From Labilibacter sediminis (lineage in GTDB: Bacteria > Bacteroidota > Bacteroidia > Bacteroidales > Marinilabiliaceae), in the NCBI RefSeq assembly GCF_005877885.1, contig NZ_VCHY01000004.1:62001-126000 (forward strand): DNA of 64,000 bases, written 5' to 3'. The number at the start of each line of letters is the position of its first letter. Position 1 is the stretch's first letter. Positions 1 to 64,000 of this stretch are shown one piece after another. A program made the translations under genes and the position numbers. The notes beneath the pieces are model-generated. The model had not been told where the DNA came from, did not search any database, and worked only from the letters and a program-made list of their open reading frames with translations.

Positions 1-966
1 GAAAAACCGGGTGAAAAGATAGGAGGTTGGGTAGGTTTTGTCACTGAAGGAAAAAGTTTAAAAGACGTAACAAATAATGACTCTGTGCCTAAGCAAGCTT
101 GGCGTAAAGGGTATTCAGGAAGTCTGAAACCTGATGAGGCTATTCAGGTAATAACTGATAAAACTGTAGAGTATATACAGAATGTTTCAACCGAGAAGCC
201 TTTCTTTTTGCTGGTAACTTATGCTGCACCGCATACGCCTGTAGTTCCGGGAAAAGAGTTTCGGGGTAAGTCGGCGTGCGGTCTTTATGGTGATTTCTGT
301 CAGGAGCTGGACCAAGGAATTGGTGCGATTGTCCAAAGTCTGAAAGAACTAAAGCTATCGGAAAATACCATGATTGTTTTTACCGCAGATAATGGAGCCA
401 GCTTAAAAGCAATTCCTCCGGGTGCGCAAAAAAAATATGATCACTCACCAAGTTATAACTTGTCCGGGTTTAAAGCACGACTAACAGAGGGAGGGCATCG
501 TGTGCCTTATATAGTTTCATGGCCGGGTCATACACCCCAAGGCCTAGAAAGCGATGAACTAATTTGTTTAAACGATTTGTATGCCACATGTGCCGCTTTA
601 GTAGATGAAAAGGTGAAAGACAATGCAGCAGAGGATAGCTATAATATTTTACCCATTCTAAAGGGAGAAAAGATGATGTCTAATGCTGAACGTATTGTAA
701 TTCATTCTGACGCAGGTGGTTATTTTGGGATAAGGTATAAGAACTGGAAACTCTCTTTCCCAAGAAATAAAAGACCTGTATTAAATGATTTGGCGACAGA
801 CATTACCGAGGAAAATAATTTGTATGAAGAACATCCTGAGATGGTACAAAAGTTAACCGCCATGTTAACGGATGCTATTATGCAAGGGCGAACAACTCAA
901 GGCCTGAAACAGAATAATGTTGAACCAAAAAGCTGGGAGCAATTGTATTGGCTGAATGAGAAGTAG
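1..966 (+). CDS. S1-family sulfatase, 5'-truncated by window edge
   Basis: C-terminal part of a secreted arylsulfatase-type enzyme that would remove sulfate esters from a polysaccharide. The frame is open from base 1 and there is no true start here; the GTG at 85 is an internal valine. The residues before it (EKPGEKIGGWVG) align with the middle of the next gene (EKPVEKSGGWVG), so roughly the first 200 residues, including the formylglycine Cys motif and N-terminal metal ligands, lie outside the window. The visible part carries the second metal half-site (TADNGAS) and conserved KARLTEGGHRVP and SWPG blocks. It is a close tandem paralogue of the gene starting at 1004, 37 bases downstream, suggesting duplication and co-transcription. 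The exact substrate cannot be read from the sequence. Confidence 0.9.
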   Translation, partial: EKPGEKIGGWVGFVTEGKSLKDVTNNDSVPKQAWRKGYSGSLKPDEAIQVITDKTVEYIQNVSTEKPFFLLVTYAAPHTPVVPGKEFRGKSACGLYGDFCQELDQGIGAIVQSLKELKLSENTMIVFTADNGASLKAIPPGAQKKYDHSPSYNLSGFKARLTEGGHRVPYIVSWPGHTPQGLESDELICLNDLYATCAALVDEKVKDNAAEDSYNILPILKGEKMMSNAERIVIHSDAGGYFGIRYKNWKLSFPRNKRPVLNDLATDITEENNLYEEHPEMVQKLTAMLTDAIMQGRTTQGLKQNNVEPKSWEQLYWLNEK

Positions 967-1003
967 ATCTAAATCTTTAGGAAACACTCAATTTTAAAAA
1001 GAA

Positions 1004-2557
1004 ATGAAAATGAATAGAATACTATTTATTGCCTGCTTATTTTATATAGGGGTAGCTAATGTTTTATCTCAAAATAACTTACCTAATATTGTGTATGTAT
1101 TAGTCGATGATATGGGTATAGGAGATATTTCTGCGTATAACCCTGATTCCAAAATACAAACCCCTCACATCGATCAACTGGCCCAACAAGGTATCATGTT
1201 TAATGATGCTCATACAGCTGCTTCTATATGTACGCCTACACGTTATGGTTTAATGACAGGTAGATACTGTTGGCGCACTCCATTAAAAGAGCGTGTAGTA
1301 ACAGGTTATGATGGATGTTTGATACCCAAAGAGCGAGAAACAGTAGCATCGTTGTTAAAACGAAATGGCTACAATACAGCTTTAATTGGTAAGTGGCATA
1401 TAGGTCTCGATTGGACACCTAAACAAGGAGATTCTTTTACCTGCGATATGAGAGATATTCCGGCTTACGAAGACCAAATTGATTTTTCAAAACCGATAAA
1501 GCATGGACCTAACCAATTGGGGTTTGATTATTTTTATGGAATAGCGGCTTCATGGGATTTTCCTCCATATATCTTCATCGAAAATGATAAACTGGTGGAA
1601 AAACCAGTAGAGAAATCTGGAGGATGGGTTGGTGATATCCCGGAAGGAAAAACGGCAGAAGATATGTCGAAAGATAAGGGCATGCCGAAACAGCTTTGGC
1701 GCGAGGGATATTCAGGAAGTCTAAAGCCAGATGATGCAATAGGTGTTATTACAGATAAATCAGTAGAGTATATTCAAAACGCAACTAAAAAAGATCCATT
1801 CTTTTTAATGGTAACATACGCTGCGCCACATACTCCTGTGGTGCCAAGTGATGATTTTAAAAGAGGATCAGAATGTGGTATTTACGGTGATTTTTGTCAG
1901 GAATTGGATCATGGTATTGGGCAAATTATAAAAAGCCTCCAGCAACAAAAATTATTGGAAAACACCATGATTGTGTTTACTGCTGATAATGGAGCTAGTC
2001 TGAAAGCAATTCCAATGGCTATACAGAAGAAATATAAACATTCCCCAAGTTATCATTTTAAGGGATATAAGGCCCGTCTGGATGAGGGTGGGCATCGTGT
2101 ACCGTTTATAGTTTCATGGCCAAATGTTTCTCCGGAAGGTACAAAAAATGATGAGCTCATCTGTTTAAATGACTGGTATGCAACATGTGCAGCTTTGGTG
2201 AACGAAAAAGTGCAGGATCATGTGGCTGAAGACAGTTATAATATTCTGCCTGTTCTTAAGGGAGAAGAGATGAAAGAAAATGATGAGCGTGTGGTTATTC
2301 ACTCTGACTTTACCGGGTATTTTGGTATTCGTTACAAAAATTGGAAACTCACTTATCCAAAAACAAAAGAGCCTGTTCTAATTGATCTTTCAAATGATTT
2401 ATCAGAGAAAAATAATCTTTCTGAGAACCATCCGGAAGTAGTGAAAGATTTAACCTTAATGTTAACCAACGCCGTCAAAAACGGAAGAACAACTCCCGGA
2501 AAAAATCAACTTAATGATGGAGTTGATCAATGGGAACAATTGTATTGGATGAAATAA
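1004..2557 (+). CDS. S1-family sulfatase (arylsulfatase type), exported
   Basis: Exported sulfatase of 517 residues, usual for the family. A signal peptide (about residues 1-22, ending VLSQ) is followed by the metal-binding DDMG (Asp35-Asp36) and the formylglycine motif CTPTR with Cys76, which must be matured by an anaerobic or aerobic sulfatase-maturating enzyme encoded elsewhere. TADNGAS and the GKWHIG block complete the active-site set. Start chosen at the ATG just after AAAAAGAA; a second ATG two codons later is equally possible. It is a near-duplicate of the truncated gene upstream and is followed by a GH29 fucosidase after 29 bases, so the three are probably one transcript. It likely desulfates a fucose-containing glycan; substrate position is inference. 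Confidence 0.95.
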   Translation: MKMNRILFIACLFYIGVANVLSQNNLPNIVYVLVDDMGIGDISAYNPDSKIQTPHIDQLAQQGIMFNDAHTAASICTPTRYGLMTGRYCWRTPLKERVVTGYDGCLIPKERETVASLLKRNGYNTALIGKWHIGLDWTPKQGDSFTCDMRDIPAYEDQIDFSKPIKHGPNQLGFDYFYGIAASWDFPPYIFIENDKLVEKPVEKSGGWVGDIPEGKTAEDMSKDKGMPKQLWREGYSGSLKPDDAIGVITDKSVEYIQNATKKDPFFLMVTYAAPHTPVVPSDDFKRGSECGIYGDFCQELDHGIGQIIKSLQQQKLLENTMIVFTADNGASLKAIPMAIQKKYKHSPSYHFKGYKARLDEGGHRVPFIVSWPNVSPEGTKNDELICLNDWYATCAALVNEKVQDHVAEDSYNILPVLKGEEMKENDERVVIHSDFTGYFGIRYKNWKLTYPKTKEPVLIDLSNDLSEKNNLSENHPEVVKDLTLMLTNAVKNGRTTPGKNQLNDGVDQWEQLYWMK

Positions 2558-2586
2558 GAATAATACTAAACAATTAATTTTTTAAG

Positions 2587-4344
2587 ATGAAGAAGTTATT
2601 TTATGTATGCTTGTTGCCACTATTGTTGCAAACGGCATGTGCTCAAAAATCAGTTAAATACGATAATATACCAGATAATTTAGTGCCTTATATATATGCT
2701 AAACCTTCAGATACGGAATGGTTTACAGATGCGAAGTTTGGTGTTTTTATGCACTGGGGATCTTATTCATTGGCTAAAGTACCGGCTAGTTGGGGAAGAC
2801 ATGGCGATAGACCTGGTGCAGGAAGACAAGCCACATCTGGCGTGCCGGCTGAAAAGTATGATGAATTGTATAAAGTATTTAATCCGGTGAATTTTGACGC
2901 TGATCAATGGATTAAGATGGTGAAAGATGCAGGAGCCAAATACTTTATTTTCACCACCAAACACCACGATGGATTTTGCATGTTTGATGCAAAAAATACA
3001 GACTATAAAATTACAAACACACCTTTGGGTCGCGACGTTGCTAAAGAGTTAGCGGAGGCTTGTCATAAATACGGGATTAAAGTATTTTGGTATTACTCAC
3101 AGCCCGATTGGCATCATCCCGATTGCCTAACAGAGAACAATGCTAACTATCGAAAATATATGTTTGAGCATTTAGAACAGTTGTTAACGGAGTACGGAAA
3201 AATAGATGGCCTCTTTTTTGACGGATTGGGTACAAAATATTCTGATTGGGATACTCCAGCTATGCTGAAGATGATACGTACCTTGCAACCGGGTATAATG
3301 GTAAACCGCAGATGGGGCGGTGGAATCCCTGGATTTCCTGTGAATGGAGATTATGACAATCCGGAACAGGAGTTTGGTACTTTTGAAGTGGAGCGTCCCT
3401 GGGAAATGAACTGTACCATTAGCGAGGCGTGGTCGTGGACAGGAGGTAAGCGCTTTAAGAGTTATTATACCAACCAGCGTATGTTTATTCAAACCATGGT
3501 GTCGGGAGGTAACATGGCTTTAAATACCGGCCCGTCTCCACTTGGAGCAATAAATCCACCTGAGGTTGAGATTTATAATAAAATGGGAGAGTGGTTAGGC
3601 CAATACGGCGAAAGTATTTATAATACCAAAGGTGGTCCATATAAACCTAGCGCCTGGGGAGGAGCTACTTGCAAAGAGAATACAGTTTACTTGCATTTGC
3701 TAGCAGATTTTTCTGATGAAAATTCTAAAGAAATTGTTCTACCTGCATTACCGGGTAAAATTAAAAAAACAACTATGCTTACCGGAGGTAAGGCAAAAAT
3801 ATCTAATGCCGGAGATAAGATGGTGGTTACCTTAAGTGGAGATATCAATAAGCTTGATAACATAGTGAAATTGGAATTAGATATTAATGCGGAAGAGCTG
3901 GAACCAATTGAAACAATGGTGGCTGAGGCAGAGATAATTAATATTAAAGGTCAGGCTTCTTCTTCTCCGGTAAAAGCAAAAAGTCCGGAAGCAGTATTCG
4001 GAACAGGAAAGCAAGTATTTGCAGAAGGAAAAAAACATAAAGTATGGTGGTCACCGGCGAATGATGACAAGCAACCATGGATTCAGGCAGATTTTGAGAA
4101 AGAAGAGGAAATTGAATATATCATGTTAGCGGAGCAAATTAGAAATTGCTCCATTAGAAAGTTTAAACTGGAGTATTTATCTGAAGGAAAATGGCTTACC
4201 TTTTATCAGGGAGACGAAGTTGGTATGGATTTTTGCTTAAAGGTTAATAAGGTTAAAACAAAATCAGTTAGAATGACTGCTTTAGAACTTAACCAGGGTA
4301 GAACACCTGCCATTGGCGTTTTTAGAATATTTAAAAACATTTAA
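2587..4344 (+). CDS. GH29 alpha-L-fucosidase with C-terminal discoidin-like domain
   Basis: Retaining alpha-L-fucosidase, predicted to release fucose from glycans in the periplasm or at the outer membrane. The N-terminus (LLQTAC at residues 13-18) looks like a lipobox. The GH29 barrel shows FGVFMHWG (51-58), TTKHHDGF (123-130) and the probable nucleophile Asp212 in LFFDG. The general acid/base residue is variable in this family and cannot be assigned by eye. Residues about 440-585 form a second domain resembling an F5/8 type C (discoidin) carbohydrate-binding fold. It follows a sulfatase by 29 bases, consistent with the order desulfation then fucose release. A long stem-loop region lies downstream before the next sulfatase. 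Confidence 0.93.
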   Translation: MKKLFYVCLLPLLLQTACAQKSVKYDNIPDNLVPYIYAKPSDTEWFTDAKFGVFMHWGSYSLAKVPASWGRHGDRPGAGRQATSGVPAEKYDELYKVFNPVNFDADQWIKMVKDAGAKYFIFTTKHHDGFCMFDAKNTDYKITNTPLGRDVAKELAEACHKYGIKVFWYYSQPDWHHPDCLTENNANYRKYMFEHLEQLLTEYGKIDGLFFDGLGTKYSDWDTPAMLKMIRTLQPGIMVNRRWGGGIPGFPVNGDYDNPEQEFGTFEVERPWEMNCTISEAWSWTGGKRFKSYYTNQRMFIQTMVSGGNMALNTGPSPLGAINPPEVEIYNKMGEWLGQYGESIYNTKGGPYKPSAWGGATCKENTVYLHLLADFSDENSKEIVLPALPGKIKKTTMLTGGKAKISNAGDKMVVTLSGDINKLDNIVKLELDINAEELEPIETMVAEAEIINIKGQASSSPVKAKSPEAVFGTGKQVFAEGKKHKVWWSPANDDKQPWIQADFEKEEEIEYIMLAEQIRNCSIRKFKLEYLSEGKWLTFYQGDEVGMDFCLKVNKVKTKSVRMTALELNQGRTPAIGVFRIFKNI

Positions 4345-4735
4345 ATAAGTTATTTAATTGACATAGAGGGGACACATTTTTTAATTCATTACTTAGTTTT
4401 TTAGTATAAATAGATAGAATATACAGTGTCGATTTAGTGATATCCCTCTTGGAGGGTGCCTAAAGTAGTGTATGAAATGTACACATTTTAGGTACCCTTG
4501 TTAAAAGAATCCAGATATTTAGGAATGAATTTAAAATCTGGGTGACTTTTAAATAAATCACACCAAACAATCCAAGGATCTCGCCCCTGTTAATCGGTTT
4601 TTAATTCTTGATTAGAATTATTGTAATTACTACACGAATTTAATTCTCCAAGTTTATAAAGAAGGATGATTAAATTTTCTTGAGAGTTCTCCGCCTGCAT
4701 CAGACAGGCATGCCACAAATAAAAAACATAAACAA
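4345..4735. other. Non-coding spacer with hairpin and REP-like repeat
   Basis: 391-base AT-rich spacer between the first sulfatase-fucosidase group and the next sulfatase. It holds an interrupted palindrome (4453-4498) and, near 4690-4708, a short GC-rich inverted repeat (GCCTG...CAGGC) of the same type as one at about 28151-28170. No protein-coding frame of interest is visible. It probably contains the promoter for the 4736 gene, but I cannot assign a convincing -33/-7 pair. Confidence 0.6.
4453..4498. repeat. Interrupted palindrome / stem-loop
   Basis: Arms AGGGTGCCTAAA (4453-4464) and TTTAGGTACCCT (4487-4498) pair with one mismatch, and the loop itself contains a nested GTGTA/TACAC pair. 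There is no T-run after it, so it is not a classical terminator. It could be an mRNA-processing hairpin or an operator. Confidence 0.6.
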
Positions 4736-6346
4736 ATGAAAATTAGACATATAATACTGATAATGTTTTTTTGTTTCTTGTGCAGTATCTTTGCCTTTTC
4801 AGTAAAGAAGAGTAAAACAAAAGACAGGCCAAATGTGCTCTTCATTATGTCCGATGATCACACTTCGCAGGCGTTTGGAGTGTATGGCAGTCGCTTAGCC
4901 TCCTTAAACCCAACCCCCATTATTGACCGTTTGGCACATGAAGGAATTGTATTTGAAAATGCGTTTTGTACCAACTCTATTTGTACGCCTTCTCGTGCAT
5001 CTATTTTAACAGGACAGTACAGTCAGACAAATGGAGTGTTAACTCTTAATGGGCACCTTCCGGAAGCAAGACAACATCTGTCTCGTGAAATGAATGCTTT
5101 GGGTTATGAGACCGCAGTAATTGGAAAATGGCACCTCAAAGATGCTCCTTCATCTTTTGATTATTATAATGTGTTATATGGTCAGGGAAAATATTTTGAT
5201 CCGGTAATGAATGTAAAAGGCAACCGTGATTCCTTAGAGATAATAGAGAATAGGCAAAAAAGGAAGGTGCCGGGAATTAAATACAAAGGACACTCTACAG
5301 ATGTAATTACGGATATCTCATTAAACTGGTTAGAAAACAGGGAGGATAATGAAGCGCCGTTCTGCTTATTCTTGCATTATAAAGCTCCGCATGAGGGTTT
5401 TGATTTTGCTCCTCGTTATGCCAATTATCTCGAAGACGTTGAAATACCAGAACCGGAAAGTTTATGGGATAATCAAAACAATGGTTCAATAGCCACCAAA
5501 GGAGTAAACAATAGTTTAATAGATACCATTGGTTCTTCCATTGGGCGAAGGAATGTAGTTCGCAATATGGCATCGCGAATGCGAATCAATAAAAAACTGG
5601 ATGATGATGCTTATAAAAAGGCTGCATATCAGGAATATTTAAAAAGATATTTACGTTGTGTAAAGGGAATTGACGACAATGTGAAAAGGGTGTTTGATTA
5701 TTTGGAGAGAACCAATCAAATGGATAATACCATCATAGTTTATACCGGTGATCAGGGTTTTTTTCTGGGCGAACATGATTATATTGACAAAAGATGGATG
5801 TATGAAGAAAGCATTCGAATGCCTTTACTCATCCGTTATCCTAAAGTTATAAAAGCAGGAACTCGCTCTGATGCGATTGTTAATAACACGGATTTTGCAC
5901 CTACCATCCTAAATTTGGCAGGAGGTACAACTCCTGAGTATATGCAGGGTGCTAGTTTTGATTATATATTAAAAACAGGTAAGGAGCCGGAGGGGTGGAA
6001 GCAAGCCACCTATTATCGTTACTGGATGCATATGGCGCATCGTCATAATGTACCAGCTCACTTTGGTATTCGAACCAAGAGGTATAAGCTTATTTTCTTA
6101 TACGGAATTAACTTTAAAGAGCAACCGGTGAATCCTAAAACGCTGGAACATATTCAAACACCTGTAGACTGGGAGTTTTACGATTTAAGTAAAGATCCAT
6201 TTGAAATGGATAACCGTTACGATGACCCGGCTTATGCCAAAGAAATAGCAGATTTAAAAAATCAACTTAAGCAGTTGAGATCTGAGTTAAGAGAAGAGGA
6301 TGAAAACTATCCTGTGATTCAGCAGATTATAAATAAAAATTGGTAA
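4736..6346 (+). CDS. S1-family sulfatase, exported
   Basis: Sulfatase of 536 residues acting on exported glycan fragments. A hydrophobic N-terminus (about residues 4-22) is the export signal. Metal ligands are in MSDDHTSQ (Asp40-Asp41) and the formylglycine motif is CTPSR with Cys83, preceded by NSI. TGDQGFFLGEHD supplies the second metal half-site. It is the first of three similar sulfatases in a row (with 6402-8096 and 8141-9805) sharing MSDDH/MADDH, GKWHL, the GSIATKG block and RWMYEES/RWGYEES, so the trio arose by tandem duplication. The layout resembles N-acetylglucosamine-6-sulfatase/iduronate-sulfatase-like members of S1; the subfamily is not certain. Confidence 0.95.
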   Translation: MKIRHIILIMFFCFLCSIFAFSVKKSKTKDRPNVLFIMSDDHTSQAFGVYGSRLASLNPTPIIDRLAHEGIVFENAFCTNSICTPSRASILTGQYSQTNGVLTLNGHLPEARQHLSREMNALGYETAVIGKWHLKDAPSSFDYYNVLYGQGKYFDPVMNVKGNRDSLEIIENRQKRKVPGIKYKGHSTDVITDISLNWLENREDNEAPFCLFLHYKAPHEGFDFAPRYANYLEDVEIPEPESLWDNQNNGSIATKGVNNSLIDTIGSSIGRRNVVRNMASRMRINKKLDDDAYKKAAYQEYLKRYLRCVKGIDDNVKRVFDYLERTNQMDNTIIVYTGDQGFFLGEHDYIDKRWMYEESIRMPLLIRYPKVIKAGTRSDAIVNNTDFAPTILNLAGGTTPEYMQGASFDYILKTGKEPEGWKQATYYRYWMHMAHRHNVPAHFGIRTKRYKLIFLYGINFKEQPVNPKTLEHIQTPVDWEFYDLSKDPFEMDNRYDDPAYAKEIADLKNQLKQLRSELREEDENYPVIQQIINKNW

Positions 6347-6401
6347 TAGGTTGAACATAACTTCAGGATTATAGCATATGAAATCACAAAAAGGAAGAAT
6401 A

Positions 6402-8096
6402 ATGAAATTAAGGTATAAAGCTATAATGATTAGTTTGCTCGCTTGTGTATGGGTTATACAGGCTCAAAAGCAGCCCAATGTACTTTTTATAATGTCGGAT
6501 GATCATACCACTCAAGCTATTGGCGCTTACAATAGCATGCTGGCAAAATTAAATCCAACACCTGTGCTGGATAAAATTGCTAAAGAAGGCATTGTTATGG
6601 AGAATGCTTTTTGCCATAATGCAATTTGTACACCAAGCAGAGCCTGCATTATGACAGGACAATATAGTTCTATTAATGGTATTGTAACCTTATCTGGTGA
6701 TTTGCCCAAAGAAAAGCAATACCTGGCTCTGGAGATGAAAAAAGCCGGGTACTCTACAGCAGTTGTGGGAAAATGGCATTTGCACGACCGCCCGGAGGCT
6801 TTTGATTACTATAAGGTTTTGCCCGGACAAGGATATTATTTTGATCCTGTGTTCTTTGAAAAAGGAATAGAAAGTTCTGTAAAAGTTGGAAGAAAAGATT
6901 TTGGAAAAGGTTCGGTTCAAATGAATGGCCACTCCTCAGACTGTATTGCAGAGTCAGCTTTAAGCTGGTTAAAGGATGGCAGAGATCAAAATAAACCATT
7001 CTTTCTTAAATTACATTTTAAGGCGCCTCATGGTAAATGGGAATATGCTCCAAGATATAAGGATTACCTGGAAGATGTGGAGATTCCGGAACCCGCAAAT
7101 TTGTGGGATACAAAAAATAACGGATCAATTGCGACCAAAGGTTACAATGGTGAATTAGAAAAATATATTGGCACTTCTGTCGGACGAAGAAATGTGGTTC
7201 GAAATTATACACAAAAGCATCCAATGTGGGAGATTTCCCAATCAGTTCCGGATAAAGAGGCTAAAGCACAAGCCTATCAGGCTTATTTAAAATCTTATTT
7301 ACGTTGTGTAAAAGGGGTAGATGATAACCTGAAAAAAGTGGTTGATTATTTAAAAGAAATTGGAGAGTACGATAACACAGTTATTATGTACACAGGTGAT
7401 CAGGGTTTCTTTTTAGGAGAACATGACTATGTCGATAAAAGATGGGGATATGAAGAAAGTATGCGCATGCCCTTTATTGTCCGTTACCCTAAAACAATTA
7501 AAGCAGGAAGCAGCTCCAATGCTATTGTGGAGAATGTGGATTATGCTCCAACTATTCTTGATTTTGCAGGATTAACTACTCCTGAATACATGCAAGGCAG
7601 GAGTTTTAAAAATATTTTAGAGAACAAGGGAAAAGAGCCGGAAGATTGGAAAGATGCAGCCTATTATCATTATCAATTACATATGGCTCACCACATGGTT
7701 CCTGCACATATGGCCATCCGAACAAAAGAGTACAAATTAATACTGTTTTACGGAACGCATTTTCGAAATAAAACAATACCGGATTCTCCTCCGGCCTGGG
7801 AGTTATATGATTTAAAGAATGATCCTACAGAAGACAATAATGTGTTTGATGACCCAAAGTACGCGCAGGTAGTAAAAGAATTAAAAGTGCGCTTAAAAGA
7901 AATGCGTCATCAGTATAAAGTGGATGGAGAAGAGTTTGCTTATAATAAGGTCATTAACGATTATTGGGATTATGACGAAGAGGCTAAAAATAAATCAATA
8001 GAGGTGTCTCATGATATGCTGAAAAGAATTGAGAATCAAGAATACCATTACTTTAAGAAGTACTACGAAAAACAAGGTAAAGTCCTTAAAAAATAA
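6402..8096 (+). CDS. S1-family sulfatase, exported
   Basis: Second of three tandem sulfatases, 564 residues from the start I prefer. The frame is open to an ATG at 6378, but the ATG at 6402 has an AGGAAG ribosome-binding site just upstream and begins directly with a good signal peptide (MKLRYKAI...WVIQAQ). Metal site MSDDHTTQ (Asp33-Asp34), formylglycine motif CTPSR with Cys76, second metal half-site TGDQGFFLGEHD. The extra C-terminal tail, rich in Lys, Glu and Tyr, is longer than in the first copy. It sits 55 bases after the previous sulfatase and 44 bases before the next, so co-transcription is likely. Each copy probably serves a different sulfate position on one glycan (inference). Confidence 0.94.
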   Translation: MKLRYKAIMISLLACVWVIQAQKQPNVLFIMSDDHTTQAIGAYNSMLAKLNPTPVLDKIAKEGIVMENAFCHNAICTPSRACIMTGQYSSINGIVTLSGDLPKEKQYLALEMKKAGYSTAVVGKWHLHDRPEAFDYYKVLPGQGYYFDPVFFEKGIESSVKVGRKDFGKGSVQMNGHSSDCIAESALSWLKDGRDQNKPFFLKLHFKAPHGKWEYAPRYKDYLEDVEIPEPANLWDTKNNGSIATKGYNGELEKYIGTSVGRRNVVRNYTQKHPMWEISQSVPDKEAKAQAYQAYLKSYLRCVKGVDDNLKKVVDYLKEIGEYDNTVIMYTGDQGFFLGEHDYVDKRWGYEESMRMPFIVRYPKTIKAGSSSNAIVENVDYAPTILDFAGLTTPEYMQGRSFKNILENKGKEPEDWKDAAYYHYQLHMAHHMVPAHMAIRTKEYKLILFYGTHFRNKTIPDSPPAWELYDLKNDPTEDNNVFDDPKYAQVVKELKVRLKEMRHQYKVDGEEFAYNKVINDYWDYDEEAKNKSIEVSHDMLKRIENQEYHYFKKYYEKQGKVLKK

Positions 8097-8140
8097 TACC
8101 CGGTATAACGCCATTGTTTGTTAAGAAATAAGATATAATT

Positions 8141-9805
8141 ATGAAGTATTTACATATAGCCTTAATGATTGGGTTAATGAGTTTTGCAGGAATTTTGCAG
8201 GCTCAAAAACAGCCCAATGTCCTGTATATAATGGCTGATGATCACGCCGCTACAGCTATTGGAGCATATAATTCAAGGTTAGCTCAGTATAATCCTACAC
8301 CGGCAATTGATCAGCTGGCCAAAGAAGGGGTTCGATTAAATCAGGTTTTTTGTACAAATTCAATTTGTGTACCTAGCCGAGGGACCATATTAACCGGGCA
8401 ATACAACAAAACCAGTGGGTGTAAAGTTAATGCATCAAGCCTGCCGGCCAAAAAACAGTATTTGGCTATTGAAATGAAGAAAGCAGGTTATCATACTGCG
8501 GTTATTGGCAAATGGCATTTAAAAGAAGAGCCGGCAGCTTTTGATTACTATAAGATATTACCTGGGCAGGGTGATTATATTAATCCGGAATTCAGAGAGT
8601 TTGGAAAGGGGGCTTTTCCTGAAAATATCGTTCAACATGAGGGACATTCATCCGATGTAATCGGAGATATCGGAGTCGAATGGTTATCGAATCATGATAA
8701 AAATAAACCATTTTTTCTAAGCCTTCATTTTAAGGCACCACATGGTCCATGGAAAAATGCAAAACGTTTTGATTCGTACCTGGCAGATGTTGAGGTGGAA
8801 TACCCGGATAACCTTTTTGATAAAGGTAACCAAGGCTCTATAGCAACAAGGGGGCATAATGATGAGTTGGTGAATTATATAGGTACCTCTATAGGGCGTA
8901 GAAATCATTTACGTAATGCAACCCGAGGTATGGATAAAACTAATGCGGATGCATTATCCGATGAAGAGCTGAAGAGAAAATCATACCAGTTATATATTAA
9001 GCAATATTTGAGGTGTGTTAGAGGGGTAGATGAGAATGTGCAGAAAGTAATTAGTTATCTAAAGGAGAATAACCTGTATGATAATACGGTGATTGTTTAT
9101 ACCGGTGATCAGGGAATGTGGCTGGGCGAACACGATTATATTGATAAACGATGGATGTATGAGGAGTCGATGAGAATGCCGTTAATTATTCGATATCCTA
9201 AAGGTATAAAAGCCGGAACGCAGTGTGAAACGTTAATAAACAATACAGATTTTGCGCCAACCATTTTGGATTTTGCAGGTGTTGAAAATCCTGAATATAT
9301 GCATGGTAGCAGCTTTAAAAGTATTGTTGAAACAGGAGAAGAACCAAAGGGTTGGCGAAAGGCAACTTATTATCGTTATTGGTTGCATATGAAAGCGCAT
9401 TATAATCCCGCTCATTTTGGAATTCGTACAAAACAGTATAAGCTCATTTTCTTTTATGGGTGTAATGAAAAGGGTAATTATTTAACCACGCCTCCTGGCT
9501 GGGAGTTTTACGACTTAAAAGAAGATCCTTTTGAAATGAATAACTTATACGGTGAAGAAAAGTATGCTGAGGTTATTGAAGATTTAAAAGAGCAATTAAA
9601 GGAGATTCGCAAAAAGTATAACGAAACAGATGAGGACAATCCGGTAATTCAGGCGGTCATTGAAAAACATTGGAATACAACAGATGAAAGTATTGCTGAG
9701 GCAATTGCCATTTCGCACAAGGCTAAAGCCGAATTGTCTGCATTGGCTCAAACGAATAAAAACAAACCAAAGAAAAAGCATAAGAAGAAAAACAAAGCTG
9801 ATTAA
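8141..9805 (+). CDS. S1-family sulfatase, exported, Lys-rich tail
   Basis: Third tandem sulfatase, 554 residues. Signal peptide ends near residue 22 (LQAQ). Metal ligands in MADDHAAT (Asp33-Asp34); the formylglycine motif is CVPSR with Cys76, which still fits C-x-P-x-R although the variable position is Val rather than the usual Thr/Ala. TGDQGMWLGEHD forms the second metal half-site. The last 20 residues are strongly basic (KPKKKHKKKNKAD at the end), which its paralogues lack; this may anchor the protein to acidic surface polymers or to its polyanionic substrate (inference). A perfect 46-bp palindrome follows about 120 bases downstream. Confidence 0.94.
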   Translation: MKYLHIALMIGLMSFAGILQAQKQPNVLYIMADDHAATAIGAYNSRLAQYNPTPAIDQLAKEGVRLNQVFCTNSICVPSRGTILTGQYNKTSGCKVNASSLPAKKQYLAIEMKKAGYHTAVIGKWHLKEEPAAFDYYKILPGQGDYINPEFREFGKGAFPENIVQHEGHSSDVIGDIGVEWLSNHDKNKPFFLSLHFKAPHGPWKNAKRFDSYLADVEVEYPDNLFDKGNQGSIATRGHNDELVNYIGTSIGRRNHLRNATRGMDKTNADALSDEELKRKSYQLYIKQYLRCVRGVDENVQKVISYLKENNLYDNTVIVYTGDQGMWLGEHDYIDKRWMYEESMRMPLIIRYPKGIKAGTQCETLINNTDFAPTILDFAGVENPEYMHGSSFKSIVETGEEPKGWRKATYYRYWLHMKAHYNPAHFGIRTKQYKLIFFYGCNEKGNYLTTPPGWEFYDLKEDPFEMNNLYGEEKYAEVIEDLKEQLKEIRKKYNETDEDNPVIQAVIEKHWNTTDESIAEAIAISHKAKAELSALAQTNKNKPKKKHKKKNKAD

Positions 9806-9889
9806 ACCCAATGTTTGTGTCTGATGAGAATAACGTATTGAGATACAAATATTCTGGTGTATTTTTAATAAGATCTGATATTCAATAGC

Positions 9890-9907
9890 CCTGCGCTTTA
9901 GCGTAGG
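9890..9907. repeat. Small hairpin beside the long palindrome
   Basis: CCTGCGCT (9890-9897) and AGCGTAGG (9900-9907) form an 8-bp stem with one G-T pair and a 2-base loop, 20 bases before the larger palindrome. Confidence 0.5.
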
Positions 9908-9927
9908 TGATTAATATAAAATATTCC

Positions 9928-9973
9928 CCCCTTCTCCCTGGCCAAAGCTTAAGCTTTGGCCAGGGAGAAGGGG
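9928..9973. repeat. Perfect 46-bp palindrome, possible terminator
   Basis: Two 23-base arms (9928-9950 and 9951-9973) are perfectly complementary with no loop; the centre is AAGCTTAAGCTT and the outer ends are CCCCTTCTCCC and its complement. It lies in the 274-base spacer between the sulfatase trio and a GH29 gene. As RNA it would fold into a very stable GC-rich hairpin and could end transcription or protect the mRNA 3' end, but no T-run follows. As DNA it would be prone to cruciform formation. Confidence 0.85.
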
Positions 9974-10079
9974 AAAAGGCAATCATACCTTACATAAACA
10001 CCACCTTAAAAGGATGGTGCTATTTATAAAAAAAAAGATTTAACTCTTGGTTTATATCTAATTAAAAATATTCACTGCG

Positions 10080-11609
10080 ATGACCATGAAGAATATTCTA
10101 TTTTACATTTTTGGAGTTGTAATCATTTCAATCACTCCAATCCAAGCACAGTCACTTACAGGAGCAAAAATAAAGAGTGGTAAGTACAAACCCGCATGGG
10201 AATCGTTGGAGCAATATCCGGGTGCACCGGAGTGGTTCCTGGATGCTAAATTTGGAATTTATACCCACTGGGGGCCAATAACCAAAGCAAACGAGCATCG
10301 TCCTGATCATGCCTATGGAAGAGATATGTATGATCCTAAGACAGATGAATATGAGTATCATGTAAAAACATATGGTGATCCCAAAGAGGTGGGATATAAG
10401 GATATCATTCCTTTGTTTCAGCCCAATGATTTTAATGCGGAAGAGTGGGCCAGGATTTTTAAAGAGTCAGGCGCGCGTTTTGCCGGCCCTGTAGCCATGC
10501 ATCATGATAACTTTGCCATGTGGGATAGTAAGGTTACACCGTGGAATATTAAGCGAACATTTGGGAGAGATATTACCGGAGAGCTTGAGAAAGCCATACG
10601 TGCCCAGGGGATGAAGTTTGTGACTTCTTTTCATCATGCCTATACCTGGAGGTATTACAAAAGTGCCTACGATGATGATGCAGGTGTACCCGGAAATGAG
10701 TCACTGTATTGTATTCCTCATAGCGATGATGTGAGACAGGATGCACCGGAAGCAGCTGAATTTAGGAAGGCATGGTTAGGAAAGCTGGTTGAAGTAATTG
10801 ATAACTATCAGCCTGATTTTATTTGGTTTGATTGGGGTATAGCGGCTATGCCCAAAGAGCCGGTTCTCGATTTTTTTACGCATTATTTTAACAGCGCGGA
10901 AGAGTGGAATAAAGAAGTTCTGGTTACTTTTAAAAAGAATCCTAAGAAACGCTACCCGGGCGACTTTACCGTATTGGATCATGAAAGGGGAGGCGAAATG
11001 GAATTGTCAGAAGAGCCTTGGGTAAATGATACGTCAATTGGTCCGTGGTTTTACAACGCTAAATTCGGATCTAAAGGAAATCCTTTAACCGATAGTTTGC
11101 TCGAACTATTTATTGATTTGGTGAGTAAGAACGGGTGTTTATTGCTAAATGTTCCTCCGGATCCGCAAGGAAACTTAACACCGGCTACTGTTCGTATCCT
11201 GAAAGAGTTTGGTACCTGGTTACAGCTTAATGGTGAAGCCATTTATGAAACGCGCCCCTGGGTGGTGGCAGAAGAGGGTGATGGTGAAATACAGGGCAGA
11301 GTGCACATCAAATCAAAAATGACTTCTTCAGATATTCGTTTTACCCGTTCAAAAGATAGCAGTATACTTTATGCGATAACCTTAGACTGGCCCGAATCAG
11401 GAGAGTTACTGATAAAAACACTGGCTAAAGATAAAATTGATATTAGCCATGTTGAAGATATTCAATTACTGGGAGGAAAAGAAAAGCTTAATTGGGAGCA
11501 AACACCAGAAGGATTGCAAATTACATTGGGAACTCAACAACCAGCAAACAATTGGGCTCATTCATTAAAAATTAGGTTTAAGAATAAGATTCCCGAATTA
11601 AACAGGTAA
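10080..11609 (+). CDS. GH29 alpha-L-fucosidase, exported
   Basis: Predicted exported alpha-L-fucosidase of 509 residues. The signal peptide spans about residues 4-24 (PIQAQ). GH29 landmarks: KFGIYTHWG (57-65), MHHDNFAMWDS (140-150) and the likely nucleophile Asp251 in FIWFDWG. It lacks the discoidin-like C-terminal domain of the fucosidase at 2587 and ends with a beta-sandwich. The start at 10080 (MTMKN) could equally be the ATG at 10086. It follows the 274-base spacer with the long palindrome, so it probably has its own promoter. It pairs with the downstream sulfatase, and its closest relative in the window is the fucosidase at 13486 (shared WD/PW spacing and NYQPD block). Confidence 0.92.
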   Translation: MTMKNILFYIFGVVIISITPIQAQSLTGAKIKSGKYKPAWESLEQYPGAPEWFLDAKFGIYTHWGPITKANEHRPDHAYGRDMYDPKTDEYEYHVKTYGDPKEVGYKDIIPLFQPNDFNAEEWARIFKESGARFAGPVAMHHDNFAMWDSKVTPWNIKRTFGRDITGELEKAIRAQGMKFVTSFHHAYTWRYYKSAYDDDAGVPGNESLYCIPHSDDVRQDAPEAAEFRKAWLGKLVEVIDNYQPDFIWFDWGIAAMPKEPVLDFFTHYFNSAEEWNKEVLVTFKKNPKKRYPGDFTVLDHERGGEMELSEEPWVNDTSIGPWFYNAKFGSKGNPLTDSLLELFIDLVSKNGCLLLNVPPDPQGNLTPATVRILKEFGTWLQLNGEAIYETRPWVVAEEGDGEIQGRVHIKSKMTSSDIRFTRSKDSSILYAITLDWPESGELLIKTLAKDKIDISHVEDIQLLGGKEKLNWEQTPEGLQITLGTQQPANNWAHSLKIRFKNKIPELNR

Positions 11610-11679
11610 AACGAGCATGTAAAATTTAATTATTAAATTTTTATGGGAGTTCTATACAACAAATGAAAATTGTAAATTC

Positions 11680-13260
11680 ATGAAAACACTTCGACTAATC
11701 ATATTAATAATTGCCTTGTTATGCATGGAAGGTCTGATGCGTATGGAAGCATCAGAAAAAATATCTAAGCCCAATGTAGTGTTTATTTATGCCGATGATT
11801 TAGGAAGAGGAATGCTCTCTTATTATGGGCAGAACATAGTTTCTACCCCAAATATCGATCGCTTAGCCAATAAGGGTGTTGTGTTTAACAATGTACGAGG
11901 TTGTATGTTTTGCGCACCTGCACGGGCAAGTTTACTCACTGGTTATCATGATTGTCATCCGGATAAGTGGGATATTAACCAGGGAGGAGCTTATCTGGCC
12001 GTTTCCGAAGGAATTAAGCCTGAGCATATTTCAACTAAAATAGATGAGCAAAGAGGCACAAAAGGCGAGGAGATACAGCATTTAGCCCAGGTATTTAAAG
12101 AGGCTGGCTATGTAACGGGTCAGTTTGGAAAACTGGAATGGGGGTTTTCAGTAAGTCTGAAAGAAATGGAAAACCATGGATGGGATCATTATTGTGGATA
12201 TCTTGATCATATCAGGGCGCATGGTTTTTACCCCCCATTTTTATTTGAGGATGGTAAAAAGCTGATTGTAGAAGGTAATACTCGTAAAGATTGTGGTAAG
12301 ATAAAGGAGAAATACAATGGTAATGATACCCTTCGTCACGATATGACGGGTAAGTCAGTATATGTTCAGAATTTACTGTTGGATAAAATATTAAGCTTTA
12401 TCAACGAACACCAGGATAGTTCTTTTTTTGTATATCACCCTACCACGCTTCCTCATGGTCCGGTGGCTATTCCGGAGGTGCATCCGGATTTTGTAAACAA
12501 TACAGAACTAACGCAGATAGAAAAAGAATATGCCTCTATGGTAAAGATGTTAGACGACCATGTAGGTGTGATTATTCAGGAGCTTGAAAAGTTAAATTTA
12601 ATGCAGAATACAATGATCATTTTTTCATCAGACAATGGTCATGAACTGTATTATTCATTAAACGGAAGGTGTACAAAAAAGCCCTTTAATATTCACACAA
12701 ACCAACCTTATAATAATGTGAGTACCAAGTATTATAGCGAGTTAGGTTTTGACGTTTTTGATGGTAACGACGGAATGGCCGGACGTAAACGTGATAATTG
12801 GGAAGGGGGATTAAGAGTTCCTTTGTTTTTTTACTGGCCCCACCATTTCCCGTCAGGAAAACAACTAAATAATTTGGTGGCCAACTACGATATTATTACA
12901 ACTATGGCTGATGTGGTAAATGTGAAAGTGAAAGATCGAAAAGATGGTATATCATTACTGCCAATTTTAAAAGGAGAGGATACAACTATAGAACACAAGT
13001 ATGTTGTTAATGCCTCATTTATGGGGGCTTCCTTGGTAACCAATGAAGGATGGAAACTAAGGCATTATGCGCCGAAAGATATATTTCAACTTTATTATTT
13101 ACCAGATGATTACCGTGAGGAGAGTGATTTAGCCGATCAGTATCCAAATAAAGTCGCGCTTTTAAAAGATCTACTCATAAGGGAGTGTCATGGTGACTTA
13201 AACAATGGTTTTTTCAGGAAAGAAACAGGGATGTTACCTCCGGTTAAATATGAATTTTAA
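11680..13260 (+). CDS. S1-family sulfatase, exported
   Basis: Sulfatase of 526 residues with a hydrophobic N-terminal export signal (about residues 4-20). Metal ligands YADD (Asp39-Asp40) and formylglycine motif CAPAR with Cys78 in MFCAPARASLLTG; SSDNGHE gives the second metal site. The canonical GKW(H) block is replaced by FGKLEWG, so one substrate-site residue differs from the other five sulfatases, suggesting a different sulfate position or sugar. It lies between two GH29 fucosidases (70 bases after one, 225 bases before the next). Likely outer periplasmic. The substrate cannot be named from sequence alone. Confidence 0.93.
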   Translation: MKTLRLIILIIALLCMEGLMRMEASEKISKPNVVFIYADDLGRGMLSYYGQNIVSTPNIDRLANKGVVFNNVRGCMFCAPARASLLTGYHDCHPDKWDINQGGAYLAVSEGIKPEHISTKIDEQRGTKGEEIQHLAQVFKEAGYVTGQFGKLEWGFSVSLKEMENHGWDHYCGYLDHIRAHGFYPPFLFEDGKKLIVEGNTRKDCGKIKEKYNGNDTLRHDMTGKSVYVQNLLLDKILSFINEHQDSSFFVYHPTTLPHGPVAIPEVHPDFVNNTELTQIEKEYASMVKMLDDHVGVIIQELEKLNLMQNTMIIFSSDNGHELYYSLNGRCTKKPFNIHTNQPYNNVSTKYYSELGFDVFDGNDGMAGRKRDNWEGGLRVPLFFYWPHHFPSGKQLNNLVANYDIITTMADVVNVKVKDRKDGISLLPILKGEDTTIEHKYVVNASFMGASLVTNEGWKLRHYAPKDIFQLYYLPDDYREESDLADQYPNKVALLKDLLIRECHGDLNNGFFRKETGMLPPVKYEF

Positions 13261-13286
13261 CCTACTCGGAGCTGCCAATAAATGAT

Positions 13287-13350
13287 GTAATAGGTTTACA
13301 ATATACATCGTAAAGAGCTTCCGATGCACGGTGTAATGAGTTTACAATGT
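13287..13350 (+). repeat. Pair of imperfect direct repeats upstream of fucosidase
   Basis: Two copies of a GTAAT..GTTTACAAT motif occur at about 13287-13304 and 13333-13349, separated by about 46 bases centre to centre, in the 225-base spacer before the GH29 gene at 13486. They could be regulator sites, but the evidence is only the repetition. Confidence 0.35.
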
Positions 13351-13485
13351 AGTATAAAGGTGTTTTTATAATAACTTTAGTACATACCTGCCTGAAGAAC
13401 ACTCTTATAATGCATGTTGCGGATTTAAGGACTAGCTAGCATTTATATACCCTTATTTCATTAATTAAAAGTAAAATTTAAACAC

Positions 13486-14982
13486 ATGAAGAATGTTGTA
13501 TTAATGAGCATTGTTGCTCTGTTTATTGGGTGTTCTCCTCAATACAAAAAAGAAAAGTATGAGGCTGACTGGGAGTCTTTGTCCCAACACAATGAATCAC
13601 CCGACTGGTTTTCAGATGCCAAGCTGGGCATTTATTTTCACTGGGGTGTATATTCGGTTCCGGCCTACGGTAACGAATGGTATCCGCGCAATATGCACAT
13701 GGTAAATTCAGATGTTTATAAGCATCATACTAATACTTACGGACCTATTGATGAATTTGGATACCATCATTTTGTACCCATGTTTAAAGCCGAAAAGTTT
13801 AATGCAGCCGAATGGGTTAATTTATTTGAGAAGGCAGGTGCACGTTTTATAGGTCCGGTTGCAGAACATCATGATGGATTTTCTATGTGGGATAGTAAAA
13901 TTACACCCTGGAATTCCATGGATAAAGGTCCGCGTAGAGATATTGTGGGAGAGATTAAAACGCAACTAGATAAAAGAGGTATTAAAATGATTACCACTTT
14001 TCATCATTCCAGAAATCTTCAAAGATATCACGGAGTTGAAGGTGAAGTAAAGTTTCATAGGAGTCATTACCCATTGGTAAAGGAAACCTTTCCTGCCAGT
14101 ACTGATGATGAACTGAAGTACCTGTATGGGAATATGCCTGAAGAACAATGGAATGAAGAGGTTTGGTTTGGTAAGCTCAAGGAGGTGATTGATAACTATC
14201 AACCCGATATTATTTGGTTTGACTCATGGTTAGATCAGTTACCTGAGAATTATCGACAAAAGTTTTGTGCGTATTATCTCAATCAGGCAGAAAAGTGGGG
14301 CAAGGAGGTTGTTATTGTTCGTAAGCAAGATGATTTGCCACTGGATTGTAGTGTGGATGATTTGGAGAAATCACGCAAGAATAAAATGGGCGAAAAAGTA
14401 TGGATGACAGACGAAACTATCAGTAAAGGTAGTTGGTGTTATACTTCTGATATGACGATTAAACCGGCAAACGAAGTATTGCATGTGCTAATTGATATTG
14501 TGAGTAAAAATGGCGTTTTGTTGTTAAATGTTTCTCCAAAAGCAGATGGTTCAATTCCTTCTAATCAGCAAGATGTTCTTTTAACCATGGGCGAGTGGCT
14601 GCAAAAATATGGCGAAGCTATATATGATACCCGGCCTTGGTATACATATGGCGAAGGACCAACCAAAGAACCTGAAGGACATTTTAAAAACCATAAGGCT
14701 TTTCTTAAAGTTAAGTACACCAAGGATGATATTCGTTATACAAAAAAAGCCAATACCATTTATGCAACTACATTAGGAAAGCCTGCCAGTAATGCAAATA
14801 TTTTATTGGAGGCATTTGGAGCAAAGCATATGGCTAAATGCGGACGTGTAAAGGGAGTTGAAATATTAGGATGTGACGATCGTATTTCGTGGTCCCAAAC
14901 AGATCAGGGATTAATCGTAAAGATGACAGAAAAAGTTCCGGATGAAATGTCGGTAGTGATAAAGATTAATGTTGAGCGTTAG
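13486..14982 (+). CDS. GH29 alpha-L-fucosidase, lipoprotein
   Basis: Predicted alpha-L-fucosidase of 498 residues anchored as a lipoprotein: the N-terminus ends in ALFIGC with Cys16 as lipidation site. GH29 landmarks: KLGIYFHWG (46-54), AEHHDGFSMWDS (126-137) and probable nucleophile Asp246 in IIWFDSW. It is the third fucosidase in the block and closest to the 10080 gene. Having three different GH29 enzymes beside six sulfatases suggests several fucose linkages or sulfation patterns in the target glycan. Transcription ends at a strong bidirectional hairpin shared with the convergent gene. Confidence 0.92.
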   Translation: MKNVVLMSIVALFIGCSPQYKKEKYEADWESLSQHNESPDWFSDAKLGIYFHWGVYSVPAYGNEWYPRNMHMVNSDVYKHHTNTYGPIDEFGYHHFVPMFKAEKFNAAEWVNLFEKAGARFIGPVAEHHDGFSMWDSKITPWNSMDKGPRRDIVGEIKTQLDKRGIKMITTFHHSRNLQRYHGVEGEVKFHRSHYPLVKETFPASTDDELKYLYGNMPEEQWNEEVWFGKLKEVIDNYQPDIIWFDSWLDQLPENYRQKFCAYYLNQAEKWGKEVVIVRKQDDLPLDCSVDDLEKSRKNKMGEKVWMTDETISKGSWCYTSDMTIKPANEVLHVLIDIVSKNGVLLLNVSPKADGSIPSNQQDVLLTMGEWLQKYGEAIYDTRPWYTYGEGPTKEPEGHFKNHKAFLKVKYTKDDIRYTKKANTIYATTLGKPASNANILLEAFGAKHMAKCGRVKGVEILGCDDRISWSQTDQGLIVKMTEKVPDEMSVVIKINVER

Positions 14983-15030
14983 GATATTGATTTTTTTGGT
15001 TTGTTTATTCAAACCTGAAAGTGTAAAAGA

Positions 15031-15064
15031 AAACAGGCTGTAAAATGATTTTTACAGCCTGTTT
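15031..15064. terminator. Bidirectional rho-independent terminator
   Basis: A 15-bp perfect stem (15031-15045 with 15050-15064, loop TGAT) is followed by T-runs on both strands. It lies exactly between the convergent fucosidase (+) and the GH5-like gene (-). Confidence 0.92.
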
Positions 15065-15081
15065 TTTTGCCATGCCTGATA

Positions 15082-18000
15082 TTATTTTTTGTAAAACTTT
15101 TGTTGGGCTATTTGTCCGTCAATGGTGGCAACAACAATATAAATCCCTTGTTTAAGCTGACTTATATCTTTTCCTTCAGAAACTTTTATCCCTGCCATAT
15201 TATAAATCTCTACCTTTTCCAGTGTGCCTATTGTTGATATTTGAATAGTCCTGGTAGCCGGGTTTGGGTAAACAGAAAAAGCAACTGCGCTCTTGGTTTT
15301 AACAGATGTTTGAGTCAAAAGAACCAAGGATAAATTGTCAAATGTTACTGTTTGGGATAATGCTTCCAAATCCGATCCACATTGGATAAAGAATCTATCA
15401 ACAGCATTTGCCGTTGTATTAGGGGTGAAGTTTTTTGTAAAAAGTTCCCAAGTGTTGGATTTTGAGAAAGTTCCAGTAATAGTATGAGTTGAACTATCGT
15501 TAAACTTTACTTTCATTTTACATTTTTCTCCGGCATTACCCTTGGCCCCAAATGACATTGTATATTCTTTTTGATCAACGGTAATTAAACCACTAGGCTG
15601 ATATTGCGCTCCCTTGTTCAGAGAACCGGTTATTTGATAAGCATTTAAGGATCCGTCAAAACCAGGTTGTACTAATGAACGAGTGTCTGCACCACTGTTA
15701 CTCCAGCCTGTTTCTCCTTCTTCAAAATCAGCATTAGGAATGAGGTTTTCAGCGGAATGGCTACTGCTTATAGGTGGCATTTCAGGATCCTTAGCCGGGT
15801 ACAAATCATTGCGCGACAATACAGAAACCTCTTTATCACTTAGTACACGATTGTAAACATGAAAATCATCAATATAACCATTAAAGTTAATGTCATCTAC
15901 GATGGTAAAACTGTTGGTTGAGTTGCTATATATTCTGGTATTCCCCTGCACTCCTCCCAGCGTTACTTTTGAGTTTACTGCTAAGTTTGAGGATGCAAAA
16001 GGTAGTGATAGTTTTGTTCTGGATACCGGACGATTCTCGTTATATAAAGCCAATTTAAATTCTTGTTTGGTTCCGTCAAAAATTGTAGTGATAGCATACC
16101 ATTTGTGATTACTTATGACATGATTAAGATATACCTCTTGTAATGTACCTATATTTTCACTCCATGCACTTGCTACAATTTTACCGCCGGATATGGCAAC
16201 AGACATGCCATTTGTTTCATCACCTTCGGAATATAAAACTTGCTCTTTAGCAGTACTGCCTGCCATAAACCTAAAATGCACCGTTCTGTTTGTTAAGTCC
16301 AGAAAATCATCTGAGGGGATATCGATTAAGTTTGAGTTGTTAAATAACATAGCTCCGTTTGTGCTTAAGTTATCGCCGATTAAGGTGCCGGTATTTGCGC
16401 TTCCCTGGTCGGCCTGATTTGAAATAGTTTCATTTGTAACAGATGTAAATTCGTAACCTACAATGTAATTGGCATCATGAATAAAGGGCATTTTGTCATC
16501 TAAACCTGTTAAGGCAAAATCAAAATCCTGATCACCTTGTTTTTCGTCATGCGTTCGCGGCCATGTATTGTTGTTAACTTCATCAATGGTGTTTATACCG
16601 TCTAAATCATGATCGTATGTTTCGTCATCGTATTGGGTAGAACCATTAATACCACCGGGAAGAAATGTTTTGGTATGATTAAGGTTAAACCCTAATATAG
16701 ATTCCCATACATTTGGAATGCTACCTGCCAGGCTGCTTTCTGAGTCATCCGGATTGGAGATGTTTAAAAGTTGTGTAACTGTTTTTGAGTTAATGTTGTA
16801 GGTGGCAAATTCTAATTCTTTAGCATTACTAATACCATCTCCATCAAAATCAGCTTCTACTGAACTATCGCTATAAGGGCTGCCATCCTGGCTATTGTTT
16901 GGATCAAGTTCATCTATGGCATTTTCAATAAAATCAGAAATATTATCCATATCACTGTCTGAATTATTAGGATTTGTTTTACTGATATTTATTTCATAAT
17001 CCGTTGATAGAAAATCACCATCCGGGTCATTGGGATCAACGCTGGCTTCTCCATTGATAGCTTCCAGCCGTGCGCGTATATCAAAATCCTCAACCCATCC
17101 TGTATTATCATCCCAGAATTCTCTAAGCTTTAAAAATGTTATAGGAATAGGAAGATCTCCCTGGTTAACATCGTTAAGTAGTTGCTTTATTTCTTCTACG
17201 CGCTTAACAGTAGGGTATGGAACCCGGTCATTTGCATTACAGGCACTCATAATTAGTGGTATGTTGGTACGTGCCATCCAATCCAATGCAGCTGCAATGT
17301 TTTCTTCATAAGTTTGTTCTCCGGGATGCCATCCACCACCTGCAAAACCTTTGTGAAAATCGGAAAAGTAATACTTTCCTGATCCCGTGTAAGGTAAAGT
17401 CAGATCATCAAGTCTTTTTGAGTAGTTGATTCGTGGAGGAGCATATATAATGTTACGCGTTGCATCATAATAACGAATGGTATCTGTGAGTTTTTGGTAG
17501 TGTGGGTTTAGCATATTGGCATTGCCGCTTTTAAACATTTCTAACCGACCTGTTTCTAAATAGGTATGAAAGGCAAAGCGGTGCGAGGTGTACTGGTATC
17601 GTTTAGCAATCATACCCCACCATTCAGTCAGTTCTTTGTCAAAGGCATCATGAAATAAAGGATCATGTTCTCCTTCAGGAAGTGTTACTGATGCTATTGA
17701 ATTGGTTTTGTTTCCCAGATGACACATCATCCCGTGTCGAGTTATTTGTTCAACCCACCTGTCTAAATTTTTAAAATAGTTTGCATCAATAGGGTTGGGT
17801 GTTTTTTTATCTTTTTCAAGCCTGCCAATATGTATACGCACATGACCAATCCCTGCCTTTTTCATGGCAACAACCGATTTTTCGGGTAGTACATTTGCAT
17901 GGTCGTCTCCTTCAACTATTAAACCGGCAGAACCCATCATATGAACATAGTCGGTAGGAAGGATCGGATTATCCACATGGCCGGTTAAACTTCCTCCTTC

Positions 18001-18366
18001 AAGCGTAATCACTTTATGGGTTGTAGAACCGTTGGTATCTTTTAAGGTGATTCGTATATGCTGATCTGTCTCTTTTTTATAAAAATAAAGGTCTTCATGA
18101 AAGTCATAAGCCGAAATTCCTGCCCATGAAGTGGGGATGTTATCATCTTCAGATAGTTTGTAAGTAGCTGATGTGTAGTTTGCAAAGTTAGATACGGTAA
18201 TGTGAATGTGGTCAGAACTAACTGTTGATGAGTTACTGACATCATCACCTTTTCGATTAGTAATGGTTATGTTATTCGCAAAAACCAGGCTGGAGCCCAG
18301 TAAAAGATATAAGACAAAAATTACAGAGACTATATAGTCCCGATGGTGTTTGTTTGTTGATTTCAT
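15082..18366 (-). CDS. Secreted GH5-like multidomain protein with T9SS sorting tail
   Basis: Large exported protein (1094 residues). In order: signal peptide (about 12-31); a small N-terminal beta domain; a TIM-barrel of cellulase (GH5-like) type at about 115-445 with VRIHIGR, a possible acid/base Glu in HTYLETGR and WVEDF near its end; calcium-binding thrombospondin type 3-like Asp-rich repeats (about 455-640); a LamG/concanavalin-like domain (about 650-860); a CBM4/9-type carbohydrate-binding module (about 880-1015); and a C-terminal type A T9SS sorting domain (VYPNPATRTIQIS, ending IAQQKFYKK). It is therefore sent across the outer membrane. At the expected strand-7 nucleophile position the sequence reads IPLIMSACNAND with no Glu, so catalysis may be altered or lost. 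Polysaccharide target unknown. Confidence 0.85.
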   Translation of the reverse strand: MKSTNKHHRDYIVSVIFVLYLLLGSSLVFANNITITNRKGDDVSNSSTVSSDHIHITVSNFANYTSATYKLSEDDNIPTSWAGISAYDFHEDLYFYKKETDQHIRITLKDTNGSTTHKVITLEGGSLTGHVDNPILPTDYVHMMGSAGLIVEGDDHANVLPEKSVVAMKKAGIGHVRIHIGRLEKDKKTPNPIDANYFKNLDRWVEQITRHGMMCHLGNKTNSIASVTLPEGEHDPLFHDAFDKELTEWWGMIAKRYQYTSHRFAFHTYLETGRLEMFKSGNANMLNPHYQKLTDTIRYYDATRNIIYAPPRINYSKRLDDLTLPYTGSGKYYFSDFHKGFAGGGWHPGEQTYEENIAAALDWMARTNIPLIMSACNANDRVPYPTVKRVEEIKQLLNDVNQGDLPIPITFLKLREFWDDNTGWVEDFDIRARLEAINGEASVDPNDPDGDFLSTDYEINISKTNPNNSDSDMDNISDFIENAIDELDPNNSQDGSPYSDSSVEADFDGDGISNAKELEFATYNINSKTVTQLLNISNPDDSESSLAGSIPNVWESILGFNLNHTKTFLPGGINGSTQYDDETYDHDLDGINTIDEVNNNTWPRTHDEKQGDQDFDFALTGLDDKMPFIHDANYIVGYEFTSVTNETISNQADQGSANTGTLIGDNLSTNGAMLFNNSNLIDIPSDDFLDLTNRTVHFRFMAGSTAKEQVLYSEGDETNGMSVAISGGKIVASAWSENIGTLQEVYLNHVISNHKWYAITTIFDGTKQEFKLALYNENRPVSRTKLSLPFASSNLAVNSKVTLGGVQGNTRIYSNSTNSFTIVDDINFNGYIDDFHVYNRVLSDKEVSVLSRNDLYPAKDPEMPPISSSHSAENLIPNADFEEGETGWSNSGADTRSLVQPGFDGSLNAYQITGSLNKGAQYQPSGLITVDQKEYTMSFGAKGNAGEKCKMKVKFNDSSTHTITGTFSKSNTWELFTKNFTPNTTANAVDRFFIQCGSDLEALSQTVTFDNLSLVLLTQTSVKTKSAVAFSVYPNPATRTIQISTIGTLEKVEIYNMAGIKVSEGKDISQLKQGIYIVVATIDGQIAQQKFYKK

Positions 18367-18834
18367 AAAAATATGGATTTAGAATATTGTGTTTTTGTAA
18401 TAGCGATGAACATGGTTGCTATTCATTGTAATACAAAGTAAAGTTAGTAAGGGAGCACTATTGGGGGTAAGGTTAAATGATCAGTTTTACTTTTGTATGA
18501 AAGATGTGGTAAGGTGTTGTATGTGAGGGTGTAGGAAGATGAGGTTGGTGCAATTTGGGGTACTTGTGAACGATTGGGCCCTTATTTAATATTCATCAGA
18601 TGTTTCTTAAAGCTCATTAAAATAGAGGTTATCTATCTTCATTATACGTGGTTAACCACAGGGTGTTTTTAGGTTTGGAAATCCCAAAGTGAGGGAACTA
18701 AATAATGCCATTTTAATGCATTTGCTTCGTATACTATAGTATTTAATGAGCATAAGTTATGTGTGATCTTATTTTTGAATATATGTATAGATATGTGAAG
18801 TTTCTGCTCTTAAAATGGCAGCTCAATTACTTCC
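18367..18834. other. Non-coding spacer
   Basis: 468 bases between the end of the patatin gene and the start of the GH5-like gene, both on the - strand. It should hold the promoter of the latter. The only structure I see is a 12-bp perfect palindrome GTGGTTAACCAC at 18648-18659, a plausible small operator. No coding frame or RNA gene recognised. Confidence 0.5.
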
Positions 18835-20508
18835 TTAATTAATACTTTCATCATGCAGCCAGTAAGGATCGTTGATGAATTTTTTCCAGTCTTGCATTAG
18901 CGTTTTGCTTACTTCATTTAATAAAGTTCTATCTATGTCGGCATCGCTTTGTTTAAGTTCGATACAATACTTTAAAAGATTATAACAGGTGGTAAACTGT
19001 CCGCAGGCTACCATGTTTTTAAGCCTGTTTACCTTTGTATCCTCCTTGTTAAACCATAGTGTTGTACCCATTTCGCTGGCAATTTTAGCAGCAGCATAAA
19101 TTCTGTCCTTTGGCTCAGGTATTAATTTTGATTTTTTTTCTTCGCCTTTTTCATCCGACTCGTTAAGCTTGTACTGCTTTTGTGTTAGCTCATAAATTAA
19201 TGTAGAAACCCGGCGATTTTTTAGTTTATCATCAGTATAAAAAAGTTGATAGTTTAAACGTCTGATTTGTTTCAGGAAAATTTCATTAATCATCTTTACA
19301 CTTGAAGATAAACGTTCTTCCGTCATCCTTTTTACAAGGCGTAACTTAAGGTTATCAAAAAAATGAAGCTTATCTTTTAAAAACTCGGGGCATATATTCA
19401 TTACCCAATCCCAGAGTTTTAGTGCCCGTTTTTTTAGAACAGCCAGGCAGATTTTTATGGCTATTCCAACTAAAGTCAGTGATGCCATGGCACCTCCGGC
19501 AATATGGTAGCTTATGCAATTTTCATAGTAATATGCAAGATAAAACAAGGCCGGACTTAAAGCAGCAGGTAAAAACAGCCACCAGGTATTTTTAATTTTA
19601 TTACCTAAAATAATGACTATTTGTTTAGGGCTTTTACCATGATGAGTTTTTGTAACATCAAGTTCCGACGATTCCCATGGATCCATCATATATGAACCTA
19701 CATCACAAACCATTATCAAGTCAAACTTATTGTCTTTTTTTCTTCGCTCATCAGCTTTCATAATGCTGCCAATACCCTGATTGTCTACGATGCCACCGTC
19801 CATTAAGCCAATGCCTTTTTTATATAATTCCTGATTTTTAATGGCAATATAGGCAGGATGCTGCTGTTCATTAATAAAATCATCAGGCATAATGATGGGT
19901 TCAAAACCTAAGGGAAAGCAAGATGAAGCGGCAATAAAATCACCAATTTTCATTTGATTGGCCAGTAAATCGAGGTTTGTATTTTTTAACCTGTAATTTC
20001 CAAAATTACCAGTGTTTTGAAAACGAAATGCCAATCCGAAAGAAAAGTCGGTGGAGTTAAAGCAGATATCCTGAAGTTGTGACGAGTTGTTTTTAATGAG
20101 CTCAAACTTATCAGGTGTAAACAACTCTTGATAGGCTAAGGCAAACGCATTAATAAGGGTTCTTCTTTTATGCGAGGTTTTCCAGATTTTCTCGTCACTT
20201 AAGTTTTTAAGCGCAGTTGCTAAAAGCTGATCTTCTTTTAAATTCTTATAATATTCGTTCAGGTACTCCTTAAAACTTTTTTGTTTAGCCATTGCACACG
20301 CAAAAGTTGCACCCGTTATGGTTCCTCCACTTACCGTACTTAGGCCTTTTACGTTTTGTAATAATGGTTTGTCGTTTACTTTAATGTGATTGAGGTAAGA
20401 TAAAACCCCCAGGCTAAAGCTCGCTGCTCTGTATCCTCCACCGCTAAAGGTAAGGCCTATATTACGAAATAATTTTACTGTAGCAGGATTAGATTGGTGT
20501 TGTTTCAT
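18835..20508 (-). CDS. Patatin-like phospholipase with membrane segments
   Basis: Predicted serine lipid acyl hydrolase of 557 residues. The glycine-rich oxyanion loop is FSGGGYRA (21-28), the nucleophile Ser60 sits in GLSTVSGGT, and the catalytic Asp is in GLMDGGIVDNQG. The elbow reads S-x-x-SGG rather than the usual G-x-S-x-G, closer to cPLA2-like patatins. Two hydrophobic segments (about residues 310-355) break the domain and imply membrane attachment. There is no signal peptide, so the active site is probably cytoplasmic. The C-terminal third is Lys/Glu-rich helix without a recognised domain. It is divergently arranged with the chemoreceptor. It may remodel membrane lipids or act as an effector; the sequence does not decide. 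Confidence 0.82.
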   Translation of the reverse strand: MKQHQSNPATVKLFRNIGLTFSGGGYRAASFSLGVLSYLNHIKVNDKPLLQNVKGLSTVSGGTITGATFACAMAKQKSFKEYLNEYYKNLKEDQLLATALKNLSDEKIWKTSHKRRTLINAFALAYQELFTPDKFELIKNNSSQLQDICFNSTDFSFGLAFRFQNTGNFGNYRLKNTNLDLLANQMKIGDFIAASSCFPLGFEPIIMPDDFINEQQHPAYIAIKNQELYKKGIGLMDGGIVDNQGIGSIMKADERRKKDNKFDLIMVCDVGSYMMDPWESSELDVTKTHHGKSPKQIVIILGNKIKNTWWLFLPAALSPALFYLAYYYENCISYHIAGGAMASLTLVGIAIKICLAVLKKRALKLWDWVMNICPEFLKDKLHFFDNLKLRLVKRMTEERLSSSVKMINEIFLKQIRRLNYQLFYTDDKLKNRRVSTLIYELTQKQYKLNESDEKGEEKKSKLIPEPKDRIYAAAKIASEMGTTLWFNKEDTKVNRLKNMVACGQFTTCYNLLKYCIELKQSDADIDRTLLNEVSKTLMQDWKKFINDPYWLHDESIN

Positions 20509-20765
20509 AATAGATTTTAATGCGTGGATGAAATTAGTATTTGTTTGTGTATTGTCAATATCCGAATATTATTTTTATGTGTGATTTTTTGCCGTTATTC
20601 CTTATTTGTTTGGAGTGCTGCATTTTATCATATAGTTGTCTAGTAAAGATTTTTATTTTTGAGTACAATTTTCTTTTGGCTATAATAATTCTGAATGTTA
20701 CTGTTATAAGATTAAAAGTGTTAAATTCAAACAAAATTTACAAAACCTTTACAAAAACCTTTACT
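20509..20765. promoter_or_regulatory. Divergent intergenic region
   Basis: 257-base very AT-rich region between the patatin gene (-) and the chemoreceptor (+), which must hold both promoters. The frame of the chemoreceptor is open through most of it, but the encoded peptide is an unlikely Cys/Phe/Ile-rich stretch, so I treat it as non-coding. Confidence 0.5.
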
Positions 20766-22643
20766 ATGAATTGGAAAGACTTAACTATTAGAGTTAAATT
20801 ATTGGTCAGTTTTGGTCTAATTTTATTATTGCTTCTTGCAGTAGGTATAATATCCAGTATTGGAATTAATAGCATCAAAGTTGATGCAGATCAGGTGATT
20901 GCCGGTAATAAACTGCGGGGTGAACTGGAAGCTCGATATACGCAGCATTTGCTTTGGGCAAAAGATGTTAGTGAATTTCTCTCTAGTTCAGAATCAACAG
21001 AACTACATGTGCAAACAGATCACCATAAATGTGATTTTGGGAAATGGTATTACGGCGAAGGAAGGAAAGAGGCCGAAGAACTGATTCCTGAGTTGCATGA
21101 TTTGTTAATCCTTTTTGAGAAACCTCATGAAGAATTGCATAAATCAGCAATAGATATAGAATCATTACATGCGAATGTGGATTTAGGTTTATCCATTGCT
21201 TTAAATAAGGCAAAGTCAGACCACCTTTTGTGGATGATGAATTTAAAAGATGCCATTAATCTTAAGCATAATAACGTTGGTGTTCAGATGGATCCAACAA
21301 AATGTGGATTTGGGCGCTGGTTAAATTCAGAGGAGACTCAAGAGCTTATCAATAACAATGAGCAATTGAAAATTTATTTTGATCGAATTATAGAGCCGCA
21401 TGAGCAATTGCATCATTCTACCAGAACTGTTCAAAGATATATTTCTTCAGGAGATTATAGTGGAGCAATGAGCTATTACAAAAAGAACACCCAACAATCA
21501 GCTAAACAAGTATTGAGTATACTGAATGAGTTGCTACAAACCAATCAGGAACAATTAGAAGGATTTAAGGCTGCCAATAAGATATTCTCGACATCAACAC
21601 TCGTTCAATTAGATACTATTGGGAAGTTGTTTAAACAAACCATAGAAACATCAAATGCTAATATTCTCTCAGAGGAGAGTCTGGTTGACGGAGCTCGTCG
21701 TTTTAGTACCATTTCTATTGTTATTTTAATTCTGTCTCTTGGACTTGGTGTATTTTTGGCCTATTATATTTCAGGGATGCTAGTGAAAAGTATAAAAATG
21801 GGTGTTTCTTTTGCTAAAAAGGTAGCAGCAGGAGATTTAAGCTCAAAATTAATCGTGACTCAGAATGATGAAATAGGAGAACTTAGCCGTTCTTTAAATT
21901 CAATGGTTGATGGAATTTCAAGTTTAATAGCTCAAATTAAAGATAGCTCGGTATCATTAGCTGGTGCAAGTTCTCAGATGAATACCACTTCGTTAAGTAT
22001 TTCGTCGGGAGCCAATCAGCAGGCATCTTCAACAGAAGAGGTGTCTGCTTCTATGGAAGAGATGGGATCTGCCATAGAGCAAAATACAGACTACAGTAAA
22101 CAGGCAGAAGTGAAAACTAATTTTATGGCAGTTAGTATTAAAGAGGGTAGTAAGGCTTCTGATGAGAATGAAAAGATTATGCGAGATATTGCTGAAAAAG
22201 TTGTATTGATTAATGAGGTGTCCAGGCAAACCAATATTTTGGCTTTAAACGCAGCAGTGGAAGCGGCCAGAGCAGGAGTGGAGGGTAGAGGATTTGCCGT
22301 AGTTGCTGCTGAAGTTCGTAAATTGGCGGAGAGAAGTAAAGAGTCAGCTGATGAAATTACAGCTCTCATAAACAAGGGAGTAGAGGTAGCATCAGTGGCA
22401 GGTAGTAAACTTCGTGGAGCACTCGAAGAGATAGAAAGAACAGCGAAGATGGTGCAAGAAATTGCGGCTTCCAGTACAGAACAGAGTACGGGAGCCAAGC
22501 AGGTGAATCAGGCTATCCAGGAATTAAATCAAGTTACACAATCTAATGCTGCAGCATCAGAGGAATTGGCTTCTACTTCTACCGAGATGGAAAGACATGC
22601 TGAAGACTTAAAAGGTATGGTTGGTAAGTTTAAGCTGAATTAA
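20766..22643 (+). CDS. Methyl-accepting chemotaxis protein with two CZB-type domains
   Basis: Transmembrane chemoreceptor of 625 residues. Start placed at the ATG at 20766 because it begins a normal N-terminus with TM1 (about 9-31). The sensory part contains two tandem CZB-like zinc-binding modules: His61, Cys89 ([10 protein letters not shown]) and His121/125, then His153, Cys180 (KCGFGRWL) and His212/216. TM2 lies near 315-340, followed by HAMP and the cytoplasmic signalling hairpin with the conserved tip ([19 protein letters not shown] and [15 protein letters not shown]). No che or motility genes are nearby. CZB domains usually bind zinc and sense hypochlorous acid or zinc in cytoplasmic receptors; here they are on the periplasmic side between the two TMs, in duplicate. 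Confidence 0.92.
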
Positions 22644-22645
22644 TA

Positions 22646-22818
22646 TTAAACCCACATTATGTATTAGAACTTCGTCATGAACATTGAAAGCACGATAAAA
22701 CAAGGCTTTACTGAAATGAGGCATAGCATCGTTCTGGTGAGTTGAAGTGAAGCAACAAAGTGTCTTGTTTTGAAGTGATTTCAATGTGTAATAGATTTTC
22801 TAATGCATAATGCGGGTT
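22646..22818. mobile_element. MITE-like imperfect inverted-repeat element
   Basis: A 173-base stretch whose ends are long imperfect inverted repeats: the left arm (about 22646-22712) matches the complement of the right arm (about 22752-22818) over some 60 bases at roughly 75-80 percent, including CATTATGYATTAGAA, ACATTGAAA.CAC and AAAACAAG blocks. There is no coding frame. It would fold into one long hairpin. It may be a miniature inverted-repeat transposable element or a large REP-type repeat. Confidence 0.7.
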
Positions 22819-22916
22819 AAAAGTTGTCAAAAGGAGATTTTAGTTTTTTGATAATGGGAATTATAGTATGGTTAATATTTATGATGGAATATTAATGCTT
22901 AAGCATAATAAAAAGC

Positions 22917-22949
22917 AAAAGGCAGATCTTATTTCAAGACCTGCCTTTT
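22917..22949. terminator. Bidirectional rho-independent terminator
   Basis: Stem AAAAGGCAG.TCTT (22917-22930) with its complement (22936-22949), loop ATTTC, one internal mismatch, T-run on the + strand and A-run upstream for the - strand. It separates the convergent chemoreceptor and Na/Pi cotransporter genes. Confidence 0.9.
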
Positions 22950-22968
22950 TTTTCTTCTATATGGGCTG

Positions 22969-24558
22969 TTAGTTTACATTTATACGTTCACTTAAACCAT
23001 ATAATCTGTCTGCCGTTTCAATCAGTTCTGTTTCAAAACGGTATATCGCTACTCTGTCTTTGCTTTCATTAATAAGCTGACGAACAAGGTGTTTTTGTGC
23101 TTGCTTCATTTGTTTTTCAAAAACACTTTTTGTTGGAAATTCTTTTTTGTCAATGGCATGGTCTCCAACTACTTTATAACGCAATACATCAGAAATAGTG
23201 GCATATAAATTCAGGAATATGTCATTGGTAGCTTTATTAATTACAAAGTCTTTTTTTAATCTTTGTTCAGCAGCTTTGGCCAGATTTTTTGAAACAATAT
23301 CTGCAGCCATTTCAATGGAATAAGCAATGTTAAGCTGGCGCTGTAAATGATCTAAATCTTTATCATTTAAATTCAATTTTTGTAGTTCTCCCAAGTAATA
23401 TAGAATATTCGAATGCCCATTGTTAATGGTTTTATTCTTTCTGCGTAATACTTTTTGTTTTTTTGCGCTTCCACTTAGCACAATTGCAGGAGCGGCATCA
23501 ACCATATCTAAAAGTAGTTCGCCTAATGTGTTAAGTTCTTTATTAACCATTTCAAACGCAGTTGAACTATCCTTTAAAAAGTATGGGTCAAGATCCCCGA
23601 CAGCATGCTTAACTTTTTCCTCGGCAGGAATAAGGGACTCTACAATATTAGCCAGGCCTTTAGTAAAACCTATAAACAAAAAGGCATTAATAATATTAAA
23701 AATGGTATGTGCATTAGCTACCTGTCGGGCAACATCTTTGGGAGTGAAACCTTCTACAATGTTGGCTAGTTTAGGTATGAAAAACAACCAAAGTAAAGCA
23801 CCAATAACGTTAAACAATATATGAGATAGAGCAACTTGTTGTGCAATTTTGGGTTTGCCTAAGGCTGATAAAACGGCAGTTATACATGTACCAATATTTG
23901 CTCCAATGACTAATGCAATGCCTCCTTCTATATTAATTAAACCTTGTGATGCCATTACAATAACAATACCTGTTGTGGCCGATGAGCTTTGTACCACGGC
24001 AGTAAATAGCATACCCATTAATATTCCCCAAAAAGGATTGTCAAGGTCGCGCATTAAGGCAATAAAAGGCTCATATGATCTTAAAGGAGAAGTGCCTTCT
24101 GACATGAGATTCATGCCTAAAAATACTAAACCAAGCCCCAGAAAAACCAAGCCACTATCTTTAATAACCTTTCTCTTAAAAACGGTATTCATTAAAAAAC
24201 CACCCGCAACAAACACCAATGATGCCTTGGTTATTTTAAAGGCAATAATTTGTGCCGTAATTGTAGTTCCTATATTGGCACCCAAAATTATGCCAATGGT
24301 ATTCTGAAATGATAATAAGCCGGCAGACACAAAGCCAACAACCAAAACTGTAGTTACAGAAGAGGATTGTATGATAGCTGTTATAGAAGCTCCGGCAAAC
24401 ATACCTTTCCATCTATTTGATGTCATTTTAGCTAAAAACGTGCGGAGTCTGTCTCCCGCAACAAGTTTTAAACCATCAGTCATTACGGCCATACCATATA
24501 AAAAAATGGCAAGTCCCCCAAATACTTGAACCAACAAGGGTCCCCAGTTCAATTCCAT
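22969..24558 (-). CDS. Na/Pi cotransporter family protein with PhoU-like tail
   Basis: Inner-membrane sodium:phosphate symporter-type protein of 529 residues. The two inverted repeats of the NptA/SLC34 family are clear from the paired QSSS motifs (64-67 in IIQSSSVTT and 190-193 in VVQSSSATTG) and the GANIGT sequences following each. About eight hydrophobic segments occupy residues 1-310. The cytoplasmic C-terminal domain (about 330-529) is an all-helical PhoU-like region, as in many bacterial members. It probably takes up inorganic phosphate or performs another organic-anion/sodium symport. The 286 bases upstream contain a candidate Bacteroidota -7 box. It is not obviously linked to its neighbours. 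Confidence 0.93.
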   Translation of the reverse strand: MELNWGPLLVQVFGGLAIFLYGMAVMTDGLKLVAGDRLRTFLAKMTSNRWKGMFAGASITAIIQSSSVTTVLVVGFVSAGLLSFQNTIGIILGANIGTTITAQIIAFKITKASLVFVAGGFLMNTVFKRKVIKDSGLVFLGLGLVFLGMNLMSEGTSPLRSYEPFIALMRDLDNPFWGILMGMLFTAVVQSSSATTGIVIVMASQGLINIEGGIALVIGANIGTCITAVLSALGKPKIAQQVALSHILFNVIGALLWLFFIPKLANIVEGFTPKDVARQVANAHTIFNIINAFLFIGFTKGLANIVESLIPAEEKVKHAVGDLDPYFLKDSSTAFEMVNKELNTLGELLLDMVDAAPAIVLSGSAKKQKVLRRKNKTINNGHSNILYYLGELQKLNLNDKDLDHLQRQLNIAYSIEMAADIVSKNLAKAAEQRLKKDFVINKATNDIFLNLYATISDVLRYKVVGDHAIDKKEFPTKSVFEKQMKQAQKHLVRQLINESKDRVAIYRFETELIETADRLYGLSERINVN

Positions 24559-24586
24559 GTTAATAAATTATTAAATTTTGAGGGTT

Positions 24587-24594
24587 CAAAAGTA
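24587..24594 (-). promoter_or_regulatory. Candidate Bacteroidota -7 element for the Na/Pi gene
   Basis: TACTTTTG on the - strand fits the TAnnTTTG consensus and lies about 29 bases upstream of the ATG. A -33 TTTG at the usual spacing is not convincing. Confidence 0.35.
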
Positions 24595-24844
24595 TTTAAA
24601 TAACCAAACTTTCCAGTTTTTTCTTTGCTTTTTTTAGTTATTGTGCTGTAAAAATCTGAGTTGGAAGCAAAAAGTAGTGTCATTCCTGTGTTAACTCAGT
24701 GTTTCTCAAAGATTAATTTAATGTTATGCCAGGAGATTGCTTTTTTATAATGAGGGTAGATATTCATATTAATGTTTTGATTTTTTTGAGTTTGAGGTAC
24801 TTATACCAAATGAGCTTCAAAGTGCGCCTTAATATTTATCGAAT

Positions 24845-25570
24845 TTATTTGATAAAGTTTTCGTCGATAAATTTCTGGAACTCATCTTTGTATTGCTCGC
24901 TAACAGGGATGCGTACATCATCATCGAATAAAATACGCATACGTTCAATAGTGGTTATTTTATTCAGATTTACAATGTATGACCGATGAACGCGCATAAA
25001 ACTTTCCGAAGGTAGTTTTTCCAGTAATTTTTTGAAGCTTAAAAGAGTCATCACCGGTTTTTGGTCCGTAAGATAAATCCGCACATATTCCCGTTGTCCT
25101 TCAATGTACTTGATATTGTTTAAATCTATACGTAATATTTTGTATTCAGATTTTATAAAAAGATAACCCTCTTTTTGGTCAACCTCCTCATTGTTTTTAA
25201 TACTTTCTGACTTCTTGATTCGTAATTTTGCTTTATTAACAGCTTCCATAAATCTGTCGTAACCAATAGGTTTAAGAATATAGTCAATAGCATCCACTTT
25301 AAAACCTTCAACAGCATATTCGCTATAGGCTGTGGTAAAAATTACACCTGGTGTATGTTTTAATGACTTGATAAAGTCCATTCCATTTAATTCGGGCATA
25401 TTAATATCACAAAATAGCAAATCAACATCATTGTCTTCCAAAATACTATAGGCATCAATAGCACTGCTGACCGCCTCAATTAGCTCCAGATGAGGAGTTT
25501 TTTCTATGTAGGCTGTAATTTGTTTTAAGGCCAAAGGCTCATCATCTATAGCAATACATTTAAGCTTCAT
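24845..25570 (-). CDS. LytTR-family response regulator
   Basis: Cytoplasmic response regulator of 241 residues: receiver domain (1-120) with acidic pocket AIDDEP and phosphoacceptor Asp55 in LLFCDINMPE, Thr in the FTTAYSEYAVEGFKVDAIDYILKP block, then a LytTR DNA-binding domain (about 140-238) with YIEGQREYVRIYL and MRVHRSYIVNLNKI. It overlaps the end of the histidine kinase gene by 11 bases, so the two are translationally coupled and form one system. Targets are unknown; the neighbouring Na/Pi and DUF1566 genes are possible but unproven. Confidence 0.95.
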   Translation of the reverse strand: MKLKCIAIDDEPLALKQITAYIEKTPHLELIEAVSSAIDAYSILEDNDVDLLFCDINMPELNGMDFIKSLKHTPGVIFTTAYSEYAVEGFKVDAIDYILKPIGYDRFMEAVNKAKLRIKKSESIKNNEEVDQKEGYLFIKSEYKILRIDLNNIKYIEGQREYVRIYLTDQKPVMTLLSFKKLLEKLPSESFMRVHRSYIVNLNKITTIERMRILFDDDVRIPVSEQYKDEFQKFIDENFIK

Positions 25571-26729
25571 ATGTTGGTAATTTAATGGTGCTAATATAAT
25601 TATCTTTGTTGTCGAAAATCTCCCAGCTGTATTTATCTCCGTAATACATATTTAAACGTTTACGGGTGTTGACCAAACCAATTCCATGGCCTTCACTCAT
25701 TAAGGTCACCCTTTTTTCTGTTTTACTATTGTTACAGGTAAAAATTAACGTACTGTTTTCATGTTTAATTGAAATATTAATATATCCCGGTTTGTTGGGA
25801 ACAACCCCGTGTTTAAAGGCGTTTTCTATAATAGTGATAAATACAAAAGGCGGAACTGATAGTTGAGGAAGTTCTTTATCTATAGAAACATCTATTTTTA
25901 GTTTTTCGCTATAACGCAGTCTCATCAAGTCTATATAGCTTTCAATAAACTCTATTTCTCGTGATAGAGTGGTTATTTTATCTTCCTTTTCATACAATAA
26001 ATAACGCAACATATGGGATAGCCTGATAATGGAGCTTTGTGCAACCTTAGTGTCAATATCTATCAATGAATGTATGTTGTTTAATGTATTCATTAAAAAG
26101 TGTGGACTGATCTGATGTTTCAGAAAAGCCAGTTCAGTTTGTAGTTTCTGTTCTTGTAAATTATGTCTTAACTGTTCTTCTATTATTAATTTACCAGACT
26201 GTTTTATGGCTGTATTAAAGCCTATAACCAAAAAACCAATTAAAAAGTTGGCGAGAAACTTAGATGTTTTTCCCTTTAAGGTATTGTCAACTCTTCCGTT
26301 GTTGTTAATTGCTCTTCTGGCGTTTTTTGGCGGCTTTAAATGAGGGGGTAAAGAGCCTTCTCGTTGAACTTCAGGAGGAGGTAAAGTCCTGTTTTGGAAC
26401 CTCTGTGCTTTAAATTGCATTGAATCGGGAGCAATACTTTGGTGTAGTGTTTTGGTTATCTGGGAGAGACTAACAGCAGTTATTAATATAAAAGAGATGG
26501 TGAAATATGCGAAATATTTCTTTTTAAATAACAAGTATGGAGCTAAGAGGTTGTTATTGATAAAATAAATAAAAAAGAAAGGGATAAGCCATATTACACT
26601 ATATAATGCCGCCTTCCATTTAAAATCACCTTCGTTTTGATCAACAAAAAGAGCAACAAGCAGAATGACCAACCATAATGCAAGGTTTATTATTGGTTCA
26701 ATGTGTTTTTTGGATATTGTAATTTTCAT
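25560..26729 (-). CDS. LytS/YehU-type sensor histidine kinase
   Basis: Membrane histidine kinase of 389 residues. Four hydrophobic segments (about 12-30, 42-62, 75-95 and 155-175) form a small membrane sensor without a large periplasmic domain. The His_kinase domain starts with HQISPHFLMNTLNN (phosphoacceptor His in PHF) and ends with a HATPase_c-like module (PPFVFITIIENAFKHG; GHGIGLVNTRKRL). A proline-rich basic loop lies near residues 115-150. It is the partner of the overlapping LytTR regulator and is separated by only 29 bases from the upstream DUF1566 gene, which may share the transcript. Confidence 0.94.
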   Translation of the reverse strand: MKITISKKHIEPIINLALWLVILLVALFVDQNEGDFKWKAALYSVIWLIPFFFIYFINNNLLAPYLLFKKKYFAYFTISFILITAVSLSQITKTLHQSIAPDSMQFKAQRFQNRTLPPPEVQREGSLPPHLKPPKNARRAINNNGRVDNTLKGKTSKFLANFLIGFLVIGFNTAIKQSGKLIIEEQLRHNLQEQKLQTELAFLKHQISPHFLMNTLNNIHSLIDIDTKVAQSSIIRLSHMLRYLLYEKEDKITTLSREIEFIESYIDLMRLRYSEKLKIDVSIDKELPQLSVPPFVFITIIENAFKHGVVPNKPGYINISIKHENSTLIFTCNNSKTEKRVTLMSEGHGIGLVNTRKRLNMYYGDKYSWEIFDNKDNYISTIKLPTYEA

Positions 26730-26758
26730 GCAAAGAAAATGATTTGCTGTAAAAATAA

Positions 26759-28009
26759 TTATTCTGTAGATCTAACCAGTCTAATGTAGTTAAAAATGCG
26801 TCGCACATCGCCTTGCGGGCCTAAGCCATATGGATAATCTTTAGGATTTCCTGTTTTTGGATCGCTGCGTTGAGCGCCTGCTCCGTGTACATCTATAAGA
26901 GTGCGGGTGTGATTACGACGGTTGGGCATCCATCCCAAAGCTGTTCCAAAACTGATATATACGGCTTGTGAACCACCTCCTCTGTTATTGGCATGTGTTG
27001 TAGATGTCCAGTAAAATGGAAAATCTTTTGTGTTATCTTCAACAGTGATTGGGGAACAATTAAAAAATGACTGATCAATGGCCGGGAGCTCGTGTGTTTG
27101 AGGAGATTGATTGTAGTTTACAATGCTTTGAAGTTCTTTAGCATCAGGAAGGCGCCAGTCGTTGAAGCCTAAATATTGCTCTTTGTTTTTTTTCTGAACC
27201 CATTCGAGGGCATCTTTCCAATTCATACCTTTCTTACTGTCGTCTTTGCTCCACATTAATCCGGTAGCCAGGTCTGTAATGGTTCCATTGTTGTTGTCAA
27301 TAAAATTGTTTTTTCCGTAATCGGGATTACCTCTAACCAAACGAACTTCAAATAGCTTTTCGCCACGAGGAGAAGTGATGGGATACCCCTTAATGCGTCC
27401 ATCAGCAAAATTTACCCCAAAGGCAGTTGGATTACCGTTCATGGTAGTGCCAATATATTTGGTACTGCTAGCATATTGTGCATCTATGATCCGTTCATTA
27501 TTTTCCGAATTTCCATATCTGAAGTTAAAATATTTGGTATCGATAAATGGTTGATTATTATTGGATTTGTACGTTTTAATGCCAATATCTTTCCCATAAA
27601 ACATAATCAGAGAGTATAGTTCTTTAATGGAGGGAAGGCGCCAGTCGTTATATCCCGCTAAGTCAGAATTGTTTGCCAGTTTAGTTGCATCCTTGTAGGT
27701 GTATTTTTCGGGGAGTAGTTTTTTTTGCCACATCAGTCCTGTAACAAGGTCTGTAACTGTACCGTCACCATTGTCTTTATAATTGGGAACGTTGTTGGTG
27801 TAATGAGCGTCCTGTCCGTAAAAAGGTTCTCCTTTTTCGGGTTTTGCTATAGAGGAGTTGTTATCGTAATATGTTTTTACACCCGTATCAACGATAGGGT
27901 AGGCATACTTTTGCTGGTTCTGTGCTTGCGATACAAGGTGAAATAATAATTCGCATATTATAAAAAAACAAATCAAGGTAAATTTAATGGATGTAGCCTT
28001 TGTTTTCAT
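26759..28009 (-). CDS. Exported protein with two DUF1566 (Lcl-type) domains
   Basis: Exported protein of 416 residues with a signal peptide (about 8-29, ending SQAQ). It contains two DUF1566/Lcl C-terminal-like domains: GTVTDLVTGLMWQKK...GYNDWRLPSIKEL (about 80-130) and GTITDLATGLMWSKD...GFNDWRLPDAKEL (about 243-300). Each pair of motifs (TGLMW and NDWRLP..EL) is the family signature; the fold is C-type-lectin/FGE-like and usually found in surface proteins. Function unknown; possible adhesion or ligand binding. It lies 29 bases upstream of the LytS-type kinase, so it could supply the extracytoplasmic sensor of that system (inference). Confidence 0.85.
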   Translation of the reverse strand: MKTKATSIKFTLICFFIICELLFHLVSQAQNQQKYAYPIVDTGVKTYYDNNSSIAKPEKGEPFYGQDAHYTNNVPNYKDNGDGTVTDLVTGLMWQKKLLPEKYTYKDATKLANNSDLAGYNDWRLPSIKELYSLIMFYGKDIGIKTYKSNNNQPFIDTKYFNFRYGNSENNERIIDAQYASSTKYIGTTMNGNPTAFGVNFADGRIKGYPITSPRGEKLFEVRLVRGNPDYGKNNFIDNNNGTITDLATGLMWSKDDSKKGMNWKDALEWVQKKNKEQYLGFNDWRLPDAKELQSIVNYNQSPQTHELPAIDQSFFNCSPITVEDNTKDFPFYWTSTTHANNRGGGSQAVYISFGTALGWMPNRRNHTRTLIDVHGAGAQRSDPKTGNPKDYPYGLGPQGDVRRIFNYIRLVRSTE

Positions 28010-28309
28010 AAGGTGGCAATTTAAAATTGTTTTCTACAAGAATACAATTAAAGCAAACGATGTTCAAAACTAATCAACGGTTTGGTACTTTTTATCAATG
28101 AATTTTGGCTGTTATAGTTTTAGCTCATAAAGCAGCCTTGATGTTTTTTCCCTGCCTGACGGAAGGCAGGCTTAGTTTTTGTCATCAAGAACATCGGAAT
28201 GATTAAGAATTGAGTATTCTTAATTATTTCAGCGAAGTCTGGTTTGGGCGACGCACCAATTATTTTGGACAGCTCTGAAAATAAATAAATGTTCGGATTT
28301 GTATGTTTG

Positions 28310-28340
28310 AAACCTATCTCGTTATGAGGTAGGTTTTTTT
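28310..28340 (+). terminator. Rho-independent terminator-like hairpin
   Basis: AAACCTATCTC (28310-28320) pairs with GAGGTAGGTTT (28326-28336), one G-T pair, followed by a T-run. No intact + strand gene precedes it, so it may be a leftover from a lost gene. Confidence 0.7.
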
Positions 28341-28405
28341 GTGTGTTATAATGTTGGGTGTTGAAGATCATCGACAAAAGTTTGAGCTTAGTTTATGGGT
28401 ATAAT

Positions 28406-28437
28406 AAAGAGCTTACCAAATAAATGATAAGCTCTTT
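28406..28437 (-). terminator. Hairpin directly after the tRNA-like 3' end
   Basis: AAAGAGCTTA (28406-28415) and TAAGCTCTTT (28428-28437) form a perfect 10-bp stem. On the - strand it comes three bases after the tRNA-like CA end, the typical position of a tRNA terminator. Confidence 0.6.
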
Positions 28438-28440
28438 AGT

Positions 28441-28460
28441 TGCAGAGAGAGGGATTCGAA
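28441..28460 (-). other. tRNA 3'-end fragment, candidate attachment site
   Basis: Read on the - strand, these 20 bases match a tRNA 3' end: the T-loop TTCGAAT, then CCCTC as the 3' half of the T-stem, then an acceptor-like TCTCTGCA. The bases 5' of it cannot pair to complete the T-stem and no D- or anticodon arm follows, so it is not a gene. A tRNA 3' fragment of this length next to the tRNA's terminator is what a tyrosine recombinase leaves at the far end of an integrated element; the element would then lie at higher coordinates. Confidence 0.5.
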
Positions 28461-28515
28461 TTGACAGTCTAAAGCTTACTATTTATAGTAAATAAAATAT
28501 ACAACATGCTTGTTG

Positions 28516-28535
28516 TTCACTATTGAGTTCACTAT
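28516..28535 (+). repeat. Two direct TTCACTAT repeats near the att candidate
   Basis: TTCACTAT occurs at 28516-28523 and 28528-28535, a 12-base period, about 60-90 bases from the tRNA fragment. A similar but longer series (YTCACTAT/YTCACAT) occurs at 55652-55730 at the other side of the super-operon. They could be integrase arm-type sites or regulator sites. Confidence 0.4.
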
Positions 28536-28807
28536 CATAGTTATAAACTAAAAGAGTATATGAATAGTTTGAAGAATAATAGAAGTAGAAGCTTGACGTG
28601 ATATTTTTTGTCGAAATTGAATATATTACTGAATGATATTCCAAGAGTCATAATTTGAAACAAAGAAATACCTTCCGATACAGGATTTTCTAAATGCTGC
28701 AAATCAATTCAATACAAAACAAGTTTAAGAGGGAAGGATTTGGGCCATAATATCAATGCAAGCAAATACATTTTTGATATTTAGTCAATAACATCACAAG
28801 TTAAAAA

Positions 28808-29563
28808 CTATATAAGCTGCGTAAACCAACTCTTAAACTCAGCCGACTTATTTTTACTTACAAAAATTTTTTCAGGTGTCTCTATTTTGAGTTGCACCTG
28901 TAAGCGATTATCATAGCGGATCAGCATTTCTTCAATGCTGTCACGCGACAGAATGTATTGTTTATTGGCCCTGATGAAGTCTTTGGGATTGAGGTCGTGA
29001 AGAATCTGTTCCAGCGTTTTTGAATACTGGTAATGCTCACCATTATTCAGATAGATTTCCGTTACCTTACCCGTGGTGTAAAAGCAACTCACTTCACTAA
29101 TGTCAATCGGAATCAGCTTATTATTATCACGGATCAGCATCTTACCAATGTAAGTATTTGGTGGCGTAAGCTCCTGTTGATTGCTTAGGTACTTTAGTTC
29201 ATCACCCGGGCTAAACTTTTTAAACTTTTCAATGGCACGCCCAAGCTCCACCACCTTAATCGGCTTCAGCAGATAATCAATGCTGTTCACCTTAAATGCA
29301 TCAATCGCATAATCATCATATGCCGTGATAAAGATGATTGGGATTTCAATGGTAATGTGCTGGAAAATGGTAAAAGCATTGCCGTCCGACAGATGAATAT
29401 CCATCATAATAAGATCAGGCGCTTCCTTGGTATTTAGCCAGGTGATGGTTTGCCGGATGCTCTCCGTATTGCCAAGGATTTCAATGGATGAATCAATGCC
29501 TTTTAGTATCTCGGCCAGGTTTTCAAAGGCCACGGTTTCATCCTCCACGATTAATACTCTCAT
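28808..29563 (-). CDS. LytTR-family response regulator, end of super-operon
   Basis: Cytoplasmic response regulator of 251 residues. The receiver domain (1-120) has VEDE and phosphoacceptor Asp55 in LIMMDIHLSDG, with the FITAYDDYAIDAFKVNSIDYLLKP switch block; the LytTR DNA-binding domain occupies about 148-250 (MLIRDNNKLIPID, FIRANKQYILSRDSI). It starts 3 bases after the kinase gene, so the pair is one unit. It is the last gene of the long - strand run, making it a candidate autoregulator of the whole cluster. It is clearly distinct in sequence from the LytTR protein at 24845. Confidence 0.95.
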   Translation of the reverse strand: MRVLIVEDETVAFENLAEILKGIDSSIEILGNTESIRQTITWLNTKEAPDLIMMDIHLSDGNAFTIFQHITIEIPIIFITAYDDYAIDAFKVNSIDYLLKPIKVVELGRAIEKFKKFSPGDELKYLSNQQELTPPNTYIGKMLIRDNNKLIPIDISEVSCFYTTGKVTEIYLNNGEHYQYSKTLEQILHDLNPKDFIRANKQYILSRDSIEEMLIRYDNRLQVQLKIETPEKIFVSKNKSAEFKSWFTQLI

Positions 29564-29566
29564 TCT

Positions 29567-30580
29567 TTACTTCTTTAAGGGTAAAAATACAATAAATGTC
29601 TGACCATCATCACTTACCCTTATTTTTTTATTCATCATGATCTGAAAGCGGTTCTCCAGGTTTTTAAGGCCGGTACCGTTTGTTTTATCTGGTGAGAGTT
29701 TGGGGTATATCGGATTGCGAATTTCCAGTTCATCGTTTTCATTCAGCCTGATCTGAACTTCCATTTTGTGTTCGCTATCAATCGTATTGTGTACAACCAC
29801 ATTATCAATAACCGGCAAAATGGATAAACTTGGCAGCTTCAAAATCTTTTGGTTTTCTTCAATGTTAATATGAAAATTAAGCTTATTAGCAAAGCGGACT
29901 TCCATTAAATAGCGGAATGAAGCCACAAATTCAAGCTCTTCGCCAAGGGTTACAAGGCCTTTGTTTTCACTGTTTAATATGTATCTGAACATGTCTGAGA
30001 GCTTATTCACAAACTCAATCGTTTTTTCATCATTTCCTTTGCGTACCAGGGCCGTGACACTATTTAGTGAATTAAAGAAGAAATGTGGATTAATTTGATT
30101 AGATAAGGCATTGCAACGGCTTTCCAGGTTGTCAATTTTCAATTGCTCAATCTCCTGTTCTTTCTGGCGCTGATCTTTATACATGTGATAAACATGGCCT
30201 ATAAAGGCGGCCATAAGGCAAATGAAAAAGAACTGGAAAATAAGGATGCTTCCGAAGCAATCTACGAAGGTGCAATACGAATAAGAAATAAGCACATAAG
30301 TCAGATAGGCGACCGCGCAAACGGCCATATTTAACATTAAGCGCCTTCTAAATATGGAGGTAGATATTTTTTTCAGGTTAATATGAAATAGAATACCTGC
30401 CAGTATGGCAAAAAATACAAAGCGGATGATCGAAAAATTAATATGTTTCGCTCGTTCGATACCTTCCAGATAACTCAGCTTCCAGGGGAGCTGAGTAAAG
30501 TTGGGATAGGTGATGAGTGCAGCGCCCAACAAGCTGATCAGGATAAGCTTATATGGATTGTATTTTTGTAAAAAAATCAT
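29567..30580 (-). CDS. LytS/YehU-type sensor histidine kinase
   Basis: Membrane sensor kinase of 337 residues. Hydrophobic segments near residues 11-25, 48-66, 83-101 and 113-136 form a compact sensor with no large extracytoplasmic loop. The His_kinase domain begins NQINPHFFFNSLNSV (phosphoacceptor His in PHF), and the ATPase end is degenerate but recognisable (PSLSILPVIDNVVVHN; NGTGLKNLENRF). It follows the propeller gene by 26 bases and is coupled to the LytTR regulator. It may sense membrane or redox state connected with the lipid/redox genes upstream (inference). Confidence 0.93.
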   Translation of the reverse strand: MIFLQKYNPYKLILISLLGAALITYPNFTQLPWKLSYLEGIERAKHINFSIIRFVFFAILAGILFHINLKKISTSIFRRRLMLNMAVCAVAYLTYVLISYSYCTFVDCFGSILIFQFFFICLMAAFIGHVYHMYKDQRQKEQEIEQLKIDNLESRCNALSNQINPHFFFNSLNSVTALVRKGNDEKTIEFVNKLSDMFRYILNSENKGLVTLGEELEFVASFRYLMEVRFANKLNFHINIEENQKILKLPSLSILPVIDNVVVHNTIDSEHKMEVQIRLNENDELEIRNPIYPKLSPDKTNGTGLKNLENRFQIMMNKKIRVSDDGQTFIVFLPLKK

Positions 30581-30606
30581 TACTGAAAGACGTTTAATGT
30601 TTCTGT

Positions 30607-31875
30607 TTATTGGCTGATGGAATACGCCATCAGGGCGTTACCGTGACGAATGTATAAAATTCCCTTGTGAATTACCGGATGTGCCCAAAAAGGTCCTTCG
30701 CCTTTCGTGATTTTAAATTCACTTTTTACCTCGAATCTTTCCGGAGTTGCCGGTACCAGTCCCACATAGCCTCTTTTTTCATCCAGGCAATACAGCATGC
30801 CGTTGGCCGTAATAATGGAACCTTTACTTTTTCCTTCCCAGGTGGATTCATATTTAGTTTCACCTGAATTCCAATCAACGGCCACCCAGTTACCTGTGGC
30901 ATTGCTCAGCCAGTTCGAGCCGTAAATGGTTTCATTCACCATCACAAATCCACCGTGGTGGGTATCCAGATCGGTATTTTCCCAGAGTTTGCTTACCGAC
31001 TTACAGTCATCACTTAACTGCAGTTTGTAGGCGTTCAGGTTGTAGCCATTGCAATAGAAAATCTGGCCATCTCTGTATAATGGCGTATTGGTGGCAGTTT
31101 TACCCCGGCCTCTTAATTTACTGTTTAGACCCCATTCTTCAAACGACCACATCATTTCGCCGGTGTCAGGATCTACACCAAAAATACTTACCCCAACAAA
31201 ACCAAGTATTTGTTTAATTCCCTTGTATTCGATCATTAAAGGTGATACATAATTGGTGGTACCTGAGAGGGTATCACTTTTCCAGATGAGCTCACCGTTC
31301 TTTCGATTAAGGGCAATCATGGCAGCTTGCTCACCACCAGGAGTGAAGATGACTTTGTCGTCATACACCAATGGTGCTTCTGCAATGCCAAACCGGTGGG
31401 GTTTAGCGCCATACTCTGCAACTCCGTCCACTTTCCAGACTATATCACCTTTTTTAATGCTAATACAAACGACTTCTCCCATACCACTTACTACATAGGC
31501 CTTATTGCCCACAATGGTTGGTGTGGTTCGGGTGTCCGGGTAAGATTTGTTCCATGGGTTTCCGTATTCAATGGAGTAAATCTTTTCACCTTTAATCGTA
31601 TAGGCCGAGAAGATTTCCTTCGTTTCATCTTCATTCATTCCGGTAAGGTACAAACGGTCCTCCACAATTACCGGGGAAGACCAGCCTTTACCGACATCCA
31701 GGGTTTCCCAGAGTAATTCAGGGCCTTCTGCAGGCCACTCTTTTAATAATTCAGTATCCGGATAGGCACCATCACGGTTTGGGCCGCGCCAGCCGTGTTG
31801 ATCTTGTGCGTCGGCAGTTTGTATAGCCAGATAGCAAGTGATGAAAGCTATGATGCTGAATTGGAGTTTGTTCAT
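30607..31875 (-). CDS. Exported PQQ-type beta-propeller protein
   Basis: Exported beta-propeller of 422 residues. The frame is open further upstream, but the start at 31875 (an ATG at 31884 is the alternative) gives a proper signal peptide MNKLQFSIIAFITCY...ADAQ. The mature protein begins with HGWRGPNRDGAYPD, the hallmark opening of PQQ-binding-like/BamB-type propellers, and shows repeated blade motifs (KIYSIEYGNPW, GDIVWKVDG, GELIWKSD, GEMMWSFEEWG, GETKYESTWEG). No heme-binding CxxCH is present, so it is not a quinohemoprotein, and whether it binds PQQ is unknown. Its closest relative is the propeller at 47850 (same WRG opening and HWAHPVI-like C-terminal blade). Last biosynthetic-type gene before the regulator pair. 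Confidence 0.9.
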   Translation of the reverse strand: MNKLQFSIIAFITCYLAIQTADAQDQHGWRGPNRDGAYPDTELLKEWPAEGPELLWETLDVGKGWSSPVIVEDRLYLTGMNEDETKEIFSAYTIKGEKIYSIEYGNPWNKSYPDTRTTPTIVGNKAYVVSGMGEVVCISIKKGDIVWKVDGVAEYGAKPHRFGIAEAPLVYDDKVIFTPGGEQAAMIALNRKNGELIWKSDTLSGTTNYVSPLMIEYKGIKQILGFVGVSIFGVDPDTGEMMWSFEEWGLNSKLRGRGKTATNTPLYRDGQIFYCNGYNLNAYKLQLSDDCKSVSKLWENTDLDTHHGGFVMVNETIYGSNWLSNATGNWVAVDWNSGETKYESTWEGKSKGSIITANGMLYCLDEKRGYVGLVPATPERFEVKSEFKITKGEGPFWAHPVIHKGILYIRHGNALMAYSISQ

Positions 31876-31897
31876 TGTTCTCATATCATCAGTATAG

Positions 31898-33169
31898 TTA
31901 ATCATTATTAATGGTCTGTTTGTAGATTTCCTGTAGTTTGCCGGCCAATACCTTGTCGTTGTAAACCTGCCTGGCCTTCTCTTTTGCTTTTGATGCAGCT
32001 GCCTCATAGAGAGTCTGATTATTAAGAAGTTTTTCCAGTGCCTCAGCTAGTTTATCAGGCGTATTGGGTTTGTATAAAAGGCCTGCTTCGTCAATAATTT
32101 CCGGAAAGGAACCGGTGGCAGGAGCCACGGCAGGTACACCCGATGCAAAGGCTTCGCACAGGTATAAGCCCACACCTTCCTCAAAAGTCAGGGGTACGGA
32201 AATGACAGAAATGGAACCGTAAAAAGTGGCATGGTCGGCCATCGAATAGCCATCCAGGAATTCCACGTCATGCATCACCGGTGCCAGAATATCCCTGACC
32301 TCTTTCACAAATTTCTTGTCATGATCCGTGTAACCTCCGCCGATTTTAAGTTTGAGGTCGGGGATGCCGTTTTTCCTTTTCAGGCTTACAAATGCCTTGG
32401 CCAGAATATCCAGTCCGTTCTCTTTGTTCAGTCGGTAATAATAGCCGATTACGTTATTGCCGATTGCTTCTGACTCTTTGTAATTGCTTAGATTGATGCC
32501 CGGGTAGGCTACTTCAACACCTGAAGCATCCGGCAATCTTTCCTCTGCTATTCCTTTGTAGAATTTACTGGTGGTCACTAAGCGGTCCACGTAAAGAAGG
32601 CTCTCATTAATGCTGTCCCAAGCCAGGCGGGCGTATTTTTCTTTCATGCTGTCAATCCACACCTCCTCATCCTGTAGCGAGCACACCACGGGGGTATCTA
32701 TCTTTTCTTTAATCGCTTTGGCAATGCCGATGAGCAATGAGCTTGACAAATGAATAATATCCGGTTTTTCATCCTGGCTTAACCAGGTAATCAGGCGCTC
32801 CACTTCTTTCTGAAACACCGGGTCATTTCCCCTGATCATGGATAATGTCATGCCCTCCATGCCTTTGGCTGAAGTGGTGCCTGACATGGAAGAAGCCATT
32901 TTAAGCATGGAATCTGATCCTGTGAAGCGCTCCAGCCACGTGGGCATGGTGACGCGTTTGAATAATTTCTGCGCAAGGTAATATGTGGTGGCCGGGAAGA
33001 AGATCGGGCTTTTCGGTTGAAAAGTGTGCTTATTCAGGGGCAGGTACAAAGGTATAACAATCACCTCATGTCCTTGTTTTTGCAGTGCAGAGGCTTGCAG
33101 GTTATCGCGCATGCAATTGCCGCAATAAAACGAATCACCAACTCCCGGAATAATAAAGACGACCTTCAT
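31898..33169 (-). CDS. GT4-like glycosyltransferase
   Basis: Cytoplasmic GT-B glycosyltransferase of 423 residues. The start at 33169 (MKVVFIIPGVGDS) was chosen because the upstream extension overlaps the permease gene and lacks similarity. The N-terminal domain has a CGNCMRDN element at about 20-27; the C-terminal domain has the GGGYTDHDKKF loop and the E-x7-E pair (EEGVGLYLCE) that binds the nucleotide-sugar donor in GT4 enzymes, followed by PAVAPATGSFPEII. It lies 1 base after the permease stop. In this operon the likely acceptor is the exported or polyprenyl lipid product (inference); no sugar donor can be read from the sequence. Confidence 0.88.
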   Translation of the reverse strand: MKVVFIIPGVGDSFYCGNCMRDNLQASALQKQGHEVIVIPLYLPLNKHTFQPKSPIFFPATTYYLAQKLFKRVTMPTWLERFTGSDSMLKMASSMSGTTSAKGMEGMTLSMIRGNDPVFQKEVERLITWLSQDEKPDIIHLSSSLLIGIAKAIKEKIDTPVVCSLQDEEVWIDSMKEKYARLAWDSINESLLYVDRLVTTSKFYKGIAEERLPDASGVEVAYPGINLSNYKESEAIGNNVIGYYYRLNKENGLDILAKAFVSLKRKNGIPDLKLKIGGGYTDHDKKFVKEVRDILAPVMHDVEFLDGYSMADHATFYGSISVISVPLTFEEGVGLYLCEAFASGVPAVAPATGSFPEIIDEAGLLYKPNTPDKLAEALEKLLNNQTLYEAAASKAKEKARQVYNDKVLAGKLQEIYKQTINND

Positions 33170-33170
33170 T

Positions 33171-36100
33171 TTACTTATAATTTCGTTGAACTTCACGTTT
33201 AACCACACGGCTTATAAAAATAAGCGTTAAAAGCGTAAATAAACCTGTTAGTATCAGTGCTGTGACCCAGACTGAAAAACTGACATTAGTGTAATTGGTG
33301 CCAATGCTGATCACGGCACTGATCAATCCAGTGACAATAGCATACAAGGGCACCGGTATATTCTCACGGTAAAGTATGGCTTCCGTTTTTTGCTTGCTGA
33401 AACCCAGGCGGGCGTACATTTCAATTTCGTACTGCCGCACATTCAGGTTTTTACGGATAACAATCACGAATCCCATGATACCTATTAGCAGACCGATTCC
33501 ACCTAATGTCATGAAGATGGTAAGGTAAGTATCGGTGACTGTATTAAATTGTGCCAGTCTTTCGCTGGTGGTACTAACCCTTACGCCATACTCGTACATT
33601 GCTTGTGACAGCATCGTTTTAGTTTGATTAATCGCATCCGGTTCAGTGTCTAAAAGGAATATTTCACTTCCGGTAATATCCGGCCAGATCTGTGAAAACA
33701 GCTCTTTATCCATCAGAACATGTCCCTGGAAAATTGTATTTGGTAAGGTGCAGACAAGTTGAACGGCCACTTCCTGACCATTATTGCCCGTGTAATATAT
33801 GGTATCGCCCAGACTTTTAACCAGGCTCCATTGCAATACCGTGGCATCAACCAGTACCGGGTAAACATTATCTTTTGCCTGCAATAAACGTTTTAACAGT
33901 CCGTCCTTATCGGTCTCATACATGTTATTGACAATGCCAAGCTCACTTTCAAACAACTGATGCATATCTACCCCCAACACAGTGGGTGTACTCACTTTAT
34001 TCAGGTTCAGGCAGCTGGCTTCATCCGCCTTGTATCGAAGGCACTGAAGAACATCCGGATTACCGGACAAGCCAGATAAGTTTAGTTTTTTCTTACCTTC
34101 TGCCGTATTCATGTTATGGTACACCGGGATGGAGCTATCGCACCATAAATCATAGCCTCCGGTTGTCTGGCTTAGCTTTGACGGATTGTTAAAATCCTGC
34201 CGGTTTAAGCCCACAGAGAATACAATAAATACACCTGTGGCCAGCGAAAGGTAAGATAGCACAGCCTGCTTTTTGTTGGCCAAAAGCGTACGCCAGGTCA
34301 GCTTCTCCTGCTTAAAATCCTTAGTTGTTGCACCACCTCTTTTACTAATGTGATATTCGCCCCATAAAGCAAAGGTGAGCATTAGCATTACACCAGTGAT
34401 GGCGAAGAGTGCTACCGAACTAATGAAAAACAGGTTGTAAACAGCAATGGTTAAGGTTAGTGTAAGCGCAACGAACAAAAGTGTTTTCTTCATCAGGAGG
34501 GATGAAGCTTCGGATTTGACTGAAGATACCTTATCCTTTAGGTGCCTGGAAATAACACGGCGTAAAACAATCAGGGAGAGGACAATGCCAACCACAAAGG
34601 CCATTCCCAGGGTAAACACATTCGAATATACCGAAAGGCTGCTAGTATGCGTTGCACCTGACCAAAATGTATTTAAAAGAAAGATGATCAGAGCAGTATA
34701 GAGTAAACCCGTTAGCACGCCGGCAATTGAAGAAAACACAACCACGGGGGCCGATTCCATCCACAAGAGGTAGCGGATGCGTTTAATCGTATAGCCAAGC
34801 GCTTTTAATAATTCAAGTTCAGATTTTCGCTTGTGAATCATTTCAGACAGTGGCACAATCATGAGCAGAATTGCCCCCATGATAATGAAAAAGCCCAGTG
34901 CTAAAAATAAGCCGGCAAAATCAACCCCGTTTTTAGCTGCATAAATCCCGGACTCCCTCGGATGAACCACTTGTACGCCAAACATAGCGGCATTCAGGGC
35001 TGATAGATCAGGTTTTTCTCCCGGAATCCGAACGCCTGTGGCATAGCCGTAGGTATGGCCCCATAAGTCTTCCACAGCCTCATAAGGTAAAATAGCTTTG
35101 GGTGTGGAATGGTACAGTTCCCAATACTTTTCATCCTCTTCCGTGATCAGATCCATGTCAATGGGCAGGTCGCTGTCCCAGGCCGTACAGGATTCCACAT
35201 CTGAAATGCCCGGGAAGTGGGCGCTTAATGTGTTGTCCTTTACCAGCTCTGAAAGAGGCACGATTTGTTTAATCTTTAGTTGCAGCGAATCTGTCACAAG
35301 CGTTTTAAAATCCTGTGAAGTAAAAAAGCTTATCCAGACTTCATCTCCCACATCTGCATTTAATCGTTTGGCCGAATAATCCGCTAAAATCACTTCATCA
35401 GATAGTAACGTTTGCCCCTGATATTCATCCATAGCTGTGATGAAGGAGTAGGGGATAGATTCAGATTCCAAGCGGATTGAATTACCCAGGTAGGAATACA
35501 TCCGGTTCATTTCGGAATTCGTCAGGCCAAGCGCTTCCAATACCTCGTATTGTAAAAACACCCGGTCTGAACTCAATTCGGAATAGCCTTTTCGGGCCTG
35601 TACAGAAAGTCCGGATACTTCATGGTGCCAGGCACTATTGATTTCATCCGTTCCTATTATTCTGTCCGACATGATCAGGTTGATCTTTCCCGGGACTTCC
35701 ATTGTTTCGGACAATTCATGGCGGTTCACAAAGATATTCAGAGGGAGTCGTTGCTCATTGAGTAAACTGATATTACCGCCCGCTTCTGTCTCAAGGATGC
35801 CCTCATACTCCAGTCTCAAACTTGTGGTATACGTTTCTGTCACAAACAAAGAGCCCGAAGGTACAAGGCCCGGTGCCGGCAAACGCAGCACCAGTGATTC
35901 ATTCTCATTCAGCCTGAGCTCGCTTGCTAAGGTCGGGTTAATCATTGCCTGGCCTTTCTCCAGATTCAGATCATCCACACCCCAGACCATGACCGGAATA
36001 AGGGTTCCCTTTCGTGCGATAAATCCATTGCTCAACAGGATGCCCTTTGCAGAAGACTTGAATACAGCGTCTTTGGCGAAAGTTTCTTCAAGGTAACTAT

Positions 36101-36293
36101 TGTGGGCAAAGATGACGGTTTCCGTGTCACCCAGTCGTTCAGAAACCTGATTAATCAAACTGCTCCGCACTGAATCACCAATGATCAGACTTCCGGCAAT
36201 CACCGCTACTGATATGAGCACCGCCAAACCTACCAGTATAAAATAACGGGCAAAGAAACGGATGTTCTTTTTTATGAGGTCGTTGGTTTTCAA
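33171..36293 (-). CDS. Large FtsX-like ABC transporter permease
   Basis: Inner-membrane permease of 1040 residues belonging to the FtsX/MacB-like group. TM1 lies near residues 14-36, followed by a periplasmic domain of about 400 residues, then four TMs (about 455-650, with GFFIIMGAILLMIVPLSE), a second periplasmic domain with a CLRYKADEASCLN segment, and three C-terminal TMs (about 910-1030). This double arrangement is typical of permeases that work on lipids, lipoproteins or periplasmic polymers by mechanotransmission, not as import channels. It overlaps the ATPase gene by 4 bases (ATGA). In this operon it may extract or deliver the terpenoid lipid or its carrier protein (inference). Confidence 0.9.
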   Translation of the reverse strand: MKTNDLIKKNIRFFARYFILVGLAVLISVAVIAGSLIIGDSVRSSLINQVSERLGDTETVIFAHNSYLEETFAKDAVFKSSAKGILLSNGFIARKGTLIPVMVWGVDDLNLEKGQAMINPTLASELRLNENESLVLRLPAPGLVPSGSLFVTETYTTSLRLEYEGILETEAGGNISLLNEQRLPLNIFVNRHELSETMEVPGKINLIMSDRIIGTDEINSAWHHEVSGLSVQARKGYSELSSDRVFLQYEVLEALGLTNSEMNRMYSYLGNSIRLESESIPYSFITAMDEYQGQTLLSDEVILADYSAKRLNADVGDEVWISFFTSQDFKTLVTDSLQLKIKQIVPLSELVKDNTLSAHFPGISDVESCTAWDSDLPIDMDLITEEDEKYWELYHSTPKAILPYEAVEDLWGHTYGYATGVRIPGEKPDLSALNAAMFGVQVVHPRESGIYAAKNGVDFAGLFLALGFFIIMGAILLMIVPLSEMIHKRKSELELLKALGYTIKRIRYLLWMESAPVVVFSSIAGVLTGLLYTALIIFLLNTFWSGATHTSSLSVYSNVFTLGMAFVVGIVLSLIVLRRVISRHLKDKVSSVKSEASSLLMKKTLLFVALTLTLTIAVYNLFFISSVALFAITGVMLMLTFALWGEYHISKRGGATTKDFKQEKLTWRTLLANKKQAVLSYLSLATGVFIVFSVGLNRQDFNNPSKLSQTTGGYDLWCDSSIPVYHNMNTAEGKKKLNLSGLSGNPDVLQCLRYKADEASCLNLNKVSTPTVLGVDMHQLFESELGIVNNMYETDKDGLLKRLLQAKDNVYPVLVDATVLQWSLVKSLGDTIYYTGNNGQEVAVQLVCTLPNTIFQGHVLMDKELFSQIWPDITGSEIFLLDTEPDAINQTKTMLSQAMYEYGVRVSTTSERLAQFNTVTDTYLTIFMTLGGIGLLIGIMGFVIVIRKNLNVRQYEIEMYARLGFSKQKTEAILYRENIPVPLYAIVTGLISAVISIGTNYTNVSFSVWVTALILTGLFTLLTLIFISRVVKREVQRNYK

Positions 36294-36961
36294 TTTAGTA
36301 TTCCGTTTTTAAGTGTGACAATCTGTTTAGCTGCCTTTGCCATTTCTTCCGAATGCGTCACCATGAGGATGGTGGTATTCAGCGTCTGGTTAATTTCAGA
36401 AAGTAAGGCCACAATGTTAAGGGCATTTTCCATGTCCAGCTGTCCGGTTGGTTCGTCTGCCAGCAGAATAGCCGGTTTCATTATTAAGGCTCTACACACG
36501 GCCACGCGGCTGGCTTCACCGCCGGAAAGGTGATCAGGGCTTTGATTGGTCACATGTTCAATCCGTGTGAGCTTCATCAGTTTCCTGGCATAATCAATAT
36601 AGGGTTGCGGCGCTTCGGAGTGATATGCCAATACTGGCAATAGGATATTCTCAAGTGCTGAAAACTGGGGCAATAAGCGGTGATCCTGAAACACAAAGCC
36701 GATTTTCTCATTACGCAGCTTATGCACGTCGGTCTGAGTGCCTGTTATCTCCTGACCATCCAGAATGTATGAACCTTTATCCGCCATCAGGAGAGTGCCC
36801 AGAATCGAAAGTAAAGTAGTTTTTCCGGAACCGGAAGCGCCTTTTACTGCAATGAAATCGCCCTTGTTCACTTCCAGGTTCAGCCCTTTCAGAACTGCAT
36901 TAAGCCTGTTATCACCGTCCTGGTAGCTCTTATGTATCTTGGTTAATTTTAATATACTCAT
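36290..36961 (-). CDS. LolD/MacB-type ABC transporter ATPase
   Basis: Cytoplasmic ATPase of 223 residues; the start at 36961 (MSILKLTKIHKSY) fits the family better than the longer frame. Walker A is GASGSGKTT (about 41-49), the Q-loop is in FVFQDHRLLPQ, the signature is LSGGEASRVAV, Walker B is ILLADEPTGQLD and the H-loop is in TTILMVTHSEE. The sequence is of the LolD/MacB/FtsE type that pairs with FtsX-like permeases, matching its 4-base overlap with the permease gene. Together they make a complete inner-membrane exporter or mechanotransducer. Confidence 0.95.
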   Translation of the reverse strand: MSILKLTKIHKSYQDGDNRLNAVLKGLNLEVNKGDFIAVKGASGSGKTTLLSILGTLLMADKGSYILDGQEITGTQTDVHKLRNEKIGFVFQDHRLLPQFSALENILLPVLAYHSEAPQPYIDYARKLMKLTRIEHVTNQSPDHLSGGEASRVAVCRALIMKPAILLADEPTGQLDMENALNIVALLSEINQTLNTTILMVTHSEEMAKAAKQIVTLKNGILN

Positions 36962-36965
36962 TGTA

Positions 36966-38123
36966 TTAAGTTCTTTTCGAATTTTCACCAAAGCAGAAAA
37001 GCGTGCCTTTGGTGGTTAATATCATAAAGTGATCAGAAATCACGGCAGGAGAAGCCACAATCTGCTCGCCTGTGTCATATTCCCATAGGAGTTCACCTGT
37101 TTTATTATCCAGAATTGATACAATACCGTCTTTGGTACACACAATTAGTTTATTGCGGCAAACCACCGGGGCGCTGTCGCCCACATTGCCTTTCAGCATG
37201 TATTTGAAATTGGTTTTACCTGTTTCCCGATCAATGGATAAAAGGTGACGATCGCCCGCATATACATAAACGCTTTTGCAACTCACCGCCGGAATCGACA
37301 CAAAGGATTCGTTATCCGACTCCGGTTCTCTGATTTTTTTGGACCCTTCGATCTTGCCATCCGATAGAAGAATCTCATATACGTTTCCGGTATAATCACC
37401 CACATATGCGTATTTACCCATGATTGCCGGTGAGGAGGGAAGATAGGCATCCAGCAGCAGGGAGTCGGTCGGGATTCCTGTCTGGCAATTTATAATCCGC
37501 AACCAGGCATCACAGCCTCCGAACAAGACATGCTTGCCTTTCAATGCAGCAGCGCCGTTAATGTAATAACCCGATTCAAATTTATTGACAAGTTCGCCAT
37601 TTTCATGATCCAGGCAATAGAAATAATTGTCGTAGCTGCCAAAGCAAATGGTTGACGTATTTTTAAAACGGGCCATGTTGGGCGAGGCTGAGATCTGACC
37701 AAGTGTTTCATAGTTCCAGACCGTGTCTTTATCAGCCAATGACAGCGCCGTCAGGTAGCCGTCAATACGGCCGATGTATAAAATCGAATCATGGATCATC
37801 GGGGTGGCTTCCACCGGAGTATTCAGGTTATAGGATAAGCTCAGGTTGCCGTGAATATCCACTCCGTTTATTTGTCCTTTTCGGTCGCACCAGTAGGTGG
37901 TTCCATTATCAATCACCGGAGATGAAACTGTTCGTTTACCGCCCTTGTACGTCCACAGTAACACAGGCTTTTCCGGCAGGTACTTCTCCACATATCCATT
38001 CAATCGGGGATTACCTCTGAAGAGTTTCCAGTTCAGGTCATCCACCGAAGCCTCACCTTCCGGCTTGTGCTTGCAGGCCATGAAAGTGATCAGGATTAAT
38101 CCGATACAGATAAAACGGTTCAT
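36966..38123 (-). CDS. PQQ-type beta-propeller lipoprotein
   Basis: Lipoprotein of 385 residues. The start at 38123 (MNRFICIGLILITFMAC) gives a clean signal peptide with lipobox TFMAC; the longer frame would bury it. The mature part starts with WKLFRGNPRLNGYV and shows seven or eight blades with the usual G.(L/V).W/Y pattern (KPVLLWTYKGG, KDTVWNYETLG, NGELVNKFESGY, TGKTNFKYMLKG, TGELLWEYDTGE). It lacks CxxCH. It sits 11 bases after the NuoG-like gene and 4 bases before the ABC ATPase, so it may be the periplasmic partner of the exporter or an outer-membrane-facing scaffold (inference). Confidence 0.9.
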   Translation of the reverse strand: MNRFICIGLILITFMACKHKPEGEASVDDLNWKLFRGNPRLNGYVEKYLPEKPVLLWTYKGGKRTVSSPVIDNGTTYWCDRKGQINGVDIHGNLSLSYNLNTPVEATPMIHDSILYIGRIDGYLTALSLADKDTVWNYETLGQISASPNMARFKNTSTICFGSYDNYFYCLDHENGELVNKFESGYYINGAAALKGKHVLFGGCDAWLRIINCQTGIPTDSLLLDAYLPSSPAIMGKYAYVGDYTGNVYEILLSDGKIEGSKKIREPESDNESFVSIPAVSCKSVYVYAGDRHLLSIDRETGKTNFKYMLKGNVGDSAPVVCRNKLIVCTKDGIVSILDNKTGELLWEYDTGEQIVASPAVISDHFMILTTKGTLFCFGENSKRT

Positions 38124-38134
38124 ATTACTCACTT

Positions 38135-39103
38135 TTAATTCTCTACTATATACAGTGCACCGGTCGGGCATAGCGAAGCCAGCTCAACACGGATGTTCTT
38201 CTTATTCTCTTCCGGCAGAATCACCTCCATGCCAAAACCACGGTCTTTGAAGGTAAAGCCGTTGTCACTATTGTAAACACACAGGCCGCAACGGATGCAT
38301 TTGGATGGCTCGAAATACATGATGTCATTCACCTTAGTTTTTGACATCACCTGCAACTCACTGCTCATATCATAGCCGGGCCGTTTAATTTTATGAGCTG
38401 TCGCATGAGTCCTCAATTGACAATCGGATCTGCCGGTGCAGGCACAATGCAGGCAATTGGAAGGTGTAGAAACCGTTTCCTTTAACCGTATTTTTTCACT
38501 GTCACTAAAACGGCCTAAACGGGATTGAAACAGTTTTTTATCAATCGCCACATTTTCAACTTCGTCCACAACAGCTGCATCCATTTCGTCAGTCAATTCT
38601 TTAATCAGCTTACGAATCGATACCGGAGCATCGATGTTCCCCCTTCTGCACGCTTTTTCACATGGGGCTTTACAGTCTTCACAAGCCAGCTTCGGCAAAT
38701 CAAAAGCATGTTTGATCAGGCCAACTGCTTTTTCCTTTTGCCCCTTATCATAGTAGTCCAGCATCCGCTCGATGTCCAGTTTAGCCGGGCACACCAGCGA
38801 GCAGGGAGCTTCACAATCGGCCCGGTGGTCGCTGAGTAAAAGCTCCAGTGACATGGTCCGAACCTGCATCACTTCTTCGCTTTGTGTATCGATTTGCATC
38901 CCTTCCACCGGTTTGCTTGTACATGACGGAATAATCTGGCCACGCGACATATCCTTTACCGCACATAACATGCACGACGATTTATGCTTTGCATCCTTCG
39001 ACCAGCAGAGTGACGGGATTTCGAAGCCTTCGTGCCGTGCAATCTCCAGCAAGGTATCCTGGCCCTGCACTTCTATGGTTTTATCGTTAATTGTTATTTG
39101 CAT
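38135..39103 (-). CDS. NuoG/HydA N-terminal-like multi Fe-S protein
   Basis: Cytoplasmic electron-transfer protein of 322 residues; the start at 39103 (MQITINDKT) has AAGAAG upstream and begins the 2Fe-2S fold directly. Domains: ferredoxin-like [2Fe-2S] with Cys33, 44, 47, 61 (the spacing of NuoG/HydA), a His/Cys region, a GltD/dihydropyrimidine-dehydrogenase-like Fe-S helical domain (CEAPCSLVCPAKLDI and CEDCKAPCEKACRRGNID), and a C-terminal Cys-rich part (CLHCACTGRSDC; CIRCGLC; LCPTGAL). It lacks the H-cluster motifs of [FeFe]-hydrogenase and the molybdopterin domain of NuoG, so it is only an electron-transfer subunit. It overlaps the NADH dehydrogenase gene by 17 bases and is presumably its partner. 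Confidence 0.88.
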   Translation of the reverse strand: MQITINDKTIEVQGQDTLLEIARHEGFEIPSLCWSKDAKHKSSCMLCAVKDMSRGQIIPSCTSKPVEGMQIDTQSEEVMQVRTMSLELLLSDHRADCEAPCSLVCPAKLDIERMLDYYDKGQKEKAVGLIKHAFDLPKLACEDCKAPCEKACRRGNIDAPVSIRKLIKELTDEMDAAVVDEVENVAIDKKLFQSRLGRFSDSEKIRLKETVSTPSNCLHCACTGRSDCQLRTHATAHKIKRPGYDMSSELQVMSKTKVNDIMYFEPSKCIRCGLCVYNSDNGFTFKDRGFGMEVILPEENKKNIRVELASLCPTGALYIVEN

Positions 39104-41498
39104 ACACTTCTTCTTTAACCGGCACTTTAATAATGGTGTTGAATTCACATTCATCCACGCACAAGCCGCATTTTACACAGGCATCCTGATCGATATTGTG
39201 CACTTCATATGGTTCATAAGCGATGGCATCTACCGGACACGCCTTCGCACACTTTGTACAACCGGTACAATCTTTCGTGATTACAAACTGCATCATATCT
39301 TTGCACTTACCGGTTTTACAAAGGCCGTTGATGTGTTCCTCATATTCTTCACGGAAATACTTTAAGGTGGTTAGCACAGGGTTAGGTGCTGTCTTTCCAA
39401 GGCCACAAAGCGATGATTTCTTTACATTCAGTGCCAGTTCTTCCAGCTTGTCAATTTCTTCCATTTTGGCTTTACCACTACAGATGCGATCCAGTATGTC
39501 GAGCATACGACGAATACCCACACGGCAGAAGGTACATTTGCCACAGGATTCCTCGCAGGTGAAACTTAAAAAGTAGCGTGCCACATCAACCATGCAGTCG
39601 CTTTCACTCAATACTACCAATCCGCCGGAGCCCATCATCGCACCCATTCGGTTGAAAGAGTCAAAGTCCACAGGTACATCACAGAGGTGTGCCGGGATAC
39701 AACCGCCTGAAGGGCCACCAATCTGTACGGCTTTCAGTTTCTCACCACCTTCCACGCCTCCGCCAATCTCTTCAATAATCTGGTTAAGGCTGATGCCCAT
39801 AGGAACTTCGATCAATCCTCCGTTTTTAATTTTACCTGCCAGGGCAAATACTTTTGTGCCTTTACTGTTCTGGGTTCCAGTTTCCGCATAATGCTCTGCT
39901 CCGTTTCGGATTATATAGGGGATCTGGCTGAGTGTTTCCACATTATTGACCAGGGTTGGCAATCCATTCAAGCCTTCCACCGCCGGGAAAGGAGGTTTTT
40001 GTCTTGGGAACCCTCTGTCACCTTCGATGGAAGCGATTAATGCGGTTTCTTCGCCACACACAAAGGCACCGGCTCCTTCAAAGACAGAAATTTCAAAGGA
40101 AAAATCACCACCGAGAATGTTCTTGCCAATCAGGTTTCGCTCCAGGCAGAGTTCCAATGCGCGTTTGATGCGTTGAACGGCCAGAGGGTACTCTGCGCGG
40201 ATATAAAAGATGCCCTTGGTTGCACCTGTGGCAAAGGCCTCAATCACCATGCCTTCAATCACACGATAAGGGTAAGATTCCAATATCATCCGATCCATAA
40301 AGGCTCCCGGATCACCTTCATCGCCATTGCATATCAGGTATTTGTCCTTTTTATCGGAGGATGCGACAATCTTCATTTTCTCACCAGTCGGAAAACCACC
40401 ACCACCGCGGCCACGGATACCACTTGTGAGTACATCCATAACCACCTGATGTGGCTTGTTTTCTGTAATCACTTTTTTCAGGGACTCAAAGCCTTGGTGG
40501 TGAATGTATTCATCCAGATCCAGCGGAGCCAGAAAACCATAGCCCTCTGTGGAGATATGCTTTTGTTCTGACAGAAAACTGTCAATCAAACCTGTTCGTT
40601 CGGCTTCAGACTTCCATACCACATTGTCCCAGGTAGTGTCGGTATGGTAGGTGTCCAGGCGATTGATGATGCTGTTCTTAAAACGTTTAATCAGGCTGCC
40701 CGATTTAAAATGGTGGTGCAGGATTTCTTTAATTTCCGAGGCATTCACATTAGGGTAGCGTTTCACAGAGCCATCTTCCAGCACAACATCAATCAATGGC
40801 ACCTGGTTGCATACTCCTACACAACCCACGGATTTAATATCCACTTTGATGCCCAGTTCATTTGATTTTTTAAGAAGCTCTTTGTAAATATCCGAAGAAC
40901 CGCTGGCCTGGCAGCAGGAACCCATGCCCAGACGCACTTCACCGGATATCTTGTATTTTTTTGTCTTCTCTGCCTTTTCTTCTCCGGCTTCGGTGGTTTC
41001 AATAAACTCTGAAATTACTTCGCTTACTTTCCCCGGTGCCACATGCCCGTATATCTTATTATCAATCTGAACCACAGGAGCAAGTGTGCAGCAGCCGAGG
41101 CAGGCCACTTTCTCAATGGAGAACAGTTCGTCATCCGTGGTGATCTTGTCATTCTTTATTTTTAATTCCCTGACAAATGAATCGTATACATTATTGGCGC
41201 CTTTTACATGGCAGGCCGTTCCTGCGCATACCTTAATCAGGTGTTTGCCATAAGGAATGTGACGGAACTGAGAATAAAAAGTAGAGACGCTGATAAGCTG
41301 TGCCCGGTCAATCTCCGTTTTTTCATAAATTCGTTCAATCGCTTCTCCCGGCAGGTAATTGAATTCATCCTGTATCGCTTGCAATAATGGAATAATCACC
41401 TTGCGGGAGGTGCCGACGCGTTCGATGATGGTATCCATTTTGGCCATCACTTCATCGTGACTCAGCTTGTCGTTATTTTCACACGTACAATGACTCAT
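39087..41498 (-). CDS. HydB/HndC-type NADH dehydrogenase (NuoE-NuoF fusion with ferredoxin)
   Basis: Cytoplasmic flavoprotein of 803 residues. Domains: NuoE-like [2Fe-2S] thioredoxin fold (about 15-168, Cys91, 96, 133, 137); a second thioredoxin-like [2Fe-2S] domain (about 188-260, Cys195/196, 226, 230); a NuoF core with the FMN/NADH loop RGRGGGGFPTGEKM, GAFVCGEETALIASIEG, SLBB domain and the N3-type [4Fe-4S] ligands CGKCTFC plus SLCGLG; and two C-terminal [4Fe-4S] clusters (CTGCTKCAKACP and CVKCGLCVDEC). This is the diaphorase of electron-bifurcating hydrogenases and NADP-reducing complexes, but no hydrogenase is present. It should move electrons from NAD(P)H to the Fe-S partner, perhaps with ferredoxin as donor or acceptor. 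Confidence 0.95.
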   Translation of the reverse strand: MSHCTCENNDKLSHDEVMAKMDTIIERVGTSRKVIIPLLQAIQDEFNYLPGEAIERIYEKTEIDRAQLISVSTFYSQFRHIPYGKHLIKVCAGTACHVKGANNVYDSFVRELKIKNDKITTDDELFSIEKVACLGCCTLAPVVQIDNKIYGHVAPGKVSEVISEFIETTEAGEEKAEKTKKYKISGEVRLGMGSCCQASGSSDIYKELLKKSNELGIKVDIKSVGCVGVCNQVPLIDVVLEDGSVKRYPNVNASEIKEILHHHFKSGSLIKRFKNSIINRLDTYHTDTTWDNVVWKSEAERTGLIDSFLSEQKHISTEGYGFLAPLDLDEYIHHQGFESLKKVITENKPHQVVMDVLTSGIRGRGGGGFPTGEKMKIVASSDKKDKYLICNGDEGDPGAFMDRMILESYPYRVIEGMVIEAFATGATKGIFYIRAEYPLAVQRIKRALELCLERNLIGKNILGGDFSFEISVFEGAGAFVCGEETALIASIEGDRGFPRQKPPFPAVEGLNGLPTLVNNVETLSQIPYIIRNGAEHYAETGTQNSKGTKVFALAGKIKNGGLIEVPMGISLNQIIEEIGGGVEGGEKLKAVQIGGPSGGCIPAHLCDVPVDFDSFNRMGAMMGSGGLVVLSESDCMVDVARYFLSFTCEESCGKCTFCRVGIRRMLDILDRICSGKAKMEEIDKLEELALNVKKSSLCGLGKTAPNPVLTTLKYFREEYEEHINGLCKTGKCKDMMQFVITKDCTGCTKCAKACPVDAIAYEPYEVHNIDQDACVKCGLCVDECEFNTIIKVPVKEEVYANNN

Positions 41499-41499
41499 G

Positions 41500-43449
41500 T
41501 TAGTTGACCTTTACACAGTAAATACTATTATCCGTTCTCACCACAATACGCTCATTGGTGAATGCTGGTGTGGCGTAGGTGTTTTCTCCCGTGGCGAAGG
41601 AATCCAGCAGGGCAAATTCATCATCGGCTTTGAAAATGTGCATGGTGCCGTCGTTGCTGATGATGTATATTTTTCCTTCTGCCAGGATAGGTGAGGAGTA
41701 GAACTCCGCATTGGTTTCGTGTTCTTTCTTAAGCTCACCGGTAAGCGGATCAAAGGAAGCTACAACGCCATAACTTGTTGCGATGTATAAGTTTGTTTTT
41801 GTTGCGACAGGACTTGCTACTTCCGGCAGGTAGTCCATTGATTCCCACAATACCGAGCCATCTGTACCGTTGATGGCCACCATTTTGGCATATTCACTGG
41901 CACCGAAGATTATACCGTTCATGCTGCAGGCACTGGCGCCTACTTCACCCATCAGGCATTCCACGCGCCACAACTGATCGCCGGTAGTAGGATTGTAGCC
42001 TGTAATGCCGGGATTACCCATTAGAACCAGTTGAGGGCTTCCATTTACATCGGCAATCATCGGCGAACTCCAGGTAATTCTTTCTTTACGGTCTTTATTC
42101 CAGATCTCATCCCCGGTGGCCGGGTTGAGGGCCATTACCTTTTGGACATTGTTATTGTCGTACTGGATGAACAGTTTATTGTCGTAAATCAGCAGGGAAG
42201 AGGCATAGCCATAGTGATTATCCGGCACCCCCAGGTTTTTGGCCCACAGTTTATTACCATTCATGTCTGTACAAACCAGATCGCCTGTGCCGAAAATTGC
42301 ACAAACCTGCTTGCCATTGGTGGCTACACTGGCCGACGCCAATCCGGTATCATCTGTAGTTTCCGGTACCTTTGCAGGCGATCCGGGTATGCCTGTGACA
42401 TTTAATGTCCACAGGTTTTCACCTGTATTCAGATCGTAACATAATAACTCCCGGGCTTTTTCGTCACCACATGTGATGAATATTTTATTGCCATAAATGA
42501 CAGGTGAACTCTGGCCTTTCCCGTTGATCTTTGCCTGCCACGCAATGTTAGTGCCCTTGGCCAGATCCCATTTCATTGGCAGGTTTTTGGCCGGTGAGAT
42601 GCCGTTTGACTTGTTCCCCCTGAAGGCAGAGCTGTTGATTTTATTGAGCGGCACTGCTTTTTCTGCTTTTTCAGATTCTGATGGTTCTGTTACTTCAGCC
42701 TCTTCTGTCTCCCCTGATTTTTCTGTGACTTTCTGATCTGAAGAAGGGCTTTCCTCAGTCGATACCGTGCTTTGCGCATCTGCGGCAACACTCACTTCAT
42801 TCACGGTACTACTTACTTTATCTGTGGTATTCACTACTTCATCTACCGCATCACCTGCCTCTTCTATGGCAGTGCTTACATCATCCGCAGTAGTGTTAAC
42901 TCCTTTCGCAGGTCTAACCACTTCCTGTTCTTCTGAACCCTCTGCTTCGACAACCTCAGCCACTAATTCTTTTTTCGCATCCGGAGATGCCTTCTTCATA
43001 AACGGCATGCTGAAGACGATAAACACCACAGCTACAGCTACCACGCCAACAGCGCCGTAATTTACATATTTGCGAGCCTGGCTCTTCACAGCCCATTCAT
43101 CAATCGGATCCAGTTCTTTATCAGGCACATCTTTAAAATGAGTATAATACAGGCGTGTACATACAATAAACACGGCCAGCATGCCTAACAACAAGTATAC
43201 GCCATTCATCAGGTGGTCCATGCTGATAAAGTAGGCCTTCCGTGCCATTAAGTCGAGCTGTCGGATTTGCTCCTGCAATTCCGTATTCCCAGCATTTTGA
43301 TCATTTAATTGTTTTAAAGTCTCCACCACCTGAGATTGCAGAGGCGATACTTCTTTTACCTGGAAATAATTTGTGATCAGCATGATTGCCAGGGTAATAA
43401 TGAAAATGGCCGATACAATGGCTATATTTCTGAATATTTTCTGTTTCAT
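41500..43449 (-). CDS. Membrane-anchored PQQ-type propeller with acidic linker
   Basis: Protein of 649 residues with an unusual build. Three TM segments (about 9-27, 83-103 and 132-150) are followed by an Asp/Glu/Thr/Ser/Val-rich linker (about 155-275) and a beta-propeller (about 290-649) with blades such as GENLWTLNV, NKLWAKNLG, GDEIWNKDRK, GDQLWRVEC, GSVLWESMD. The propeller would face the periplasm. The linker is low-complexity and acidic, like a flexible tether. It overlaps the NapH-like gene by 4 bases and is 1 base from the NADH dehydrogenase gene, so it sits between the membrane and cytoplasmic electron-transfer genes and may be a structural subunit of that complex. No heme motif. Confidence 0.88.
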   Translation of the reverse strand: MKQKIFRNIAIVSAIFIITLAIMLITNYFQVKEVSPLQSQVVETLKQLNDQNAGNTELQEQIRQLDLMARKAYFISMDHLMNGVYLLLGMLAVFIVCTRLYYTHFKDVPDKELDPIDEWAVKSQARKYVNYGAVGVVAVAVVFIVFSMPFMKKASPDAKKELVAEVVEAEGSEEQEVVRPAKGVNTTADDVSTAIEEAGDAVDEVVNTTDKVSSTVNEVSVAADAQSTVSTEESPSSDQKVTEKSGETEEAEVTEPSESEKAEKAVPLNKINSSAFRGNKSNGISPAKNLPMKWDLAKGTNIAWQAKINGKGQSSPVIYGNKIFITCGDEKARELLCYDLNTGENLWTLNVTGIPGSPAKVPETTDDTGLASASVATNGKQVCAIFGTGDLVCTDMNGNKLWAKNLGVPDNHYGYASSLLIYDNKLFIQYDNNNVQKVMALNPATGDEIWNKDRKERITWSSPMIADVNGSPQLVLMGNPGITGYNPTTGDQLWRVECLMGEVGASACSMNGIIFGASEYAKMVAINGTDGSVLWESMDYLPEVASPVATKTNLYIATSYGVVASFDPLTGELKKEHETNAEFYSSPILAEGKIYIISNDGTMHIFKADDEFALLDSFATGENTYATPAFTNERIVVRTDNSIYCVKVN

Positions 43450-44729
43450 TTACCGGTGTATTTGAGATTCAGGAAGTCATTTTGTGGACAATAGCTGAAG
43501 CACCTTCCGCATGCCACGCAATCGCCGTGTTCTATTTCATATGTTTTTCTGGAACGCTTAAGTGATAAATTGATTAGGGTTAATCCGAGCACTAAACCTA
43601 TTAAAGCACCGGCAATGGTCCCGAAAAATTTAAAATCCTGCTTAACTGCGCCTACCTTTTCCTCAAGAGTTTCGATGTTTCCTCCATCTATGTAAAAGGC
43701 CTCCAACTCGATGGAAATTAAACTCTGCGGATTGCGTTCCTGTTCCATGACCATCTCATAAAGCTTCAGGTCTTTATGTGATTTGCTTAGCTCCGGGCTG
43801 AATTGGCGTAATACATATGCGGAAGTACCCACAATCAGTGGCAGAAAGAGGAAATACATCAACAGACGTTTCACGCCCTGCATCCGCTCTTCTTTCACCT
43901 TGTTTTCATAGGGGTTTTTTATGGCATCCACCGGGCAGGCATTGTGGCACAAATCACAATTGATACAATCTTTCTTCGTAATCTGAATCTTCCAGATCGA
44001 CACTTCTGAGAATAAGCTCAACAAAGCACTGTAGGGGCACAGGAAGCGACAGAACGGGCGGCCTGTGAATATGGAAGCAAGCAACAAAAGTGATCCGAAA
44101 ACGATCAATCCAAAGTCACCACCCAACCTAAATATGCCTATAAAGGGATCGTAAAGGCAAATGATGAAACTGGTGCGTGTGACTGCATATAATAAGGCGA
44201 AAATAAGGTATAACCAGGGGATTACGCCTAGTACGGCCGTGACTGATTTCGACAGTCTGTAATTTCGGATGTTCACCAACTCCTGCAAAGCACCGAAAGG
44301 GCATACCCCTGCACAAAAGACACGCCCAAATAAGAAGGCGAAGGCAATAGGCAGAATAAAAAACAGGAACACCGAAACAGGTATTACATAAGAGGAATCT
44401 GCAAAGGCAAGTGCCACATTCTGGATGGAGCCGATGCTGCATACGCATCCGCTGCGGAAAAAGCCAAAATAGGCGACCGATATAACGGATACCCAGATAA
44501 TTGGTATACGTCTTTGTTTTTTGAGTATGGCCCAGGCCACAAAGCTCATCAGCGCCACCAACAAGAAGATGTCGATGAACAGCCAGAGTTGTTCATTGGG
44601 CAGGGCATAATGTGTATCCGGGTACTGGTAACCCGATTCAAAATCCGGTTTCGGGAACCGGTTCAGATTTTGCGCACCTGATGTTGCGGCCAGGAACAGA
44701 GTAACTAATATCGTGTATATTCGCTTCAT
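43446..44729 (-). CDS. NapH-like membrane polyferredoxin
   Basis: Inner-membrane Fe-S protein of 427 residues. About six hydrophobic segments: a signal-like N-terminus ending SGAQ, then TMs near 49-67, 75-93, 115-140, 160-190 and 205-220. The paired CxxxCP elements FCAGVCPFGAL and FCRFLCPYSAL are diagnostic of the NapH/NosR/CcoG-like group, and there are two [4Fe-4S] sites (CINCDLCHNACP and CVACGRCFSYCP). NapH-type proteins move electrons between the quinone pool or cytoplasm and periplasmic Fe-S partners. The partner is the adjacent Tat-type ferredoxin. A further CVCSIGSIQN segment could be a redox-active element. An N-terminal signal on a membrane protein is also seen in some NosR-like proteins. 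Confidence 0.9.
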   Translation of the reverse strand: MKRIYTILVTLFLAATSGAQNLNRFPKPDFESGYQYPDTHYALPNEQLWLFIDIFLLVALMSFVAWAILKKQRRIPIIWVSVISVAYFGFFRSGCVCSIGSIQNVALAFADSSYVIPVSVFLFFILPIAFAFLFGRVFCAGVCPFGALQELVNIRNYRLSKSVTAVLGVIPWLYLIFALLYAVTRTSFIICLYDPFIGIFRLGGDFGLIVFGSLLLLASIFTGRPFCRFLCPYSALLSLFSEVSIWKIQITKKDCINCDLCHNACPVDAIKNPYENKVKEERMQGVKRLLMYFLFLPLIVGTSAYVLRQFSPELSKSHKDLKLYEMVMEQERNPQSLISIELEAFYIDGGNIETLEEKVGAVKQDFKFFGTIAGALIGLVLGLTLINLSLKRSRKTYEIEHGDCVACGRCFSYCPQNDFLNLKYTGK

Positions 44730-45305
44730 TTATCCTTTCAGTTTATATGCTTGCGCAAGTGGAACCCTTGTGATGGCATTGGATGGACAAACCTTTGCGA
44801 TCTGGCATTCATTGCAATCGACGCACAGGTCGCGTTTTATTTGCAGGTAAAGTGAGCCGTTGCCAAAGGAGGTACAGCCTTTTACACATTTTGCACAACC
44901 GTTACATAAGTCCTCATCAATTTTATATTCGAAGTAGGGGTCTTCCACGAACTTGCGTTGGATGGCACCGGTGGGGCACATCAGGTTTTCCGCGGCCGTG
45001 TTCAGGTCCTTGACATTGGAACGGTAATAGCCGCCACATAAATCGCAATAGCCGCATATTTTATTTGCGTGGAAGCACTTTACAGCGGACACAGTCAATA
45101 CGCAATCTGTTTCACATTTCCCACAGTGCGTGCATTTCTGAGGATCAATCTGCCAGTAATGCGTTTCTTCACCGGTTCTGAATTTCGTAAACAGGACACC
45201 CGTGGTTGCCAGTATGGTACTACCGGCTACGGCTGATCCGAGCATCTTTACAAATTTCCGGCGTTCAATCGGGCTTTTATGAGTGGTCTCTTTTTTCATT
45301 TCCAT
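44730..45305 (-). CDS. NapG-like periplasmic polyferredoxin with Tat signal
   Basis: Fe-S protein of 191 residues with a twin-arginine export signal: ERRKFVKM (residues 14-21) followed by a hydrophobic stretch (22-40). It carries four cysteine groups: CTHCGKCETDC (58-68), a CGYCDLCGGYYR group, CNGCAKCVKGC and CVDCNECQIAKVCP, enough for four [4Fe-4S] clusters, as in NapG. It should be exported folded and either remain tethered or sit on the periplasmic face. It overlaps the Cys-rich miniprotein gene by 1 base and is directly followed by the NapH-like gene, so the three are a unit for electron transfer out of the cytoplasm or quinone pool. Confidence 0.92.
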   Translation of the reverse strand: MEMKKETTHKSPIERRKFVKMLGSAVAGSTILATTGVLFTKFRTGEETHYWQIDPQKCTHCGKCETDCVLTVSAVKCFHANKICGYCDLCGGYYRSNVKDLNTAAENLMCPTGAIQRKFVEDPYFEYKIDEDLCNGCAKCVKGCTSFGNGSLYLQIKRDLCVDCNECQIAKVCPSNAITRVPLAQAYKLKG

Positions 45306-45508
45306 TAGATTGTCACGCCCTTGCGTAAAGGACAGTTTTTAACTTTGCATTTGGGGCATTTCGCAGCGGCAGGCGTACTCGTGCACTGAATCCCTTCCTG
45401 GCCTCTGTTGAGCAAAAGGTACGCACTCGTACCGATGATGCCCGCACCTGCCAGCAGGGTGGCGCCGAGTTGAAAAAACTTCTGTCTGCTTATTTTTTTT
45501 CTATACAT
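45305..45508 (-). CDS. Cys-rich membrane miniprotein
   Basis: Small protein of 67 residues, unrecognised. A basic N-terminus (MYRKKISRQKFFQ) precedes one hydrophobic segment (about 14-32), so the rest should lie in the periplasm. The tail holds five cysteines: one near residue 42, then CPKCKVKNCP at about 51-60. This could bind a metal or one Fe-S cluster. The N-terminus resembles a degenerate Tat signal (RKKISRQKFF). It is translationally coupled to the NapG-like ferredoxin by a 1-base overlap and starts 3 bases after the NHL propeller, so it is probably a small redox subunit of the same membrane complex (inference). Confidence 0.8.
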   Translation of the reverse strand: MYRKKISRQKFFQLGATLLAGAGIIGTSAYLLLNRGQEGIQCTSTPAAAKCPKCKVKNCPLRKGVTI

Positions 45509-45511
45509 GTC

Positions 45512-46423
45512 TTATTTATTCTTTAGCTCAAAGACCTTAATCTGATTTTTCACCGCAGTCACCAGCTTGTTGTCAAATGTTTTAAGCTGGTATGGCAGAT
45601 GACCTCCTCCCAACAGGCTGTGATTAAGTAGAATCTGGTTAAAGGCGCCGGATTGATCATAGTGGCTGATCCGTGGATTCCCTTTCTCAGAGGTGAGCAG
45701 GCGACCCTGTTCGTCGAAATGGATATAGGACGGATTGCAACATCCGACAAAAGCACCGGCATCACTTCCGGCACGCCCAAAGGCGGCAATAAATTCTCCG
45801 TTCAGGGTATAGGATTCCACACGATGCCTGCCTGGGTTGGCGCAGTAAATGGTGTCGTTTTTATGCGTGATGTCAAAGAAATGGCTCGGGGTAATAAATT
45901 TATCCGGGCTCTCAATGAACTGTACAAAATTACCTTCACGCGTATATTTACAGATGTTTTTATGGCCCACATCGCTTACAAATACGAAATCATTCGATAT
46001 TGTAAATGATGAGTAATCAGATAACTCACTGCAGGCATCCCACGCATTCAGGGAATCGCCATTCAGCGAATAGTTTTCAATGAAAGCAGGGTAGAGAATA
46101 AACAGACTTTTATTACTGATGGCAATATCCCTCACATTAGCTTTAATTTTAAACGATGACACCTGTTCACCACGCAAATTATAGATGCTGACGGATTCTT
46201 TACCAGCCACATAAAGGCGCGTTCCGTGCAATTCGAAAGCCACCACGCTGTCCTTTACCTCAATGCCCGAACGCAGTTGGTAATCACTGTCAAATGTATG
46301 CGTTGCAGGGTTTTGTATCAGTACTTGTTTCTCATCACCATCCGGTCGTAGCACATAGATGATAAACCCGATCACTATCAGGAGAATCACAATATTAACA
46401 GCCACCTTTATTGATTTGTCCAT
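45512..46423 (-). CDS. Membrane-anchored NHL-type beta-propeller
   Basis: Protein of 303 residues with one N-terminal TM (about 7-24), after which it lies in the periplasm. The rest is an NHL/6-bladed propeller with blades such as GEQVSSFKIKANVRDI, GNFVQFIE, GEFIAAFGRAG and DAGAFVGCCNPSYIHFD. The last has a CC pair. No catalytic site is obvious; it probably forms a scaffold or binding surface. It is flanked by PQQ-type propellers and by the Fe-S genes at 2-3 base spacing, so it is likely part of the same periplasmic assembly. Confidence 0.88.
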   Translation of the reverse strand: MDKSIKVAVNIVILLIVIGFIIYVLRPDGDEKQVLIQNPATHTFDSDYQLRSGIEVKDSVVAFELHGTRLYVAGKESVSIYNLRGEQVSSFKIKANVRDIAISNKSLFILYPAFIENYSLNGDSLNAWDACSELSDYSSFTISNDFVFVSDVGHKNICKYTREGNFVQFIESPDKFITPSHFFDITHKNDTIYCANPGRHRVESYTLNGEFIAAFGRAGSDAGAFVGCCNPSYIHFDEQGRLLTSEKGNPRISHYDQSGAFNQILLNHSLLGGGHLPYQLKTFDNKLVTAVKNQIKVFELKNK

Positions 46424-46425
46424 AA

Positions 46426-47847
46426 TTAAATGATTTTAAGGCACAGAACGGTGTGTGCATCCCGTATAATCAGCATCCCGTCGGCATAAGCCATCGGACC
46501 CCAGGCATCCCGACCATCCATGATGCGTTGTTTCTTCAAAAGTTTCATGCCTTTGCCTTCAATATCATACACATACAGTTCACCATCATCCTTAAAGGCA
46601 AAGAGGTGTTTGTTGATGATGAGGTAGGGGCCAAGTCCGAACTTTTCATCAGCGGCAGAAGTCCAGATCGGCGTGTGTAGATCATCGGGTGAATAGCAAA
46701 CCAGCTTTCCTCTGAGACGTCCGCCATCTTTAGGCATCACACTGATGAGCATATTGTCATAAAAAATCGGCGATTGCTGCTCACTTGACAAACCCTTATT
46801 GGGCTTGTATTGATCAAGTACCTTGATATCCCAGTTACTGCCGGCCTTATACACTTCGAGAAGTACACCACCCGAACCGTATCCGGCCGTCATAAAAAAG
46901 CGGTTCTTCGCCACTTGTACGGGCGAGGGAGCCACTACCGAAGGTTGCCATTGATTGGTGTGCCAGAGTAGGCTGCCCCGGTTTTCAGCTTCGGCAGATA
47001 CACCGCAGATGCCACCTATACCCACATATACGTATGTCTTTACTCCATCTAAAGTCATTGGCATAATCGATGAATGCGACATTTTGAATGCAGGTGTATT
47101 ATCAGTTGTCCAAAGTGTTTCGCCGGTTCGGCAATCCAGTCCGGTCATTAAGGCTTTCTTACCTGCAGGCGCCAGAATCAATACATCCTTATCCACCAGC
47201 GGACATTGCCCGGTATACCAGAACGGCACTTCCGTTTCGTATTCTTTTTGCATATCCAACGACCAGAGCATGTCGCCGCTTTCCGGATCACAGCACATCA
47301 CATGTCCTTCCGGCCCGATTGTGATAATGTAGTCATCTGTAATTACCGGTATCGATCGGGAAAAGCCGTGGTTACGTTTAATTGGCACACGGTACCAGCG
47401 GCGCCAGAGTTCTTTCCCTGTACCCAAATCAAAGCAGCGTAAAGCATCCGAGCTCAACTGTTCATCGTAGTCCAGGAAATACACTTTTCCGTTGTATATA
47501 ACCGGTGAGGCATGGCCTTCGCCGGTTTCCACACGCCAGATTTCCGGATAGTCACCCACTGCCACATTAATGGCTTCAGGTGTTTTTATGATATTCGTAT
47601 TGGCTGAGCCTCTAAAGCTTGTCCATTTTCCCGTAAGGGAGGAAGCAGCCTCCTCATAACGCATGAAAAATTCACCGATCTTTACATCGTTGGCTGAGCG
47701 TGTGAGCCCTTCCGGACGGTTATCCGCGCCCGGTGCCTGTATGCTGAAGTCTGTTTTGGGTGGCATCAGGTGCCACCCAAGAATCAGACCTGCATATAGT
47801 AATACGGTTGACAACGTAATGATTTGGACGATCTTGTTTTGCTTCAC
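46426..47847 (-). CDS. Membrane-anchored PQQ-type beta-propeller
   Basis: Protein of 473 residues with an N-terminal TM anchor (about 7-26). After a linker it opens with WTSFRGSANTN and has propeller blades such as GKELWRRWYR, GDMLWSLDMQ, GETLWTTDN, RGSLLWHTNQW and HTPIWTSAADE. A MRYEEAASSLTGKWT segment (about 63-77) precedes the propeller and is not in the other copies. No CxxCH. It probably faces the periplasm. Spacing to both neighbours is 2 bases. The role may be structural or cofactor-binding (PQQ is possible but not shown). Confidence 0.88.
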   Translation of the reverse strand: MKQNKIVQIITLSTVLLYAGLILGWHLMPPKTDFSIQAPGADNRPEGLTRSANDVKIGEFFMRYEEAASSLTGKWTSFRGSANTNIIKTPEAINVAVGDYPEIWRVETGEGHASPVIYNGKVYFLDYDEQLSSDALRCFDLGTGKELWRRWYRVPIKRNHGFSRSIPVITDDYIITIGPEGHVMCCDPESGDMLWSLDMQKEYETEVPFWYTGQCPLVDKDVLILAPAGKKALMTGLDCRTGETLWTTDNTPAFKMSHSSIMPMTLDGVKTYVYVGIGGICGVSAEAENRGSLLWHTNQWQPSVVAPSPVQVAKNRFFMTAGYGSGGVLLEVYKAGSNWDIKVLDQYKPNKGLSSEQQSPIFYDNMLISVMPKDGGRLRGKLVCYSPDDLHTPIWTSAADEKFGLGPYLIINKHLFAFKDDGELYVYDIEGKGMKLLKKQRIMDGRDAWGPMAYADGMLIIRDAHTVLCLKII

Positions 47848-47849
47848 GT

Positions 47850-49049
47850 TTACTTTAAGTTATAAGCCATTAAAGTGTCGCCATGACGAACGTATAATAA
47901 TCCTTTGTAAATCACAGGGTGCGCCCAGTGCTGAGCCGTACCCATGGTGATATTGAATCGGCTTACCACATCCAGTTTTTCCGGATTCTCTCTGGCCAGC
48001 ACCATTTCACCGCGATCGGTGTACATATAAAGCATGCCATCGTTATAGATGATGTTACCCGTGGCCATATCTTTGGCTTCGTACTTGATTTCACCTGTAT
48101 TCCAGTCCACACAAAACCAGGAACGATTTGTGTCACCTGATCCGTAGGCATAGTCACCAATTTTAACCATAGCACCCATGCGGTTGTCTAATTTCTCTGC
48201 GAACCAGGCTTTTTCTACAGCCTTGCCACCTGCAGTTAGTTTCAGCATCACCGAACCTTTACCATAACCACTGGTACATAATAACATGTTGTCGCTGTAA
48301 ATCGGTGTATTAGCGTGTACCGACCAACGGTTGGTCTGATCGTAGGACCACAATTTTACACCCGATTTGGCATCCACGCCAATAATGTGGTTAGCGGTCA
48401 TGGTCACAATAATTCCATGTTCCTCAATGTACATAGGCGAACAATAAGCTGACAGGTCGCCTTCGCCGGGAGTGCTCCAGACTGTTTTGCCATTTTTCTT
48501 GTTTAATGCAACCAGGTTATTTTTCTTACCACCCGGTGTGGCGATTACCATATCATCCACGATCAGCGGCGCCTCATTAATTCCCCAGGTAATGTTGGAA
48601 CCTTCAAATTCATCGAAAATATTCTTCTTCCAGATCAGACTCAGGTCTTTTTGTTTGTAGCAGAACAATTCGCCAAGGCCACTCATGATATACAGCTTGC
48701 CTTCATTAATAGTAACGGTGCCGCGTGGCCCTACATAGTTCTTTGACCATTCTTTGCCGTACTTTACTTTGTTTAAAAGTTTACCTGACAGATCAAATAC
48801 GTATAAGTAACCGGTTTCTTCAATCATTCCGGTCAGGTAAATTTTGTTGTCATCAATGGCAACTGAAGAGTGTCCTTCTCCGAGCCCGTCAAAGTGCCAT
48901 TTCAATTCAGGCCCGTTGGCGGGCCATTCCTTTAATAAGCCTTTTTCCTGATAGATACCTGTCCGGTCGGTACCGCGCCACTGAATATTGTCTTGTGCAT
49001 TTAATCCAAATGCAATCAGTAATATACATGCGATTAGTCCATGTTTCAT
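47850..49049 (-). CDS. Exported PQQ-type beta-propeller protein
   Basis: Exported propeller of 399 residues with a short signal peptide (MKHGLIACILLIAFGLNAQ). The mature part opens with IQWRGTDRTGIYQEKGLLKEWP, matching the propeller at 30607 (HGWRGPNRDG...LLKEWP), and the two share a closing blade (HWAHPVIYKGLLYVRHGDTLMAYN here). They are paralogues within one operon. Blades include GKTVWSTPGEG, GVKLWSYDQTN and GEIKYEAKDM. Start 19 bases after the cyclase stop and 2 bases before the next propeller. Function unknown; possibly a periplasmic scaffold or quinoprotein-like enzyme. Confidence 0.9.
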   Translation of the reverse strand: MKHGLIACILLIAFGLNAQDNIQWRGTDRTGIYQEKGLLKEWPANGPELKWHFDGLGEGHSSVAIDDNKIYLTGMIEETGYLYVFDLSGKLLNKVKYGKEWSKNYVGPRGTVTINEGKLYIMSGLGELFCYKQKDLSLIWKKNIFDEFEGSNITWGINEAPLIVDDMVIATPGGKKNNLVALNKKNGKTVWSTPGEGDLSAYCSPMYIEEHGIIVTMTANHIIGVDAKSGVKLWSYDQTNRWSVHANTPIYSDNMLLCTSGYGKGSVMLKLTAGGKAVEKAWFAEKLDNRMGAMVKIGDYAYGSGDTNRSWFCVDWNTGEIKYEAKDMATGNIIYNDGMLYMYTDRGEMVLARENPEKLDVVSRFNITMGTAQHWAHPVIYKGLLYVRHGDTLMAYNLK

Positions 49050-49068
49050 CTGAGTAAGTTTTAGTTTG

Positions 49069-50799
49069 TTAAACCATTATTTTTGTCTGTGATAATTTCT
49101 TTTTATAAGCGTTTAATGCATTCAATACAAAAGTGATATTGTACATATCTTCTGAATACCACAGCCTTGCAAAGTAAAGTCCGATAGGCTCCGGTTTCAG
49201 TATTTTCTTTGATTCATATTTTAAATATAGAAAGTTGAAAGCATTATCCAGTATGCTTTCCTCTACATTGTCTATTGTGCTTAAGGCGCTTAAAGCTCTG
49301 GCTGTTAGTGTGACCTTTGAACGTACACCTATGGCACCGCCCCAGCCGCCGTCTGTATTTTGGGCGCTTAAAAGGAAAGATGCTCCTTTGGCCACCATTT
49401 CTTCTGCAAGCGGATGGTCAATGCCGGAAAGGTATTCCACAGATAATGCAGTACCGTATACCGGCGAGCGTTCATCCTGTGCATCCTGATCGCCAAACCA
49501 AAGCGGATACCAGCAACCTTCAGGGCTTTGTTTCTTTTTCATCCAGCGCAACATCCGGTTGGCGCCATTGTCACATTTCTTTTTAAGCGCATTAGGTAAG
49601 TGATCACGCCACAGGCTAAAGGCCAGCAGAGCATGAGCTGTAATATCCGGGCTGCTTCGGTCGAAGGGCAGTTTACCCCATCCTTTGCAGAAAGTCGGGA
49701 TGCCGCCATCTGCATTTTGAAGGGAGAGGAGCCACTCGAGGCCTTTTTCAATTTCCGGACTCATTTCCCCATTGCTCAAATCGTAAAGTGCTACCAGTGC
49801 GCCGGAGGTGTCATCGGCATCGGGGGCCGCACCAGGCAGGTTAGTCCAGCCCCAGCCACCTTCTTTTGCACCTGTAAAGGGGTGCTGACATTTGAAGGCA
49901 TTCTGCTTAATCTGATTGGCGAGGTTTAGCCGGTCAGGGATATTTTCTCCCATTGCCCTGACGCTTAGTGAAGTTACCCAGGCAGCCAGATTGGTGTCAA
50001 TTGGCCAGGAACCGTCTTTGCGTACAGTGTCGGTCAGGAAGCCGATGCCTTTTCGTACTGCTTCATGATCTCCGTATCCGGCGCCACACATGCACATGGC
50101 CACAAAGCTGGTTAGCGGTGCTGCCTCCAGAAAACCGCCATGTTTCGGCTGAAGTTTAATTAGTACTTTTAAGGAACCCGGTATAAACTTTTCCCTCAGC
50201 AGGTTCTTGCTTCCTTTTTTATAGCGCAGGATGCCCACGGCTATTAAAGCTGGTATGGCATAACTCACCACCGGCAGGCGCAGGAAGCGGAATAGTTTCT
50301 GCGGCAGAACAGACAGTTCAAAAGGTAATTGTGGTATGTTTTTCCAGGAAGAAATGACGCCGGCCAGTGCACACATCACAAGGATGGGGGCAGAGAAGGT
50401 GAGATCTTTTCCGTAATACTTTAATACACCTTCAATAATGTGGGCATCGCTGATGCCTCCGAATTTATCGTTCAAAAATGCTTTTGTTGGCTCCGGTGTT
50501 TCCCCCACAGCAGTTAACGTGGCAAAGGTCAGCAGGGTGGCAGTCATGTTCGAAGGGCTCTCCGGACTGTCGCCCCAGGAACCATCTTCAAGCATTGTCT
50601 TTTTCAACCAGGCCACCCCGTTTTCAATGCCTGACTGATGTTTATCCTTGTTAGACATAAAAAGCGCAAATACAGCTACAGATGTCGAAATCGCACTGGA
50701 CGACAGGTAACCGCTCCACAAACCTCCGTCTTTCGGACGTTTGTCAATCAGCTCTCCGCTGAGGTAATCGATCATCTTATGTATTTTTTCTTCCTGCAT
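49069..50799 (-). CDS. Class II terpene cyclase, squalene-hopene-cyclase family
   Basis: Cyclase-family protein of 576 residues, shorter than typical squalene-hopene cyclases (about 630). It has QW-type repeats (EDGSWGDSPE at 71-80, KDGSWPID near 261, NADGGIPTF, SPEGCWYPLWF, NTDGGWGGA near 481), the class II proton-donor motif DxDD as PDADDT (326-331), and a conserved SSPDITAHALLAF block. A hydrophobic region (about 135-190, LPVVSYAIPALIAVG) matches the monotopic membrane-entry segment of the family. It should protonate and cyclise a polyprenyl chain at the inner membrane. No squalene synthase is nearby, so squalene may not be the substrate (inference). It starts immediately after the stop of the repeat protein, so the two may form a heteromer. 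Confidence 0.92.
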   Translation of the reverse strand: MQEEKIHKMIDYLSGELIDKRPKDGGLWSGYLSSSAISTSVAVFALFMSNKDKHQSGIENGVAWLKKTMLEDGSWGDSPESPSNMTATLLTFATLTAVGETPEPTKAFLNDKFGGISDAHIIEGVLKYYGKDLTFSAPILVMCALAGVISSWKNIPQLPFELSVLPQKLFRFLRLPVVSYAIPALIAVGILRYKKGSKNLLREKFIPGSLKVLIKLQPKHGGFLEAAPLTSFVAMCMCGAGYGDHEAVRKGIGFLTDTVRKDGSWPIDTNLAAWVTSLSVRAMGENIPDRLNLANQIKQNAFKCQHPFTGAKEGGWGWTNLPGAAPDADDTSGALVALYDLSNGEMSPEIEKGLEWLLSLQNADGGIPTFCKGWGKLPFDRSSPDITAHALLAFSLWRDHLPNALKKKCDNGANRMLRWMKKKQSPEGCWYPLWFGDQDAQDERSPVYGTALSVEYLSGIDHPLAEEMVAKGASFLLSAQNTDGGWGGAIGVRSKVTLTARALSALSTIDNVEESILDNAFNFLYLKYESKKILKPEPIGLYFARLWYSEDMYNITFVLNALNAYKKKLSQTKIMV

Positions 50800-51690
50800 T
50801 TAACTTTCTTCATTAATTAATAAGGCTGATCCTATAGCTAATAATCCGTAAAAACAGTATTCCACATCGCTTTTATCATCCAGTAAGGTAGCGATAAAAC
50901 CACCAGATTCTGCCCAATGGGCTTCAATAAATTCCAGTGCCTGGTAGTTGGGCTTTTCCTTGTAGGACTTTAATACAAACAAGGCAGTGGCAGTTGATAA
51001 CAGATCCGGCACTGGTGCCGAAGGTGCAGCCTTAAATCCGCCTGAAATATCCTGCATGGATTTGAGGAACCCGATTGCTTTCTCTTGCTTACCATTGCTT
51101 ATTTGCCCTAATACAGATAAGGCAGCTGTGGTGGCATTGGTGGTGGCGGTAAGTCCATCTGAGACATTCATGAAGCCTCCTGTTTCGTGGCGGTATTGCT
51201 CCAGGTTCTTTTCAATTTTGCTTTTCTCTGGGAGCTTATTCCCGGTATCTTCCAATAACGAAATCCAGATGAATTGGGTATAAGGGGAGCTGATGTTCTG
51301 GTGTGGCATATGCTTAAAATCATTCAGGTCCCTGACTCGCTGTTTACTTTGGGTTTTCAACCAGGTTAATGCACGACCCTTTTTGCGCATGTAAAGTATT
51401 AGTTCACACCGTTTAAAGGCTGTATAGTGAATGAGGTCCAGATCGTCTTCATGCTGGTGCGACAGATAACCGGCCATTTTATCTGTATCAAGATGAATTC
51501 CGAGTACCAGACATAACATCCAGCCAAAAGAAGTATAGTACAGGTCTGATTCACCGCTTTTATTCATAAATGAGTGATCCTGCAGTAATTGAGATCGTAC
51601 AAATGCAGATAAGTGATCAATGGCTTCTCTTCCAAGCTGACCCTTTCCTGATTTTAGCGTATCCAATATGTTGGCTGAAATACTCTGCAT
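50800..51690 (-). CDS. Prenyltransferase/squalene-cyclase-repeat protein lacking DxDD
   Basis: Soluble-looking protein of 296 residues with the alpha-helical repeats of the prenyltransferase/squalene oxidase superfamily (GGFMNVSDGLTATTNATTAAL at about 178-198 is the best one; also ISGGFKAAPSAP and AESGGFIATL near the end). It has no DxDD and no membrane-entry helix, so it is not a cyclase alone; it resembles one (alpha/alpha)6 barrel, as in protein-prenyltransferase beta subunits, but I cannot point to the zinc ligands. It lies between the polyprenyl synthase (1-base gap) and the cyclase (0-base gap), suggesting a partner or chaperone subunit for the cyclase. Confidence 0.85.
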   Translation of the reverse strand: MQSISANILDTLKSGKGQLGREAIDHLSAFVRSQLLQDHSFMNKSGESDLYYTSFGWMLCLVLGIHLDTDKMAGYLSHQHEDDLDLIHYTAFKRCELILYMRKKGRALTWLKTQSKQRVRDLNDFKHMPHQNISSPYTQFIWISLLEDTGNKLPEKSKIEKNLEQYRHETGGFMNVSDGLTATTNATTAALSVLGQISNGKQEKAIGFLKSMQDISGGFKAAPSAPVPDLLSTATALFVLKSYKEKPNYQALEFIEAHWAESGGFIATLLDDKSDVEYCFYGLLAIGSALLINEES

Positions 51691-51691
51691 A

Positions 51692-53251
51692 TTATTTTAA
51701 AATGCGCCCTGTAACCCGAAAGAGCAGACGTTTTAGTTCTGTATTAGTAATCTGGTTCAGGGCTGTCAGTGCTTCTTTTCGAAAGCTGTCAACCATTGTC
51801 TGAACACGTGAAATGGCGCTTTCAAGCATGTGTTCATGATCAGCTGATCTTAAGAAACCTTTCAGATCGTCGGTATGTAGCAAGGAATGCACAAACAGCT
51901 CATCATTGCTATTTTCGCAAATGGCGGCTATTACAGCCGAGGGTCGGATAACCAGTGGGTCGTCTGTCTCGAAATCTTCAATGTCATCCTTTAGCTGGTA
52001 AGCAATACCCAATGCATTGGAGTATCGGCTAAGTACCTGACGAGTTTCTTCGTGGTTATCAACACAGAGCGAACCTATTAACAGTGATACTTCAAAGGCC
52101 GGTACCGTCTTGTGTTTAAAAATGTCAAGTATATAATCCATGCTTAAAGGCTGTGGATCTTTACTCCATTCCAATTCCATACCTTGACCTTTGCACAGGG
52201 CAATGTGTGCATCGGAGGCTACCTTTATTAACCTCATGTGGTCGCATTGCGCAAGGAGGCGATAACCTTCGCCCAGGTACATGTCACCCACATTAATGGC
52301 GATCGGCACACCATGTGTGGCATTTACCGTTTCCTTACCATAGCGTATTAAATCTTCATCCTCTATGTCATCGTGCACCAGTGAAGCCTTGTGAAAGCAC
52401 TCAATAGCAATGGCTGCACGCTGTACTTTTTCCGGTATTTCGTTTTTCCCGCTTATGGCCATGTAAGTGGCAGCCAGCAGGTACGGACGCCAACGTTTTC
52501 CGTCACCACCCATCCATTGCCTTGCAATGACGGATGTCTGGTCATCAAGGGGTGAAAGAACCTTACTCAGATTTTCAGGCTGAAACCAGGTTTTGATGGT
52601 TGTTTTCAGCAGATCATAGTTCAGCAGACTGGCGGTTTGTTCCGATCTCATTTCCATGATCCGGTACACATAGTTTTCGTCTACCGTGGTTTCCTTGCAA
52701 CCTTCCTCATTCAGGGGAATGGCTAAGCCCGGTACGGCATTGTTGATCAGAAGCGGAAAGGCTTTCTCCAGTGAATCTAGGCAACTTACGCCAATCACCG
52801 TATCCACGACACCGCTTTCAACCAGGCCAACCACTGATGTAAATCCTTCGGCCACCAGACTCATCATGCCCAACTCTTCGGCACGGGTTTGCAAATCAGG
52901 AATGTTACACTGTGTGCACAGGTTGCAGAGTAAGCCGAGCTCATCAATATCTGCCTTACAGGATGATGAATCGCTCAGGCATTTAGGGAGCAGCAAAATT
53001 CGCTTGTTATGCGGAATTGATGCAACAGTATCGAACCATACGGCGTTATGCAGTTCCACCATTAACCAGCTTTTTCCTGCCGTATCAAGTTGCCGTTCAT
53101 TGATCAGCTGCAGTGCCATGTCCGAAAGCTGATCCATTGAAACAGGAGGTGTCAGGTTTTGCTTACCCGCGAACGTGCGTATGGCATTTCGTAATACCAG
53201 ACGTTCTTCCTTCGTCCCCGGAACTTTATATTTAAATTGCGTTTTTTCCAT
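51692..53251 (-). CDS. DUF116-polyprenyl diphosphate synthase fusion
   Basis: Protein of 519 residues in two halves. Residues about 80-200 match DUF116 with its Cys set (Cys91, 98, 109, 112 and 115; KRILLLPKCL and GLLCNLCTQC), probably an Fe-S or metal site. Residues about 225-519 are a trans-isoprenyl diphosphate synthase: GKRWRP (251-256), first Asp-rich motif DDIED (294-298) and second DDIED (422-426) for Mg-PPi binding. The residues 4 and 5 before the first motif are Ser290 and Ala289, not the bulky aromatics of C15/C20 synthases, which suggests a longer product (inference). It starts 14 bases after the radical SAM gene. It likely makes the cyclase substrate. The fusion links prenyl chain synthesis to Fe-S chemistry. 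Confidence 0.92.
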   Translation of the reverse strand: MEKTQFKYKVPGTKEERLVLRNAIRTFAGKQNLTPPVSMDQLSDMALQLINERQLDTAGKSWLMVELHNAVWFDTVASIPHNKRILLLPKCLSDSSSCKADIDELGLLCNLCTQCNIPDLQTRAEELGMMSLVAEGFTSVVGLVESGVVDTVIGVSCLDSLEKAFPLLINNAVPGLAIPLNEEGCKETTVDENYVYRIMEMRSEQTASLLNYDLLKTTIKTWFQPENLSKVLSPLDDQTSVIARQWMGGDGKRWRPYLLAATYMAISGKNEIPEKVQRAAIAIECFHKASLVHDDIEDEDLIRYGKETVNATHGVPIAINVGDMYLGEGYRLLAQCDHMRLIKVASDAHIALCKGQGMELEWSKDPQPLSMDYILDIFKHKTVPAFEVSLLIGSLCVDNHEETRQVLSRYSNALGIAYQLKDDIEDFETDDPLVIRPSAVIAAICENSNDELFVHSLLHTDDLKGFLRSADHEHMLESAISRVQTMVDSFRKEALTALNQITNTELKRLLFRVTGRILK

Positions 53252-53265
53252 ACTGCCAAGCTCTT

Positions 53266-54483
53266 TTAACCATATGCGCCAAATCCGAAGAAGTATTTTT
53301 TCTTCATGATTTTATATAATACATTCTCTTCCGGGATTTCACAGCCTTTCTGATCGTGGCCGGCTACCGGTGCCATGCTTCTGTACTCCTGCAACACCGT
53401 TTGCCGTGATGAGGAATCCTGTGCTTTATATTGTTCGGCGAAATCTGCCAGTTTGTGAGGGTCCTCCAAAAGGATGCATCCCCTTGTGCCATCTACTGTC
53501 AACGCTCTTAAATCTGCCAGAAATTCTGATTCTTCAAATAAGGCCTGGAGGTTACTCCCGTCTGCATTAATGAAATCACGGGCCATTTGAATGGGTGGGC
53601 AAAATTCCACTGCTCCACCTGGTGAAATGTGGTGACTCATGCCTGTGGCAGCCGGGCAAAGTGCATTACCCTGTGCATCCCAATAGGTGTCGATGAGGAA
53701 AAGCGGGGCATCCCTGCGTTGTTTCACGATGAATTTGCGTAATTCAAGAATCTGATCTTCGTTCAGGGCGTTGGCAGGGTCAGGCTTGGCACCCACCGGA
53801 CGGTAAATGTAATACCAGAGGTAATGCACGCCTTCCTTAGCCAGCAAATCAATGTATTTTCTGTTTACAAGATCATTATAATTGCCCTTGCAGATACTTG
53901 CGGCTGCACCAAACATTAACTTGTTTTTCTTGCAGGCTCTCACACCTGCAAGTGTTTTATTGTATACATCATCACTTCCCCGACGTTTTTCACTTTCTTC
54001 TTTCAGGCCTTCGATGCTAATAAGCGGGGTGATGTTGCCAAGCTTCTTCATACGGGCAGCTATTGCATCGGTGATGAGCATGCCGTTGGTGAACAGCTGG
54101 AAGTAGCAGTCGGAATGTTTCTCAATAATGTCGAACAAACCTTTGTATAATAAAGGTTCACCACCTAAGACACCAAAGAAGTAGGAGCCACGTTTTTTAC
54201 TTTCTGTAATGATGCCGTCCAGTTGTTCTTTGCTAAGTGATTTTTTACCACCTGTCGAAACCCAGCAGCCACTGCATGCAAGGTTGCAGCTTTCTGTTAC
54301 GGAAATCATCACGAAAGCGGGGAAGAAAGGCTCCCCTTTTGCCTGTCGCTTTTCAAATTGCCGCATGTTTTTTAGGTTGCGCCAGGCAAAATTGTAAAGG
54401 ATTTTCCAGACAAGCCAAGGCGATACTTCCATTGGCACACGCAGCATCGTCCTGAAATTGGCCGTATATTCTCTTATTGTCAT
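53266..54483 (-). CDS. Radical SAM enzyme with SPASM-like C-terminal cysteines
   Basis: Radical SAM enzyme of 405 residues. The SAM [4Fe-4S] ligands are Cys66, Cys70 and Cys73 (CNLACSGC), followed by the SAM-binding GGEP (107-110). Further cysteines in ALCPAATG, VEFCPP, RGCILLED and KGCEIPEE could hold auxiliary clusters, as in SPASM/twitch proteins. The core motif CNLAC.GC and GGEPL is also that of HpnH, which adds adenosyl to hopene, but overall assignment to HpnH is not secure. A 1-base overlap (TAATG) couples it to the ferredoxin. In this operon it may modify the terpenoid or form C-C bonds. Direct target unknown. Confidence 0.9.
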   Translation of the reverse strand: MTIREYTANFRTMLRVPMEVSPWLVWKILYNFAWRNLKNMRQFEKRQAKGEPFFPAFVMISVTESCNLACSGCWVSTGGKKSLSKEQLDGIITESKKRGSYFFGVLGGEPLLYKGLFDIIEKHSDCYFQLFTNGMLITDAIAARMKKLGNITPLISIEGLKEESEKRRGSDDVYNKTLAGVRACKKNKLMFGAAASICKGNYNDLVNRKYIDLLAKEGVHYLWYYIYRPVGAKPDPANALNEDQILELRKFIVKQRRDAPLFLIDTYWDAQGNALCPAATGMSHHISPGGAVEFCPPIQMARDFINADGSNLQALFEESEFLADLRALTVDGTRGCILLEDPHKLADFAEQYKAQDSSSRQTVLQEYRSMAPVAGHDQKGCEIPEENVLYKIMKKKYFFGFGAYG

Positions 54484-55196
54484 TATGATTTGTCTCTTTT
54501 AAGCATCGAAAAACGATTTCGGTTTTGTTGTAAGCGGTACTGTAAACGCTTTTGATACATTTCAGCTTTGTCTTCTTCCGTGAATACTTCTTCCATTTCC
54601 GTACCACCGTTAATCGGTGATTTCTCGTACTTTGGAAAAATGATAGCCTGGCATGGGCACATGCGTGCACATGCCGGACAATTGGTTTTGCAGTTGTGTG
54701 GATTTGTTACTTTAACTTGTTTGTTTTCAGTTGTGTAAACCCCAAATAAGCAGAAGTCGTGGCACTTGCCGCATTCGGTGCATTTTGATTTGTCAATCAC
54801 CGGATACCAGGCGTCGTGGTCTTTATGGACGGGTAGTGCATCTATTTCTTTATATATGTCATCAGTCGTTTGAGAAGTTTTGTCTTCCTCCAATCCAAAT
54901 TCCGATAATATTTCTTCAGAACTATTCTTTCTGGCTTCAATGATGGTGCCGGGGGTAATGCCCAGCCAGTTCATATGATTATTAACAACCCTGGTATGGC
55001 AGGCGATAATGGTACCTTCTTTAACCTTTATTATTTGATTGGGATCGTCGGCAACCAGACGGCATAGGTCATCTTTTATATCAACCAGATAGCCATTGCT
55101 CCTTAAAGTAGCAGTTATACCGGCCACCTTTTTTTTATCCATAAATGTGCGCGAGGTGCATGCGCAAATAGTTACAGCCTTACAGTGCATCTTCAT
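54483..55196 (-). CDS. Double-cluster ferredoxin with HdrA-like N-terminus, first gene of super-operon
   Basis: Fe-S protein of 237 residues. The N-terminal part (1-85) has TICACTSRTFMD, DDLC and IIACHTRVVNN, resembling the N-terminal Cys region of HdrA-type subunits; the C-terminal part has two [4Fe-4S] sites: CTECGKCHDFC (139-149) and CKTNCPACARMCP (169-181). No signal peptide, so it is cytoplasmic. It is the first gene of the operon and coupled by a 1-base overlap to the radical SAM enzyme, so it is a plausible reductant for that enzyme. A candidate promoter lies about 37-64 bases upstream. Confidence 0.88.
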   Translation of the reverse strand: MKMHCKAVTICACTSRTFMDKKKVAGITATLRSNGYLVDIKDDLCRLVADDPNQIIKVKEGTIIACHTRVVNNHMNWLGITPGTIIEARKNSSEEILSEFGLEEDKTSQTTDDIYKEIDALPVHKDHDAWYPVIDKSKCTECGKCHDFCLFGVYTTENKQVKVTNPHNCKTNCPACARMCPCQAIIFPKYEKSPINGGTEMEEVFTEEDKAEMYQKRLQYRLQQNRNRFSMLKRDKS

Positions 55197-55232
55197 AAAT
55201 TGGGATTTGAACCATTAATTTACAGGGAAAAT

Positions 55233-55260
55233 CCAAGTTATAAATTAAAGACTACACAAA
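55233..55260 (-). promoter_or_regulatory. Candidate promoter of the super-operon
   Basis: On the - strand, TTTG (55257-55260) and TAACTTGG (55233-55240) resemble the Bacteroidota -33 TTTG / -7 TAnnTTTG elements, with one mismatch in the -7 box and 16 bases between them, slightly short. The ATG is 37 bases further on. Confidence 0.3.
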
Positions 55261-55503
55261 AAGGAAAAAATAATGAATAAAAACGAATTTTAATTAAGAT
55301 ATAAGACTCCTAAAATCGTAAAATACATAAATTTATCATACTTAAAATTTGGGTTGTTTGTAAACGAGGCGTTGTAATTCGTTTGTTTTTTGTGTTAAAA
55401 AGCAGTCGTAACCCAACACAAAAATTTTCCATCAAAATTAACTTCATAAAACTTTTACAAATGAGTTTTTTTTAAACAAAAAAGGATGAGGGTGAGGTGA
55501 TAA

Positions 55504-55518
55504 TTTTTTTTTTTTTTT
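55504..55518 (+). repeat. Poly-T homopolymer (15 T)
   Basis: Uninterrupted run of 15 T about 310 bases upstream of the super-operon start. Such runs can vary in length by slippage; they can also act as an UP-like promoter element or bend DNA. Confidence 0.6.
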
Positions 55519-55651
55519 AATAAAAACTCCGTAAGCTTGTTTAAACATCTTTTTACATAAAAGAAACTACGCGAAAAGCAGAAACGGGATATACCCCATT
55601 CAATAACAATACCCTCATATTTTCCTGATAACAACTACGGAACTGCGTGCT

Positions 55652-55730
55652 AACTCAATGCGATATAACTCACTATTAACTCACTATTAATTCACATCAA
55701 ACTCACATTAAATTCACGTATATGTGAATT
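55652..55730 (+). repeat. Helically phased 11-bp tandem repeats ending in an inverted copy
   Basis: Five contiguous 11-base units: AACTCACTATT (55667-55677), the same again (55678-55688), AATTCACATCA (55689-55699), AACTCACATTA (55700-55710) and AATTCACGTAT (55711-55721), followed by an inverted copy ATGTGAATT (55722-55730). A sixth, weaker unit AACTCAATGCG precedes at 55652-55662. The core is AAYTCAC. The 11-base period places all sites on nearly the same face of the helix, as expected for co-operative protein binding. Confidence 0.75.
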
Positions 55731-55884
55731 TGTATTGTATTAATTCTGAATATTCTCTGATATAAAACTAATTTTTAACCGAAGTAATTACTAAGTAGTC
55801 CCTAATCAACCCCGAACCAATATAAACTCAGATATTGGTGGTGATCCCTGATCCGACAAAAGTTGAGATTAAATTTTTGGGTAT

Positions 55885-55918
55885 AAAAAAATGAGGCCAT
55901 CTCATTTGAGACAGCCTC
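55885..55918 (-). terminator. Rho-independent terminator of the GH2 gene
   Basis: GAGGCCATCTC (55893-55903) pairs with GAGACAGCCTC (55908-55918), with two G-T pairs, loop of 4, then a T-run on the - strand (55885-55891). It lies about 30 bases after the GH2 stop and isolates that gene from the super-operon. Confidence 0.88.
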
Positions 55919-55949
55919 GATTCAGGATTAAATCTTTAAGAGAATTATT

Positions 55950-59153
<3,204 letters not shown>

Positions 59154-59159
59154 TTATTA

Positions 59160-59403
59160 TCAACCTTGCCAGTAGGAATAAAGCAGGGCATTTAATACCA
59201 AGGATCTGTTACATGAATAGCTTACTTTAGCTATATTGATATCCCCATGATGATTATGTCCTTGGAAGACAGCAATAACATTATCATTTATTTCCAGTAT
59301 CTCACATACCTCTTTTGCATTCTTAACACAAAGGGGATTGTCTTCTCACCTGTTCATGCATCTCATTGATCCATTCGACGTATAAATCATCAGGGAAACT
59401 GAA
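59160..59403 (-). pseudogene. Remnant of a calcineurin-type metallophosphoesterase
   Basis: The 295-base spacer between PL8 and GH2 contains decayed coding sequence on the - strand. In one frame it reads FPDDLYVEWINEMHEQ and stops; in another it reads LCVKNAKEVCEILE...VIAVFQGHNHHGD and continues to a stop at 59160-59162. GHNHHGD is the typical C-terminal metal-binding motif (GHxH) of calcineurin-like phosphoesterases and the first piece fits the sequence shortly before it. The two pieces are in different frames and the N-terminal two thirds are missing, so the gene is broken by at least a frameshift and a large deletion. Confidence 0.55.
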
Positions 59404-59409
59404 TTTTTA

Positions 59410-62400
59410 TTACAAATTGACTAAATCGTTTTCAGCAATTAGGTTAACCTCCCTTGATAAACCATGTTGGAATGACAATTCTAAAGTAGTGGTTTTATTT
59501 GTTTGGTGAATTATCGTACAATTTTCTGTTTTGTTTTTCAGGTTCCATACACCATGTACACAAACAATAATTTTTGACACAGCTCCTTCCTTATAAAACC
59601 AGGGGCGGGAGTAAATACTTCGTTCAATTCGTTTGGCATTGGTATCTAATAATACATCCGCATTACCTTCATATAAATGTAAATCCGGATCACAAATACT
59701 TATTTGAAGTGTATCATTGTTCATTTTTGACATTGCCATTACAGGTGCAGATACTGATTGGAAAACACCTTTTTTTAATAAGTGGTTTTCTTTGAATAAT
59801 GCATATGCAGTAATATCGGTTTTTTTGTCATGCACGATGTGAGCAGTTGAATCTTTTTGAAGCACACTATATGGTTTGCTCGCTGTAGTTTTGAATAATG
59901 AAGCAAATGATTTAGCCTCCGGAATTGACGGTTTTACTAAGATGCAATATTCATATGCCCGGTTTTTCGGTGCTTTTCCATGGTTGATAACACCAGTCAT
60001 GAAGTCTCCCTCAGTCGGGGTACGTGATGATTGATCGAACGAGTATTGCTTTTTTTTCTCGATCCATATGTTGCTGCTGTCCGGAATGTAATAGAATATT
60101 CCCTGATTATCGCTTATCCAAACTAATTTTTCATTTTTGAATTTTGCACTATAAGGGAATGATGAGGTTTGATTACCATTCACCATAATAGTATCATGCT
60201 TTGCTTTTAGCACGTCCTGAAACAGTATTGTTTCGGTATGGTTGTCGGTATTAACGTTTTCAATATTGCTCCCCAGGCAGATTATTCGGTTGTCAAAGAA
60301 AAAGAATGATTTATGAGCCCGGTGGGAACCATTGTATTTATCGTGTTCATGAAGTTTCATGGCATACATACCATGTTTGTTTTCAAATGAAAGGGCACCG
60401 GCAAATGCTTCATCCGAAAAAAGCATCTCTTCAAATCCTGAAAATTGATCAACCTTTTTAACATCAGCTATGAGTTTGTTAAAGGGTAGGTTGATCACAG
60501 TTGTCCCTGGCCAGCGATTCCAATCCCACCCAATTTGTTGGTATCCACTATCAAAGTTGTTAACCGGTTTTCCATTCGCCATTATCTGAAGATGTCCATG
60601 TGCCAGGTACCGTCCATACCAGTTGGCATTAATATAGGTTTCAGCTGCCCATATATAGCGGCTATGACCTCTGACAGTCGCCATCCAGTTATTGCGACGG
60701 TGTATACCCAGGCTTGCATAATTCATCGACCAGTTACCGGATGGATCTGGTTCCACATTAATACCAGTTTCTTTGAACAGTTTTGAATAATTGTCTGCTT
60801 GGTCAAATTTGGTAAGTCTGAGATAAGCACCTGCAAGATCTGTATCAATAGTCTCAGTTTTATCCGGAGAACCTGTTGTAGCAAGTTTTGCAAAGTGCCA
60901 GGGTTTTAGTTTACCAGTTCCTTTGGGATGGCGCCCGGATATTGACAAAGGCCACTCTTGAAGATTGCAGTATAACCTGAATGTAAGCAATGCGTTTTTC
61001 AGGTTTTCTTTTCCCTGCCTGGAAACTTCAAATTCTGTATTGTTCAGACACCAAACCATATTAACAGCACCATCCAAACCTCCGACCGCATATGCTGGAT
61101 AATGATTTCCATGATGGAAAATTGATCCATCCGGTTTAAAGCTGTCTTCCAGTCCGTCGGCTATTTGCAATCCATTGTCAATATACCGGCTAAAACATTT
61201 CAGATAAGTTACTTTTTTCGGAGAATCAGGCATCATTAAGATACTGGCCAGTCTTCCTATTACTGAAGTATTATAGGCATCAATGCTGATACCCTTGTTT
61301 TCCGGAGTCAATTTGACTTCACCAGTACCGGAAAACCATTCCATCGCTTTTTGGGCTTTTTTTGTCAAACCAGCTTCAGTCAGTTCATCACGGAACAGAA
61401 ACAGCGCACGGTAAAAATTTCGAAATGAATATCCAAGGTGGTGTAAGGTACCCATAGAGCTACCTTCCTGCCACCCCTGGTCAAATATATGCTCTGTCAG
61501 AAGCAGAAATTTATTCTTTAACTCATTTTTTACAACGCTATCAGTTGTCGAACAATAAGCATTTGCAATTTCAAACATAAAATCACAATAATGCCTTATA
61601 TCCTGTCCATACTTTTTATACATGCCTTTACTATCAATTTGGAGGATGTCGTAAATTTCAGCATACCTTGCAAACCAAAGATTTTTACCTGTTAATATTT
61701 CTCCTGATTTGGAGATATTAAATTGGCTGAATTGATTCTGTATATTTTCCAGTCTCCTATTATCGACATTAATGGGTTTAAATATCAGTTCTTTAAACTT
61801 ATGTTCGATTTTTTCAATATCATCAATTTGTTGTTGAGTAATTTCATCCTTTACCTCCAGATCAAATGTATTTTGGCTGGAGTTGTAGAGTTCCAACCAG
61901 TGGTTTTTTGTTTTTTTATTTATAAATGGAGCCTGATAATCCGGGGTGTGCCAACGATTATCCATGGGGATGCATAAAATTACATGATCCAGATATAAAC
62001 TCCCTTTTCCGCTTCCCGGAGCAGTTATTTCCAGATTATCCATTGTTGGTTCAGGTTTACCTTGCATATCTCTTTCAAAGGCAATCCAGGCTCCTCTCCA
62101 CCCGCTAAAGTTTAAATCATATTCAAATTGGCAGTTTGTTGTATTTGCTGTTTTAAATTTGAAAGTCAATTTATCGTTTATCGGATTTTCATTATAAATC
62201 CAAAAAACAAATGTTGGGATAAACTTGTCATTAACTGTTGAATCAAACTTTTTACTATTAATTGGTGAATTGAAATTTAGTCTGGAGTCAGCTTTCCAGC
62301 TCCATTGCAGGCTTTTACTTCCATGTTTGAAATGTTTTTCTGAGACTTTGATTCCAGATCCTTCTGTACAGGTAATATTCTCAGGGATGTCATCTTCGAA

Positions 62401-62502
62401 TGATAAGATTATTGGATGGTTAATATATTGTGCATAGGATTTTAAATGAGTAATTGCCGGAAGCAATAAAATCACAAGCATAAATAGTTTAATTATTTTC
62501 AT
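59410..62502 (-). CDS. PL8 chondroitin sulfate ABC lyase-type enzyme
   Basis: Exported polysaccharide lyase of 1030 residues with signal peptide (about 1-25, ending SYAQ). N-terminal jelly-roll (about 30-200), alpha/alpha toroid (about 225-585) and C-terminal beta-sandwich domains. The catalytic set of chondroitinase ABC is visible: His463 or His464 and Tyr471 in the HHGNHYPAY block, Arg524 in SGRHP, and Glu621 in WAAETYIN; GYQQ.GWDWNR is a further conserved block. It cleaves chondroitin or dermatan sulfate (perhaps hyaluronan) by elimination, giving unsaturated uronic acid ends for the GH88 enzyme encoded upstream. Which sulfation patterns are accepted is not readable. Confidence 0.93.
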   Translation of the reverse strand: MKIIKLFMLVILLLPAITHLKSYAQYINHPIILSFEDDIPENITCTEGSGIKVSEKHFKHGSKSLQWSWKADSRLNFNSPINSKKFDSTVNDKFIPTFVFWIYNENPINDKLTFKFKTANTTNCQFEYDLNFSGWRGAWIAFERDMQGKPEPTMDNLEITAPGSGKGSLYLDHVILCIPMDNRWHTPDYQAPFINKKTKNHWLELYNSSQNTFDLEVKDEITQQQIDDIEKIEHKFKELIFKPINVDNRRLENIQNQFSQFNISKSGEILTGKNLWFARYAEIYDILQIDSKGMYKKYGQDIRHYCDFMFEIANAYCSTTDSVVKNELKNKFLLLTEHIFDQGWQEGSSMGTLHHLGYSFRNFYRALFLFRDELTEAGLTKKAQKAMEWFSGTGEVKLTPENKGISIDAYNTSVIGRLASILMMPDSPKKVTYLKCFSRYIDNGLQIADGLEDSFKPDGSIFHHGNHYPAYAVGGLDGAVNMVWCLNNTEFEVSRQGKENLKNALLTFRLYCNLQEWPLSISGRHPKGTGKLKPWHFAKLATTGSPDKTETIDTDLAGAYLRLTKFDQADNYSKLFKETGINVEPDPSGNWSMNYASLGIHRRNNWMATVRGHSRYIWAAETYINANWYGRYLAHGHLQIMANGKPVNNFDSGYQQIGWDWNRWPGTTVINLPFNKLIADVKKVDQFSGFEEMLFSDEAFAGALSFENKHGMYAMKLHEHDKYNGSHRAHKSFFFFDNRIICLGSNIENVNTDNHTETILFQDVLKAKHDTIMVNGNQTSSFPYSAKFKNEKLVWISDNQGIFYYIPDSSNIWIEKKKQYSFDQSSRTPTEGDFMTGVINHGKAPKNRAYEYCILVKPSIPEAKSFASLFKTTASKPYSVLQKDSTAHIVHDKKTDITAYALFKENHLLKKGVFQSVSAPVMAMSKMNNDTLQISICDPDLHLYEGNADVLLDTNAKRIERSIYSRPWFYKEGAVSKIIVCVHGVWNLKNKTENCTIIHQTNKTTTLELSFQHGLSREVNLIAENDLVNL

Positions 62503-62525
62503 GATATAGTTTTTTTCGGTTTATA

Positions 62526-62591
62526 CCGATAGGTGATTAAAATGACCATTTAATGCGCTGCGCTTTTAACTGTTCTTTAATCACCTATCGG
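62526..62591. repeat. Inverted repeat between GH88 and PL8 genes
   Basis: Two perfect 16-base arms, CCGATAGGTGATTAAA (62526-62541) and its complement (62576-62591), enclose a 34-base loop with a small GCGCTGCGC core. There is no T-run. It sits in the 124-base spacer between two co-directional genes, so it may be an mRNA-processing or attenuation element. Confidence 0.75.
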
Positions 62592-62626
62592 CATTACATC
62601 CATGTAAATTTGAATGGTATTTGATA

Positions 62627-63853
62627 TTATTTTTGTTCTAGTTTTCTTTTTCTGTTTAAAGCTTCCAGGAAATAATAATCAGCATAATTCAGTGGGACAT
62701 CAATTTCTCCACCACCAGGGAGGTTCCCTACAGAATGCATAAGCAAGAAATAATTGTTCTTGCCAATTTCAGCTTTGTATTCCGAAGAAGAAAGGCTTTC
62801 CATTATTTGGTCAGCTTTTAATTTAATTTCATTACCAACATTTGAGTAGAGGCTAAGTTCGTACAATGCAGAGGCTATAATGGCTGCGGCAGATACATCC
62901 CTCGGCTCTTCAGGAATTTTTGGTGCATCGAAATCCCAATAGGGGATCAAATCCTGAGGAAGATTAGGGTGATTTAAAATGAAGTTGGCAATTTGTTCAG
63001 CCATTTTGAGGTATTGGGGATCATTTGTTTCGCGGTAACAAACGGTATAGCCATAAAGTCCCCAAGCCTGGCCTCGCGCCCATGCTGATTCATGAGCATA
63101 ACCTTGTGCAGTGTTCTTCTTCCGTACAGAACCTGTTTCAGGATCATAATCTATGACATGGTATGAGCTGTAATCCGGACGAAAATGATTTTGCATTGTT
63201 TTGTCAGCATGGCTCACTGCAATATTATAAAAAGTCGAATCTCCGCTTAATTGAGTAGCTTTAAAGAGTAACTCAAGGTTCATCATATTATCAATAATTA
63301 CCGGGCATTTCCATCCACGTGTAGCTTGCCACCCTCTATCTACATTCCACGATTGGGTAATGCCTGCCACGTGGCGGAAGCGTGTGCTCAATGATTCAGC
63401 TGCTTTTATCATCACCTGTTTATATTCTTCATTTCCGGTGAGTCGATATGCGTTTCCAAAACTACAATTGATCATAAACCCAACATCGTGATGCCAGGTC
63501 AGATATTTTACTGAGTCAAGGGATTCGGTTATCTTAATTCCGTAGTTTTTCCATTTTTCATTTCCGGTTAATTCATATAAATACCACATTGTCCCTGGAA
63601 AGAAACCACTAGTCCAATCCTCCTTAATAATATAACGGGTTGATCCATCTTCATTTATTGTTCTGGGATTAAGTACACCGCCTTGTTTATTTATTTCTTT
63701 GAGTTGTAGTCCGATTTGGGTTGAAGCATGATTTATATTCTCCTGAATAAAGAAATTTGATAAATCATTTTGGTTACAATGCGCAAATGTGGTCATTAAT
63801 AAAATTGCTAATACTTGTATACCTATTTTTTTCATTCTATTCCGTTTTTTCAT
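62627..63853 (-). CDS. GH88 unsaturated glucuronyl hydrolase
   Basis: Unsaturated glucuronyl hydrolase of 408 residues that hydrates and releases the 4,5-unsaturated uronic acid from lyase products such as chondroitin disaccharides. The (alpha/alpha)6 barrel carries the two catalytic Asp residues: Asp123 in WHHDVGFMI and Asp188 in VIIDNMMNLEL. N-terminal export signal (about 8-25), with a possible weak lipobox (FAHC). Start could be the ATG at 63853 or, six codons later, at 63835, which has GGAA upstream. It is transcribed before the PL8 lyase, consistent with one chondroitin-type degradation unit. Confidence 0.93.
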   Translation of the reverse strand: MKKRNRMKKIGIQVLAILLMTTFAHCNQNDLSNFFIQENINHASTQIGLQLKEINKQGGVLNPRTINEDGSTRYIIKEDWTSGFFPGTMWYLYELTGNEKWKNYGIKITESLDSVKYLTWHHDVGFMINCSFGNAYRLTGNEEYKQVMIKAAESLSTRFRHVAGITQSWNVDRGWQATRGWKCPVIIDNMMNLELLFKATQLSGDSTFYNIAVSHADKTMQNHFRPDYSSYHVIDYDPETGSVRKKNTAQGYAHESAWARGQAWGLYGYTVCYRETNDPQYLKMAEQIANFILNHPNLPQDLIPYWDFDAPKIPEEPRDVSAAAIIASALYELSLYSNVGNEIKLKADQIMESLSSSEYKAEIGKNNYFLLMHSVGNLPGGGEIDVPLNYADYYFLEALNRKRKLEQK

Positions 63854-64000
63854 TTTTTACTGTTTTTAAATGTGAAACTTAAAACTAGAATACTTATGAA
63901 ATAGGTTTTATCCTTTTTTCGAGAAAGGAGTAATAAATACGACATTTTAGGGTTTCAAATTGTATTGGTAATTTATTAACGCTCTTAAAGTCAGAGCGGT
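63854..64000. other. Upstream region of GH88, window edge
   Basis: 147 bases upstream of the GH88 gene. A small hairpin (CGCTCT at 63980-63985 with AGAGCG at 63993-63998) is at the very end and may be the end of a feature outside the window. No promoter motif assigned with confidence. Confidence 0.3.

Follow-up and report, generated by a model that had tools for sequence, protein, structure and literature searches.

A two-module locus of Labilibacter sediminis pairing putative terpenoid genes with a predicted electron-bifurcating relay

Related systems

The Bfu (HydABC-like) family is defined, in the available portions of PMC9304861, by a BfuB subunit with NuoF, SLBB, NADH_4Fe-4S and 4Fe-4S domains and a BfuC subunit equivalent to NuoE; the His/Cys ligands of its B2 cluster are missing from non-bifurcating homologues. 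The locus of L. sediminis described here shares the BfuB/BfuC/BfuA domain set and the B2-cluster residues, but its BfuC and BfuB are fused into one chain and its third partner is a predicted relay of NapH-like, NapG-like and propeller proteins; the main text of PMC9304861 uses none of the terms NapH, NosR, propeller, polyferredoxin, periplasm and terpen. A Fer4_5 membrane protein accompanied by a Tat-type polyferredoxin is common to this locus and to the NapGH, NosR and MauMN systems, but the pair in L. sediminis adjoins an NADH/ferredoxin core instead of a quinol pathway, and Pfam identified no Nap, Nos or Mau enzyme in the cluster.

Class II cyclases of known structure (1gsz, 7xq4, 8zg0) have the DXDDT motif and QW-type repeats in common with the cyclase of the locus, which differs in having a separate toroid partner and in the frequent lack of a squalene/phytoene synthase-family match among its hosts. 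The same fusion of DUF116 to a polyprenyl synthetase is named for Psta_0175 of Pirellula staleyi in the accessible part of PMC5898192, an account that gives the fusion only, without an operon, a cyclase or the electron-transfer genes. There DUF116 is predicted to bind metal and to transfer electrons, and in archaea it lies near sulfite/nitrite reductases. The best NCBIfam match of the synthase is the cargo polyprenyl transferase of the Family 2 encapsulin terpenoid operons (PMC8346489, seen in part), at 117 bits, far below the cut-off of 450, and unlike those operons the cluster has no encapsulin recognisable with Pfam. Neither module of the locus is described among the matches listed from the open-licence PMC literature, in keeping with an earlier note on this DNA that knew of no described system with this combination.

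The gene cluster and its surroundings

The window is a stretch of 64,000 nt (assembly GCF_005877885.1, contig NZ_VCHY01000004.1, positions 62,001-126,000), and its numbering is used throughout. Its positions 28808-55196 hold 21 genes, all on the (-) strand and as closely packed as the earlier note had reported, with intergenic gaps of at most 26 bases (the widest between the histidine kinase gene and P1) and overlaps of 1-17 bases (17 between the Fer2 and NuoEF genes). The open reading frames comprise 20 of 191-1040 aa and one of 67 aa; the translations place likely starts inside the longest frame for P1 (31875), the glycosyltransferase (33169), LolD (36961), P2 (38123) and Fer2 (39103). Pfam confirmed the LytTR and His_kinase pair, GT4, FtsX/ABC, Fer2_4, NuoE with NuoF, Fer4_5/NapH and polyferredoxin assignments, as well as the class II cyclase, the polyprenyl synthase with DUF116, the radical SAM enzyme and, through PQQ_2, all five propellers that had been called PQQ-type.

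The set divides into two separable modules, and this division is well supported: a terpenoid module, M1 (49069-55196; ferredoxin, radical SAM enzyme, DUF116-polyprenyl synthase, toroid partner, class II cyclase), and an electron-transfer module, M2 (30607-49049; BfuC-BfuB fusion, BfuA, NosR/NapH-like protein, NapG, propellers, LolD/FtsX, glycosyltransferase). G+C content is 45.7% in 30607-55196, against 37.1% in 1-28000 and 36.8% in 59115-64000. Between the first gene of the cluster and the beta-galactosidase gene upstream of it is a terminator-like stem (55918-55893), and the same scan found such stems on the (-) strand inside the cluster too. The 21-gene cluster was not found in three close relatives, and it is probably an anaerobe locus acquired by transfer.

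The electron-transfer module

M2 contains a predicted electron-bifurcating core, the BfuC-BfuB fusion (39087..41498), with NuoE, [2Fe-2S], NuoF/FMN and Fer4 domains. In its 803-aa chain Complex1_51K, NADH_4Fe-4S, Fer4 and 2Fe-2S_thioredx score above their cut-offs and SLBB below (21.9 vs 27). It matches nine solved chains with E-values of 1e-162 to 1e-206, including NfnB, the best match, and HydB-type chains of bifurcating complexes. Residues C635, H722, C727 and C732 are conserved in 26/26 aligned rows, and the same residues are aligned in five solved chains; mapped by offset to 7t2r_B, they would correspond to C438/H525/C531/C536 of PMC9304861. Both the BfuB/BfuC domain composition and the B2-cluster His/Cys ligands that mark the family are thus present. 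The HydB/Nfn-type matches and the B2-cluster residues make an electron-bifurcating Bfu core the better reading of what had been taken for an NADH dehydrogenase without hydrogenase. The adjacent BfuA-like subunit (38135..39103) has Fer2_4, GltD-type Fer4 and Fer4 domains; the window copy lacks a Pfam flavin domain, which two of the three M2 relatives scanned possess.

The membrane component is a NapH/NosR-like polytopic Fe-S protein (43446..44729) with Fer4_5 and 15 cysteines kept in at least 98% of 59 rows. It scores far below the NCBIfam cut-offs of NapH (63 vs 213 bits) and NosR (57 vs 1000 bits), and the FMN-binding domain, a feature of NosR, is not among its Pfam matches, so that it belongs to neither family by these measures. 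Next to it is a NapG-like polyferredoxin (44730..45305; Fer4_7) with a twin-arginine leader (RRKF, by eye) and 17 cysteines present in 97-100% of 70 rows. The 67-aa Cys-rich protein (45305..45508), with a hydrophobic leader and the motif C-x2-C-x4-C-P-L-R-K, is separate in 12 of the 69 rows having both the NHL propeller and NapG (one genome counted twice); the motif is fused to the C-terminus of the NHL propeller in 49/73 NHL rows.

Each of the six propellers has a cysteine conserved in 98-100% of rows: in P1 (30607..31875), a relative of P5, Cys181 in longest-ORF numbering (invariant, 26 rows); in P2 (36966..38123), with a lipobox-like leader by eye and with Beta-prop_ACSF4 and PQQ_2 above cut-off, Cys220 (22/22); in P3 (41500..43449), membrane-anchored by hydrophobic N-terminal stretches seen by eye, Cys337 (98% of 41 rows); and in P5 (47850..49049), with a signal-peptide-like start, Cys130 (45/45). 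The NHL-type propeller (45512..46423), with a membrane anchor by eye and a GCCNP motif, keeps C228-C229 in 73/73 rows; its window copy has no Pfam match at 0.001, and the fold that the earlier note had assigned is borne out when a profile built from 27 relatives is compared with NHL domains in the PDB (E 1e-25). As regards PQQ-dependent dehydrogenases, which are marked by ligands for PQQ and Ca2+ in an 8-bladed domain, PF01011 matches the propellers weakly (22-34 bits, cut-off 26.7).

P4 (46426..47847) is a membrane-anchored, BamB-like propeller in which R137, H160, M184, C185, C215, M256 and H258 are invariant (n=32). Its model (pLDDT 89.8) has BamB and tetrathionate hydrolase (7cqy/6l8a) among its nearest folds. 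This fold match, the conserved Cys/His/Met set and the position of archaeal DUF116 near sulfite/nitrite reductases in the excerpted PMC5898192 would suit an anaerobic respiratory or detoxifying reductase of a sulfur or thiol compound, with the terpenoid only stiffening the membrane as hopanoids do; but the fold match is common to BamB and quinoproteins, Pfam revealed no sulfur-substrate gene in the cluster, and we regard this explanation as decidedly unlikely.

The terpenoid module

The first gene of M1 encodes an Fe-S protein (54483..55196; Fer4_10) with an N-terminal Cys domain and a two-cluster ferredoxin, in which 12 cysteines are invariant over 73 rows. It is followed by a radical SAM enzyme (53266..54483; PF04055) in which C66, C70, C73 and the C-terminal C276, C295 and C336 are invariant (n=9). 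The DUF116-polyprenyl diphosphate synthase fusion (51692..53251) keeps both Asp-rich motifs and seven DUF116 cysteines (n=33); its residues H293-D294-D295-D298-R303, Q419-D422-D423 and R255 (IPP-binding G-K-R region) are likewise invariant, as expected of a trans-polyprenyl diphosphate synthase, and its model (pLDDT 90.2) finds prenyl synthases as fold matches (TMt up to 0.82). The conserved cysteines, together with the prediction in the available part of PMC5898192, suggest that DUF116 is a redox domain. The last two genes encode a small alpha/alpha-toroid prenyltransferase-like partner (50800..51690; Prenyltrans), which resembles Rab GGTase beta weakly at the profile level (27.9 bits), and a class II, squalene-hopene-type cyclase (49069..50799; SQHop_cyclase). 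D327, D329, D330 and T331 of the cyclase align with the acid motif of 1gsz, and the DXDD proton-donor motif that characterises the superfamily is invariant (30/30).

The squalene/phytoene synthase family (PF00494) has no match in 14/24 M1 genomes, and the cyclase therefore probably uses a substrate derived from prenyl diphosphate. The family is marginal in genome G000 (22.8 bits, or 26.1 with neighbours; cut-off 26) and clear in nine other M1 genomes, and these 10 of 24 may have a squalene-like route. Because the cyclase is of the squalene-hopene type and the radical SAM enzyme distantly resembles HpnH, M1 might be taken for a diverged hopanoid pathway; the 14 genomes without a squalene/phytoene synthase-family match speak against this, as do scores far under the equivalog cut-offs (HpnH 46.4 vs 225.05 bits; hopene_cyclase 73.8 vs 431.1 bits). 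A hopanoid pathway, which would call for such scores and for squalene synthase in the same genome, is thus extremely improbable.

Conservation and separation of the modules

The gene order of the block is kept in relatives among the Bacteroidales, and named hosts of the cluster include Carboxylicivirga marina, C. linearis, Mangrovibacterium marinum, Plebeiobacterium and Parabacteroides distasonis An897. At the best 80 radical SAM loci, restricted to those with enough flank, M1 partners are nearly always present (ferredoxin 77/77, synthase 72/72, toroid partner 67/68, cyclase 61/64) and M2 genes usually so (P4 53/57, NHL 52/56, NapG 47/55, NapH 43/53); four of 57 M1 loci (L063, L071, L080, L099) have no P4 nearby. 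Since partner genes are kept at these loci, the association of the 21 genes exceeds chance, and the lack of joint conservation that would have counted against the earlier note was not seen. Among 295 genomes of the order Bacteroidales, the DUF116-synthase and the cyclase occur in the same 13. NapG, as a marker of M2, was found in 11 of these 13 against 37 of the 282 others, two of the 37 representing another locus (Fisher p 4e-8, a value that ignores kinship). P4 is in 13/13, a count that covers M1 genomes alone. Genome G558 has M1 and P5-P1-P4-NHL, but NapG was not found there at 1e-15, and its electron block may thus have diverged or be dispensable; NapG was not found in G556 (82% complete) either.

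Co-occurrence of M1 and M2 could be due to shared habitat or shared transfer. M1 adjoins M2 genes in five genomes, from two distant M1 clades, and the modules stand apart in another five. With the G+C island in the window and the three close relatives lacking the cluster, this separation would suit two anaerobe modules without a functional tie that are carried on the same mobile segments, their linkage arising from transfer and niche; P4, however, occurs in all 13 M1 genomes even where the modules are unlinked, and gene order is common to the two M1 clades, only about 45% identical in the radical SAM enzyme. We consider independence unlikely.

M2 occurs without M1 in 11/14 NapG regions that lack M1; two of these 11 genomes (G408, G511) have a weak DUF116 match. 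With M2 so often standing alone, the exporter and glycosyltransferase are not regarded as terpenoid-specific. The FtsX-type permease (33171..36293; PF02687) is present in 8/11 M2-only and 11/11 named stretches, the LolD-type ATPase (36290..36961; PF00005) in 9/11 and 11/11, and the GT4 glycosyltransferase (31898..33169; Glycos_transf_1), absent from some copies, in 10/11 and 5/11. The proposal of the earlier note that the terpenoid takes part in or depends on trans-membrane electron transfer finds support in co-occurrence; the role of LolD/FtsX and the glycosyltransferase in placing it does not, as they belong to M2 and stand in 11 loci of genomes without a cyclase match or a full-strength DUF116-synthase match.

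Tight linkage in a kept order, P4 in every M1 genome and an exporter in the same block would also agree with the terpenoid being the substrate of M2: the relay would reduce or hydrogenate the polyprenoid on its periplasmic face and LolD/FtsX would move it to the outer membrane, an explanation close to the view of the earlier note. Against it, M2 with exporter, glycosyltransferase and propellers is kept in the genomes without the cyclase or a full-strength synthase match, where M2 must therefore have another substrate, and it is rather improbable.

The LytTR response regulator (28808..29563; Response_reg, LytTR) is upstream of M1 in 27/65 loci with flank and is present in 0/11 M2-only stretches. 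The LytS-type histidine kinase (29567..30580) is upstream of M1 in 23/57 loci and at the far end, as in the window, in 3/11 named loci. Every occurrence of the pair was at a locus carrying M1; it adjoins M1 at less than half of the loci, and may control it.

Proposed function

The chances are about even that the locus as a whole is a transferred, two-module anaerobe locus in which M2 is an electron relay and M1 its accessory terpenoid pathway. M2 would carry electrons between NADH/ferredoxin pools and the periplasm through its Fe-S proteins, with P4 and the NHL propeller as the periplasmic end. M1 would turn a long prenyl diphosphate into a cyclic polyprenoid without squalene, low-potential electrons from the ferredoxin and DUF116 driving a radical SAM step that modifies the prenyl chain, and the terpenoid may remain in the membrane, where the propeller complex would use it as a substrate or as a lipid partner. 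Among these steps confidence is highest for the M2 relay, lower for the M1 product and lowest for M1 as an accessory of M2; both the structure of the terpenoid and the chemical link between the modules are inferred. A more specific form of the proposal, possible though not probable, is that a squalene-free and O2-free route (Fe-S-fused prenyl synthase, radical SAM enzyme, class II cyclase) supplies a dedicated cyclic polyprenoid, acting in the membrane as cofactor or substrate, to an Fe-S-only, bifurcation-powered relay that ends in periplasmic Cys propellers and has neither quinones nor hemes.

If the general proposal is correct, the Bfu bifurcating family would gain a membrane-anchored, periplasm-facing member; in the more specific form, gut and marine Bacteroidales would here and there move electrons across the membrane with neither quinones nor hemes. 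These bacteria would also gain a terpenoid pathway, 14 of the 24 tested being without a squalene/phytoene synthase-family match. The named hosts make the cluster directly testable, and any cyclic polyprenoid that they produce could be of value as a biomarker.

The gene cluster and its setting

The 21 minus-strand genes (28808-55196) that the earlier note had read as one closely spaced run are real and tightly packed, and the labels it gave them are upheld by comparisons with Pfam, NCBIfam and the PDB, the NHL propeller by its relatives' profile only. They comprise module M1 (49069-55196), encoding a ferredoxin, a radical SAM (rSAM) protein, a DUF116-polyprenyl synthase, a toroid partner and a class II cyclase; module M2 (30607-49049), encoding propellers P1 to P5 and an NHL propeller, a glycosyltransferase, LolD and FtsX, BfuA, a BfuC-BfuB fusion, NapH, NapG and a Cys-rich protein; and a LytS/LytTR kinase-regulator pair (28808-30580) at the far end. 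The contig around the window is 387 kb long, in a genome of 6.36 Mb. The GC content of positions 30607-55196 is 45.7%, versus about 37% on either flank, and three sampled kin (one from the same genus, two from the same family) gave no match to M1 and, at 1e-40, none to P4; acquisition of the cluster by transfer fits this GC rise and these absences. The GC step is smaller than that of the window in 12 of 14 relatives examined.

Promoter matches numbered 3 against 3.7 expected, no more than chance would give, and one of them lies ahead of the first gene. K-mers upstream of the operon included words above the shuffles, at least some of which lie in the coding end of the regulator, and they define no clear site. 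The cluster is flanked by a GH2 beta-galactosidase gene (55950-59114) of a paralogue family with nine matches at 1e-100 in the host genome, and two genes just downstream of the cluster (25560-28009) encode another histidine kinase of LytS type and a protein with an Lcl_C domain. Within 14001-28000 the GC skew, which is about +0.15 to +0.18 before this stretch, changes sign more than once.

M1 and M2 are separate modules

Among 295 genomes of the same order (G-numbers; G000 is the window's own), the DUF116 half of the synthase has 13 full-strength matches (E < 1e-39; in G529 the synthase frame ends at the contig end) and nine weak ones (E 9.6e-8 to 8e-4, open frames of 269-461 aa); these nine of the 22 were excluded from the M1 tally, being weak and in genomes that lack a cyclase match. 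Cyclase matches (1e-10) fall in exactly the same 13 genomes. NapG has 48 matches, in 11 of the 13 M1 genomes versus 37 of the 282 others (Fisher p 4e-8, kinship ignored). P4 is present in 13 of 13 M1 genomes, including both that have no NapG match, a count that covers M1 genomes only and is based on searches of eight genomes (8/8) and on the loci themselves in G000, G417, G596, G648 and G658. M1 adjoins M2 genes in G000, G417, G596, G648 and G556 (in the last as P5-P1-P4 next to the cyclase on a 4.6-kb contig) and is apart from M2 in G504, G558, G588, G658 and G493; the contigs of G410, G452 and G529 are too short to judge linkage.

Nineteen of the 48 NapG regions were taken for reading, 14 of them from M1-lacking genomes (14 of 37 such), and these 14 consist of 11 with the M2 set, one remnant (G633) and two with another locus (G607, G528). 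P4, the NHL propeller, NapG and NapH are each found in all 11 M2-only stretches, P3, the Bfu core, BfuA, P2 and the glycosyltransferase each in 10, P5 and LolD each in nine, FtsX in eight and P1 in seven; the kinase, the regulator and the M1 genes occur in none of the 11 within the stretches read, and a weak DUF116 match is present in two of these genomes (G408, G511). An exporter and glycosyltransferase dedicated to the terpenoid are rejected, since M2-only loci carry both, which places them in M2. The division into two modules and the Bfu assignment are held with high confidence.

The LytS/LytTR pair was observed only alongside M1. Directly upstream of M1, the kinase gene is found in 23 of 57 loci and the regulator gene in 27 of 65 (from the best 80 of 270 rSAM relatives); the far-end position seen in the window recurs in three of 11 loci from named hosts; and in G504 the pair adjoins M1, which there lies away from M2. 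Within the stretches read, the pair is not beside M1 in G417, G596, G558, G648, G658, G588 and G493. Two distant P4-like propellers (29-31%) are encoded directly upstream of the kinase, regulator and M1 at G504:C23:75885-78321.

M1 proteins and the squalene question

In 33 of 33 synthase sequences both Asp-rich motifs are conserved, as is R255 of the G-K-R region; the small residue that precedes the first Asp motif presumably points to a chain length of C20 or more. All 33 also share seven DUF116 cysteines; the 50 fold matches listed are prenyl-synthase structures, none of them for the DUF116 domain. DXDDT is present in all 30 cyclases compared, aligned to the acid motif of the squalene-hopene cyclase 1gsz, and the toroid partner has a weak likeness to Rab geranylgeranyltransferase beta. 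The rSAM protein keeps CxxxCxxC together with C276, C295 and C336 in nine of nine, and its closest NCBIfam families (heme-pathway, SPASM-type and HpnH-like) all score far below cut-off.

The squalene/phytoene synthase family has no match in 14 of 24 M1 genomes, a marginal match in the window's genome and a clear one in nine others. From the 14 genomes we infer that the cyclase probably uses the product of the fused synthase rather than squalene, and a squalene-free terpenoid is proposed with moderate confidence. A hopanoid pathway is rejected as very unlikely on the same 14 of 24 genomes and on low equivalog scores.

M2 proteins

For the 803-aa NuoEF protein there are nine matches among solved chains (E 1e-162 to 1e-206), including NfnB and HydB-type subunits from bifurcating complexes. 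Certain His and Cys columns mark bifurcating BfuB, according to PMC9304861, and they are kept in 26 of 26 aligned sequences. Of three M2 relatives scanned, two have a GltD-like flavin domain in BfuA (Fer2); it is absent from the third and from the window. The Cys pair of the NHL propeller is kept in 73 of 73 aligned sequences; its Cys-rich partner, encoded by a gene of its own (67 aa) in the window, stands alone in 12 of 69 and is fused to the propeller in 49 of 73. P4 has an invariant set of R137, H160, M184-C185, C215, M256 and H258, and BamB is nearest to its model (pLDDT 89.8), with tetrathionate hydrolase and quinoproteins also among the matches. Signal, Tat and membrane-anchor calls were made by eye.

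Distribution and altered loci

A scan with the rSAM profile yielded 270 relatives, of which the best 80 were retained; going by their titles, these 80 are nearly all Bacteroidales or Bacteroidia (one is labelled Eubacteriales), from Carboxylicivirga, Plebeiobacterium, Mangrovibacterium, Parabacteroides, Tannerella and Prevotella as well as rumen and hindgut bins, and P4 is missing near M1 in four of their 57 loci with enough flank. Across the phylum, the same profile at 1e-30 matches three of 395 genomes including its own, the other two (G074, G377) having distant rSAM proteins, and DUF116 is found in 11 genomes, its own counted. Plasmid carriage was dropped as a candidate, with one distant rSAM match only. 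A DUF116-synthase fusion is noted in Pirellula staleyi in PMC5898192; no description of the cluster was found in the open-licence literature among the matches listed.

Two of the 37 NapG matches outside M1 genomes belong to another small locus. This locus, read in the relatives' stretches L197 (582-4442) and L198 (1220-5358), has NapG, NapH and an NHL propeller bearing the same GCCNP motif, together with a Cys-bearing binding lipoprotein, phosphonate-type by eye; because the trio recurs there, NapG, NapH and the double-cysteine NHL propeller may be a reusable electron unit. The G633 locus (L192 88-7438), with P5, P4, an NHL propeller with fused Cys tail and NapG, is broken up by two inserted genes, one for a TPR protein and one for a Bro-N protein; it is apparently a remnant of the cluster, the other genes of which are absent from the stretch. 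At L071 (10001-21215) the M1 members are separated by unrelated genes and NapH-NapG-NHL is inverted, which suggests rearrangement of the locus. L084 (10001-21167) has two to three aligned sequences each for the cyclase, P5, P4 and the NHL propeller, by tandem duplication or broken frames.

A putative terpenoid-propeller partnership

Electrons are predicted to pass from BfuC-BfuB and BfuA to the NapH/NosR-like membrane protein, on to the Tat-type NapG and then to the NHL propeller and its Cys-rich partner. M2 occurs without M1, whereas P4 is present in 13 of 13 sampled M1 genomes, and M1 is most simply read as serving M2. The M1 product would be a membrane terpenoid that serves the propeller complex of the periplasm as partner or substrate, a chemical link proposed with low to moderate confidence. 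The reading as a whole, with its two modules, Bfu core, squalene-free terpenoid and proposed link, is given about an even chance.
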